A stretch of 64,000 nt of DNA from Telopea speciosissima (Eukaryota; Streptophyta; Magnoliopsida; Proteales; Proteaceae), in assembly GCF_018873765.1 (NCBI RefSeq), contig NC_057921.1:65461557-65525556 (forward strand). The letters run 5' to 3'. Below, piece by piece: positions 1-64,000 of this stretch (positions are counted from its first letter, which is position 1; every line of letters begins with the position of its first letter). The notes below the pieces were generated by a model. The model saw only the letters and a list, made by a program, of their open reading frames with translations. It was not told the DNA's origin and searched no databases. Position numbers and translations under genes: made by a program.

Positions 1-660
1 AAACACATATTGAATTAAAACACATCGACCAGCATAAGAAAGAAAATTTGATTTCCAAGTAGAAAGTTTAGAACTAATCCTATCAACAATAAACTTTAAA
101 TCCCTACATTTAGATTTGGAATGACACAGTTTAGCGCCTAAATACAAGGAATTAGTAGACATTTCTTTCATTTGAAGGAGAGAGCATAATTGTTTCTTAT
201 TTGAACCCACCACATTTTTTATGAAAAAGATCTCACTTTTTGAAAAGTGACCTCCTGGCCAGTTATGTCAGAGAAAAGGTCCATAATTAATTTAATGGTT
301 AAGAAATCTTTTGCAGTAGCTTTGCAAAAATTGAAAGGATCATCAACAAAAAGAAGATGAGAATCTCGGGGGCTTCTCTGGAAACCTTGATTCCCTTAAA
401 ACGTCTAATGTCTCTGTAAGCACTTAAAATCCAGGATAGGATATCCATTGCTAGGAGGAAAAGGTAAGGACTCAGAGGGCAGCCTTGTCTTAGTCCTCTA
501 GATGGTTTCAAAAATTCAAAAGCACTTCCTTCAACTTTGAAGGAAAATGAGGTACTTGAAATCAAATTGTTGATTAAAGAAATCCAATGTTCATTCAACC
601 CCAAAAATCTAAACAAATTTTTAATAAGTTGCCATTCAACCCTATCATAGGCCACTGTTA
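1..660 (-). mobile_element. L1-type LINE, reverse transcriptase fragment, runs off left edge
   Basis: Read on the minus strand, 655-299 encodes AYDRVEW, then [13 protein letters not shown], the typical palm/fingers region of plant L1-clade reverse transcriptase. Below 299 the same protein continues in another frame through FADD-like and YLGAKL-like blocks, so the copy carries at least one frameshift. The element ends abruptly on its 5' side near 660, directly before the AYDRVEW block, so the endonuclease domain and the start of the RT are missing. The 3' part lies outside the window. It is a dead LINE copy; nothing suggests host use. Confidence 0.85.
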
Positions 661-880
661 GTTGGAGTACTCTATACCCTACCCAAGTTCAATTGTAAAT
701 TGGTGACCATCTATATTTCTATAGGTTGTCACCTTTGTATTGTTTCATGTCTATCCAATATGAGACTAAACTACCATGACCATTCTCTTTATATGTGAAA
801 GAGAACGCTGCATGGTCGCGTGTGGCGCATAGCTCCTACGCCTAAACACAAGGTCATGCAAAATGACCATCACACTGGGT

Positions 881-924
881 TGTGCCACACACATCCCTAT
901 GCGTGCCGAGATGTGTGTGGCACA
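881..924. repeat. Hairpin, 14-bp perfect arms
   Basis: Arms 881-894 (TGTGCCACACACAT) and 911-924 are exact reverse complements with a 16-base loop. An AAATGACC word lies just outside at 860-867, as in other hairpins of this window. Confidence 0.75.
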
Positions 925-1185
925 GCTCAACCGCTGGATGCCCCCTGACAGCACCTTGGGCGCACGCCTCCCTGGAGACGAGCTAAATTCCCCCTCCTCC
1001 CTCTTCCCTTGCATATCATATCCTAATATGGGGCAACTCATGGACCATTGTGATGTCTTACTACCGAACTATATAAATGTGATACTTAAGCTCTTTAGAG
1101 TAGAACCCTCTCTTAAGGAAAAGACAAAACCTTAAATGTGATACTTAGCTCTTAAGGAGAACCTTAGTTTTTCATGTTGGACAAA

Positions 1186-1339
1186 GTTTTCCTTCACCCA
1201 TAGAGGACGGTTCACCCCACCATCCTAGGGTTCACATACCCCTCCTAAGATTTTTGTATGTTCCAAAATACCCTTTTGATATCCAGTCCCGCCCTCTCCT
1301 GCGCCTTGGTGAATCACCGTACGTGGGTGGAGGGAAACT
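1186..1339. repeat. Foldback repeat with imperfect 30-bp arms
   Basis: The arm near 1186-1217 (GTTTTCCTTCACCCATAG...) pairs with 1308-1339 (...GGGTGGAGGGAAAC), with several mismatches and a small gap. The spacer is about 90 bases. Probably an old foldback or MITE-like insertion. Confidence 0.55.
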
Positions 1340-1479
1340 CGATCATTCCATGGATACTCAAGATCATAGATTGGTATTAACTAACCTCAGAGGAAAATTT
1401 TTTCCTACGACACTAGATACCCATGCAGCCATGCTCTCTCACAATCTCTCCTCTCTTTGACATCCCTTAACCCGCGTTG

Positions 1480-1638
1480 GGCTCCTTTGTAGCGTAACAT
1501 AGTGTGCAGTGCACATCCAACGGTCCTGTGTGCTCGGACACGCAGCCCAACACCCTGCTTGTGTGTTGGACTGCGTGCCCGAACACACAGAGCCGTCAGA
1601 TGATGCACTATACACTGTGTCGCGCTACAGAGGACCCG
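1480..1638. repeat. Foldback repeat, about 75-bp arms
   Basis: The left arm (1480-1554) and right arm (1561-1638) are imperfect reverse complements along their whole length. For example, AACGGTCCTGTGTGCTCGG on the left pairs with CCCGAACACACAGAGCCGT on the right. The loop is only a few bases. The insert is GC-rich compared with its flanks. Confidence 0.8.
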
Positions 1639-2141
1639 AATCCCCGTTAACTCTCTCTTAATTTCTTCTACCTTTACTGATGAAACTGATCGATGCCCGC
1701 CCATTGGTGTGGCATAGGAAACTTTTTTTCACTCTAGCGTTGTGAGAAACTTCCTCTTTAATTAATAAGCATGTCTTGCTTTTAGCTATCAGCAAACCAA
1801 CCCCAAATCATCCCCTCATCTAGGAAAAAGTTGAGAGTGATTTTCATATAAATTTCTGGACAGATTTCTAATCACCACCCACTTGATTTAATTATAATAT
1901 CTGTAAGGGATAGACAGAAACCCTAAAGCCAAAACACCTCAAAACTTAGTTAAGTCAACAAGTTAGATTACTTTATTATTTATAATCGTCCATGTCATTT
2001 TCTAATAAACACTCTTTAATTTTAGGGTTTTCTATTACATTAATTGATGACATTTTCTCCAAACCAAAGAAATGGGATCGGCCTCCATCGATTCTGATTT
2101 GAATATAATCGGAATCAGAACTCCGAAATAAAATTTAAAAG

Positions 2142-2167
2142 ATATATATATATATATATATATATAT
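2142..2167. repeat. (AT)13 microsatellite
   Basis: Uninterrupted AT dinucleotide run. Confidence 0.95.
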
Positions 2168-2894
2168 GTAAGTCTTAAGAATTTTTTATTAAAGTTTTAA
2201 AGACTATGTCAAAAGGTAAGTTTCATTGATTTTCTACAATTTTATTGATTAAAAGAAAAAAATAACCAAAAACTAAGATTTGACTGCATTCATGGTTGAT
2301 TCAAAAGAAAAGTTTAGATTTTGAACAATAATCAAAATCGACTGACTTCAATTTTGTCAATTCTAATTCAATGCTATAAACCATGCTCCAAATCGTCCAT
2401 GTTGTAATAGTATAGAACATATGGTGATGAGCATTTAAACTTCAAATTGGGGTCAAATCATTCCCTACTAATCCGATCATCATATCAGAATCAACCAAAA
2501 TCGATCTAAAAATCTTAGAATCGATTCCACATATATGAAAACCCAACATTTTGATCCCAAAAATCCTATCAACCACTTTGAAACATCTAGAATTGGAATC
2601 AATCGTGGCTGATTCTGTTTCAAATCATTTGATTCGACTAATTTGATTCCAAAATTTGAAACAATGGACTTATGAGAGCATGGATTTTGTTAAGAATATC
2701 AAAATGGAACCGGAACCAAAACCGCCTGTTGATGATTGTTCCGAACTGGATCACAAAGAAATGACTCAATTTTAATTTCATAGAATCTCTTCTCGATTCA
2801 GTTTTGATTGGTAGTTGTAAAATCGACAATTCTAAATCAAATGGAAACTAGTAAAACCAGACCAAAATAAACTAAATTTTCTAAAGATTGATCC

Positions 2895-2910
2895 TGTGTG
2901 TGTGTGTGTG
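2895..2910. repeat. (TG)8 microsatellite followed by poly-T
   Basis: A TG run passing directly into a T-rich tract to about 2933. Confidence 0.9.
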
Positions 2911-3869
2911 TTTTTTTTTTCTTTTTTTTTTTGTTGCTTTTTTCGGTAGTAGATCCTGTGTTTAATAGGTTTGTATTTCTAAGATGATTTTTTCTTATGT
3001 TAGAATGTATAGTAAGAAAATCCCCAATATACATTGAGATGATAAGCTTAGTTATTCTAAACTCAAATTAGGTGTAAAAATAATCAAATTAAAATGTATA
3101 AAAATGAAACAAAATGTGAACCCGTATCACATACTCCATGAATCAAAATTAAACACATTATAAATCGGAATTGCAACAGTTTTCCAAAATCAGCACTACA
3201 AATCACATATAAAACAAATGCAAATCATATAACAAAAACTAGATAAAATGGATAAAATTGAATCAAATACAAAACGATTTTTACTTTGACTGACTCTATC
3301 CGATTTTGAGTTGCACCTTATCAAAATGTAAATCGAATCAAAATCGGACGGAATATTCGGAGTCTTCTTCAAGACGAGGCACCCACACAACTGTCACGCA
3401 CATTTTTTATAAAATCTCCAACTTGGAAGCCCAAAAAGTAAAATGTAAATTTAAGAAATGAAATAAGACGAAAATTAAAACCGAAAAAAAAAAAACTTTT
3501 TAGAAGTATCTGCGTTGACCTTCTCGTTGATATACACTTTACAAAGGGGAAGGAGATGGTTCGCCGATGCCTACGAATCTTGATTATCAACAATCATACA
3601 CACGAGATTACGAGAATCACAGGATATACTACTCCTAATTTTTATTTATCTTAATTAGAATAAGACCGGCAGCATGGAATCACTCTTCTGCTGCTCTTGG
3701 CACTCTCTTGGTAATGGCGATGTTTTAAAAAACAAGTGTTGTGGGTGGAGAATCTCCCCCACTCTCTCTCTCTCTATCTCTTTCTCTCTAATTTTGGCGG
3801 ACAAAAAGGAAAAAATGGAAAGTTGGTAAATCTTTAGCATCCAATGTCGGGCGCGGCTTTTACGGCGGT

Positions 3870-5273
3870 TCAGCTGCCACCAGCAGCGGTGGTGGCATTA
3901 TGAGAGAACCAAGAAGGCGGAAAAGTTGCCGGCAGTTGGTCGTCAGAGCAGTCATCCAAGGCGGCGCCGTTGGTTGGTCCATCGAGTTCACCAAGACCCT
4001 CGAAGAAATCATCTCCCATCATCATATCGGGAATAAGAAGATCGTCGTCTTCATCGTTATCCACAACTATTTCTTCCTCTTCATCCTCTCTGCACTCCTG
4101 CTTGGGCTGTTGCAGAAGCTCGTCTTCCATGGCGGCAGTTGGAGTCTTTGGAGAGAGACCCGTAGTCGAAGCAGGGGAAGAACAAGATGGTTTGTTGGTG
4201 GGTGTTCCGGGTTCGTCTGCTGGGGTGGAACCCTGAGGATTGGGGAACTTGTTCCGAGTACTACCGGCGAGGGAATTACGGTGGGTGGGGACTGGGTGGT
4301 TGTGCTCCGCCGTGTAGGTGATGATGATGATTCCTGGATCTAAGCGGCTTCGCTCCACTTGTTTCCTTGCTAAACACCCTTTTGAGCTGCTACACCTGTA
4401 GTAACCCCTGTTATTGAGACAAGAATCAAACGAACAAGATTGATTTAATTGGGAGACAAAGATAAAAAGACAGGCAAAATAGATTGAACAATGGAGATAA
4501 AGAAAAAAAACCCAATTGAGATCTACCTCGGATAAGGTGACCCTTTGATGGGTTTCTGGCCATATTTACGCCAAGCCCACATATCCGAAGAAATGCCCTC
4601 GGCCGGTACTTGGCAAACAACCCTCTTCTGTTGATTCTTCCTGTAAAAAGAAAGAAAAATTGAAAGTTATTACTATGAGGGAAAAGGAGAAGGAAATTTG
4701 AGGAAATGGGCATCTGGGTAGGAATCTATCTTTTTTTCTTTTTATTGAGAAAGAATCTAAGGAATAACGAACAACAAAACAGAGAACAACGAACCTTCTT
4801 TTCGATCGAGGGGTCTGAGAATGATAAGTAGTAGTTGTCGCAGCGGCAGCAGTAGTAGGCCCTGTTAGACACTGGGGAGATTGCTTTTGTTGCTGCTGCT
4901 GCTGCTGTGGTTTCTGTTTCTGTTGCTGTTGCTGCTGGTGTTGGTCTGTGAATCCTACATGGGTGAGAAGAGAAGTGGGGTTGCTCTGTGGGGAAAGAGC
5001 TTCGACTTTGGAGAAGAATGGTTTGTAGAGTGCCTCTAATTCCTCAAGAGGAGTTAAGGTTTCAAGGAGATCGGGGAAACAGAGGTCTTGGTGGTCCAGA
5101 CCCAAAAGAGGAGGAGAAGGAGGAGGAAAACAAGAGAAGTAGCAAGAAGGCTCTTCCATGGAAGTTGTGGTGAGGGCGACGGTAGCGGTGGTGGTGGTGG
5201 TGGAGGTGGGGGTGGAGGTGGCGGTGGTGCAGCAGCCTCTTACCACCGCCTGCAGATCCCAATCGTCTCCCAT
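3870..5273 (-). CDS. WRKY22: WRKY22-like transcription factor (group IIe)
   Basis: Exons complement(3870..4407, 4527..4640, 4795..5273); 376 aa. All junctions are GT-AG. The N-terminus [14 protein letters not shown] matches the start of WRKY22/27; an upstream in-frame Met at 5285 is possible, but 5273 fits the family better. A Gln-rich tract lies in exon 1, followed by the basic SKRRKNQQKR nuclear signal. WRKYGQK is at residues 183-189, and the zinc ligands are C203, C209, H233 and H235 (C-X5-C-X23-H-X-H). The intron inside the domain, after PYPR, is at the position common in WRKY genes. [17 protein letters not shown] and an acidic C-terminal region with [10 protein letters not shown] follow, both WRKY22-like. 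The family binds W-boxes and acts downstream of MAP kinases in pattern-triggered immunity (established for Arabidopsis). Nothing looks broken. Confidence 0.96.
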
Positions 5274-5514
5274 GTCGAGAAACATAAGGGACTGTTATCT
5301 CTTCCTTGAAACTTAGGCAGTCTCTCTCAGTTCCAGCGATGATTGTTACTCCCAATAGCCCTGTGCTTGACTCTGCTCTGCCGTTGCTGCTGCTGCTTCC
5401 CCCCTTTGGGTATGCCGGTATGGGTATAGAAGAGAGAGAGAAACAAAGGACAGCGCTGACTTTTGAAGATAGAGAGCAATACAGAGATGGGAAAAACTAG
5501 CCCTGGTTTTATTA

Positions 5515-5522
5515 TTTATATA
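5515..5522 (-). promoter_or_regulatory. Probable TATA box of the WRKY22-like gene
   Basis: TATATAAA on the minus strand, about 240 bases upstream of the chosen start codon. It would put transcription start near 5485-5490, giving a leader of about 210 bases. Confidence 0.6.
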
Positions 5523-5612
5523 TGTGGCTGAGAGGAGAGGGGAGAGAAAGAGAGAGACAGAGAGAGAAAGAGAGTTCATTTATTTTTTTCCAAAACCGCT
5601 TCAGCTTTTCCA

Positions 5613-5809
5613 TTGACTTTTGTTTAATGTCAAAGGAGAGAGAAACGGTTTTCGTTTGTAACCCAAAGACAAATACCCTTATTGTAGAGAGTCCAAATCC
5701 AAAATGGTTTTCTATTATAACTGCCAGAAACGCATTTCGATCAAAAGTCCACACAGTGTCCGCAGTACACGTTGTCGGTACGCTCTAATTGTTTCTTCGA
5801 CCGCGTCAA
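5613..5809. promoter_or_regulatory. Three W-box cores upstream of the WRKY22-like gene
   Basis: TTGACT at 5613-5618 (+), TTGAC at 5633-5629 (-) and TTGAC at 5809-5805 (-) lie within about 300 bases of the TATA box. WRKY proteins bind (T)TGAC(C/T), so auto- or cross-regulation is plausible. Only the first is a strict W-box. Confidence 0.5.
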
Positions 5810-5819
5810 CATGGCACCG

Positions 5820-7851
5820 TCGTGGTTACAGTCTCTGCGTGTCTGAGTCGATGCTGAGTTGGTAAAATTGGAGAGGATGTTTCTTACGTGTTACATTAAT
5901 ATTTTTAGGTTTACACAAATTGGAGAGGATGTTTTTACATTAATATTTTTAGGTTTACACTGACATTCTCAGTCCTCTCTATGATCAATTATGATAAGAT
6001 AAACAGTTTTGTCAAATAATAATACTTGAGATGTAACGGAGAAGAGAATACAACAAAGGCAATGTGGCACACACAGTACACATGGCCTTTGTTATACCGC
6101 AGGTTATACACACCCTACAATAGAGGATTTTTATTCATCCACTTATGGTTAAGATGTGAGAGAGTGTAGGAAAACATCCCATAATTGTTGTGTTAATATA
6201 AAGTGCAAAACAAAAGAGGCTTTTAAACATATACAATATTTAGAAGAAAATTTTTTCTTGTAAAATATCATTTATATGAAATTTTTAACAACGATACAAA
6301 CAAAACCATTTAAAGAAAATTATCCCAACAGTGGCAGTGTCATGCACTCTTTCACAGTCTTCCCTTCTTATGCTCCCCTATCGACAAACTGTCTGATGCA
6401 TTCCTCATGCCCCCATTGGCTTGGCACGGGGACTCTATTCACCTCAAACTATCCTCTTATCTTATGCTCTCTTGTTGCCCCAATTATTTAAAGCAAAGTG
6501 GAAAAAAAAATCTTATGATAAGAGTGAAGATTTCTTCTCGTGCCCTCTCATAAACCACATAACCTACACTAATATCCTCTCTCCTTTCACGAAATATGAG
6601 TCTTTTTAACATAGATTGAATTCGTCTCCTGCCATGGATTTAGATATTGTATCTACTAGTTTGGACGATACGATAGCCATCGATCAATATTGATATCGGT
6701 CAGATACCATGAACTGAAACCTTGCTCCCAACCATGGATGAAGGAATAGGAATCGGATAGGTCGGATTGGCCGATTCATTTCCATATCGATAGAGATCGA
6801 TATTGATTCCTAATTGATCGTGTATCAATGTATCAGTATTGACCAAGAGTAAAAAGGTATTAAAAAAAAATTGATTTTTAAAGAAAAACATTAGCAAATC
6901 CATCTAGTCTCCGAATACCAATTGTTGAACATGGTTTAAGGAATCGGTATAAGATATTTGTGTCAATATCGGTATAAGTTGATACTGATTCTTGATCGAT
7001 CCCAAATTGGTGAACCAAGGGTAAAAAAGTAATAAAATCTTTTTTTTTTAAATGAAAAATAGAGGTAAAAGTGACTTGATCTGGGTTGGTTTGGATCGAT
7101 ATCAAATTGATCTGAGATCGACACCGATCTCGATACTGATATGTAAATCCCTGTTACTGAATCCTTGCTCCAATGCATGGTTCTAAGTATTGGTATCAGA
7201 TCGATCTGTACTGGTTTTACACCTTACTGATAATGTATCGGTGGCACGATATGGACAAAGGATAAAATGGTAAAAAAACCCATTTTAAAGGAAAATTAGG
7301 ATTAAATTTGTTTGATTCTATCGATCCTTACTGATAACATATCGGTTTTTAGATTGATTGATACCCGATCAGATACCGTGCAGTAAAACTATACTCCAAT
7401 GCTTTCACCTTGTGATTTTCCAATTCCTTTAAAAACAGGAATTTTTTTTTTTTTAGGGTGAGGAGTGTGGGGAAGAAAGCTGCTGCAGTCTGCAGACACC
7501 GGTCAGTGCGCCTCAACTGTCGTTATCCCGAATACGGGCGCGTGTCCGGTGTAAACGGAGTTTCTAGACTTTCTAGTTTAGGGAAGGCAAGGGAAGGGTC
7601 CGTTGAAGGAGTGTTTTGACTGAGATTCATTTATTATAGTGTCCTTAGGGTGCGGGAATTAAGGACCACCGACTCACCGAGAGACCACAGGAGCACATCG
7701 CCTCAACTTGCAACTTAAATTAAAAGAGTCCTGAGATGGAAGAGATGCCAAATAGTGACCTTCTCGACGGAACGAGTGCGTACGATAAGGTCCCTGTACA
7801 GCTGTAATGCGCACACCCTCTAGGGTTGCCTTGGTGGTTGTTGAGTGGGAT
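5820..7851. other. Gene-free stretch; degenerate TATCGATC-type repeat at about 6640-7400
   Basis: No protein-like frame. A 33-base segment around ACAAATTGGAGAGGATGTTT is repeated near 5860-5960. From about 6640 to 7400 there are three diverged units of roughly 230 bases that share CTTGCTCCAA-CATGG, GGTATAAG and GATATCGATC words. The same vocabulary returns at 9215-9310 and 55390-55570, so this is a dispersed repeat family. 7440-7850 shows nothing recognisable. Confidence 0.5.
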
Positions 7852-8074
7852 TTGGATTCTCTGTGGTCTAGGATTGAACGGCTATCTTACTTTGCGTTAA
7901 ATTCATAGGTCATCATGTGGATTTTATGTCGATCCAATTGCTGATAGATGATGGTCTGATTTGAATTTTAAATTAAGCTCATCTACCAACTATTGGATTA
8001 GCATAAAATCCATATGGAGGCTTGGGAGTTAAACGCGGTAGGCCGCTTAATCCCAAGCCACAGAGGATCCAAGT
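7852..8074. repeat. Foldback repeat with GGAT(C/T)CTCTGTGG ends
   Basis: The left edge TTTGGATTCTCTGTGG pairs with the right edge CCACAGAGGATCCAAG. Inner arms also pair imperfectly (GGATTTTATG near 7919 with CATAAAATCC near 8002). It belongs to the group of hairpins with GGATCCTCT-like edges described in the findings. Confidence 0.7.
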
Positions 8075-9383
8075 CGTGTTGTGTGGATGGCATGTGTGTT
8101 GTTTTTTTTTAGGAGAGGCTAGGGGTGTGTCTAATGGGACTTGATCTAATGTATGAGTTGGAATACCACGCAATCCTAGGAGACCTATAGTAGAGTGAAA
8201 GCTATCTTCAGTTTAAAAATTGATTATTTTTAGTGTTTAGTCACTTCCGACTGATTCCAATTAATTTGGAATTGAAATTGACTAAGATTGATCCCATTAG
8301 TGCAGCAATTGTAAAAACCTTGAGAGTATCGTGCTCAATATGCCTCCAATCCAACGGCTGAGAATTGGATAAGATCACTTGATTTTTTTAAATGGTTAAT
8401 GTTGTTACCACATAAGATGTAGGATTTTAAAGAATCGATCTTTCTTTAGTTCTTGAATCTCTCTTTGATTGATCAATATATAATCGGATCCTCATTTTTA
8501 ATGGAATTGAAACAATCTCTGGGTTTATCAAAAGACACTTTCAATTGGCGGGGATCCCTTGAACGAGATTAGAGATCTTGTGAATGGATCCAAATTTTAA
8601 AATATATTCTGAAACCTTATTCATCTCTCTTTCTAGTTTTTGAATGCAAACCAAACACAACCTAAGACTGTGTTTGGTATGCATTCTGGGTCGATTTCGC
8701 ATTCTCCATCGTTAAAAACAAGATTAACCAAATAAAATATTGATATATATATATATATATATTATTTATTATTTTTTTTTCTAGTAAGAAAATATTGATA
8801 TAGTTACAACCAAAAAACGTGAGATTATAATATCTCATTTGTGAGCCGCGCCATTCATTCTTAAATTATCAAAAAGAAAAAGATAAAAAAGGGTCATAAT
8901 TTCGAGTTGCTGCACTAGACAAGAGTCAACGCAACAGGATGATGAAGACCATCTAATCTGTAGAATCAGAATCAGGAACACGATCTCATTGATCTGTAGG
9001 ACTGCAGCCAAGCAAAGGAGGTGTGTCTCCTCACGTATCAAATGCTTATGACTATGAGATTTTATATTATCTATATCTATTTTATGGTTTCAATTATTAA
9101 AAATAAATAGAAAGGGAACACCAAAAAAAAAAAAAAAACAACCCACGATCCCCACGAGAAAAGAACCACCATCAAGTTATGGGTAGAAGGAGCAAAGGAA
9201 ATGATAGGGATCATTCATCATCGTGGATTTAGGTATTGGTATCATATTGGATGATAGGTATCGTCATATCGGTATTGACACGGCATCGATATGTATCAGT
9301 CGATATTCATTGTTCTTTTTTTCTTATTTTTTATCTTGGAAAAATATTATGGGAAAAAGGTGGAAGGATGAAGTAAGGAAGAG
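8075..9383. other. Intergenic DNA, no gene seen
   Basis: AT-rich, no convincing coding frame. It contains an (AT)10 run at 8743-8762 and a piece of the dispersed TATCGATC-type repeat near 9215-9310. Confidence 0.5.
8743..8762. repeat. (AT)10 microsatellite
   Basis: Uninterrupted AT run. Confidence 0.9.
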
Positions 9384-9750
9384 AAGATGGGGATGTTGAG
9401 ATGAATGAGTAGCAAAACTAGGAAGGATAAAATAAGGAATGATCAAGTTAAAGTTGATTTGGGAGTATCTCTGATACATGATATGCCACGAGAAAGTCAT
9501 TTGAGGTGGCATGATCATGTTCAACGAAGGCCTTTGAATGCTCCAATATGGAAGTGTGATTTAATTCAGATTGAAAGAACTAAAGAACCAGGGGTAGACC
9601 TAAAATGATCTTAGGAGAAGTGCTGAGAAAAGATATACATAGTTTAGGCCTTATATCAAGTATAATCTCGAATAGAGTTGATTGGAAGGCAAGAATCCAT
9701 GTAGCCAATCCCATTTAATTGGGATAAGGCTGAGTTGTTGTTGTTGTATT
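9384..9750 (+). mobile_element. RTE-type LINE, 3' end with (TTG)n tail
   Basis: Encodes the C-terminal segment typical of plant RTE LINE ORF2 (KTRKDKIRND, then HLRWHDHVQRRPLNAP), followed by a short 3' UTR (CCCATTTAATTGGGATAAGG) and a TTGTTGTTGTTG tail, the short-repeat tail expected for RTE elements. The copy is strongly 5'-truncated and the frame breaks after about 67 codons. Imperfect flanking duplicates (about 9346-9363 and 9751-9768, ATTAT..GGAAAAAG..GTGG) may be the target-site duplication. Confidence 0.85.
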
Positions 9751-9768
9751 ATTAGGAAAAAGTGGTCA

Positions 9769-10872
9769 TGCATCTATGCAATATATGTCTCCTTACAATT
9801 TCTTCTTTCTCCCTTCTCATTATTAATATGCGTCTCTTATTGACGAACTCATACCCTTGCTCTTTATCTTCCTCTCGAACGTATATGATGCCAAGATAAT
9901 TGAGTTCTATACCATCTCTCTCCAAAATGTTATGACACAAAGATTTGCTATTTTTTGAAATGTCGATCACATGACAATTATTTTACCATGTGGACAACTG
10001 ATGTTTTCATCCCTATCATTGGATGAATATTAGAGAACATAGTTTAGATCTACCATGTCCTACATATGTCCCAACACGTGTACACATACTATATTTATGT
10101 GTAATTCTCCCAATTCTGAGCAGGAATAGACAATCTAGGTGAAAGAAAGAAAAAAAACTCCCAAGAAAAATGAATAGCTAAAATGTATCTTGTGATCTTC
10201 ACAACATCACAAGCAAATGTGGCTTAGGTCTTCTTACAAATTTTTTTTTTCTTTTAAATTTATTAAAAAAGAGGCAATTTCCTAGATCTACAAGATAAGA
10301 AAATTTTTTACAAAACAAGTAAATTTACTATAAGTATAAAACAAAGTTAACTTTTACTTGTTTTGTAATTAATTTTGTTCTCTTGTAGAATTAAGTAATT
10401 TCTTGAAAAAATGTAAATTTGGTCACAAGACTTGGTGGTAGTCTTAGTAGTGGACATGTAGAGAGTAAAAGAAACCGTGTTATAGACACCAATGACTGGA
10501 CTTGGACTTTGTCTCAACTCCTTCCACACCAGCGGCGTGCTAAACTGTTTCCTTTTGTAATTGTTAATGATCCTATGTAGCTTGGACATTCATAAGTCTT
10601 TCCATGCTTAGCTTAGAGAATGGTAGTAATGACTTGTCTTTCTCTGCTTCATTGGTCAAATATTTTACACCTACTTATAAGGCTTTTCCTTCTAGTCGTT
10701 TTAGGCCGGTCACAAGGACTAGCCTTTTTGGCTGGTCCCTATTTCTAATTACCTTGTGGGTGGATAGAGACTGGGAGTTGGGACCCACCATTGGATGGCC
10801 CCACATGAGAAATTGTACATGGCCTAGATGATCTTGACCGTCTGTTTTTAACAGGCATGGAGGAGGGGATCA
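9769..10872. other. Intergenic DNA, no gene seen
   Basis: No protein-like frame, tRNA or element with clear ends was recognised. Confidence 0.45.
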
Positions 10873-10932
10873 GGATCCTCGCCAATACATTGGAGAGCCC
10901 AATAAGCCCACTTATTGGATAGGATCCAAATT
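10873..10932. repeat. Small hairpin with GGATCC edges
   Basis: GGATCCTCGCCAATA at the left pairs with TATTGGATAGGATCC at the right, around a loop of about 30 bases. It has the same edge motif as the larger foldbacks. Confidence 0.6.
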
Positions 10933-11283
10933 AGAATTCATCTTTAAAAATACTCGTTAGGGAAAATACACTCTAGTATAAGCCTTCATATAATTAAAGC
11001 TCTGATCACATCCGATATAAGATTAATTTAACGTGGAAACCGAATAAATACATGTTCTTTTTCTTCCACCAATACTCCTCTAAACACTCTAATTGACAAT
11101 ATAGAGAAGTATTGATGGAAGAAAAAAGACATGTATACGTCGTCACAAAACAGCATTTAAAGTCTTCATGTATGGGGAGCTGATTCAGGATCAAAACTAA
11201 CCTTTTTTGCTCTAAGTCTCTATACATGAGATATTTGTCATGTTTCCCAAGTAAGGATCTGGTCCTTTTTCTCTCTCATTATA

Positions 11284-11460
11284 GGATTCTGATCCTCTAC
11301 GATCAGGCAGGTAACGGCTATTGTGCTGTCTACATCCAAAAAGAGGCGAAATGATCACTCTACCCATTGCCTGAGCATCCTGCTCAAGTAGGATCCACAC
11401 CCCTATCTGGGTGTAGGCAGCACAATGACCATTACCTACCCGACCGTTATGGATCCAAAT
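11284..11460. repeat. Foldback repeat with GATCCTCT edge
   Basis: The left arm (GATCAGGCAGGTAACGGC, TTGTGCTGTCTACATCC) pairs with the right arm (GTGTAGGCAGCACAATGACC, CTACCCGACCGTTATGGATCC). The loop side contains CGAAATGATCACTCTACCC, the AAATGATC word shared with other hairpins here. Confidence 0.75.
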
Positions 11461-11630
11461 TGCTCATTGTAGGGGAAACAAGGGTTGGTCCCTTTCCAGT
11501 CACTTTTCTTACATAGAGCTTAAGAGATGCAAGTTGATCAGATATAGTGGTAGTGCCATAATGGAAGCAAAGACTAACTCAATGGTTTCTTCTCCTCACT
11601 TCTTGATTGTTAATTTCGTCTTATTTGATT

Positions 11631-11649
11631 GAGAGAGAGAGAGAGAGAG
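11631..11649. repeat. (GA)n microsatellite
   Basis: Uninterrupted GA run of 19 bases. Confidence 0.9.
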
Positions 11650-11901
11650 TTGCCACTTCTTAAGAGGTTGAAAGGGAAGAAGCTCAATATGTAGGGGTCT
11701 CTCGTGGGTTTGGCATAATAAAGGAGCGATGTGGACTTTGATAGAAACCTCTCTTTCTCTCTCTTCTATTAAAGAAAAGAGATTGTGATCCACACATACA
11801 GTGTTTCTGCCCTTTTTCAATCTATCAATCTATCACTACCTGTTCCATCATTCTATTTATATCTCTCATCCCAATCATCCATCATCTTCTATACTATATA
11901 T

Positions 11902-11916
11902 ACACACACACACACA
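11902..11916. repeat. (AC)n microsatellite
   Basis: Uninterrupted AC run directly after a TATATA stretch. Confidence 0.9.
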
Positions 11917-12335
11917 GATGTTGCAGAGAGGCGACCCCCACCACGTGTAAAAACTGAGAAAAACACTCACTAGTTCGAACTTCCCTAGCTTTCTCTTTCT
12001 TTTTTTGTTCAAACTTTAGGCACCAAGTAATAAGCCAACATCTTCCCGCGTTTTGGACCTTCAACTGTGCCCCCACCATCAATACTTTTTTGTTATGGAA
12101 CTTATGGTGGCACTTCAACCCAACATTATATTCAGAAATTAGAAAAGGACAAGAAATCGATGTCTAGTTATGTAATATTTGTACTAGTGCAGGGCCAATA
12201 AGAGCACATGTAGGGTATTAATATAAAATTGATTTTTGATTTCATGAGAGATAGAGTAATACTTTTGTGATCTCTTGGGTTTGAGCGCAAGATTCATGTG
12301 ATTAAATAGTGTTTTTTTTAATAAAAAAATAGGAG

Positions 12336-12505
12336 AAGATCTTACGAATCATTATCCTCTCCAATTCGTTGTTCTCTCCAATTCTTCCAATTCCTTACAT
12401 GGGGGCAGAAATGATCATCCTATCCCTTACTTGAAAACACTACCCAAGGTGAGGTCCACTCCCCCTATTAGAGGAATTGAAGAATTTAGAAGTGATAATT
12501 ATTCA
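12336..12505. repeat. Foldback repeat with TTATCCTCTCC edge
   Basis: The left side starts GATCTTACGAATCATTATCCTC and the right side ends AAGTGATAATTATTCAGATC. Arms containing CAATTCTTCCAATTCC pair with GGAATTGAAGAATT. The interior has GAAATGATCATCCTATCCC. The edge TTATCCTCTCC is shared with the hairpins at 53.8 and 54.2 kb. Confidence 0.6.
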
Positions 12506-13791
12506 GATCTTACAGGCCACCAACTTGGGAAAGAACCCTCAACTCCTCAAACGGACCAAATGAGGGTGGCCGCAGCAGTACTTTCAAAATGAAGTATGGA
12601 GAAGAAAGAGTAAAAAAAAAAATTTTGAAAGTGAGAAGCGAGGCACAGACAAGTCTAGCAGCATGTGCAGCATTTTCTCAAAAATAAAATGGGAAAAAGT
12701 AGCAAAATGCCCGTCTTTGGGCAACAAGTGCTGCTATTGTTGAACCACATGGAGGTTCCTGCCCATGTGGCCTATCTGGACCATGTGTTTGATAAATTGT
12801 TCTCTAATTAGTACATGTCAAATTCCACAATGGAAATCATTTCATATGATTTATCATGTAGTATACTTTTCTCCCGGTCAAAACCAAAGTCGATTCCAAT
12901 AACAAACCGATACAATCTGAAATCAAACTTTTGTTATTGGTTTGATTTTGAATTTACTATTCCAGACCCAAACAACTAAACCTGAATGAAAATTGGTTCG
13001 AACTGATCGATCGACACCCCTAGGTCACACCAACTCTCTGGAATCGAACTGAAATTGAAAAGAATAACCAATTGAGATCCTTATCTTATCGTCATCAAAA
13101 CTTGGGGTTTTTTTTTTTTTTGGGTGGGATATTTATTATCTGAACAGGTGCCCCATTTTGGAGGTAATTTCCCTTCACCCATGGTGAACAAGAAACTCCT
13201 TCACCAATGTGTGTAGACTGTAGATGCCTTGAGATCGGCATCAAGAACAACTAGGGGCGTAATATCAACTTCAACACTTGGTACAGTGAGGGGAGTAATA
13301 ATGACCTTAGATGGGCTGTGCCATAAGTTCCATTACAATCTCACTGGGTCATGGGGTTCCAAATTACAGCTGAAGCCGGTCCCATTTGAGAATCGCTTTT
13401 TGCCCCTTGAGGCTGTTTGATACTTGATTAATAAAATTGGTTCATTGGAGCTTTGCAACCAAGAAAATAAAAAATTCAATGAAACTTTCCAACATGTACC
13501 GCACAAAAACTCAAATATGCTTTCTAGTTTCTACAAATATTCAACCAATACTACAAGGAGAAGATCAGCCAGAGCTGGATCAACCTTCACTGCCGATGAA
13601 TTGACTTCCCTTTCTAACACTGATTGGACAAACCAGAAGGGAATAAAACACTAGTAACACTACCCTGAATACTGGTATTCTCCTCCTATCAAAATTTACA
13701 ACAAAATGATAATTCCCGACGAATGCAAAGTTGTTAGACTATGCATCCTTAGTTCTAACTTATATCTTTGACAGACTTATTGATGGGCTTG
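12506..13791. other. 3' flank of the Tic22-like gene; intergenic
   Basis: No gene seen. Near 12880-13022 the minus strand begins TAGGGGTGTCGATCGATC, which resembles the terminal sequence of a common plant hAT-type repeat. The last few hundred bases before 13792 probably include the 3' UTR of the Tic22-like gene. Confidence 0.45.
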
Positions 13792-16700
13792 TCAGTAGTT
13801 TGACCCATGTACCCGTCTACCGGAGCTTGTCTTAGCCATGCCGTAGTAATCACCAACATTTGCTACAAATAGAGGATCCCTATCTTCACTTCTATAAGAA
13901 CCATTGCTTTTCTGACCTGTCTGCTCCAATTCATGCGTCAGGTCCTCCATTGTCCTCTTCAAGCTGGTTCTACTCATCTGCCCTGCCTCTCCCCCCGTTG
14001 AGATGCCGACCATTGTGATCTTTGGAAGAAGAGGATTCAGCAGAGACTCTTCCTCAACACATTCCCCACTTGAGCCTTCCCTTCTGTGAAGAAGAAAGAA
14101 ATAACTTAAACTTAACGCAAGAAAGTCTCCGCGATATACGTTAAATAATACATCTGAACAAATATCCCAACAATTTATTAGTGGTACCTTGAATCTGTTT
14201 TCATCTGGTTATCTGACATCTGCTGTTTTGACCATGGATTTGCAAACCAATCCCCAAAAGGAAACCTAAAATCTTTACGCCTAATATGCTCGCCTTGACT
14301 GTCTGGAGTGTTCTCATTTTCATTGAGTTTTGAATTGCTAAGGTGCCATTGCTGTCCCTCATTGACATTTTCTGTCATGCGCATAAAAGAAGCTGCACTC
14401 CTGCAGCCACCCATCCTCCTCATGAACATAGTATAGAAGGATGAAAGAAGATACAAGCCATCACAAAATCATTATATAAGACCGTATCAAAGTCTGAAGC
14501 TGTGAAAATGAAAATGTTTTCATAAAGTCTTGAGTCCCAGCAATGAATTTGTACCCAGAGCAGGGGCCAACAAGGTTTACTCTGCAGGTTCACCTTTAGA
14601 ATATGCAGATCCTCAAAGAGTTACTGGTGAAATAAACATGTAAACTGGTGGATCGGCCCAATTTGGGGATTCTTAAAAAGGTCTAGAGTACTCTTACATC
14701 ATTGCATAATGCTGAAAATGGCATGGTGTACCTTTCTTCAAATGAGTCAACCATATATGGAAATTTTGGTTGAATACCGGTGGCTTTCCGCAACCACCGA
14801 TTTCCCAAGAGTACTTTGTCAACAGTGTAAAGAAGTTGCATTTCAGCAGCCTTTGATATGACACTTAAAGGTATTCCAGGATGGCCCATTTCATCCAGCA
14901 TTTCTTGAACCTGTTAGAAAATAATTATGCACCAACTGGATTAGAAAAGCTATAGTTTCCATGAGAAGGTGGTGCAGGAAGCAATAGTGTGCTTCGGATT
15001 CATGTGAAGCTTCTACATCGTTAGCTACTAATTTGTTTTGGAAAGAAAATCCAAATTAATGGATTCAGTACCTCTGAAGGTTCCCATAGGCTATCCCCAC
15101 TCTCCTCGACCACTTCTGCTGCTATGTTATCATCAATCACATCCCGTCGCCGATGCATGTGTCTATTCTGTATTAATGTGTGGAAATGCTGGTCAACAGA
15201 CTCTTCGAGGATGCTGTCTAGCATGTTTTTATCAAAGAAGTATGGTGTATACCTAACAGGAAAAAGAGCCATTAACAATCAAATGTGGAAAAGCCAGTCA
15301 ACAAACTCTTCAAGCATGTTATCCACAGCACGTCTTTATCAAAGAGATATGGTTTACCATGTCAAAGAGCAGTCTCACTTAAAATAGTCCCCAACCACCC
15401 CCCCCCCCCAACCCCCACCCGCCAGAGAATAAAAGTTTAGTAGAGAGGAACAGGTTTTTCTTGGGTTAAACAAGGACCTTTGTGAACATTATCAGGACAA
15501 CTCATATCAGGTAAGCCTTTTGCCAATTAAACAAGGTTGGCTACATGAATCTTGTTTCACCATTCAACCCTATTTAAAGTCATATTTGTGTTCAGAGACC
15601 CAAGGCATCCATATTGTCAAGGCCTAACAAGAAAATAACACCTCTGAAAAAAAAGTTGGAAATAAATATATGGCCAAAAATACAGAGAAAATGACCAGGG
15701 GGGGGGGGGATTTACATGCTTGAATTTGGCTTAGAAATTCAACACTAGGATAATCCAACTCCAGGCTGTGCCTTATCCATATGACAGTCAGAATTACCAC
15801 ATCACTTCCATGTGGTTGACCACATAGGAAGGCCAGTTTATGTGGACCATGCAAAGAACCACTTGCCAAAATCACGAACATGATTTAACAAAAAGGACTT
15901 CTACATGCACAAATCGCATGAAACCAGGGAGCTTTTGCTCAATAAGACAACTGCAGTTATCATCTTAACTAAGATTAGAAAATCCTTAGCAGGGTAAAAT
16001 TTTTTAAATAGAATGAAATTTGCAATTTGGCTTCATGTCTGGTAGATCCACGACAGAAGCTATCTACTTACTGAGGAGGCTCATGGTTATAGAGCTAGCA
16101 AGAAAGAGCTCCATATGGTCTTTATATGACCTGAAAAAAGCCTATGACAGAGTCCCTAGAGAATTAATCCAGCATGTTCTTGTGAAAAGAAGGGTGTCGA
16201 GTAGATATGAGGATGTAATTATAGAAATGCACAAGGGTGTGGTAACTAGTGTGAGATCTGTGGGAGGTCACGTCAGGGCAAGGAATTCCCAATTACGATT
16301 GAATTACATCAGGGATCAACCTTAAGCCCTTATTTGTTTGCGCTTATCATGGATGATTTAACCAAGAGCATCCAAAATAAGGTCCCATAGTGTATGCTCT
16401 TCGCCAACGATATCGTTTTGGTGGATGAGACAAAAACAGAGATTAACACTAAGCTAGAGCTATAGAGATCTACCTTGGAAACAAGAGGCTTTAAGATTAG
16501 CAGATCAAAGACGAAGTATATGATGTGTAACTTTAGTCACAGTATGACAAATAATGACGTGAAAATTGAGGAGAGAGAGATACCGAAAAGTGACTATTCT
16601 AGATATCTGGGATCAACCATAAACAAAGAAGGTGACATAGAGGATTATGTTTCACAACGAATTAAAGTGGGATGGATGAAGTGGAGAGGTGTGACCAGAG

Positions 16701-19700
16701 TGTTGTGTGACCGACATATTCCTTTAAAACTTAAAGGATAGTTTTATAGAGCTATTGTTCGACCAACTATGATGTATGGGGCAGAATGTTGGGCAGTTAA
16801 GAAGTGTCATATAGAGATGCTATGTGTGGCAGAGATGAGAATGTTAAGATGGATGTGCGGCAAAACTAGGAAGGACAAAGTGAGGAATGAACATATTAGA
16901 GCTAATTTGGGAGTTGCCCCGATCAATGACAAGCTCCAAGAAAGTCAGCTGAGGTGATATGGCCATTTTCAGCGGAGGCCTAGGGACACCCAGTAAGGAG
17001 GAGTGATTTGATCATGATTGAAGGAGCTAAAAGAGCTAGAGGCAGGCCTAAACTGACCATAAAAGTAGTGAGGAAGGACATGCATAGTCTAGGCCTTGTC
17101 CCAAGTATGACCTCGGATAGAGCCTACTGGAGGGCAAGGATCCTTGTAGCCGACCCCATTTAGCTGAGATTCTCCTACCGTGATGGGCTGTGCCTCTTCC
17201 CTCTTACTCTCACTTATCATTTCTCAGCTTTCACCTCTTCTTTTCTTCATTCTTCTTACTTTTATTTTATTTATGTAGACCTCAGTTTTCCCTACTTTGT
17301 TTGCACGGATCCATGTAGCCGACCCCATTCAGTTGGGAAAAGGCTGAGTTTTTTTTTTGTTGTAAAATGAAATTTGCAACATCAATTAGGCAGAACCAAA
17401 TATCTCTCAACTCTTTTTTCTTTTCCCACTGAAATGTCGCACATATGAACTTATACAATCCAAACATAAACTACAAAACGGCGTACCACTTAATTCCATC
17501 AGTTGTTGCTATTGCAATGTCTAAGTTTTGTGCAGTGAAAACAGGAACACCATTGATCTGTCTTCTATTCTTCTCTTGGTTTCTCTTAAGAAGTTTATTG
17601 GCTGCCTTGACCTGCATGAGCACCAAATCATTGTAGAGAACTGGAAAGCATATAACAACAGTCAAGTCTGTATATTACCTGCTTTTCATTTGGAACAAAT
17701 TCAAACATGTGGGATTTTTCCTGCAATAGAAAGGGCAAAACAATGCTGAAACTAGTCCAAAAGGACCAACAGAACAAAATCTACAATAGACAAGCAAGTA
17801 AAAAGGATACAGCCATTCATCCAAAAAAAAAAAAGGATACAGCCAGTGAAGATACATGTCATGTTTTGTATTTTAAGAAACTACATTGTCATGTGATCAT
17901 GATCACAAAACCAAATTAATGACACAATGAAGGCCCCAATTGTAGAGCATTTACACACCAAGAAGTTCAAGAAAATATTGCAAACATTGGGTTCAACACA
18001 GAAATTATGTCCCAGCAAAGGATGTAGTTTGAATACGAAAGCCAAAAAGTATTAATGTTCAAAGATGCAATTCACGCAGTTGCACTGCACAACTACATGC
18101 ATATCCTACAGTCCAAAAACAATTAGAAAAAGCAGATGGAACAACGCTTCGAAATCAAGGTTTTCAATTAAACTGTAGACACAAAACCTCCCCTCCCCCC
18201 TAAAGTCCTGGGTGCTCACACACAAAAGTTGAGGTAAAGCTTTTAACCCAAATAGGGGGGGGGGGGTCCAAATGTGCATGAATAATCTGATTGAAGAGAA
18301 ACGATCAAATAAGAAGCGACTACAAGATGGGATCACTAAGCACTTCTTATGGTCCAAAAAGGTAGAGAACTTAAATACTATCAAAGTGAATACGGATTCT
18401 GCACCAACTGAATAGAAGGATAGAACTCTTTCTACCATTCCATCTCACACCCAAAAACAGCTAAAGGAAAATGTTAGCAAAGATAGATTCAAATCAGTTT
18501 ATCAGGGTTTTCACGTTATCGTTTTCCTTGTTGAATAAGGGGTACATTATGGTTGAAATTTTCTAGACCGTTTAGATGTCTTACTAATTTTGTGAGTCTA
18601 ATTAATAACATATTTCACTAAATAGCAGAACTCAAACTTATATATCAAAAGGTTAACTTATTTTTATAATTGTTATATTCATGAATTAATTTTTCTTTAT
18701 TATCTAAACCACTTCATCCAGGGATTGGATACTGCCAAATACTTGCACTTTGTATCTTAAGACGAGGAGACAGCACATCACCTTCTCACACATTGTGAGT
18801 ATTATTCTATGTATGGTTGGCATCTTGCAATTATGTCTTTAGGTCAAGCAAAGGAGCTGAAAGAGGATCCAAGTTGGATGTCAATTTCTACGGGGATAAT
18901 AATTTGGAGTAATATCTTGACTGGATTCATAGACTGAAGACATTCTTCTGATGGTACATGTTGGCTGAGGCCATGAAGCTTTTATTTGCTGAAGCCAAAC
19001 TGAAGGGTACGGCTCAAGTTTGGTGGATCAAGTACCAGCCGCAGAATTGGACTCGAGACTTCAGTGCAAAAAATTGCACCTGGGGTGAATCAAACCTAGG
19101 AAAACCATGTGCTCGAACATACAACAAGAAAACATTGCCTGCGCACAAAACACAGATTTGACTTAATGCACTTAATGACAACAACTCAGCCTTATTTCAA
19201 CTAAATGGGGTCGGCTATATGGATCCTTGCCCTCGAATCAGCTCTATTCGAGGTCATTACTTGATACAAGCCCTAAACTATGCATGTCTTTCCTCACCAC
19301 TTCTCCTAGGGTCATTTGAGGTCTACCTCTGGCTCTTTTAGCTCCTTCAATCTGAATCAAATCACTCCTCCGTACTGGAGCATCCAAAGGTCTCCATTGA
19401 ACATGGCCATGTCACCTCAAGCATCTTTCTCGTAGCTTAATATGTATTGGAGCTACTCCCAAATCAGTGCTAATATGATTATTCTTTACTTTATCCTTCC
19501 TAGTTTTTCCACTCATCCATCTCAACATCAACTCTGCTACACTGAGTTTATCAATATGATGCTTCTTAACTGCCCAACATTCTGCACCATACATTATTGA
19601 TGCAGGGCATCCACCAGCCAATAGGCCAGCACGCCTATTCTCCAAACAATACTTGTGCAGACCCAAGCCTAAGTCCAGTCCATAAATCTCAGCCTAGGCT

Positions 19701-22700
19701 GGCCAGGGCATTTCTGGCCCTACAGTTCTGCTGATGTGCATCTAGTGGCCTTGCTAGCAAGCCACTAGAGTATCTCCTAGTTTTTAGTACTTGTCTTTTT
19801 GTATTCCAAGGCATGATTATGAGCCTTTTTTTTATTCCTAGGACCATTAGTTAGTCTTTTTCAGTTTCCTAAGTAGTAGTCTAAAGTCTAGTACTAAGTT
19901 TTCATTTTTCTTTGTCTTTTCAATTTGACTTCTTGGGAACTACCTTTGTCTTGGAATCCCAAAAGTCCCTTTATTGTATTTTGTAGTTTCAAGAGGCATT
20001 TAATCTCCATACCTTGGGCTATATAAGAGAACAGTGGGAGCCTCTCTTGGCACCATGAATTAAAAATAATAATAAAAAAAAACTTTTGTTGAGATTTGTT
20101 ACTTGCAAACTAAAGTGGCCAAAGGTGGATTTCTTTTGGTGGACCTAGGTGGATTCCTAAGGTGGGCTCTAGTGAATGTCTAGCAGCCAAAGTTATCTTT
20201 TATTATTTTGTTTATCCTCTCTCTAACATCAACTTCAAACAATCTCCATCATCTTCAACCTCTCATCAAACAGCCTAATTCACCCACAATTTAAGAACCT
20301 GCAGCCATAAACCCAAGCCCCTGAATCATGGCGAGGTAACTTTTCATCTTCCCTAGCTTACAGCCCTTCTTTGAATCCAGAATTGATTCCCCTCGACCTC
20401 TCCATACAAGTCCCCAAAAGTCCTACACAACCTGATCTCAATCTGGTTGTCCTCCATAATCGATCCTGAGTAGCAAATCCTTTATGGGATCCGCCACCAA
20501 TTATAGTCGGTTGTATGACTGTCCTATAAAATTTTCCTTATAAGTTTTAAAGGAATACGTCGATCACACAACACTTCGAACGCACCTCTCCACTTCATTC
20601 ATCCTATTTAATTCTCTGTGAAACATCGTCCTCTATATCATCTTCTTTATTTATGATTTAGCCAAGATACCTAAATAATCACTTTGTGGAATCTCCCTCT
20701 CATCAATTTTCACCACCTCATTATCTTTCCATCCCAATGTAACTAACGTTACACACCATATACTCCATCTTCGTTTTACTTATCTTAAAACTTTTTGATT
20801 CTAAGGTTGAACTCCATAACTCCAACTTTGAATTAATCCCTATTTTTGTCTCATCCACTAAAACAATATCATCAGGAAAAAGCATACACCAAGGAAACTC
20901 ATTGATGCAGATAAGTTACCTAAAGGCAATGTGTCCTCCATGTGTGAAATATCTTCTTTTTCATGTAACCTCCTGATAGGGCTCAGTATGATAGTGGACA
21001 ATGGATTAACCCCAGTATAAGATCCCTGGCACGCACGTGTGCCGGGGGTGCTGGGACTCACCAATAGAACATCCCCAATTCCTAGTGACATCTAACACTA
21101 CATGCCCCTCAGAAATACTCATGCTTGTATAAGTACTTTAGTACAGTATAAATTCACCATTAGTGCAGTCAGCACTTCCAAGTTTCTCAATGAAGACCGG
21201 TTTTTATACGTGAATCTTGGATTGACTCTAAATAAAGACAGAGAGTACAAAAGAAGCCTGTGATGAATGTATTCTGCTTATATTCCAAACAACAGTCTAT
21301 GATACCAAGATGCCAGATACACAAGGTTATAAGTTTTAGCAAAAAGTGAAGAGAAAAAAATTGTGAGACGCGTCACCAACAAATATGACATAAATTTAGA
21401 ACGCACATACATTAGCACATTAAAAAGCCAATAAACATAAAAATAGAAAGAAACAACAGCTAAAAGATGAGCTGAACTTCTCAATTCTCAAAAACATGTA
21501 GAAGTAACTCAAATACTAGGAAAACAGATAACAAACATAAGAGGAATAAAGCCAAACCTTGAAGTGTTCATATGCTAAATCCAGACGACAAGCACCCACA
21601 ACACCAGTTGGAATGTTCAGCCGTTTAACATATGAAACTAGCAGAAAGCACTAGGTTAGAGTGCAACCCTTATCTTGGTGTGAGAAATATAATCTGATAA
21701 AGAAGCTTATAATCATAAAACCACGACAATATTCTAGCAAACAAGAAAACTTAAGCAAAAAATGTGAGGCTAACAGGAGTGATTTTGATGTTCCTAGAAT
21801 TAGATAAAGGTCTCCAATACATTTATTTTTTTTTCTAGCAATGATAATGGTGATACAACAAAAACAAAACGTAAAGGGTTTTGCCAATAAAGTACCTGCA
21901 TCACCTAAATCCATGAAAAAGCGAAACACAGGACCATCCTTCTCATTCTTGGTAACCATTGCAAACATATTTTTAATCCACTGAGGAGTTCTAGAAACAA
22001 GAAGGAAAAATGTTAAAAAGAGAACCCACGAAAAATAACGAAAAAATGGAATCTGAACTTTTCCAACTACCAAGAAGAAAAAGAGAAGTTACTCAGAAGT
22101 CAAAACAGCTTATAAACTAAAGCCTGCCGGTGTCATTGAACGATAATATTCCTAAACTCTAAAGGAATTAACCTATTAAAAAAAAAAAAAAAACTCAAAG
22201 GAATTAAAGTGGCAAAGTGTCCAGATTGCGTGGAGCTGATCGAATAACAATCCGCTAAAATCTGACTCATGTACGATCAGATAGGCAGGTTCAAAGAACC
22301 TGGTTGAAGGGTTTTTATCACTTGGGGTAAAACATATTGAAGTCCTCAATATGTTATAGCTTGGACAGTTTGTCCTCAATCAGATTTAATTACTTCAAGA
22401 GAAAAAGCCAACTACAGTTTGCTCGGCTTCTGCCCTAGTTTGTTTTATACGTTTTGAGGTATAAAACAGAGGAACTACCCATTAACAATCAAAAGTATGT
22501 GGACTGATAGAACGGACAATATGCAAGGTGGAAGAGCCTCGGTTTGCACTTGCCCCAGTTTATTATTTGCATATATAAACTCGAATTACAGAAGAGAAGA
22601 AAGAGAGATATAGACGAATGCTGACCTTTTGGAAAGGAAGGGAATTTCGAGGCGAGTTGAGACAGCCATGAGGCCAGTACCGGAAAGATCACACATGCTG

Positions 22701-23146
22701 AAGACCTGACCCACGAAAGCAGGTCCACCTCCCTTTACGCTTGAATTGAGACCAGCGACCCTAACAGTTGAAGGGAACCCCGATGCCGGTGACATGCCCT
22801 TGATTGCCGATGTTGATGAAGATGAAAGGGAACTGCTTTGGTCGGAGGAGGTGGAAGCAGAGGCGGCAGGAGGCGTATTGAACAGAGAAGGAATTGGTGG
22901 CCGCGGGACATCGGGTAATAGGAAAGGCAAACATATGACTGACGAAGAAGACGATGTAATAGAGAGAGAACCAGATGGTGGTGAGGTCGTCCAAGTCTTG
23001 GCGTTGCTGTTGAGGTTGAAATTGAATAGAGAAACGAAATTGGAGGAAGCAGATTGCATGAAACCAGAAAAGTTGCTGAGAGCTTGGAGATTGTTGTTGA
23101 TGCTGCTGCTGCTGTTATTGTTATTCTGGATTGAGTTTGAGGCCAT
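13792..23146 (-). CDS. Tic22-like family protein, probably plastid-associated
   Basis: Exons complement(13792..14083, 14188..14400, 14732..14910, 15072..15252, 17487..17611, 17679..17720, 21558..21637, 21896..21990, 22626..23146); 575 aa, all GT-AG, phases agree throughout. The N-terminus (MASNSIQ) is Asn/Ser-rich and low in acidic residues, as expected for a plastid transit peptide. Blocks GPAFVGQVFSMCDLSGTG, RTPQWIKNMFAMVTKNEKDG, FRFFMDLGDA, VGACRLDLAYEHFK and INGVPVFTAQNLDIA match the Tic22-like family (Arabidopsis AT5G62650 type), which is related to the intermembrane-space import factor Tic22. The protein is about twice the length of Tic22 itself; the C-terminal half (exons 6-9) lacks known motifs. 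A further Met 11 codons upstream (23179) is in frame, but MASNS fits better. Introns 3 (17721-21557) and 5 (15253-17486) are swollen by transposons. Confidence 0.92.
16012..17379 (+). mobile_element. RTE-type LINE inside Tic22-like intron 5, with exact 14-bp TSD
   Basis: The body is 16026-17365, flanked by identical AATGAAATTTGCAA at 16012-16025 and 17366-17379. It begins inside the RT domain ([19 protein letters not shown], then [14 protein letters not shown]) and runs through the RTE C-terminus ([15 protein letters not shown], then a 3' UTR ending CCCATTCAGTTGGGAAAAGG and a T-rich TTG-type tail). The reading frame is split by several stops and shifts, e.g. at 16740, and the copy is 5'-truncated. 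It is inserted in sense orientation on the plus strand, antisense to the host gene. Confidence 0.92.
18842..19165 (+). mobile_element. Fossil gag-like fragment of an LTR retrotransposon
   Basis: Short region in Tic22-like intron 3 whose translation (AKLKGTAQVWW and the preceding sequence) resembles the start of Ty3/gypsy gag proteins. No LTRs flank it and the fragment is broken and isolated. It has no visible relation to the solo LTR at 19598-20499 beyond closeness. Confidence 0.6.
19178..20905 (-). mobile_element. RTE-type LINE in Tic22-like intron 3, split by a solo LTR
   Basis: On the minus strand this copy ends at 19178 with the RTE 3' signature (CCCATTTAGTTGAAATAAGG then TTG repeats) and encodes [16 protein letters not shown] and MSGKTRKDK upstream. 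The sequence is interrupted exactly at 19598-20499 by a solo LTR; removing that insertion restores contiguous RTE similarity (CATACATTATAGTCGG). The similarity fades near 20905, so the 5' end is truncated. Several frame breaks are present. Orientation is the same as the host gene. Confidence 0.85.
19593..20504 (+). mobile_element. Solo LTR (902 bp) nested in an RTE LINE
   Basis: The element is 19598-20499; it starts TGATGCAGGG and ends GCCACCA, the TG...CA ends of LTRs, and is flanked by the 5-bp duplication ATTAT (19593-19597 and 20500-20504). A TATATAAG box near 20024 on the plus strand is followed by an A-rich stretch, consistent with promoter and polyadenylation parts of an LTR. No internal region remains, so this is the product of LTR-LTR recombination. 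Superfamily not determined. It is younger than the LINE it interrupts, and the exact TSD suggests moderate age. Confidence 0.88.
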
Positions 23147-23831
23147 GGCTAATCTCTGGGGTTTGGGGCCTTTGGGCACAGGACTACAGGAGGGAGTTTT
23201 GATTCACCTTTTGTATTCAATCTTAAACTCAAGTTGTTTCCCCCACCCACACCGTCCTCTGGTCGCGTGGTTCCTGCACCTGGGCGGGGGTAGGGTGGTC
23301 ATTACACCCTCTTTATTATAGGCACAGGGGGAATTGGGTTGAGCAGGGCACTGGAGGGAACAAAGATCCATGCACTCATTGGCTCTGATACTGGTGCAAA
23401 CGCTACTATGCTACACACCTAGGCAGTGTGGTCTCTTGCCCATGTTTTTTTATCCGAGCACCGATTCTTGGGTTCTTGAAACTGATTTAGATTTTAGATC
23501 TGATTTGAATCAGAAACGGCCGAGATTGATTCCATCCCCGATTTCTTTTAAAACCTTGCCAGCAACCCATTTTGTTCCATACCACAAATGTCTTGTGATT
23601 TAATATTCTCATGGGAAGAAGAATGATGCTCGACCGCGTGGCCAATGAAGGGGGCGCACAAGGGCGTCCCACATGGATGGGGTTTTTTCGTATTTAACAA
23701 GGGGCAAGATTGTCAATTTGCTCCCCTCTATGTTTAGACATAAACCCTATGTGACCAGACTAACATTCTTTTTCCCTCTCTATAGAGTTGGAATCATATC
23801 AAACAAAAAAAGGGCGAATGTTATGTGTGTC
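23147..23831. other. Upstream flank of the Tic22-like gene
   Basis: 5' UTR and promoter region of the Tic22-like gene on the minus strand. 23255-23325 carries a piece of the GC-rich hairpin family (GGGTAGGGTGGTCATTACACC). No other gene is seen. Confidence 0.5.
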
Positions 23832-24140
23832 GCAGCATAGGCTGCGCCCAAGCACATGGGTAGCCTGGTAGGGGGCTAGGGTGGTCATTGCGCCCACCTC
23901 ATGTGTCCAATTTAGATCCTCTATTGCCGAGCTGCCCAGCAGGACAGTGATGTCTAGACACGGCGAGGCGTGCAATGACCGCCTTACCACTTCCCAAGCC
24001 CCTTGCCCGAGTGGGGGTAAGGCAGTCATTGCGCGCCTCACCATGTCTGGGCAGCACGGTCCTGCAGGACAGCTCGGCAGTAGACGATCTGAATCTCCCA
24101 TGTGCCTGGGCACAGCTTGCGCTGCGGTACAAGAACAGCG
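23832..24140. repeat. Foldback repeat, about 310 bp
   Basis: The outer arms CGCAGCATAGGCTGCGCCCA and CTGGGCACAGCTTGCGCTGCG pair, as do the inner arms (TTGCCGAGCTGCCCAGCAGG with CCTGCAGGACAGCTCGGCAG). The centre lies near 24000. The left arm has about 45 bases not matched on the right, including GGTGGTCATTGCGCCC. GC-rich against AT-rich flanks. Confidence 0.8.
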
Positions 24141-24142
24141 CC

Positions 24143-25605
24143 AAAAAAAAAGGGTAAAGTACACGTATCCCCCTAGAATGCACCCAATATTCCTCGTACC
24201 CCCCTAAGCGGCTCAATATTTCGCGTACCACCCCTGCTTTACACCCCAAATGGCAGATAGATCCAATCCGTTAAATACCCCCGTTAGATGCCAAAATTTT
24301 GACCATTTTACCCTTTGCTCTAGTTTCTTAAATTTGAAAAGACTTAATTACCCTCACTTATTTGTTACCCTAAACTAATTGAAAATGACCATTTTACCCT
24401 TTGTTTTATTTTTATAAATGAAAAGACCTAATTGCCCTCATTTATGTATTACCCTAACCTAATTTGAAAAGACTATTTTACCCCTAAATATGTGTTCCTA
24501 AAAACCCCAAAATGCCCTCATCTTCCCCGTATCATCATCTTCTTTTACATACCCACCACCACCACCGCCACCCACCATTAAAGAAAATAGATAGTCTTTT
24601 CGAGCGAGGGAACTCACTCCACAAGAGTTTGATCGACTTGTGATTTTAGGGGGAGGTCTCAAACTGAAAGATCTATGGACTCCACATAACAAGTGCCCCA
24701 AACAGCAAGTGGAGAGAGGGTTCAAAGTCTGAAATCAAACCCAGCAGAGGATATGGAACCAACCTTTATTGCTGGCCTTGATCTCAGAACCCCACTTTTT
24801 GTTTCGATCTGAAACTCAGCAAGGTAAGTCGCTCCTCTGTTTGTGAACACTCCTCCAAATCTGAAGCTGAATGGTCCAAGGATGAGGGACATTTCAACTA
24901 TCTTCCCTTTTCTCAGATTACCACCCAAAACAGGAGATAGAGTGATCCACTTCAAAGAATGATTGCAGCAGAAATCCAAAGAAAAAAAACAAGAACGAAA
25001 CAGAAAGGAAAGGATGGTAATCAAACCTGAGGAGAACTAGGAATGAATCGAGCAGGGAAAGTGAGAAAAAGAGAAATGCAGGCGCGTAATCACGGTTCAG
25101 TTCAAACTTGTTCCAACTGACTGTTACTTTTAATGGTGGTGATGGTGTTAATGGTGGGTGGCAATGGTGGTGGTGGGTATGTAAAAGAAGATGATGATTT
25201 GGGGAAGATGAGGGCATTTTGGGGTTTTTAGGAACAAATATTTAGGGGTAAAATAATCTTTTCAAATTAGGTTAGGGTAATACATAAATGAGGGCAATTA
25301 GGTCTTTTCATTTATAAAAATAAAACAAAGGGTAAAATAGTCATTTTCAATTAGTTTAGGGCAACAAATAGTGAGGGTAATTAAGTCTTTTAAGATTTAA
25401 GAAAATGGAGCAAAGGGTAAAATGGTCAAAATTTTAGCATCTACCGGTCGTATTTAATGCATTGGACCTATCTGGCATTTGGGGTGTAAAGCAGGGGTGA
25501 TACGTGGAATATTGAGGGGTGGTATGCGACATATTGAGTCGTTTAGGGGGTACGAGGAATATTGGGTGCATTATAAGGGGTACTAGTACTTTACCCAAAA
25601 AAAAA
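24143..25605. mobile_element. Mutator-type element with about 430-bp terminal inverted repeats
   Basis: The body is 24152-25596. The left end GGGTAAAGTACACGTATCCC and the right end GGGGTACTAGTACTTTACCC are reverse complements, and the pairing continues for roughly 430 bases on each side (24152-24580 with 25140-25596), with scattered mismatches. Nine A's flank both ends, consistent with a 9-bp Mutator TSD, but this is weak because the sequence is a homopolymer. Long TIRs and the lack of a transposase frame point to a nonautonomous MULE. The 560-base interior is less repetitive and may be captured DNA (see findings). Confidence 0.8.
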
Positions 25606-25735
25606 AATAGAGTTGGAAAAAAATGTGTACGGTTAATATACCCGTACTAAACACGAATTCTACACGATTTAAACGTTTAAAACTTAAAATAAAACCCACC
25701 AAAACTCCAAAAGCCCTTTCTCGAAACCACATACA

Positions 25736-28700
25736 GAAAACCGGAAGCCTTATTCTTCGGCAAGAATTTCTCCATCATCTGCCGCTGCAATCCTTCTTCC
25801 CTTCGAGCGATCCTGCCTCTGCAATCGACGAGTCTCCACTCTCAGGTGAGGATTATTAATCTCTCTCACTCTGGAATCTGGAATCTGGAATCTGAGAGCA
25901 AATGTGCTTCTTTTCTATTTTATTATTTGTAACTACAATCGTATCAATTTGAGTACTAAATCAATTGAAGTAAATAGAGTTGTTAAAAATGTGGGCTATT
26001 TTCTAAGACGAGACTCAGGGCATCCAAGCATCCACGCACATGCTGCTCCTCAGATCATGCATTGACTCTTTCACTCTAAGCACCCCAGAAGTCACAAGCA
26101 TTATTGATAAGCATATATGCCCACTAATGTTTGAAACCTTGAATAGGCAAAAAGGAGCTTTATTAAGGCATTTCCACATAGAAATATTTATACTTAGGAT
26201 GTAAATTGTTCTTCCAAAATCTTCTGTTTCCATTCCCATGACCATATCCTTCCTGCTTCATTAGAAAACTGACTGGTTTTTTGGTTGAAATGATACCAAC
26301 TCTAGAGAGAGAGGACAAAAGAGATGGTCCTGAAATGGATTAGTTGTTAGTTTAATCTTCAGGACATGAGAGACAATATTTTGGGGAAACAGAGTACAGT
26401 ACTACAGTGCCATTATGATCTATTAGTTCATAAACTTGAGTGAACATGGGGCTTCTAGGAATGTTCTCAGGTAGCTTAAATTATTCTATGGTGGGAATCC
26501 TGTTCAACCCACATATTAATGTGTTGACCTGTTCCAACAAATACTTCTAATACATTTCAATTATGTTAGCCAAAGTACAATAAAAAGTTTTTTTTCTTTT
26601 ACTGATTGATATGAAGAGTGACTGAAAGAATAATTGTTGGGATAGTTAGATCTTTGCCTCCTATTTACTGTTGCCTATATGTTATGCATACTGTCCTCTA
26701 ATTATAATAATCGATCTAATTTAATGTCGTCATATTCAATTCTGTATTTTGTTATTTTGGTCCTTTATATTTGTGTTGTTTGGTGTTATGCAATTTTGGT
26801 TTTTTTATATATTTCTTTGTTTATTAGGCACTAAGAAAAATGGTTAGAGAAAGAGATGAACTATGGAAGTATGTGGATGATTTAAAAGGGTGTTTTAAAT
26901 GTAAATTTTGTGAAGGGGAATATGTTGGTGGTATTTCAAGTGTGAAGTATCATTTGGCTTGTAAGAAAAGAAATGATATTGAAATATGCCCCAAAGTATC
27001 TGATGATGTGCAAGCTGAGGCACTTTGTTCTCTAAATAAGGAGAATAAAAAAGCCAGAATTGAAGAAAGTTCAACTACACGCAGTGTTGGTTCTTCACTG
27101 AGCCCTCAAGACAGTGAAATACGTAGAGGTCATTCTTTAAGTCCCCAACAATCATCTGTAGATGAAAATTTTAAACAGGAAGATAAAGATAGAGTTGATG
27201 ATGATTTGGCTCAATGTTTCATATTGAATAACATTTCATTTGATGTTGTTCAGTCTCCTAGTTTCATTTAGATGGTTCAGTCTGTTATTTGTTATGGTCC
27301 AAGTTATTCCATCCCCAGTTATTTGACATTGAGGACTAAATTGATGCAAAGGGCAAGGAAGAATGTTGACACATATGTTTCTTCAGTTAAGGAATCATGG
27401 ACTGTTTCAGGATGCACTATAATGTCGTATATGTGGATTGATATGATGGATCGTGCATTTATCAACGTTGTTGCTTACTCACCTAAGGGAACTATTTTTA
27501 TCAATTCCTTTGGGTGTTCTGATGTCTCGAAGACAGGACTATTTCTTAAAGACATACTTGGGTCTATGATAGAGGAAATTGGGCCAAACAAAGTTGTTCA
27601 ACTTATTTCAGACAATTTTTCTAATTATAGAGTTGCAGTTATGGATAAATACCATCATATTCACAGGATACAGTGTGCTACTCATGGATTGCAATTGCTT
27701 TTGAAAGACATTGATGCCCAAATTTCTTGGGTAGGAGAGGTATTTCAGAATGCAAAGTTAATTGTTGACTTTATGTATAAGCATGGTACAGTTTTAGCTT
27801 TAATGAGAGAAAGCACCGATAACAAAGAGTTGAGAAAACCTTGCAAGACTAGAATTACTTCTAGTTTTTTGATGCTTCAATCTATTCTTGATGTTGAGGA
27901 TAAGTTAAGAATAATGGTGGCATCATCAGAATGGATGAGTAATAAGCATTGCAGATCTGAATTTGGTGTGGTTGTCATTCAAATAATTCAGAGTACAGTG
28001 TTTTGGCTTAATGGAAAGGATGTATTATAAGTTTTAGAGCCTCTTGCCATAGCTCTTCGCTTAGTTGATAATGATGGAGCTACAAATCCATTTTTATATG
28101 AGGCAATAGAAATGGCAAGGAATGTTATCGTAGATCGTTGCAACCAAGACTCATCAAAGTATAAGAGGTTGTTGCAGTTGTTTGACAGTAGAAAAGAGTC
28201 CAACATATTACATCATGTGCATGTGGTTGCTGTTTTTCTTAATCCCTTGTTTATGTATGAAGGAAAGATTTCATACAACCAGGATGATGTGCAAAAAACA
28301 ATGATCTATATCATAAAGACCATGGTTCCTCCAGATGATAAGAAACAATTCGACAGGGAAATTAAAAACTATTATGAGAAGGATGAGGAGATATTTCATG
28401 AACTTTCATTGGCAATGATTGATTGTCATCCACGTAAGTACAAAAGTTTGATAAATTTTATTGCTATTATATTTTACATTCTTATTTCATTTCTCTTTAT
28501 TCTTATAAATTCAGTAATGAATTTATTCTCTATTATTATTATTTTTTCTTTTATATTTGTAGGTTCATGGTGGTCTATGCATGGAAGTTCTATTCCTTTG
28601 CTTCAAAAAATTGCTATTCACATTTTGAGTCAGCCTTGTAGTTCATCATCATGTGAGAGAAATTGGAGTGCTTTTGAAGTAGTACAGACCAAGAAAAGAC

Positions 28701-28850
28701 AAACTCTCTCATGATATTTTGGAAGATTTGGTTTACATAAGGATGAATTCCCTTATGAAAATCAAGTCGAGAGATATTCAGAAGTTTGATAAAGAATCAA
28801 TTAATTTAGATAAATTTATTGAGATTCCAATAGATGAAGATGATTATTGA
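25736..28850 (+). mobile_element. Decayed hAT transposase gene (BED finger, DUF659, dimerization region)
   Basis: A probable noncoding leader exon ends at 25845 (CTCAG|GTGAGG) and joins at 26828 just before ATG 26840. Reading from 26840 in one frame: a BED-type zinc finger (CKFC ... HLACKKRNDIEIC), a charged linker, a DUF659 transposase core (SGCTIMSYMWIDM, SPKGTIFINS, VVQLISDNFSNY), an HLEPL-like segment, then, after an intron 28434-28560, SSCERNWSAFE and KKRQTLS of the hAT dimerization region. In-frame stops lie at 27269 and 28028, and a one-base shift near 28695 moves the last part (DILEDLVYIRMNS) into another frame, ending at 28850. The usual SDGW motif reads SYMW. No TIRs or 8-bp TSD were found. 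Most likely a dead transposon or transposase-derived pseudogene. Confidence 0.88.
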
Positions 28851-29404
28851 GTTGGAGTTCAAGTTGAGAAGGAGGCTAGAAGGGAAGATAATGTATTATG
28901 GCTTGATAGAGAACTAGGGATTAGATCCGCACTTGACTCTGATAATATTAACACCTCCAGTTTATAATGACACTCTAAATCAATTGTACAATATCAACAA
29001 TATTCCTTTCACATATGATTCAAAGACAAAAGTACCATCATGGTTCTAACAGATGTCATTGATACATTGATGTGTTTTATGGTAAACTTATGGGATATAA
29101 TAGGGGATTAACTATTCAGCTATTATATTTTATTTTATTCCAGTTGTGAGGTTTCATTTTGATAAAATCATAATCTACCTGTTATTATTTAGGTGATGTA
29201 TATGTTTGTTGCATAATAAATAAATGTCTGTATTTTTCCTCCTGGATATTTACAGAAAAACTCCATTAAACACATATTACATGCATACTATATTATTGTT
29301 ATACACATTTTTTATGCCAATTTTTTTAAAAGTATTATTGGTGTCTAGTTCATTTATTACCCATACATATTCTTACCTATTTTTGTACTTGAACGTATTG
29401 TAGT
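28851..29404. other. 3' flank of the hAT gene
   Basis: AT-rich, no gene seen. The missing right terminus of the hAT element, if any, should lie here. Confidence 0.4.
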
Positions 29405-29550
29405 CCCATTTATGCGAGGTTCAAGGAGGAATGAGGCGGAGTTGTTCCTAACCTCTAGCATTTTTTAATAAAGTGATCGTCCTCAGGACTCAAACTCGAG
29501 CATTTGCCCTAGCAGCCTGAACTTACCATTGCTCTAAGCAATAGCCCCCA
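29405..29550 (-). mobile_element. tRNA-derived SINE
   Basis: On the minus strand, GCTTAGAGCAATGGTAAG resembles a pol III A box and GAGTTTGAGTCC a B box, about 30 bases apart, followed by a body ending near 29405 (CTCGCATAAATGGGACTAC). Head-body layout fits a plant tRNA-derived SINE. No clear TSD was found. Confidence 0.6.
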
Positions 29551-30929
29551 TTATGCAGTTAGTATATGCTTAAATTTAAATTTGATGTATTTATTTCACC
29601 AAAGAAGACAATATTTTGCCACTAAGTATAGTTTGGGGACAAGTCCTTAATAAATTTTTTGAAATGGACCCACATGTGGTGTAATTACTACACCATTTAA
29701 ATGGTATAATTACTCCCATTATACATAATGACCAAAATACATGTGTCCCATGTGGTTCAGCAAACCAATGGCTCATCCCCTGATTATTAAATAAAAGAGA
29801 AAGGAGACTTTTTTTTTGGTAACCAAAGGGAAAAGAGATGTAGCCTAGTTTCATGGCAGAACTAGGCCAATATCTACCGCATGGCAGGTTAATTGGGTCT
29901 AAATTTATTTAAAGGTAAACCCCTCCCCCTTTTTTTGATGAAAACCCCTCACCCTTTCATGTGTCAAGATTGGCCCCAAAAAGTGCCCCACAATGTATCC
30001 TAATAAGGTATAGAAAAATGGTTATGAGAGTGTCTATTGAATTATTTTGGACTAATAAGGAGACAAAGGTAGATGAGCAATAGAGAATTAGGGCCCAGAA
30101 TTTGACAACTAACTAATACATGATATCCTCTTTTCATCCAACAATTCAAATTTTGAGACTTTTATGTGACATGGTAGGAATCGATGGTGCAGTATTGCCA
30201 ATCAAGTGCAACATTTTTCTTGCTTAATGATCCTTTGAAAAAGAGGAGGAAGAGTTGCAGTTTTCCCCCCTTATCATCCCCAATGAGTATGCAAAAGAAA
30301 ATCCAAATCATCCCAAAGAAAGTTCTTTCAGATTTCATTGACTTGCTTCAGCCACATATACCCACCCTCGAGTTCAAGATATGTAGGGAGAAAATGAGCG
30401 ATTGAACAGTGATACTCTCACTGCAGTTTGCAAGTCTCTAAAATACGATTGGTTGCAAGAGAAATTAAAAGGAAGGGAAATAAAAATTTTCGAACATTAA
30501 AAGTAAACTTTTGTAATTATTACCCAATATGCAATTTTTATTGAGAAAGAATTCTCCAGTCTGAAAGACCACTGTAGTCTAGGACTCGAGAGGGATACAA
30601 TAATCATTCTAAAAGTAATTTTTATTAGAGTGACTCTTGGAATCCAAGATAGTTTGGGGACACGAGCAAAGAGCATTTCAGACACTTTGTCCTACAGGGG
30701 GAGAATTTATTCTATTTTTGTAGTTTTGTTGCTCCATATCATGATGTATTGTCCCTATTGGGGGGGGGGGGGGGAGAGTTTATTCCGTTGTGGTTTTTTG
30801 CTTCACACCACGATGTCTCATCGTTGCTCTACTGACCAAAAAACTTTTCTCCATTTTTATTTTACTTAATCCAAGGAATTAAAATTGAGATTTAGATGCA
30901 AAGTAAAGTTAAAATATAAGGGAAAAGCT
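29551..30929. other. Intergenic DNA, no gene seen
   Basis: No protein-like frame. A G15 run lies at 30760-30774. Confidence 0.45.
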
Positions 30930-31076
30930 TGGGTATGCTAACGGTATACCATATGCTAGCACCTTATGTGTATATCTCTCTCTTCCCCCTTTGAAGGGTA
31001 AGGGAGTCATTTCAAAGGGGGGAATAAAGAGATAGACACATCGGATGCTAACATCCGGTATGCTAGCCCTCATCCT
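30930..31076. repeat. Foldback repeat, GCTAGCA / TCTATCTCTCTC type
   Basis: The left arm (GGGTATGCTAACGGTATACC, then ATGTGTATATCTCTCTC) pairs with the right arm (GAGATAGACACATCGGATGC, then GGTATGCTAGCCC). The loop side contains GGGAGTCATTTCAAAGGGG. It shares words with the hairpins at 55205 and 62088. Confidence 0.75.
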
Positions 31077-31746
31077 AAATTTAATAATCAAATATGGAAT
31101 GATAATAGAGAACAGGAATTAATGATGCTAGTCAGTGTTTTGAAAGTTCAATCACTGTGGTTTAAGAGGTGAAAAAATTTCGCCTCCATGGATTGCATAA
31201 AGTTTCATATTGAGAAGTCAACCTTCACACAAAATGTGCCACAGCCATTAAGAGAGCCTTTTCTTGTAAGCCTCCTAATTTGAGCTCTAGAGTGCTGACC
31301 TGACCAATTCCCCATCGAACAATGTCAATGTTACTTCTTTTTTTTTGAAAATATCATTTATAACAAAGAAATATTACAGTAGACCCCATCCTTCACTCTT
31401 AAAAAATTCTTAAATCTATTAATATTTTTGGATATCAATGGCATTTTGGCAGGTTAGGAGCAATAAATTCAAATATCCGGTCATATTCATAACGAACAAA
31501 TCTGTTGATCTTACCATCCACATTTGCATTGAATTGTCGGTCCTGGACAATCCTCCCTTCACCCGCAGGATTGCCTTACTGATTGGTTTAATCCTCGGAA
31601 TCTTCTTGCAACCGAAAGCACCAAACAGCTCAGGAGGCAGCCTGAGTACCTCTGAGATTCCTGTTTCCACTAATGCATGTAATTAAGTGGCCAGTTATCT
31701 CTTACTCAATCACAGTTGCTGCTCTCTATAGTATCACACTTCTGTT
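31077..31746. other. 3' flank of SEC10
   Basis: The part nearest 31747 should hold the SEC10 3' UTR (minus strand). No other gene is seen. Confidence 0.5.
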
Positions 31747-34700
31747 TCAACTCGAACCTGCCCACAACGAACTCAATCTGGAAGCAAGTTTGGCACTCTT
31801 ATAGTCTTCTCTAAGCTGAATGAACCTGAATTGACAGTAAATCCAACAGTTGCTTCTCAGAAAAAATCTCTTAACAGCCAAATAGAAGCACCAAATTCTG
31901 CAAAATGCATACCTCTGTGCATCTTTCCGGATGCTAGGAGTTCCCTCGAACAATGTGGAGAGGCTTTCAGGTGCAACAATGAAGACATTGGCCATGCTGA
32001 AGATAAAAATATAAATACAAAACTCACCAGTCCATATTCAATAAAGTAAAAAATTTGATAATTGAAAATCCAACAGAGAAATTAGAAAGCATTTACAGAA
32101 ATTGTGTCACATACATGCCCAACAATTCGAATTTCTCGTCAACTGTGGGAGCATTAAAGCTGCGGACAAACTCCCCATACTCAGTTATGTCACGCTTCAA
32201 CCGCAGCCCGCCACTGCATAAAAAGGAAAAACACAGACAAGTAAATGAAACAGAGCATGGGGGCAATCAATAAAGAGCAGGGCTGTTTTCTCCTCAAATA
32301 AAATATCTAAATAGTCAAAGGAAGAAGAGGGGGGGGGGATAAGTCAATAGATGGGGTTAGGACCAGCTCAACATGGTGAAGTCAAAGGTCAAGGCTGACC
32401 AGGGAACAATCCTGGCCTAGAATTCTGTAATTCTAGATCCATGACCAATTATGTGAACTAACAAGCCCAGGCCTAACTAAAGGGGGCCTCCCTGGAAAAC
32501 CTTACTGCCCAGGACTTAGTCCAGTTCATGGCCAGCTTCAGTTAGTCTAATTTTTTTTTTTTGTAATAATGGAACTAATACAACAGCATCTCTCTTGATT
32601 AGTTTTCTACTTTAGTTACTTCAAATCCGAATACTATTGCTCAGTAAAACACTGACTCTCAAAGCTAATAAATCGTCTGTCTTGTGACTCTTGTCTAAAA
32701 CACAAAAATTGGTATCACCATGGTCACCGGGGCTCGGCCTTTATGCCCCAGCTAGCCTGATGAGCAATAGGCTGGTAAAGTCAAGCCCCACCCAGAATTT
32801 GAACAAGTCTAAGACTCTAGGATGAGGCCTAGTCCATGAGCCTGCCTGAAGTTCAAAGTCAAGCCAGACCCAGCCCATTGACAGCCCTAATGAAGACCTG
32901 ATTTTGTCAGCCTGATGATCAGTTAACCATGCCCTAGTGATATATATACAATCATACAAACAGAAAGTTACAGTCCTCCACATGATAGTAATCTTATAAC
33001 TCCTAAAAAAGGCCATTCATCTAGGCATTATTAAAAAAAAATGAACATCAAGGTAGAAACACTACTAGCATTGCACATTGAATAGACATCATCAATGATG
33101 TGCCTATACATATAAATCCCTACTCTCTAGACCTTTATTTGTACCTACTACCTAGGCATCCTAGGATATAGGTAAATGACTGCAGCCTACAAGGCTAGAA
33201 TGGAACTACCAACAGATATCGAGTCTCAAAAGCTATTTTTGTATTAGTTTGGCAGCTCCTTCCCAAGATTAAGTATTTGCATCCCCTGGTGCTCTGAGAA
33301 ATTAGAATTAAGTGAAAAGAAAAGGCATTAAATTGATAATTTTAAAAAGTTTATTTATTCATTATTTACTTAATTTTTAATTTTTTTGTATAAAACTCCT
33401 GAAGCTCATAAACTTCACATCTAGTGACATTTCTTGTTGACTAAAAAAGAAATAGTTATTATTTATTAATTAATTAATAGCTGTCATATTAATACAACAT
33501 AATGAAACCAACAAGTATGCGTGCAAAGGCCCATTACCTGGGATTAAAAGTGAACTTCTGCCAGTGATTAAGTAACCCTTTGTGCAAGCGATTTCCCTAA
33601 AATCACAACGTTCACCTCCTTATCATCATCATTTAAGAAAATAAAGCCATACAATAGCCAATAGGTGCCAAAAATAGAACTGAAATAAAGCAATATAGAC
33701 AAGATAGAGATCTCAGAATAGATTGCTGCTGTAAAATCCTAGCATAACATGAGAACAGGAACATATATAGCTTCTCTCAGTGGATATGAGTGAATGCCAA
33801 ATGTCATATTATCGTTCCAGAACGTCTGAGTCCTCCTAACAGAAATAAGTATGAAGAGCATGTTTGGCTAAGCTTCTGGCACCCTGCTTCTGAGAAGCAG
33901 AAGGTAAGAAGTGCGAGAAGGGCAGCTTCTCAGGCTTCTTGGCTTCTAGTGAAAATGGTCCAAATGCCCAGCTGTCATTGTATCCACTTCTGGGGCCTTC
34001 TCATCTTGAGAAGCTGACTTCTCAGAATTAAAGAAGCAGACGCCCAAGAAGGTTAGCCGAACATGCACGAAGTACTAAAACTAAACAATCCAACAAGATA
34101 GTCATGCATGCAACAAAGGATCCTCCGTCCATGCATTTGGAAGGCGTAAAAAAGCAACCGCAGGGTAAGCTAATAATAACAAGTCCCATGCGTTTAGAAG
34201 CCTACCCATACAGATGCTTTTTCATACCGTCCAGAGGCATGAGTAGAGGATACTTCCCCCATGCATAGATCTTGGTGTACTGATGCAAGCATGCTCATTA
34301 GTATACAAAATTATACACATGCATTCATGTTCAAACATGGATAAATTACCCACAGCAGGTGACACCATGACAGAGTTTGATCAACAACAGGCAAGGAAGC
34401 ATTCAACATAAACCAATCCAAGAATAGGGGGGTGGAGGAGAATTGATCAAGAGTGTTAAATTACCATACCAATTCAGTTAGGAAAGCTTGTTTGTTTAGA
34501 CCTTCTAGGGCAGTGAAAGCAGACTCAAGTACACGAGAGAGGTATGCAACAACTCTGAAAATAAGGAAAAATCATCAAGTATGAACTACCTTGATATTAA
34601 AAAAAAATCTCTATCATAATAAAGTTGGATGTACCTTGTACAGGCATTTGTTGGCCGATGGTCAGGAGCAATTCCATCATCCGGAGACCGGTAATCAGTT

Positions 34701-37700
34701 GCTTTCTGTTCAGCAGATAGCAATCGCTCTACCTGCACAATGGTTTAGTATGTAAGGAAGAGAAACTTAAGTACACCAACAAACAACTTCCATGAAAATA
34801 TAAAATAAACACCAGCATTGTTATAATAAATATTGTAATAAACAGAGGAAAATATATGAAAAACTGGTATTGACAGAGTCCACAAAAATCTGGTCTTCAA
34901 AAATAGTTGTCTTTGGATAGAGAATTCTTATGTCCAAACCTCAGCCATAACAGTTTCAATGCATTGTTGGAGCCCTTTATAAGCGGCTGCCTCAGCACTA
35001 GACATTGCTGTCGCCATTTCTTCACAGGAAGCAGCATGTGCACCATCAACAGGAAGTAAGAGACGAGAAATAGAGTTTGCAAAGTACTGGAGAAAGGATC
35101 AAACATCATCAATTAGAGCTTCAAATATCCACCTATGGTGAATAATCTATGCCCAAAAAACAATAGCAGCATATAAAATTGTGTCCAAAGGCAACTTACT
35201 TGCTGGACTATAGCTACACTGCTAGCACAGCGTTGCACCGCCACCATGAAAGATCTGAAGCTACTTTCACCAGCAGCAGCAGCAGCTTCTGCCTACACAT
35301 CATAACCAATCTATTTGTCTCATGCTTGACTCAAGAAAATTTTCAATTTCATAGGGAAGAGGAAAAAATCCATAACAATGACAGCTGAATGAAATCCTTT
35401 TATTATTATTAAATTTTGCATAAAAATAAATTAGCTGAATTAAATCTTTTAATACAAAAGATATGGAATTCATAAGGCGCATGGTTGAGCAATTACAGCA
35501 GAAGCAGCTGCGGCAGCCACCCTTCTACTAACGCTTGTGCCCAGCACAAACCTTTCTCTCAAAGCAGCAGCTTCATTCAAACCCTCTCTTGCTCGCTCTA
35601 GCCCTTCTGTTATATATTGGCCAACCTGCAAAAAGTAATAACCTGAGTAAACTCCACCAGGGTGGCATAGACAGGTAAACCTGAACCTGATTGCAGAGCA
35701 GAATGTAGAACTAAAATTAGTCATACTTACTTGGTCAAGCACGCAAGTGAACACCGCTCGCACATTAGACGCATGAGTAGCAGGCTGTGAAAGAACACAT
35801 TAAGAATCAATTGTAGTGAAACACATGATGAACATGGAAAGACTTCATGCTTAACAGGTTCATCACGAGAATATGCAGAACAGAATATGGATATCATCAA
35901 ATTTCAGTAATACATCAGGAAAAGAGCAAGGAAATGATATCACAACCTTGGTGGTAAATTCATCAGCTGGCATTTTACATGGTATTAGACCAAATTAGTG
36001 CCAGTACTGGCAACCTACTTAAAGATCCTTCTTGGTTAAGTAGTTAAAGATGAAATGGATCTTGCATGTGTAATTTTCGTGGACAAGCTGTTAAAGATGC
36101 AATAATTAATAACTTGTTTGTTCAGAATTATGACTATAATACTACATAGAAAATGAAATTTGCATTCTTTTGTGAAAAGTCAGAAAACACAGGAAAATAA
36201 ATGATGAAAATAAAAAACACACATTTGTTAAAAAATTGTGAACTCAGAAATTCATAGGATAAAAAGGGAAATGGAAAACAAAATTGACACAAGCCTACAT
36301 AAACCAGGAGATAACATCTATGATTATTCAAGAAAAGAGTAGTATGCCAACCTAATGGAAACCTGGGACACCTGACGAATCAACATGTTCACAGAAAACT
36401 ATTACAGTAACAAACTAATTACAACATCAACTACTCATGAACAAATGTTCAAGAACAACTTAAATTCTCAAAACGTCCACATTATCTGTCCCCATATTTG
36501 AAACGTTTCTGCAGGGACTTCCAGATCGCGGGCCTCAAGAGCAATATGAACAGAAACCAACTAGTATTATCTTATTTGTAATTTTGCAGACGAGTTCATG
36601 CATGACTGATGTTGGTATCCACAGTACGGACACTTCATGATTTTTTTATTGTTAAGAATTAGAAAGGACAAAAAAAAAATTTTTGAGAGAAAGAGAGCTT
36701 GCTGGTAGAAAGAAAAACACAACATATGCAGTGGCATAAATAAGAAACATATATATACATGAACAGAAGTGTAAGCATGTCAAACTTTTAGAGTTTCCAG
36801 ATCAAACATGGATACATGTGATCTGTATCCTTGTTATGTAGAGTACAACATAAGAAAGCAACAGTTCGCACAGTTCTCTCTGCTCTTGATTTCACATATC
36901 AGAATGAAGAGTCAATGACCTGATTGTTTAACATAGAAGAATACAAAGGAGACCGCATCAGGATTTCTTGGGCTTTTCAAAGGCTTCATGTGTCATTATG
37001 TACTTCCAGAAACAAGTTTCAGGAAATACCAGGTTCTTCTACAATGTAGAAGAGGACTATGAAGTATGAACATCATTTCACATCGAAATTTGAACCCAAT
37101 TAGACCATGCCTGCTAGAGTTTTAGTACCCACAAAGAATTGGGGGTTGTGGTAACAACGAATCATCGATCAAACCTATACACATGGGAAACCTGTCGAAA
37201 ATATTCCTGAAAGATTTTTACCTGGGGAGAAAACAGAGTGCATCTAGAAATTGCCTCTTCATTCCATCGTACAAATTCTGTCACTACTGTGACCGATATT
37301 TGCTGTTGGGAAGATGCTATTGCAGCTCCTTTTGAGCGTCCAATTGACCCAGTCGAATCAATCTGCTGCTGGTTTTCAGCACGTAATTCTTCCATCTACA
37401 GAATATGTAATACATAAGGTTGACGTAATTGACAAACACGAACCAAATTTACCAACCTGAACCAAGGTTGCAGGATTGAGAAATAATAATGGTGTAAACC
37501 TTCGCCTGATAGAGTTGTCTGAGGGAAGCCTGCTCATGCTCAGGATACTCATCTTTGTGACCAAGAAACAGAGACTCTGTAAGGCCTGAATAAACAGGTA
37601 TTTATTTTTAGAAGACAAACATAAGGGACCTGAGAGCTAGGAATCCAGCATATAATACTTTTGCTAAGAAAATGACATTTAAAAATGTAGTTTCCCTTAG

Positions 37701-40700
37701 CACAAATCATTTTACAGACATCAGTGCTGCTATAATCGTAGCGCCTTTAAGTCCTAATTTTAAATAAGATCGACTAGTGCCAAGGATGAATGTTTAATTC
37801 CATCCAAATGTGAAAGCAATTGTGTCCACTAAATTAGCAAACAGAGACGGATTGACATAAAACTTTATTAGCCAACCAAGCAGGAATTTTCAATATATAT
37901 TCTTGACTGGCAATAATTAGAATTCGTTTAGCAGCACAAATTAGTTCTATTAGAGAAAGCTGGACACAGAAAAGTATAGCATTACCTTCAACATCCAAGT
38001 CACCACATCCCACAGCTCGTAATTCTCTAGCTAGTTCTTGTGTCTTCTCATAAGCCACCGCTAGCATTCTAAGATACTATAACCTCACCTCAAAAATAAA
38101 AATAAAAATATTAAAAAAGAAAAGAAAAGAAAGAAAACATATGAATTCAACTTCAAAGTGGCACCAGGCTTGGGAGAAAACAGCACACTAAATTTTTTTT
38201 CTTTGATATGTAAAAAAGGCACCAACAATTTAACTCACCACTAAAAGTCCACCTTGTTCAACGGGAGGTATGTTCACAAGGGATGGCTTCAGTAATAGCT
38301 TGTCCAGAAGAGCTGTAACTCGCTGCTCCAAAACTCTCTGTATTCAACCACAAGATATGTCTGAAATGTAAACATCTGATTCAACACCTAAATTTAAACC
38401 TCAACTGGATGCAAAATAATAAGTAAAAGTGATATGACAAAAGGACTCCTTCCCTGAATACCTGCACCAGGATTGACATGACATCATTAGGAGAAGGGAA
38501 CACAGCCATTATTGTGGCAGCCTCCTTTCGCACAGTATCTGCAAACCAAAAGACCCAGATTATCAAAATCCATTGACAAATCCAACTCTGTCAAAAATCA
38601 AGGAAGATATTTTGAACCTGTGATTTCTTTGTAGAATGAAGAAAGCCCACGTGCAACATTATTAGGGCTAGCTTGTGAACCCTGATCTCCAAGAACTAAT
38701 CTTGTGTCTGCATTCATTACCTCCACATCAATAAACATTGGTCGAGTCGCTACATAGTGTTGCATGGCACTGGTACCCCGATTGAACTGCATTACCCCAA
38801 AAAAAGAGAGGGGACAAAGGAAGAGTTGATAAATGATATATGATCAACATAAATGAGATTCTATCAGATTTTCCCTTTAAAAGGATAGTTGCAGAAATTG
38901 AAGTAATAAAAAAAATAGAATTTCTACTGGCATTACATTACTAGAAGTTGCTCAAAGAGGACAACATCTCAGGACAATGTTGCCCATGGAATCAAAAGCA
39001 GTCGATGAAGTAGGTCTTTCTGGATTGCCATGTAATCAACATATACCATTAAAATTTATAAGGAACTTCTATAGAACATTTATAAGACCATACATGTTGA
39101 GCTGCCTGGGCAGAGTGCGGGCAAGTCAGACCAGTAAATACATAAAATGTATAGGTGAAATGAGAATGTTGAGACAGATAAATAGCAAGACTAGAAAGGA
39201 CAGAATAAAGATAGGGTGACAGTTGAATTGGTTGGTTTGTGTTCAATGAATGCGACCAAGGCCAAACAAGGGAAATAAGGAGACATTAGGTGTCAAGTAA
39301 AGAAATTTTCTTCGATGAATATTAATAGAAAAACTGGATGCTGAACCTTGGAAGTTACCATTTAAGAAGACAATTTTACAAATCCCCAAACCCGCACTAC
39401 AATATAAAAAGGTACAACCAGCTGTAAAATCCTGGTAAATAACCTGGGACAAAATTTTAGCACATTCTGCCATTGTCGAAAGTTCCCTTCTCTGTGAAGC
39501 TGCATCAAACCGAGCCAACAATCTGTTCTCCAATTCTGAGAAAGCACAGACACACAGCAAAGAATATGAGTCTTGCAAAACAAAGAACAAAATAGCAACA
39601 ATAATAACAACCAACCCCACCATTGCAATAGTCCTGAAGATTTGCAACTGCAACCTCTAAACCCCGGCTTGCTGTTGCATTTCCCACTACTGATGATACA
39701 GCTATGCCCTGTCTTCCAATATCTTCTTCAGCAAATGCCCCTACAATGAAATGTCACAGTAGAGTAGTTTATATTTGCACCTCTATGTGAAAAAAACAAA
39801 CTAAACTACTCCACAGAGATACATCTGGGCGACATAACTGTCCAGAATTTTAATGATAACAATTTCAAGCTTTGAATCATTTTGTGACATGAATTAACGA
39901 TTTTTTTTTTCCCACACAAATTCATTCATAGCAGTTCTGTAAGTCAATCTTAGCCTTAATTTAAACTTATTGAATAAAGAGAAATTAAAATCTTTTGCAC
40001 AGAGGTAATGCCCTTTCATAACTCTTCCATTGTCTTACCAACTAAAAAATAAGCTGCCAAAATTTATCGCAGAAGCTTTATTGGGATAGATGAACCACCA
40101 TACAATAAAGACCTATAGAAACCACTGCCACAAGAGAATTGGCAAGCAAATTGACCAACCTAGATTTCAAATGGAATGAAATGTCCTGTCCAGAGGCCAA
40201 TGCATATGCCTCTCTTACGTGAATACAACAACAAAACAACAAACTCAGCCTTATCCCAACTTAATGGGGTCGGCTACATGGATCCAACAAAACAAAGTAG
40301 GGAAAACTAAGGTCTATACAAGAAAAAAGGGGGATGAAGAGATGGGAAAAGAAGGGTAGGGAATGAGATGAGAAATGAAAAAAGAAAATCACATGAAAGA
40401 TGGGAAATAACAGCAAAATTAAGAGGAAGAAGGCACAGCCCAACAGTCAGGAGAATCTCAGCTAAATGGGGTTTGCAACATGGATCCTTGCTCTCCAACG
40501 GGCTCTATCCAAGGTCATACTTGGTACGAGACCCAGACAATGCATGTCCTTCCTCACAGCTTCTCCTATACTCATTTTAGGCCTGCCCCTAACTCTTTTA
40601 GCTCCTTCGATCGGAATCACATCACTCCTCCTTACCGGGGCGTCCCTAGGCCTCTGTTGAACATGACCGTACCATCTCAAACGACTCCCACAGAGCTTGT

Positions 40701-43700
40701 CATTGATCAGGGCAACTCCCAAGTCAGCTCTAATACGATCATTCCGTACTTTATACTTCCTAGTTTTTCCACACATCCATCTTAACATCCTCATCTCTGC
40801 TACACATAGTTTATCAATATGACACTTCTTAACTGCCCAACATTCTGCCTCATACATCAATGCCAGTCGTACAACAGTCCTATATAACTTTCCTTTAAGC
40901 TTTAAAGAAATCCGTCGGTCATATAGTACTCCGGACGCACCTCTCCACTGCATCCATCCCACTTTAATTCTCTATGAAACATCATCCTCTATGTCACCTT
41001 CTTTATTTATGATTAACCCTAGATACCTAAAATAGTCACTTTACGGTATCTCTCTTTCCTCCATTCGCACCATGTTAGTATCCATCATAGTGTGACTAAA
41101 ATTACACATCATATACTCCGTCTTCGTTCTACAAATCTTAAGGCCTCTTGTTTCCAAGGTTGATCTCCATAGCTCTAACTTAACGTTAACCCCTTCTTTT
41201 GTCTCATCCACCAAAACGATATCATTGGCAAAGAGCATACACCATGGGACCTCGTCTTGAATGCTCTTGGTTAGGACCTCCATGATAAGCGCAAAAAGAT
41301 AAGGGCTTAAGGTGGATCCTTGATGTAATCCAATCGTAATTGGGAATTTTTTGCTCTGACCTCCCACAGATCTCACACTAGTCACCATGCGCTCATACAT
41401 ATCTTTAATTACATCCACATATTTAATCGACATCCCTCTCTTCATTAGAAGATGCCGGATTAAATCTCTAGGGACTCGGTCATAGGCTTTATCCAGATAA
41501 AAAAAGACCATATTGAGATCCTTCTTGCTATCTCTATATCTTTCCATGAGCCTCCTCAATAAGTAGATAGCTTCTATTGTGGATCTACCTAGCATGAAGC
41601 CAAACTGGTTCACGGAGAAATGAGTTTCTCTTCTCAAACGGGCTTCAATAAACTTCTTCCAAAGTTTCATAGTGAGACTCATTAGGTTTACGCTTCCATA
41701 GTTATTGCAGCTTTGGATATCACCTTTATTTTTGTAAATTGAGACTACAATGCTTCTCCTCCATTCATCTAGCATCTTCCTTGTGTTCATAATCCTGTTA
41801 AACAGCTTGGTTAGCCAATAAACCCCCCAACCTCCTAGGGTTTTCCTCACTTCTATTGGAATCTCATATAGGCCTGGTGTCTTGCCTACTTTCATCTTTC
41901 TTAGGGCTTCTTTAACTTCCGCCACACTAACCTTTCTTACATATCTATGATGTGTGGTATCATGTTGAATAGAGTACTCATCCGGGTCATTTCTACTCGA
42001 CCCATCTCCATTTAGTAGGTCATAGATATACTCATCCCATCTCTTCACAATGTCCTCATCTCTAACCAACACTCTTCCATCCTCACCCATGATACACCTC
42101 ACCTAATTGAAATCTCTACTCTTCCTTTCTCTCACCTTAGCTATCCTATATATAAATTTTTCCCCGTCTTTTGTGTTTAGGTTGATATAGAGATCCTCAA
42201 ATGTCTTTGCCCTAATCATTCCCACAATCTTCCTAGCTTCGTTTTTGGCATCATAATACCTCTTTTTATCTATTGTTTCTTTAGTCCTTTGCCATGTCTT
42301 AAAACAATCTTTCTTGGTCTTAATGGTTGCGTGGACTTCATCGTTCCACCACTGTGCCTCCCTAGGGGCCTGACGACTATCATTTACTTCCCCTAGCACA
42401 TCTTTGGCAACCTTCTTAATACAAGTCATCATCTCGTTCCACATCACATTGGTGCCTCCCTTATGTGAATATGAGATAATAAATTATAGATGCTCGAGTC
42501 TCATTCACCTCCAAATGGTCAATATCCAATTTGTTAACAAACCTGGAGCCTAGGGAATAGCCATTGCCTTAGTTGAATACCAAATCATTACAACCTAGCC
42601 CTTGTTCTTTTTCCTTTTTCTCTTCAAACAAAATTTCATCTTCTAAGAAAGAAAATAGAATGTTTAAAATTATTCATAATTAAAGTTAAATGTTCATCAG
42701 TACACTGCTTTAGTTTTTTAGGAGAGAGAGACAATAGAGTCTGTTCATCTTGCAACATTGATAAATCAAGTTTCTCCAAAGACTTCGTAGTCAATATGGT
42801 GAAAAATGTAAAATTACAATAGGTGCACAAGAAAATTATGTCATCTTACGCAATTTCTGTGCAACTGCAGCAGCCTCAGCAACACGACTATCATCAGAAA
42901 ATAGAGGTGAAAGTTCCATTAGGTCACCAGACCTGCCATTGAACTCCACCAAGTACTGCAGCAATTGTGTTAACGGGATGATGTTAAAGAATAAATTAAT
43001 CAAAGGAAGCATAAAGTGATAAATCACTGGGAAAGGGAAAAGTCACAACTATAATGAAAGACACCTTTATGAGCTCTATTGTTTGACTAGCAGTTTCCCT
43101 CTGAGAATCTGCACTCTGACAAACAACAATGGCATTACTTAAACTATCAGGTGCTACACAATCTAATGGAACTTACAAATAGAAATTATAATTTATAACT
43201 TATCCTTAACAACAGAGCATGAATGTGTCAGAAAAGCTCAGTCATAAGGCATTACTAGCTACAGACATGCACTTTACCTGCAGATGATCTCCGATTTTTG
43301 CAGCAGTCTGTCCAACACTAGAGATGCGTGAATCCAGCCTGGCAAAGCTATCAAATAGGCCATCTACACCTTTCTCCAGCTGAAATAAATAAGAAAAAAA
43401 TGGTAAATATATGCATTTTGTAATTTGTACCATATATGCAAATGATCATTAGATTCAGAAGAAAGAAAAAAAATGATGCATTATTTTGTAGGGCTCCCAC
43501 AAATATAGAATTGCCAATTTTGATCATACCGGAGAGTCATTTTAGAACTAAAACAAAAATAATACAAATATGAAGCTAGTACAGGTAAGAGTGAAGAGAG
43601 CATTAATCTCATTTTCAATAAGTTCTTCACAGATAACCTGGTTGGATGGTGACTTGTAGAACCCACCGGCATTAATTGTAATCAAGGCAGACGGCTTTCA

Positions 43701-44554
43701 AGTATAAAAAAAAAAAGTGGTCAAAAGCTTTTTTTGCCATAATGGGCTACAATAATTTGAATTATGCAAACTTCGAGCTCTTTTGGCAGACATGGAAGCC
43801 CCTCATTGCTTCTGATTAAGCCATCCTCTCGCAATCTAAGTGATATCCAGACAACTATAACATATAATGTTTTGCGGTTTTCTCACTACACTCACCTCAG
43901 AGAGTGTCTTGCGATGTTTAGAGTCTTGGACAGAAACCTCCCTCTTCAGATTGTACAGTTTTCCATCCACCTTCAACAAAAAACAAATAAAGAGAGAACC
44001 TCAGCAGAAAACCTATGTACAGTCCATCAGCTTCATTCAAAAGGATATACCTGCTGGCGGAGATCAACCAACTCCTTGCAAGAATCCTTGAATAGAGATA
44101 AGAGAGCATCAACTTCTGGAAATAATGGAGTGGAGACTCCTCCTTGTGCTGACTTTGCCATATCAGATGGAACCCTCATGTGCCCGTTGGGTAAAGCATC
44201 GTTGCCACCAAGGCTGCCATGGCCTTCCAAAGAATCTGTCTCTTCTTCTTGGAATGATGGGAGGAGTTCATTTACCAAGTTTCCAAATAATGCATCAAAA
44301 GAGAAGTCACCCTAGAAAAGAAAAAAGTAGTTTTTGAGTTCATTTCCATTTGAAAAAAATTAATCACCAAAGACAAACCATCAGCAATTCTGAAATGTCA
44401 ATACCTACGTTATGTTCTTGGAGCAAAAAACATTTTACTTTTGAAGTTCAAATTTTACCTTAAAGTCATCTATGTCCAGAATAAGTGGAAGTGAGCCAAC
44501 AGAAGATGACCTTGCAGCTCTATCACTCTTTGTTCCATCTCTACTCTCTTTCAT
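31747..44554 (-). CDS. SEC10: Exocyst complex component SEC10
   Basis: 24 coding exons, complement(31747..31825, 31913..31996, 32115..32213, 33538..33596, 34470..34554, 34635..34732, 34940..35086, 35200..35292, 35497..35625, 35731..35784, 37222..37395, 37500..37585, 37986..38076, 38239..38337, 38462..38538, 38618..38786, 39444..39535, 39621..39740, 42850..42955, 43065..43115, 43278..43379, 43896..43970, 44051..44311, 44459..44554); 841 aa, all GT-AG. Near-identity to plant SEC10 is evident throughout: [83 protein letters not shown], and the C-terminal [17 protein letters not shown]10 is a rod-like helical-bundle subunit of the eight-part exocyst, which tethers secretory vesicles to the plasma membrane. 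An acceptor site abuts the ATG, so at least one 5' UTR intron (44555-44852) is likely. Intron 6 (39741-42849) is enlarged by a LINE. Confidence 0.97.
32340..32900 (-). repeat. Repeat in SEC10 intron with GGGCTGTCAATGGGC end
   Basis: On the minus strand, near 32892, the sequence reads GGGCTGTCAATGGGCTGG, a terminal word of common plant hAT-type nonautonomous repeats. GC-rich AGGCCT/GGGCC words continue to about 32345. The other terminus was not resolved. Confidence 0.4.
33858..34066. mobile_element. hAT-like MITE in SEC10 intron 20
   Basis: Terminal inverted repeats GCATGTTTGGCTAAGCTTCT (left) and AGAAGGTTAGCCGAACATGC (right) pair with few mismatches; inside, many AGAAGC/GCTTCT words also pair. 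About 209 bp. No exact TSD is seen. Confidence 0.7.
38960..39265 (+). mobile_element. Degenerate RTE LINE fragment in SEC10 intron 8
   Basis: Shows worn RTE C-terminal sequence ([19 protein letters not shown] preceded by a segment like the [17 protein letters not shown] block), heavily mutated, without a recognisable tail or TSD. Antisense to SEC10. Confidence 0.65.
40208..42471 (-). mobile_element. RTE-type LINE, longest copy, in SEC10 intron 6, with 18-bp TSD
   Basis: The body is 40226-42453, between GCCTCTCTTACGTGAATA (40208-40225) and GCCTCCCTTATGTGAATA (42454-42471), an 18-bp target-site duplication with two differences. On the minus strand it encodes the linker before the RT ([17 protein letters not shown]), a long RT frame 42102-41041 ([53 protein letters not shown]) and, in another frame, 40962-40462 ([25 protein letters not shown]). 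The catalytic FADD reads FAND. The endonuclease is missing by 5' truncation and at least two frame breaks are present. The 3' end carries a TTG-type tail. Same orientation as SEC10. Confidence 0.94.
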
Positions 44555-46275
44555 CTAAATTAAGAGACAAAAAATTAATGTTTATTCATACATACAACTA
44601 AAAACGAAAGTGACAGGATTGTCTGAAATAGCCATGAAAAATTAATTAATGAGCAACAAAAGTGATATAAAACTCAAACTACAAGATCACACAATATTCA
44701 GTAGAAAGGGAACTCTAGAAAACACGACAATGTTCCATTTGATATTGTTTTCTGGTAAAACAAATCGATTAAATGTGTAATTTATTAGTTCACAAAACCA
44801 TAATGGAGGTTGAGTTTCCCAACAAGAATGAATCATAGTGCGATTATAGTTACCTCGACAAGAATTAGCGCGATGAAATGTTGACCTGTCTGACTCGGTA
44901 GAAGATCCCCAAGAGTCTCAGTAAATGCCCTAGCTTTATCAGCAATGAATCCAATGACTGCTTACAAAATCCAATTCACCTTGCAACACACGAGGGGAGA
45001 GCAAAAATCCCGTAAGGTTTTCAGCCAGAAATTTCAGTCGCCACTCGGAGGAAGATTGTTCATTGTTCCTTTATCAATGCCAAAACAAACTAAAATGGAA
45101 CAGGGAATGTAAAAATCAAGGATGTTTCAGTCTGATCTCAAGACATACAAAGCAAATGAAATGATAGAGAACTTCTTTGTTAGATCGAACAACAGCGAGA
45201 GCTAGCGAGCGAGCGAGCGATAGAGAGAGAGAGAGAGACCTGAAGACTGATCACCTCTTCCTATATTTCATCTTCTTCCTTCGTTGTGCCGATCGAACGA
45301 GGGAAGTGGGAGGTGGGAGGTGGGATGTGGGAGGGGAGACACGACTCAGGAGAGGTAGGTACTTTTAGGTTGTAAGTTGTATCTAACTGTATTTTTAAAC
45401 AATTTTATCAAACTAGAGAGACTAGAGAGAGAAGAGTACGATGAGGCGGTAAGATATAAATGAATGAAATGACGAGTTTAACCCTTATATGCAATATTCC
45501 GGTTACGTAACAGGAGAAAATTTTCCTTCACCACTCTGTTGCCGCTTTCTGAATACTTCTGTGATTGGTTCTCTCTCTCTATATATCTAACAATACGCGC
45601 CGTCGTACGGTTGCCGGAAGATTTGAACTAGTTAGTGTAACAAGGAGGAGTATAATCGGATCTTTCTTCCTTTACCTTTAACCTTAGTTCTTCTTCGTTT
45701 AAATTTTTTGTTTTCCATTTTAGTTCTGGAGTTAATATTTTTGTGGTTGGAATTTAATTCGAAAATTAAAATTCCTGGATAGGGTCGTTTTAGCTGAGAT
45801 TATGCGGACTGTGGCTTAGGTCGCGTTTTTTCTTCTTTGTTTTGGGCTTGGATTTTGGTTTAGATATTGCTAATTATGTAGTTTAGTTGGGGTTTTTAAT
45901 CAGTTTATCTCTTCTTTTTGTTTGGTTTTTGTTATTGGGATTCCAAATCCCTTTCAATTTCATTCTGAAATTAGGATTTCTGGATTCCCAGTGTTCTTCT
46001 TGTTTTGTATATCAAATTTTAGGATCAAGACTCTTGTGTTTGTAACTCTTTAAATAGATGCTTGCAGTCCATCGAAATTTAACTAAGAATTGTGTGAGCA
46101 TCTCTCTTTTCCTCTCTGAATTCTGAGCAAGGGGTTAAGAATTATTTGGGATTGAATTATTTTTGGGCTTGAGTTTATTTGTTCAGATGTTTGCATATGG
46201 TGGTCTTACAATAATCTCTTCTGCAGGTATACTAACTATCAATAAGTCTTCATATACTAAAAGTCTCCAATCTCC
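44555..46275. promoter_or_regulatory. Divergent leader and promoter region shared by SEC10 and ERDJ2
   Basis: The SEC10 (-) and ERDJ2 (+) start codons are 1.72 kb apart. The SEC10 side contains a probable 5' UTR intron with donor after CTCGAG at about 44853 and a leader exon reaching at least 45065. A GAGC/GA-rich tract (45195-45238) lies near the likely SEC10 start. On the ERDJ2 side, TTCTGCAG at 46219-46226 looks like the acceptor of a 5' UTR intron. No other gene is seen between them. Confidence 0.6.
45034..45063 (-). other. Possible 9-codon upstream ORF in the SEC10 leader
   Basis: ATG at 45063 on the minus strand reads MNNLPPSGD and stops at 45034, upstream of the SEC10 start and before the putative leader donor. 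It matters only if transcription begins above 45063. Confidence 0.35.
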
Positions 46276-49200
46276 ATGGCTTCTTCAGAGGAAAACAGTG
46301 CATTATTTCCAATATTCATTTTGACTATAATGGCACTGCCTTTAGTGCCTTACACAATACTCAAGTTATGCCGCGCTGCCTCTAAAAAGACAAAGAGCAT
46401 CCACTGTCCATGTTCTGTATGCTTTCATTCAGGGAAGTATCGGAAATCTATATTTAAACGGGTAAGTTTCTTGTATTCTCTGTATAACTGCTTTTCAAAG
46501 TCTACAGTGGGAGTTTTGCCTTTTATACAGTCTTTCATCCTGTTCACTCCTTGTATTTGCTTTTGCAGATCTCGAACTTCTCAACATATAGTAACTTGAT
46601 GCTTGTGCTTCTTTGGGTTATAATGGCATTCCTCGTCTATTACATTAAACATATAAGCCGTGAGGTATTTAAGCTTCATTTTTTTAGCCGTAGACATCAT
46701 TCTTATTATTGTTATGACTTTGTCAAAACTATTGCTGTTGAAATTCCCAACTATGGCTGGTTCTTGTATCCTATCCGGGATTTGATCCCATAATGGATGC
46801 TAGTTAATGCTTTTTTTCTGAAAATAGCATCTTGGGGGTGGGAAAAGGAATTTAATAGCTTTGAACAGAATGTAGGGAGTACACTAGAGATAGAAAACTG
46901 TTCGTGATTACTCAACAATGGATGGCAAACGGATTTCGACGAGGGAATGGGGATTTTCAATTTCCTCCCCCCTCGTCTTCTACCGCTTCGGTCCGGTCTA
47001 GGCGTCAGCGGAGGTGGGAACTCTGTGAGCAGCTACCCGATGGCCTAGATAGCCTAAGAAGAGGTGCGCGCTTGCGGCGGAGGATGAGCATTGACCCACT
47101 CACTGGTAATGCAGGCATTGAACCGAGGCCGTACCTCTCATTGTGGGGAATTCCTGTAGCTCATCACTTGCCTTATGTCGGACAGTTCCTTTGTGATAAC
47201 TCCCGAATAATGAAAAAGGGATATGAACAAAAGTACCCTGAAATAGAAAGGAAATAAAGATGTGAGAGGAGGAAAGAGAAATTGTCAATAACGTGCCTGG
47301 CATTGATGAACTTGTGTTTTAGAATAGTGTACTTTCTAATCAAAGCACAAGTTTGGCAGTTTTCTCTCCTTGCATTGAGTTGTATGATTTTTATCAGTAA
47401 TTTGTCCTTAGTTATGTCTTAAACTGTCGTAGACATGGTACATATGAGAAATTTCTATGAACCTATGCCTTCAAATTTTTTTTTCTCTTATATCTCGATG
47501 TTCCCCTTTTATTTGTCTACATTATCTTTAGCTCCCTTGGTTATTTTGCACAAGACCTACATATTTTCAAATTTCGTTTATTACAAGTCACTTCGTTTAA
47601 AAAAGAAAATGAAAACAGCTACAATTGCACTGGTGGTGGCTTCCTTTTGAGATTATAAGATTAATGTTGGTCAATGTCTACTCTAAATTTTTGGATGTTG
47701 CGTCTCACTGTTGACATTATTTTTTTCGTAGATCCAAGTTTTTGAGCCATTCAGCATTCTTGGATTAGAATCTGGAGCTTCAGAATCTGAGATAAAGAAG
47801 GCATATAGGAAACTCTCTATTCTATACCATCCTGATAAAAATCCAGATCCAGGTAGGTGTTCTGTGTCTTCAGTGTGTGACATGGTTACAAATTTGATGG
47901 TCTTGAGGCATGATCAATTTTGCTAACCGTTGCTTTTCTATTTCAGAGGCACACAATTATTTCGTGGAATTCATTTCCAAGGCTTACCAGGCTCTGACAG
48001 ATCCTATATCCCGTGAAAATTTTGAAAAATATGGCCATCCAGATGGCAGGCAGGTAGTACACTTTTCTCTCATATGAAATTAGAAGCCAGCATTTTTGGC
48101 TTTTTTAGTTTCCTAGAATGGAGTAAGTGATTTCTGACTAACTGCATTTGGGACTAATAATTGTCCTAATTCGGCTTGGAGCAGGGGCTTCAAATGGGAA
48201 TAGCTCTCCCAGAGTTCCTGCTAAACATTGACGGGGCTTCGGGTGGAGTACTCTTACTTGGGATCGTTGGAGTCTGTATTCTTTTGCCATTGCTGTTGGC
48301 TGTTATATATCTCTCAAGATCATCAAAATATACTGGAAACTATGTTATGCATCAAACGCTGTATGCTTATTATCACTTGATGAAACCTTCGTTGGCTCCA
48401 AGGTATGTGCATCTCTTCAAGAAATTATTAAAAAATTTAGACTGTGCATGTTTCTACTTCTGTTGCGGGTCAATAAACACTATTTAAACTATGTTTCATG
48501 AAACTGTATATCTTGATCATGGAAGGACAGCGGTTTTTCTGGCCTTCATAATTGCAATTAGGAAGGATGCTTCCTCTGTTTGTTGAAGCTATTTTATTTG
48601 TCTGGAAGCATTGGTGACTGATGTCCACCATGGCATCTGTTGAATCTATTTTATGGTTTCGTCTATTAAGGGGTTATTTCCCATCTTCCTTCTCATAGTC
48701 AACTAGTCAAGTAGCTCTGCAATAGTTGCTTCTTGAGAGAGATATGCAAGTGTCACATTACAATGAACCACCAAGCGCATTGTAGCCTCTTCTACTTGTT
48801 GTACTTGCTTTCTATATATATTAGTTATTTTTAACTTTTCGACCTACTGATGTACTTGCTTTCTATACTTGATACAGCAAGGTTGTGGATGTCTTCATTA
48901 ATGCTGCTGAATATAGGGAAATGCCAGTTCGTAGGAGTGATGGCGAGCCCCTGCAGAAACTGTTCATTTTAGTCAGGAGTGAGTTAAACCTGGACCTTAA
49001 GAACATTCGGCAAGAGCAAGCAAAGTTTTGGAAGCAGCATCCAGCTCTTGTTAAGGTAGTTTCTTGTATTTATGTTGCCTCTATTTTCTCGTCCTTGGTC
49101 ATTTGCTCACATTCTTACTCCCTTGTCTTTTTTTGCATTCAGACAGAGTTGATGATTCAGGCGCAATTAACTCGTGAATCAGCAACTTTATATTCAGCTT

Positions 49201-52200
49201 TGCAGAAGGACTTTAGGCATGTGCTTGAACTCGCACCTCGCCTTCTTGAAGAACTAATGAAGGTGATTTCAAAGTGTCCTATGTTATTTGCTAAGTTGTT
49301 AAATTTTTTGTTGACATATGAAACTTAAAAAATGCCAAAGGTTAAGACCGTCTACAAACTCACCCTTCCCAGGACCCCCCCATAAGCAGGATGGGCACTG
49401 GGTAATGGCCCTACATAATGATGAAACTTCGCTCCGATGAAGTGTTCTCTGCAATATCACTGTCTTTGGGGAACTTCGCTCCAAAACCAAGATATCTCTG
49501 TAGAGTTTTATTTTATTTTTAAAATTTTGTTTCATTGTTCTCTGAAGTAGGAGTAGCTTGCATGTGCATGTGATGAGGAATCTTCTCTTAGTAAACTGTC
49601 ATGGTGTTGTGGGATTGGAGAATGTTGTTGTGCCTTCATGCTTAATTTGTTGGGAGATTTAGGGTAGCAGTTATGCCCTATCTATTGTCTTATAGGAGTT
49701 AATTAGTTGTTCCAATGTATGCTAAAGTAGATCATTGAATTTTTTGTGATGGAAAAATATTTAAAAAAAATTTATGGAGAAAAGCTCAGATTCAACTATC
49801 ATAAGGATTCGGAGTCATTGATGTCTACATCTTGCCCACAGGTTTTTGAAAATGGACTTCAACTGAACTGTCAGGGTGCTTGGTTCAGTTTGTCTTAATG
49901 CAACCCATTTCTTACAAATTGATAATGTGGCTTGCAAAAAGGAAGAGAAAACAAATAGACAACATAAGCCTCCTGATCAGGTTTTTTTTTTTTTTTTTTT
50001 TTTTGGGGGGGGGGTTTGTGGAGGAGGAACAGAGGTGGTGGAAATTTGAACCATAGAGGTGTCTAGTTCCCATTGAACGTAGTTCAGTCACCTGTTGTAC
50101 TTTTCTTTAAACTGTGGCTCCACTCAAACATTAAGCATATTGGGCATGATATAGGAAGTCAGACGAACTTTTTTCCCCTTAATTTTCTACCACTCACTGT
50201 CTCACATGTATTTATGCTGTTTTCATGCTTTGAGTTCATTATTTGTTCTTCTAGTCTATATGTAAACTAAATTCCCTCCAGTGGCAAAACCAGAAAGGAT
50301 AAATTAAGAAATCAACATGTTTGAGGTGATTAGAAATAGCTCTAATAGGTGATAAATGAGGGAAAACCATCTGGTATGTTTGTGTATGTACAACAAAGTC
50401 CACTTTGGCACTGTTAAGGAGGAGCGACATGATGCAGACTAGGAGAGTTAACTGAAGTACTGAACAAGTTGTAGGCTGAAAATGACCAGGGGAGAAAGGG
50501 TGAAATAATATATGGATGTAATCAGTTTAACAACAAATATGATGTTAAATAGAGTTGAACCACAAAGTATGATCCCTATAGCCAAACCCTTTTAATTTGG
50601 AAAGGATTAGTTGAATTGAGAAAAGGTTGTCTTCCAAGTGTCACAAGAAAAAGTCCCATCATGAGTGGCAATGTCTGCCACGTGGAGGGATGATAGTCAT
50701 TCTGACAAAAAATTTCCATCAGTTTGACATGAGCTAGGAGAGTTAATTCTTTTGCCTGTGCATGCAGATGGCAATTATACCACGCAGTCCTGAAGGACAT
50801 GGATGGCTGAGGCCTGCAATTGGGGTTGTTGAGCTTTCTCAAAATATCATTCAGGTATTATTTGGCAGGACTATTTTTTCTTATTTCCCATTTACTCATC
50901 TATTGCTGTTATTTCATCGTCATTCGTCTTGACATGCATATTCCGAATATTGTCATCATAGTTATATTATCGTGAGTCCTTTTGCTTGAATCTACTCAAG
51001 TTATTGGCATATCAATGCCATTAAAATCTTGCAAAAATCAGATAAATGTTATTTGCTGTTACTTTTTCCAATGGTTATTTCCTGTGTTAAACAAACAGAT
51101 GAATGGTTTGAGGCAGAGGAACAGCATTTGCTAACTTCAATTGGAATGTTTTTCTTCCCACGACAGGAAAGGCCTATTTAATTTGAAAGCCAGAAAAGAA
51201 AGGACTTTTAAGAGCTGAAACTTGACAGAATTATCTCTCTCTCTCTCTTTTTCTTTCTTAATAGAAGAATAAGAAAACATGAACAGCCAAAACATTCGTG
51301 TTTAATGATCAAATGGGGAAAAAGGAAAACGGCAGAACATTGAGTTTATAAAAAATAATGATGATGATGATAGGTGTTCCACATGCCTTTGTTGATTGCT
51401 TCATGTACAAGTGTAACTTTGATATCATTAAGTTCCCTGCTCCATATCTCACATAAATCAAGATTCCTCCCCCAACCTTAGGCATATTCTTTAAGATGCC
51501 CCTATCCTTATGCTGTCAGTAGAGTATATTTTTAGTTTTGCTTTTTACTCCCATCATTAATTGATAGTTACTTGAATTTACCATTTCCTATCTTCCTCTA
51601 TTAGACCGGTCTGTGCTTTATATTTATAGTTTACCATGTTGCAGGCCATTCCACTCAGTGCAAGAAAATCGACTGGAGGATTCACTGAAGGAATTGCACC
51701 CTTTCTGCAGCTCCCTCATTTTAGTGAGGCAATAGTCAAAAAGATCGCCCGTAAGGTATGTATGTATGATGCCAGCATTGGTGTTACCTTGTAGAAACAA
51801 TGGAGGCATCATGTAGATTAAACCTGTTGTTTGTCTGCTCCATATTCTATGTAATCTTTGCTACTTGCAGCCGCAAAAAGATCTCAACAGGAGAATGTTT
51901 AGCTTGGCCTCAGAACTATTACACGTGGGTCTTACTGGTTGGTATTAATGTCAACCTAAATAGTCATAAATTCTGAGTGGAACACTTTGGGTATCATTAA
52001 TGCTGGACTTGTTTCATTAAAGAATCGAGTATAAGGTACAGGATTAAAATGGAGTTTCAGAGACATACTCGTGTGAGTCAGAAAATGCCGACTACATGAA
52101 GTTCCTTGTGTGGGCATATGTGCAAATGGGAGTCTTAGATTATTTAAGGTGAAGTAGGGAAAAGCACAAGTAAAGCCTTGGTATTTTGTATTTCCTATTC

Positions 52201-53263
52201 CTTCTTCTCTTCAAAATATCCAACTTTCACTGTTGAATTGATCATATCTCATTCTTGCACCTTCAACCAAAAGCTGCATTTTGACCAGAGAATGAAACTT
52301 GTATATTTGGGTGGTTATGTGCAAACTGCATGATTGTTATTGTGGAGCTCATATATTCAACTGTGTCGATCTTTTGAGAATAGTTTATTGACCTTGGGCT
52401 TTTTTAACTCTTAATTATGTTTGCAGAAGGTGCGCACATTTCAAGAGTTTCAAGACATGGGCCCACAAGAGCGTGCTGAGCTGTTTACTCAAGCCGCAGG
52501 ATTCTCTGCTTCTGAAGTTCAAGATGTGGAGGTTGTCCTTGAAATGATGCCTTCCATAACAATTGAAATTACATGTGAAACAGAAGGTGAAGAGGGCATA
52601 CAAGAAGGTGACATTGTTACTATGCATGCATGGGTCACACTCAAGCGCAGGAATGGCTTGGTTGGTGCCCTCCCACATGCCCCCTACTTCCCATTTCACA
52701 AGGAAGAAAATTTCTGGTTGCTTCTTGCAGATTCAACCTCAAACAATGTGTGGATGTCCCAGAAGGTTAGCTTCATGGATGAGGCAGCAGCTATTACTGC
52801 TGCATCGAAGGCCATTCAAGAGACAAAGGAGGGTTCAGGGGCAAGCTTGAAAGAGATAAGTGCTGCGGTTAAAGAAGCAGTTGAGAAAGTGAGGAACGGA
52901 TCACGGTTAGTGATGGGTAAGTTCCAGGCCCCTGCAGAAGGTAATTACAATCTGACTTCCTATTGCCTGTGTGACTCTTGGATTGGCTGTGATAAGAAGA
53001 CGAGTTTGAAGTTTAAGGTTTTAAAAAGAAGCCGGGCTGGGACAAGGAGTGGTGCAATGGCAGAAGAGGGACCAGCTGTCGAGGATGGAATTGAGGAGGA
53101 AGACGAGGAAGAAGAAGATGGATATGATGACTATGAGAGTGAGTACAGTGAAGATGATGAGGATAAACAGGATGCAAAGAACAGTGGTACGGTTTCTAAT
53201 GGTAGATCTCATAGAAAAGGCAGTGATTCAAGTGCTGAAAGTTCAGGCACAGATGAAGAGTGA
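46276..53263 (+). CDS. ERDJ2A: ERDJ2 / SEC63 homolog, ER-membrane J-domain protein
   Basis: Exons 46276..46461, 46569..46664, 47732..47852, 47947..48053, 48185..48402, 48878..49055, 49143..49262, 50768..50854, 51645..51755, 52427..53263; 686 aa, all GT-AG, close to the 687 aa of Arabidopsis ERDJ2A. The N-terminus has two hydrophobic segments ([18 protein letters not shown] and [16 protein letters not shown]), then a lumenal J domain with HPD at residues 127-129, a third membrane span ([20 protein letters not shown]), the cytosolic Sec63/Brl domain ([19 protein letters not shown] onward, [19 protein letters not shown]) and a highly acidic C-tail. SEC63 recruits the lumenal Hsp70 BiP to the Sec61 translocon for protein import. 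Which of the two paralogues (ERDJ2A or B) this is cannot be settled here. Confidence 0.96.
46920..47256 (+). other. GC-rich open frame inside ERDJ2 intron 2, unknown
   Basis: A frame of about 110 codons ([17 protein letters not shown], then Arg-rich [12 protein letters not shown]) stands out from the AT-rich intron by base composition. It has no family I recognise, and no splice link to ERDJ2 exons is apparent. It may be a captured fragment or chance. Confidence 0.35.
49355..49450 (+). mobile_element. SINE fragment in ERDJ2 intron 7
   Basis: CACCCTTCCCAGGACCCC and GGGCACTGGGTAATGG resemble the 3' half of the SINE seen whole at 57768-57932 (CCCTCCCAGACCC ... GTGCACT). Strongly worn. Confidence 0.45.
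49982..50014. repeat. T23-G10 homopolymer junction
   Basis: Twenty-three T followed by ten G. A similar T15-G11 junction lies at 60352-60377. Confidence 0.9.
50280..50625 (+). mobile_element. Degenerate RTE LINE fragment in ERDJ2 intron 7
   Basis: A worn copy of the RTE 3' region: GGCAAAACCAGAAAGGATAA near its start (the KTRKDK block), then a GGAGGAGCGACATGATGC-like segment, and an end like CCCTTTTAATTTGGAAAGG. No coding frame left. Confidence 0.6.
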
Positions 53264-53823
53264 GAGATACCTGTTTTTTCTTCCTGATGTACAGGTCAGT
53301 TTTGCCTCTTCATTTGGTGGAATAGTAAGTTCTTACATAACAGTTTAGTCATTTATCTTTCAATATACCGCTATTTCTTACATGAATAATAAGGATATAG
53401 TGCATGGACAGTCTTTTGGGCGACCTCTTTCTCTCTCCTACTTTTCTCCCCTGCCTCTTAAAAAAATTATTCTCATTAACACTGCGTTTGTTTAGAGAAG
53501 AATCGGGTTTCAGAATGCATTCTAGTCCCGAATCTATTCCTAAAATGCATATCAAACAAAACCTAAAACTTGATAGTTACCCAACATTCATTAGCAAGAG
53601 CTTCATTTCAACAATGCCGCTTGTCTGGAATCTCACAGCATCAATCTTGGTTGTGTTTGTTATACATTCTTGGAATGCATTCTAGATCAATTTTGCATTC
53701 TCGGATGATAAAAACAACCTAAAATGTATACTAACACACAGCTTTGATTCACGCAAGAATGAATGAGGACAAGGGTGACCAAAATCATGTCCATCTCTTT
53801 ATGGAATAACTCCCGATTTTTTT
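53264..53823. other. 3' flank of ERDJ2
   Basis: Probable ERDJ2 3' UTR and intergenic DNA. A GGAATGCATTCTAG-like word occurs near 53510 and 53670, part of a weak inverted repeat. No gene seen. Confidence 0.5.
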
Positions 53824-54000
53824 TCCTCTCCTGTTCGCTGCCCGGACAGGACCGTGCTGTCCCCTCACATGGGGGCGCAAAATGACGACTTAACCTTCCC
53901 CGGGCAGTGTGTTGGGGTAGGGGGTTAGGTTGTCATTTCACACCCCCATCTCAGGGGACAGCACGGTCCTGTCCGGGCAGCGGATAGGAGAGGATAACGA
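53824..54000. repeat. Foldback repeat 1 of a four-hairpin cluster
   Basis: Arms of about 70 bases, nearly identical: left CGCTGCCCGGACAGGACCGT then GCTGTCCCC, right GGGGACAGCACGGTCCTGTC then CGGGCAGCG. Loop near 53895-53928, with AAATGACGACTTAACC on the left side and GGTTGTCATTTC on the right. Edge CCTCTCC / GGAGAGGATAACGATTC. Confidence 0.88.
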
Positions 54001-54219
54001 TTCAATGACTCCCTACTTCCAACACCTGCTCTGCCAGTTAGTGCCTAGTTGTACCCCTTACAAGTGAAACTCCTGAAAGCAGTATCAAGTAGACATAACC
54101 CCACCCCTATGCATGGAGATTTATTCCGATTACCTAACGTCTCTCATTGAAAGGACTTACTGGCGCCAAACCAACCTTTGTACTCCCTCTCTTTTTTCTG
54201 GTGGTGGTGGGTGGCAATT

Positions 54220-54366
54220 TTTATCCTCTCCTGTTACAGCACGGTGCTGTAATGCATCGTGCGGTGGCTGCAGAGGCCATGTGGGGCCTACTGTGCCACA
54301 TGGCTTCTGTAGCACCGCATGATGCGTTACAGTACCGTGCTGTAACAAGAGAGGATAACGATTCGA
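54220..54366. repeat. Foldback repeat 2 of the cluster
   Basis: Arms of about 65 bases: left TTATCCTCTCCTGTTACAGC then ACGGTGCTGTAATGC, right GCGTTACAGTACCGTGCTGT then AACAAGAGAGGATAACG. Within each arm TTACAGCAC-GGTGCTGTAA is itself a small palindrome. The loop is about 10 bases. Confidence 0.88.
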
Positions 54367-54875
54367 TGGGTGGGTGGGGGGGGAGTGTTGGGCCATTTGG
54401 TGTGGGAGTGGAGGAGTTTTGCGGCGTCGGCATTGGGTGTCTAGGTTCTTTCCTGAAGTTCAATTTTAGTTCAACGAAAAATCAATTATAAAAAACATAT
54501 TAGAAGCAAAAGAAAATTGTATATATAATTATTTTTATTGAATATGTAATATAAAAATTGCAAAATGAAATCCATTTGAAATTTCTGAATGTTATTTTAG
54601 GGGAAAAAATGTATGGGAAAGGGTGTTTTGAGCCTTTGAGTATGGTGTTCAGTGGTGAATGCACATAAGGGTACAGAGATCACTTCATGTGAGAGAGGAT
54701 GCCAGTGTACCCTTCGTAGTCAGCTCAAGGAATCTTTTTTTCAAAAAATGTGTGTATATATAGGGATAATATGTTCTCTGTTCCTCTAGGGGTGTAGTAT
54801 TTGTTTTAAGGGAAAAAGAATTGTCCAAGTATGTAGGTGCTGAGACCAGACATAAAGGGGCAAAATGATCGCGAA

Positions 54876-55058
54876 AAAGATCCTGTGTATCCGGGCAGTC
54901 GGATTGCATGTGTAGCGCCAGACTCAAGGCATTGCACTCTGACCCCTTACCCCTACTCGAGCAAGGCGCTTGGGCAGGGATAAGGCGATCAAAGCGCACC
55001 GCTTTGAGTCTGGCGTTGCACATGCAGCCTAGCTGCCTGGATAAACAGGAGCCAGGTC
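54876..55058. repeat. Foldback repeat 3 of the cluster
   Basis: Left arm GTATCCGGGCAGTCGGATTG then AGCGCCAGACTCAAGGC; right arm CTTTGAGTCTGGCGTTGCAC then TAGCTGCCTGGATAAACAGG. AAATGATCGC lies at both outer flanks (near 54865 and 55058). Confidence 0.82.
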
Positions 55059-55204
55059 CAAATGATCGCCCCACCCTCCATGAAATGCAAAATGGCCCCA
55101 CTTGATGCTTTCCATCATAAATATTGCATTAAATTACTTTCAATTTTTTGAAAATCCTTTTTTACACTTGCATTAAATATTATATTAAAGAGAAGTAGTT
55201 TTCT

Positions 55205-55345
55205 GTTCAGGAGTGTGGTCTACGTCAGCACTCCCATGTGTCTATCTCTCTCCTCCTCAAAACAAAGGGGTAAAAGTATCTTTTCATATGGGGAGGAGAG
55301 AGAGAGACTCATGGGAGTGATGGTATAGGCCACACTCCGGATAGA
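55205..55345. repeat. Foldback repeat 4 of the cluster
   Basis: Left arm CAGGAGTGTGGTCTACGTCA then CACTCCCATGTGTCTATCTC; right arm GAGAGAGACTCATGGGAGTG then GGCCACACTCCGGATAGAG. Arms about 50 bases, loop about 35 bases. Confidence 0.85.
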
Positions 55346-56065
55346 GAACCTTCTCCCTACATTAAATAATATTTGGAGATAAGACAAGGGCATGGTTTCA
55401 AAAATCGGAATCGAATTGGTCAATTCATATCAGAATCAACATTGACCGATCCGATCAAATCCTGTGGATTCGTGTCATTTTTCGGCCAATTATGACCAAT
55501 TTGGTTGATTACGATCGATTCGAACCAAAATCAGCACTGGCCGAATCGATTACGGATTCCAAGTTTTGACACCTGGACAATAAGTAATTAAAGGAAGGGC
55601 AAGAGTTCCTGCACCAGTACGGCGACTAATGAGAGCGTACGAACGAGCATCTTGGGGGATAGGATTTTATGCCATTGGGGTGGACGGTCATTTCATCCCT
55701 TGTCATCTTTCTTTATTTATAAAAAAAAGGCAGTTATTCAGGTAACAAAAAGATACCGGCACGGATGCTCCCAAATTGACTGGGGTTGAAACCTATATCG
55801 GTATATGGATAAAACGCATTGCTCCTTAAGTCCATAAAGACGAAAAAAACTCCCAAAACCGTAAAATAATCGGAATCTATCGGAATCTGGACCACAGACC
55901 AATCTTCCTCCAGGCAAAAGCTAACGAAGGGAAGAACTGAAGAAGTAGGACTCACGGTTCAGTTCATCGCTTCATCTCCAGGACGGAAGCATCGTCAGAT
56001 TCGCAGGGTTGATTGCTCCTTCACTGAAAAGAAGTACTCGCGCATCTCTGATTTTAAACGGATAG
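55346..56065. other. Upstream region of the At3g49140-like gene
   Basis: Holds a piece of the dispersed GATCGATTCG-type repeat at about 55390-55570. The proximal 150 bases are probably the leader. No other gene seen. Confidence 0.5.
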
Positions 56066-59000
56066 ATGATGACGATGATGGATTCAGCCTTGGCAATTGG
56101 ATTCCGCTCTACCGGCGGTGGCTCTTGCTCCTCCGTCACTATAGCAAGTTCGTCCGTACTTATCTGATTCTCTCTCTCTTTCCCTCTTCTTGCTCATCAT
56201 ATTCATCTTTTTTATGCTACTCACTGTCTTCTCTAATGGATTTTCAACTCCATTTTCCGATACCATTACTTATCCGAAAACTATTGCAGATTATCGCCCC
56301 TTTTGGAGCTCCGACGATTCTACCGGAGTACACGGCGCCTTCCGTCGATTGCCTCACGCCATCAGCCTCGACGTACCATGGTTCTTCTTTTGGTTTATTT
56401 ATTTTTTATTTTTTGGTTATTAAATCACGTCTTCCAAGCACATTATTCAATGGGAGTTTTAAGTTCTACCTGTTAGGCTGTTAGCAGTCAAAATTTAAAA
56501 TTTGTTTGTGTTGTAACTGATTCTCAGGAACAGAGGTCGGAGACTTATAGATGGGTTTTCTTTCACAACGAGGAACTATCTTCTTTCCCAAAGCAGAGTT
56601 CGGGCTACAGAAGGGTACAGGAGTTCGGCTTCAGATCCCTTGGAGCATAATAGGAAGTCGCATTACCACCCACTCGAAGACATTGCGGAGTCCACATCTC
56701 AGGACGGTGGAGATACCAGACTCACTCCTGCCGAAACCACTAGAACCATAATTGAGGTACTACCCATACATCCTTTTGGTAGAAATTTGGGAGCCTTCTT
56801 AGCCTAACAATTTGTTAATAGTTATATGTCGCATTAATTATTAACCCATTTTCGACTGGAAATCTTATTACCAAGTCAATGTCTTTCACAGGTAAACACG
56901 AAAGCAACACTAATGTTTTCAGCATTGATCAATAATGAAGTTCACGAGAACATTTTCTGGCCCGAATTGCCTTATGTGACTGATGAACATGGAAGTAAGT
57001 CAGATAATTGGCATTTCTTGAAGAATACGTATGTGACTGATATGTTTATGTTTCCCTTCATACTGCATAAAGATTTGTACTCAATTTTTCGATTAAATCG
57101 ATAAATATCTGTGGCAATATCATCAGATATATACTTCAGGGTGAGCAATGATGAAGACATTATGCAGACGCTAACTTCTGAGAATAACTTTGTGGTAGAC
57201 TTTTCACTTACCCTTTGGTGGATACCTGTCACTAACATTTATTGTGGAATCCATGTTGTTCTAGTGAAAATCTTTATGCTTATTGCAGCAAGTAATAATA
57301 GGCTTAGATAATATGGAAATGCTTAGCGAGATGGACCTATCAGGACCAGCTGATATTGATTTTGGCATTGAAGAAATCACTGAAGAAGATGATGAAGATG
57401 ATGATGAAGATGAAGATGACTATGAAAAGGTGTATCATCATGTGCTTAAATTAAGGCTGCTTCTTGGCTGTTATATATGTGGGGAATATTTCAGCTGATA
57501 ACTCCAACATCTTGTTTCAAATACGTCCTTTGTTCTTCTATTTATTTATTTGTTAGCAGGATTGGGTTGCAATTCTTGAAGATGATGAAGATGAGTCAGA
57601 TTCCGATGAGACTCTTGGCGACTGGGCAAATTTGGAAACTTTACGTTCTTCTCATCCAATGTATTTTGCTAAAAAATTGGCTGAGGTAACTGATTCATTC
57701 TGATTACACTTTGATATTTTTTTCAAAAGTATAAAAGAAATTGAGTTGTGGTTTTTATTACCAAAAAAAAAAGAGTGTCCTAGTGCACGATGCTCCCACT
57801 ATTGCAGGGTCTGGGAGGGGCAAATGTATGCCGCCTTACCCTCGCTTCGCGGAGAAGCTGTTTCCATGTTTTGAACCTGCAACGTGATGGTTGCAATAAT
57901 GTAACTTAACCATTGCGTCAACGCACTGTAATAAAAAACACGCTTGTGTTTAGTATTAATTTTTTTTTTCTTTTTTTTTGTTTTGTTTACTTGATGGCTA
58001 AACAATGTCTTTCACATGGTTGGGTTAAACCTTGGCTTTTATGTTGCAGGCTGCATCATATCTTCCCATGAATGGAATAGATCAACCTCCAGCTGGTCTT
58101 GCCATCCAAGGCCTTCTTAGACCTTCCTTTGTTGAGGAGCACCCTCTCATCCAAAAGCATATGTCAGTCCATGAGCCCTGTAAAGATGACCAAAATCAGG
58201 TTGGGAAATTTTTGGAAGACAAACTGGAAGGTATTGGCATGCTTAATGGTCATCACCATGAGTCAGCCTCTTCTAAAGATGGTTCAATTTGGGCAGAGGG
58301 ACTGGATAAAGCTGAGAGCGTTAGACCTGGGACTTCATTTTACAAGCTAGAGATGATCAAGATTCAGTTGATTTTGTCACATGGACATCAGGCATGTTTT
58401 GAGCCCTTTTCTAATTTTTTTTTTTGGTGCTTCTTGACTGGGCATTGGTCAATTGCATTTATTGGCTACCTTTGACATGAAACATATTATCTTCACAGGA
58501 TGTATGGCTACCATGTGATTGAATATAGTCGTCTTGTACTTGTGGACAATTTCTTTTTCAGGATTAATCCAAATGTAAATATTACAAGGGCTTTGTCTTA
58601 GTTATATTGGCTTCCATGAGATTGTCAGGCAATTGCTTGCCAATAAAAACATTTTACATTGAGATGCAAAAATTAATAGCCATCTGTTTAAGGAAACACT
58701 CTGCCAATTTCTTTTGTCAAAGTCTCAAAGTGATATGTTTACTGTCATTTGAGTTGAGTCCCAGAACTCTGGCTGCCAGCATGAAGACATTTTTTATTTT
58801 TTTTTAAATTTTTGGAGGGGCGGGGGGGGGGGGGGGGGGGGAGGGGGATCCCAAAAGTTAGGACTGATCCAAATCTACCCCTCCCAGAGCCCTGCAAAAG
58901 TAGGATTTGCACTGGATAGTGACCGTTATAAGGAAGGTGTTCCACTGTGTCATGAGCAGATCATTGAGCTGTGGGTCCACAATGACAATCCAGTTTCTGC

Positions 59001-61238
59001 TCAACTGTTTATGTATGAACTATTTTTGTGCTTTTTGCTTGTACTTCATTGTTATTACTCTGATAAATTTATTTTTCTCCAATGCTGCTATTTGTACTTT
59101 GTGGGGCCTTTACTTGCTTTCTCTACATCTTAATCTCTTTGATGTTTGTGGACATTGTTGAGAAATGGTCTGATGCTATATGCTTCTAAAATTTTCATGC
59201 CTAAATCATGTTTTTGTTAGTATTCTTTATAAGTTTCAGGCTGATATTTCTTATCTTGCCTAGGCCATGCTTCCACTTGTGATGGATATTCTCTTTGAAA
59301 TTGCAATTAACATCTTACGATACTTTTCTACAGACTATAGTGGAAGTAAATGATTTTCGGAAAGCCAGGCCCGATGCCATTGCACATTCAGCAGCCAAAA
59401 TTATTTCTCGCTTGAAAGCTGGTGGAGAAAAGATCACACAAGCCCTAAAGTCTCTCTGTTGGAGATGCAAGGGTATTAAAGTAGAGGTACTGCAGTTGGT
59501 ATTTGTGATTGACTTCTGGATGTTATGTTGGAAGATTAATGATTATATGCACACCTGAAGTGTAATGTACTGTTTTCAAGTTTGATGCATGTATTTTTGC
59601 GAGTTACCTGTAAAAACTACTTCAAACTCTGAATAACTTCTCATTCTCTTCCTTCAATGTTGTAAGATTTTCAATGAACACAAGTGCTTTGCCTTGCATG
59701 TTTTAGCTTCTCTCTTTAAGAAGTATCTAGACCCATGTGTTGATCACTCCTTTATCCTCAGAGGGTTTGACAACATATGATGCTTCACTGCATAATATTC
59801 TGTAATGCTGTGCTTATGCTTGATTTCATGCAGGTCATGGGGCAATATTAACATTGTAACTATGCTTCTGGTTGAGCTACACTTTCACTTTGTAACCCAA
59901 TAGACATGATTAAGTATATGACGGATGACTTGAGCATTTGAATTGTTATTCTATTATTGAATTAGGCATATGTTACACAAATATCCTATTCATGTCCATG
60001 AACTTTGCTAGAATAGTAATTCGTTCTGTCTATTAGTACATGCATATACATGTATCGTGGGAGGAAACTTTATAGAGAAGTGTATTAATGTCTGCAAAAC
60101 ATTTTTTATATTAAAATATATTCAGTATCTCATCTTTAATCTGTGCATTGCCACAACTTATTACAGGAGGTAATTCTCGTGGGTGTAGATAGTCTTGGTT
60201 TTGATTTGAGGGTTTGCTCAGGAACACAAGTCCAGACCCTGCGGTTCACATTTAATACACGGGTATGTGATAATGATGTATTAGTGATTGAAATTTTCTG
60301 TCTAGAATTTAACTTATGTTTGGCTTTAAGATATGTAATCTTTTCTTCTTCTTTTTTTTTTTTTTTGGGGGGGGGGGTGAGGAGGCAAGTTGTATGGTCA
60401 TTGAATTCAGAGATTCTGAGCTTCTTGTAAAATGGTATTTTTTAATGCAGATTATGTTGCAGAATATATAAAGATATATGTGGCTATGTACCCAAGAGTT
60501 TGACGGAAATGTAGTCTAGAAACATTTATGATGACGTTATAAGAGGAAGCCTCTAGGACATGCTACAGAAATGCTGTTGAATTTTTACTGATGATCCTCC
60601 ACCTGGTAAATTGTGCCCATATGACTTATGAGATCATAAATGGAATAACACAGAGAACATGCAAAAGACGCATCTGAATTATTTCGAATTCATACCTGTG
60701 TGTGGAACGACTTGGGCCCATATCTGTGTCACATGAAACTGTATCCACGTGAGGAAATGAGACAACCCTTAAAACACTGAACTGCTATCATTGTCTCCTT
60801 TTAGAAGATCGGCTTATTGTGCCATTGATTTTGCACCGGTACCTTAAAACACTAAATATCATGGCATATTCCGAACATTAACCGAAACTGAAACCTAAAA
60901 GATTATATTGTAGTCTTTTTGGTCTTTTTGTTGTTGGGTGCTTTTGGTTCTGATTTTTTAAGTCTATTTGTGTTGTTTCCTACTTTACATTGCCGTCTTT
61001 ATTTTAATCCTTATGACCCTGGTTTATCTGAAGTATTTGAAACTTTGGAGACAGGTATTTGAAATGCTTTATGTATAATGTGAAACACCTATTGCTAAAA
61101 CTTCTGAAATTCTCTGTTAAATGAATGTGTTTGCAGGCCATTTCAGAGTATAGTGCTGAGAAGCAACTTAATGATCTACTGTTCCCGAGGGTCCACCAAA
61201 CGCAAAAATGGCAACAAGCTCACCAGAAGGAATGCTAA
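56066..61238 (+). CDS. Plastid-type protein of the At3g49140 / DUF2470 (FMN-binding split-barrel-like) family
   Basis: Exons 56066..56147, 56290..56380, 56528..56756, 56892..56994, 57127..57194, 57289..57429, 57560..57685, 58050..58391, 59334..59486, 60167..60262, 61137..61238; 510 aa. The N-terminus (MMTMMDSALAIGFRSTGG) looks like a plastid transit peptide. Conserved blocks: HYHPLEDIAE, LINNEVHENIFWPELPYVTD, an acidic EEDDEDDDEDEDD tract, DWVAILEDDEDESDSDETLG, PPAGLAIQGLLRPSFVEEH, GTSFYKLEMIKIQL, and RKARPDAIAHSAAKIISRLK with LKSLCWRCKGI near the C-terminus, which is the DUF2470-like end. Biochemical role unproven; related proteins are annotated as pyridoxamine 5'-phosphate oxidase-like. Exon 8 ends with a GC donor (CATCAG|GCATGT). 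Donors of exons 1 and 2 are weak and were chosen by phase, so the first 60 residues are the least certain part. Confidence 0.88.
57768..57932 (-). mobile_element. tRNA-derived SINE resembling the Au family, in intron 7
   Basis: On the minus strand: GCAATGGTTAAG (A box-like), GTTGCAGGTTCAAAACATGG (B box), ACAGCTTCTCCGCGAAGCGA, CCCTCCCAGACCCTGC and GTGCACTAGGACACTC, ending in a T-run. The order and the GTGCAC end match the widespread Au-like plant SINE. Confidence 0.7.
58822..58841. repeat. G20 homopolymer in intron 8
   Basis: Twenty consecutive G, near more G-rich sequence; prone to sequencing or assembly length error. Confidence 0.9.
58870..58935 (+). mobile_element. SINE 3' fragment in intron 8
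   Basis: ACCCCTCCCAGAGCCCTGCA then TTTGCACTGG matches the 3' half of the SINE at 57768-57932, opposite strand. Confidence 0.5.
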
Positions 61239-62906
61239 CATTTTTTAGATTTCTACATTTGAGTTTACTTTATTGGATGGCTTCTTGTATAAAATTGCGC
61301 CTTATAAATGAATTTAGTAGGTCAGCAACAAAACTGATTTATAGCTTATGCATTTTATGTGAAATGCAGATAGTAGAAATTGGGAATCCATTGCTTCTCC
61401 ACCTTTATGTGATGGTATCCTTATAATTTTCCTCACTAATGTGTAGTATATAAATCAATAATGAGGACACTTAGAAGGTAGTTGGAGAAAGTGATGATGA
61501 AGATAATGGCCTATATTTAAAATGTGACCATTCTTAGAAACAAATATATGGAAAACTCTTCTCCTCTCCCCCCTATAACCCAGCTGATGCCCCTATGGTT
61601 TGGGAATCTCTTCACTGTGGGTGAAGAGAAAGTGTCTCTTAAATATACAGTCTCATCTCCATGGCTACCAAGACTAATGCAAGTGACGTTGTCAAATGCC
61701 TTCTCTGGTTGAAAAAATAAAGGAAGATAAAACTTTGTTGATCGAAGAAACAAGTGCATCTAAGAAGCCCACCACCATCTCCTATTAAGTGTTCGGTGGT
61801 GTCCTCTCCATCAATATCAGTGGTTCTGATAGTTTGCGCGACATGCAGATAAAAAATTTGCACGGAGCTTCGCAATTCACATACAAAGGTTGTGCAAGAG
61901 AGTATGTCAGTATGGATCCCACAAGTCATTATATGAGTGTGAGAAAGAATCCCACAGGTAATATGCAGTTTTCTTGGGATAATTTGATGATTCCAAAAGA
62001 ATGAGTGGTCACTTTTAGAGTTTTAGTTGAGGCAAAATTTTATCTTAGGTGATTATATAAATTTTGGAGAAAAGAATGTTGCGAGACTGCATAGCCTATG
62101 CTAGCACTGGGACAGATATGTCATTTCATTGGAGGAAAGAGAGAGAATTTGGTAGATGCTAGCATATGCTACACAACCGAACAGGAAACTCAATCCCATA
62201 AATTTTTTAACAAATGCACCCCATGAAAATAATCTCATAGGGGTTCTTACCTGAAAAAAAAAAATTCTACCGAATTTTTTGTGGAAAAAATAACCCTACC
62301 TAATCACGTAGCACTTTCACTTACACACATTTTCACAACTGCCCCCATTGAAAGTATTGCTCTACCTTCATAAAAAAGCGAAAATCCAACCCAGGTTGAT
62401 GCTTGCGTGCGTAGGCTCTAGAGGCTCAAGCAGTGTCTCTCGCCCAGTTTTTATTTATTTTTCTCTTTCCTATCTCACCGTTATAGGTAATTTGGATCCT
62501 CTACTGCCAGGTGGCTGAGCGGCTTCAAACAAGCAGGGTGTAGACCCCACCCAGGCAGGGTGCTCGAGTAGTGGGTGGGGCGGTCATTTCGCCCCTGCAT
62601 TGGTGTGGTGCCATGCCACAACAACTTCGCACGCCGTGGTCGATTCTCCCAAGTCTTGCCCTAAGAATGGTAGACTACAATCTTCAACTATACGTATGGC
62701 TTGATTGATCGTTGATGCCCCCACTAGACAGCAGGACCCACACAATTCAAAAACTGAGTGGGTCCAAGGTAACATTTTCTCCTGCGATTTTTCATCTTCC
62801 CGCCATTGTTTTTGGTTTCCTCATTTCGAGTTGGTGCTTGGCGCCCTAACGAGAACACAGAAATTGTTAAAATCAAGGGTGAAGGAACAAGAAAGGGGAG
62901 AGCACC
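61239..62906. other. Intergenic DNA between the At3g49140-like gene and TRAIP
   Basis: No gene seen. A hairpin lies at 62088-62185. Around 62480-62700, TTTGGATCCTCTACTGCC and GGGCGGTCATTTCGCCCC match edge and loop words of the GC-rich hairpins, but a second arm is not obvious. Confidence 0.5.
62088..62185. repeat. Foldback repeat, GCTAGCA type
   Basis: TGCATAGCCTATGCTAGCAC pairs with GATGCTAGCATATGCTACAC. The loop has ATGTCATTTCATTGGAGG. Similar to the repeat at 30930-31076. Confidence 0.72.
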
Positions 62907-64000
62907 ATGAAGGAATGCAGCGCCTTCAGCAAGACCATTTGTTCCATCTGTTTTGAGGATCTGAAGCCAATCGAAGAAGATCTTCAAGCCATCTCCATCT
63001 GCGGTCATGTCTTTCACGAGCTCTGGTTAGTATATTCTTTCTTGTTTACTTTATAAGAATTCTTCTTATTCCTCCTGTCTGAAAACCAGATTAATTTGAT
63101 TTTTTTTTTTTTATGATTGAAAAACAAAAAAATAGTGTTCAACAGTGGTTTGAGTATTGCTCTAAAGCAAAGAAGATCACTTGTCCCGTCTGCAAGCAGA
63201 GATGTACACAAGAGAAAGCTTATCGGCTTTATTTCCAGTCAATTGGAGACTCAGTTCCGTCTCAGAAACCATTTGGAGTTGAAGTGGAAGATGATCCTAA
63301 GGAGTTGAGTAGGGAAGTGAAGAGGCTGGAGGGAAAGCTTTCTGGAATTACCTCTTCTTTTGAGCGTCAACAGCAAGATCTGAAAGAACTTAATGAAGAG
63401 GTTTTCGATACATTCATGAGTTTATTGTTGTTTCTTTCCCCTTTTTGATTGTGCAGTTTTAGTATGAAGAGATCTTCTCAATGTTCCTGTATTTTCTTCT
63501 CATTCATATGGGTTCTACTTGCAGCTTTGCATTTGCCAGGAAAAGGCCAAGAAAGAGGAAGCTTTAAAGGATGAAGCTCTGAGACAGAAAGCTTTAATTC
63601 AGCACTTATTTAATTCGAAATCTGAGGTGGTTTCCTTTTTCTTTTTTTTTTAAAAGAAAACTACCTCTCCAAATCGATCAATTCATTCACATACGGTTTT
63701 GCACTCTGGTTTTGTTGACTATGCCTTATAGGAACTTTTGAGAGCATCTTCTGAGTGCTCTAGGCTGCAGGAAAGAAATTTGGCCCTAGCTAAAGAGCTT
63801 GCTGCACTCAAATTGTAAGGGCAGCTGTAAAATCATATCACCATTCTTTTTCATATTTCCTTAAATCCGTCTCTTATTCTACTAACCCCAACTATTAATT
63901 GCCCAATCTAGAGTCTCGGATTTGAATTTGGGGGAAGAAGATGTTGTTAAGCTTGCTTCATTTGGTCATGAGGCTAACAGCAAAGATACAATAGATATTC
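62907..64000 (+). CDS. TRAIP: TRAIP-like RING E3 ubiquitin ligase, 5' part
   Basis: Exons 62907..63025, 63136..63400, 63525..63626, 63732..63814 and 63912 to the right edge; the gene continues beyond the window. The first residues form a RING finger with ligands C12, C15, C32, H34, H37, C40, C56 and C59 (C3H2C3), including CSIC, CGHVFHELC and CPVC. A coiled coil follows: KELSREVKRLEGKLSGI, QQQDLKELNEE, KEEALKDEAL, and LQERNLALAKELAALK. N-terminal RING plus long coiled coil is the TRAIP/NOPO layout; TRAIP ligases act at blocked replication forks in animals, and the plant role is inferred. Spacing CGHxFH-x2-C-x3-W matches TRAIP better than other RING families. Phases are consistent at all four introns. 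Confidence 0.85.

Follow-up and report, generated by a model that had tools for sequence, protein, structure and literature searches.

Target duplications of 9–11 bp are the mark of MITEs derived from Mutator-type (MULE) elements, which in plants combine 9-bp duplications with long inverted arms, short copies, high copy number and conserved ends. Self-complementary arms are found in the Angel elements of fish as well, where they reportedly have been proposed to persist via a hairpin intermediate. Dynamic inverted repeats, in which the ends are better conserved than the remainder, characterize the Galileo elements of Drosophila, which, according to the available part of the source (PMC4168063), belong to the P superfamily and have target duplications of 7–8 bp. 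Template switching between inverted repeats, leading to arm homogenisation and spacer inversion, is described in the accessible portion of a yeast study (PMC8604942), and a similar argument is made for RNA stems in that of a second paper (PMC8794818); the cases treated in these portions are short repeats in yeast genes and RNA genes.

We compared with the MULE-derived, Galileo and template-switching cases the hairpins in a 64,000-nucleotide stretch of Telopea speciosissima DNA, the whole of which is referred to below as the window. The listed features of plant MULE-derived MITEs all recur here, but the arms reach almost to the centre and the two ends have tips that differ reproducibly. Galileo is similar in its dynamic repeats and conserved ends and different in its duplication size and superfamily. 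Both signatures of template switching, arm homogenisation and spacer inversion, are present at the family level, but in arms of 50–90 bp, in transposons, and as a change between families or subfamilies only. Several distinct families, conventional and non-autonomous, are represented by the window hairpins. It is likely that in these families, mostly of Mutator type, arms are inherited within each family and were rarely rewritten one from the other in founding lineages.

Hairpin elements in the window

The initial annotation listed eleven hairpin places, seven of which proved to be inverted repeats (7894–8036, widened to 7849–8075; 11286–11460; 23910–24094; 53821–53997; 54216–54363; 54881–55050; 55207–55341), while an eighth has arms pairing at 72% (30946–31061) and three are weak. 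Among the weak places, that at 12336 has a paired stretch of only 27 bases, and those at 10873 and 62088 were not among the inverted repeats detected in the window. The coordinates of the elements below carry no strand.

Family H is represented by an old MITE copy at 7849–8077 with the ends GATTTGGATTCTCTG and GACTTGGATCCTCTG, flanked by a possible 9-bp duplication with one mismatch (GTTGAGTGG at 7840–7848 and GTTGTGTGG at 8078–8086). One mismatch also separates the target duplications of the family G MITE at 11284–11462 (CTCATTATA at 11275–11283 and CTCATTGTA at 11463–11471), whereas those of the family B MITE at 12346–12504, whose arms are poorly paired, are perfect (AGATCTTAC at 12337–12345 and 12505–12513). 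The MITE of family D at 23910–24094 has the edge GATCCTCT, and a check of its flanks found no target duplication; around it is a wider inverted repeat (23826–24131) with arms of 35 bp, as if the D copy were nested in another element. Repeat family M occupies 30930–31072, with ATGCTAGC words near the ends and a ATGTGTCTATCTCT-like word.

MITEs of four further families follow. Family C lies at 53815–54004, with target duplications differing by one mismatch (ATAACTCCC at 53806–53814 and ATGACTCCC at 54005–54013), and family A at 54215–54364, where the flanks, inside a G-rich repeat, agree in 8 of 9 bases (GGTGGGTGG at 54206–54214 and GATGGGTGG at 54365–54373). Family E, at 54873–55059, has perfect target duplications (AAATGATCGC at 54863–54872 and 55060–55069), and those of family F, at 55190–55357, have one mismatch (TATATTAAA at 55181–55189 and TACATTAAA at 55358–55366).

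A short weak foldback at 10867–10932 has the ends GGATCAGGATCC and AATTTGGATCC, and its flanks were checked with no target duplication found. The weak foldback N at 62092–62171, with arms containing TGCTAGCA and with the word GTCATTTCA, resembles M and had no second copy among the loci compared. A small hairpin at 876–929 adjoins AAAATGACC, and part of it matches locus L008 at 92% over 38 bases.

Dispersed copies in the genome

The 823-Mb genome was searched with single window hairpins of families C, D, F, E, G, M, B and H as queries, plus C2 (query from locus L027). Each search scored 40 candidates including the query's own place, and all 40 matched the query in every search; the numbers of first-look candidates from which these 40 came, given below in brackets, are not copy counts. 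The other copies showed identities of 86–92% for C (792), 84–91% for D (3636), 89–91% for F (2639), 81–87% for E (635), 84–90% for M (581), 80–90% for B (1544) and 89–93% for C2 (1630). For G they were 73–83% (101), and for H, where many matches were partial and the copies are old, 67–84% (139). The copies of A, B, C, C2, D, E and F are dispersed, many and of uniform length; G and H are the smaller or older families. The query was less similar to its own other arm, at 79% in C, 75% in F, 74% in E, 72% in M and 83% in C2; for D, B and G the own other arm was not among the matches listed. The two arms of the H query are 69% alike, a value that its matches to other copies do not clearly exceed.

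All eight window hairpins used as genome queries return dispersed copies with the same arms (less clearly so for H, whose copies are old and often partial), and the ninth, A, shares its arms among the 43 copies used, which contradicts the initial annotation's single family with arms private to each copy. Conventional subfamilies with shared arms, which the same annotation had set against its own reading, were found in these searches. That arms differ between the listed foldbacks is true because these belong to different families, and it does not hold within a family.

Two local arrangements were also observed. At G000:C3:68928153-68956143, ten listed family A places lie ∼2.93–2.95 kb apart with one gap of 4.3 kb, which suggests a tandem array with a unit carrying an A copy. 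At L023:78-461, two D-type copies adjoin each other, joined by a GGATCC-rich stretch.

Superfamily assignment

Long terminal inverted repeats whose ends are conserved are present in families A, C and D, and the check for target duplications proposed in the initial annotation, run on these three, revealed duplications of 9 bp. In family A the duplication was perfect in 28 of 43 copies at 8 bp and equally in 28 at 9 bp, in 16 at 10 bp and in 5 at 11 bp. At least 8 of 9 bases agreed in 23 of 29 family C copies (11 perfect; the 29 include a D copy), and the duplication was present in 6 of 11 family D copies (4 perfect). Cross-copy controls for a 9-bp duplication gave 0.2% for A, 0.4% for C and 0.9% for D. 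Judged from these duplications, the long inverted arms and the related ends, A, C and D fit Mutator-type (MULE) MITEs. Families B, E, F and G are placed in the same type by the duplications of their single window copies, and H is probably so. A hAT origin, which predicts a duplication of 8 bp only, was rejected since family A is perfect at 9 bp as often as at 8 bp, and Stowaway or Tourist elements, with TA or 3-bp duplications, were rejected given the 9-bp duplications of A, C and D.

Arm differences between families

Sixteen elements were assembled, of which 12 were compared pairwise (66 pairs; C3, U, B and W were left out). The two arms of one element were most alike in 65 of the 66 pairs, a result that is uninformative because unrelated hairpins give it trivially. 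Only in five pairs did arms align better than shuffled sequence (z above 3). Four of these were between families and concerted, with within-element against between-element arm identities of 0.95 versus 0.76 for C–D, 0.93 versus 0.71 for C–C2, 0.89 versus 0.70 for D–Q and 0.80 versus 0.65 for E–P, while the fifth, formed by two copies of E, was not concerted.

When the four arms of C and D were aligned, 22 columns showed a joint difference of both arms and 5 a difference confined to one. Under a null model of independently evolving arms, the mean number of joint columns was 0.5 and the maximum 4 at a per-branch divergence of 0.12 (2000 simulations), and 1.3 and 6 at a divergence of 0.2. Joint and lone columns numbered 17 and 11 for C–C2, 16 and 14 for D–Q, 12 and 15 for E–P and 6 and 14 for Q–R, against 2 and 20 in the within-family control E–E. 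Joint columns are trivial where arms are not homologous, so it is C–D that carries weight: its arm homology reaches a z of 5.9 between two consensus sequences, whereas the other concerted pairs involve single copies and weaker homology, with z of 3.0–4.4. Some of the 22 joint C–D columns may represent one shared shift rather than separate substitutions. Joint indels between C and D were dropped as evidence, as their joint gap columns stem from trimming of the ends of D; D and Q have 7 joint gap columns, in an uncertainly aligned part. The arms, and partly the loop, of related families are thus of common ancestry, yet both arms differ alike, as shown for C and D and less strongly for C and C2, D and Q, and E and P.

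In the remaining 61 pairs arm alignment did not rise above a z of 3 relative to shuffled sequence, and A appears by eye to have only its edge in common with C. Both observations are what would be expected if families with unalignable arms, such as A, F and M, were independent, each having taken up new sequence between ends already present and doubled it as an inverted repeat, with no common ancestral arm being rewritten. The arms of C, D, C2 and Q, which are still homologous, speak against this origin. We regard independent capture as a possible but on balance doubtful source of such families; it can coexist with rare rewriting of one arm from the other.

Subfamilies, tips and loop orientation

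Family A contains subfamilies that differ at matching sites in both arms. By their left arms, 9 of 43 copies are CTGCACGGTGCAG-like, against CAGCACGGTGCTG-like words in the rest. Of the nine CTGCACGGTGCAG-like copies, eight have a right arm that by eye agrees in type, and in L033 the right arm is degraded. L022 has intermediate, CAGCACGGTGCAG-like words in its two arms, and L016, L029 and L061 have them in one arm each, so the change between subfamilies may have taken more than one step.

The unequal tips are of two recurring kinds, AATTTTT / AATCGTT in A and C and CAATTTGG / GGATTC in D and G. Relative to these tips, the loop of family A is swapped in 12 of 43 copies, normal in 21 and unclear in 10, where 6 of the 33 clear orientations (3 swapped, 3 normal) rest on the BLAST strand, the loop not being callable by script. 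Swapping was observed in 8 of 9 copies of the CTGCAC type and in 4 of the 34 others. One of 28 family C copies is swapped (L075), with two more having an altered left tip, as is one of 11 family D copies (L074, by eye).

These orientations bear on a further explanation of the joint arm differences, namely selection for pairing in master copies, with compensatory point mutation in place of copying. Joint substitutions do dominate the comparison of C and D, as this explanation would have it, but swapped loops are not producible by point mutation, D and Q have joint gaps (with the alignment uncertain in those 7 columns), and pairing has no known function here. Compensatory mutation is accordingly unlikely.

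Arms within families

The initial annotation proposed that arms are renewed copy by copy, and that arm-to-arm identity within a copy should then exceed identity between copies. We placed the left arms and the reverse-complemented right arms of families A, C and D in one alignment per family and compared left with right arms within and across copies, with a permutation p. Neither C (0.799 within copies versus 0.798 between, n = 28, p 0.32), D (0.738 versus 0.736, n = 11, p 0.36) nor A (0.757 versus 0.753, n = 43, p 0.14) showed an excess, and identity of the same arm between copies was higher (0.80–0.87). Copies were not randomly sampled: most of the A copies were drawn by the exact edge pattern (43 used of 158 known places), and the C copies are those that matched the window copy best; that of L027 was dropped and proved to be of family C2. 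Families F, E, G, H, M and B are known by positions and identities only.

Recent arm copying visible as shared rare variants was likewise rejected. Rare variants (≤12%) present in both arms of a copy, against shuffled partners, numbered 2 versus 4.0 in A, 3 versus 2.4 in C and 0 versus 0.4 in D, and variants at ≤5% common to both arms were found in none of the three. With neither a within-copy excess nor an excess of shared variants, the individual copies of A, C and D do not renew their arms.

A single family whose copies each renew their own arms once inserted is very improbable, considering these results and the same-arm copies recovered for every hairpin queried. The appeal of this reading lay in the listed foldbacks, whose arms differ yet are mostly self-complementary, and in the window copy of family A: taken alone, it has arms that agree with each other (88% complementarity over 51 bases) better than it agrees with any other compared copy (84.8% over 158 at best), an excess not seen in its family (n = 43). 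Arm renewal by copying thus fails for copies and survives for family founders, where joint arm differences, subfamilies and swapped loops support it.

Edge and loop words

The edge word is, as the initial annotation supposed, commoner than chance: TTATCCTCTCC occurs 2407 times, twice as often as its reversed control (1189), and palindromic edge pairs with 80–141 bases between them occur at 158 places (15 + 143) versus 0 for the control. The loop word said to be common to the hairpins is present in C, B and G, in the variant CAATGAC in D and on the opposite strand in M and N, but absent from A, F and H. The end sequences are GAATCGTTATCCTCTCC-like, and A, B, C, D and G resemble one another in their outer 12–17 bp, a likeness presumably maintained by the need for transposase recognition. 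The loops of E and D are 85–92% alike over 47–54 bp. Chance recurrence of the edge and loop words deserves next to no credence: the shortness of the words and the lack of the loop word in several families speak for it, but the twofold excess, the paired edges and the E and D loops all stand against it.

The AAATGATC at 54876 was rejected as a loop word, as AAATGATCGC flanks element E on both sides and is its target duplication. E was inserted into AAATGATCGCCCC-like sequence (54863–54872 and 55060–55069) resembling the loop words of other families, which makes a MITE-into-MITE insertion possible.

Origin of the arms

The consensus arms are near-complementary (0.875 in A and 0.894 in C including the unequal tips, and 0.94 in D over the paired part) and the copies of A, C and D have decayed independently, which points to founders with well-matched arms. 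Under the reading we favour, of arms inherited within families and rarely rewritten in founding lineages, each family would have spread by transposition from such a founder. In a lineage that subsequently acts as a master, one arm would be rewritten from the other by rare template switching or intra-element conversion that does not reach the tips, and the same kind of event may have inverted the loop relative to the unequal tips, producing the swapped copies. The new copies would then decay independently, as those of A, C and D have done.

The initial annotation knew no described family with such behaviour. As far as the mechanism goes this overstates the case, since the accessible portion of the yeast study (PMC8604942) describes homogenised arms and inverted spacers. 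The terms gene conversion and homogen- are absent from the available part of a MULE paper (PMC3310237). No report of joint arm change at the family level in MITEs was found among titles and abstract openings, with few subscription papers included, which is weak evidence of absence.

Conventional MITE families, mostly of MULE type, had been taken for a single one, and the joint arm change is a family-level pattern. A more speculative idea, rather improbable as it stands, is that new families are founded by arm replacement, in which template switching rewrites both arms of a master, the unequal tips and the loop core persist, and silencing RNAs made against the older arms miss the rewritten hairpin, allowing a burst; if true, arm turnover would be an escape from hairpin-triggered silencing. 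The striking claim of arm renewal in each copy is removed, and what replaces it is a testable pattern in which arms are stable within families and jointly changed between them, and loops are flipped. Such a pattern would record, in nature and on an evolutionary time scale, how template switching acts on inverted repeats.
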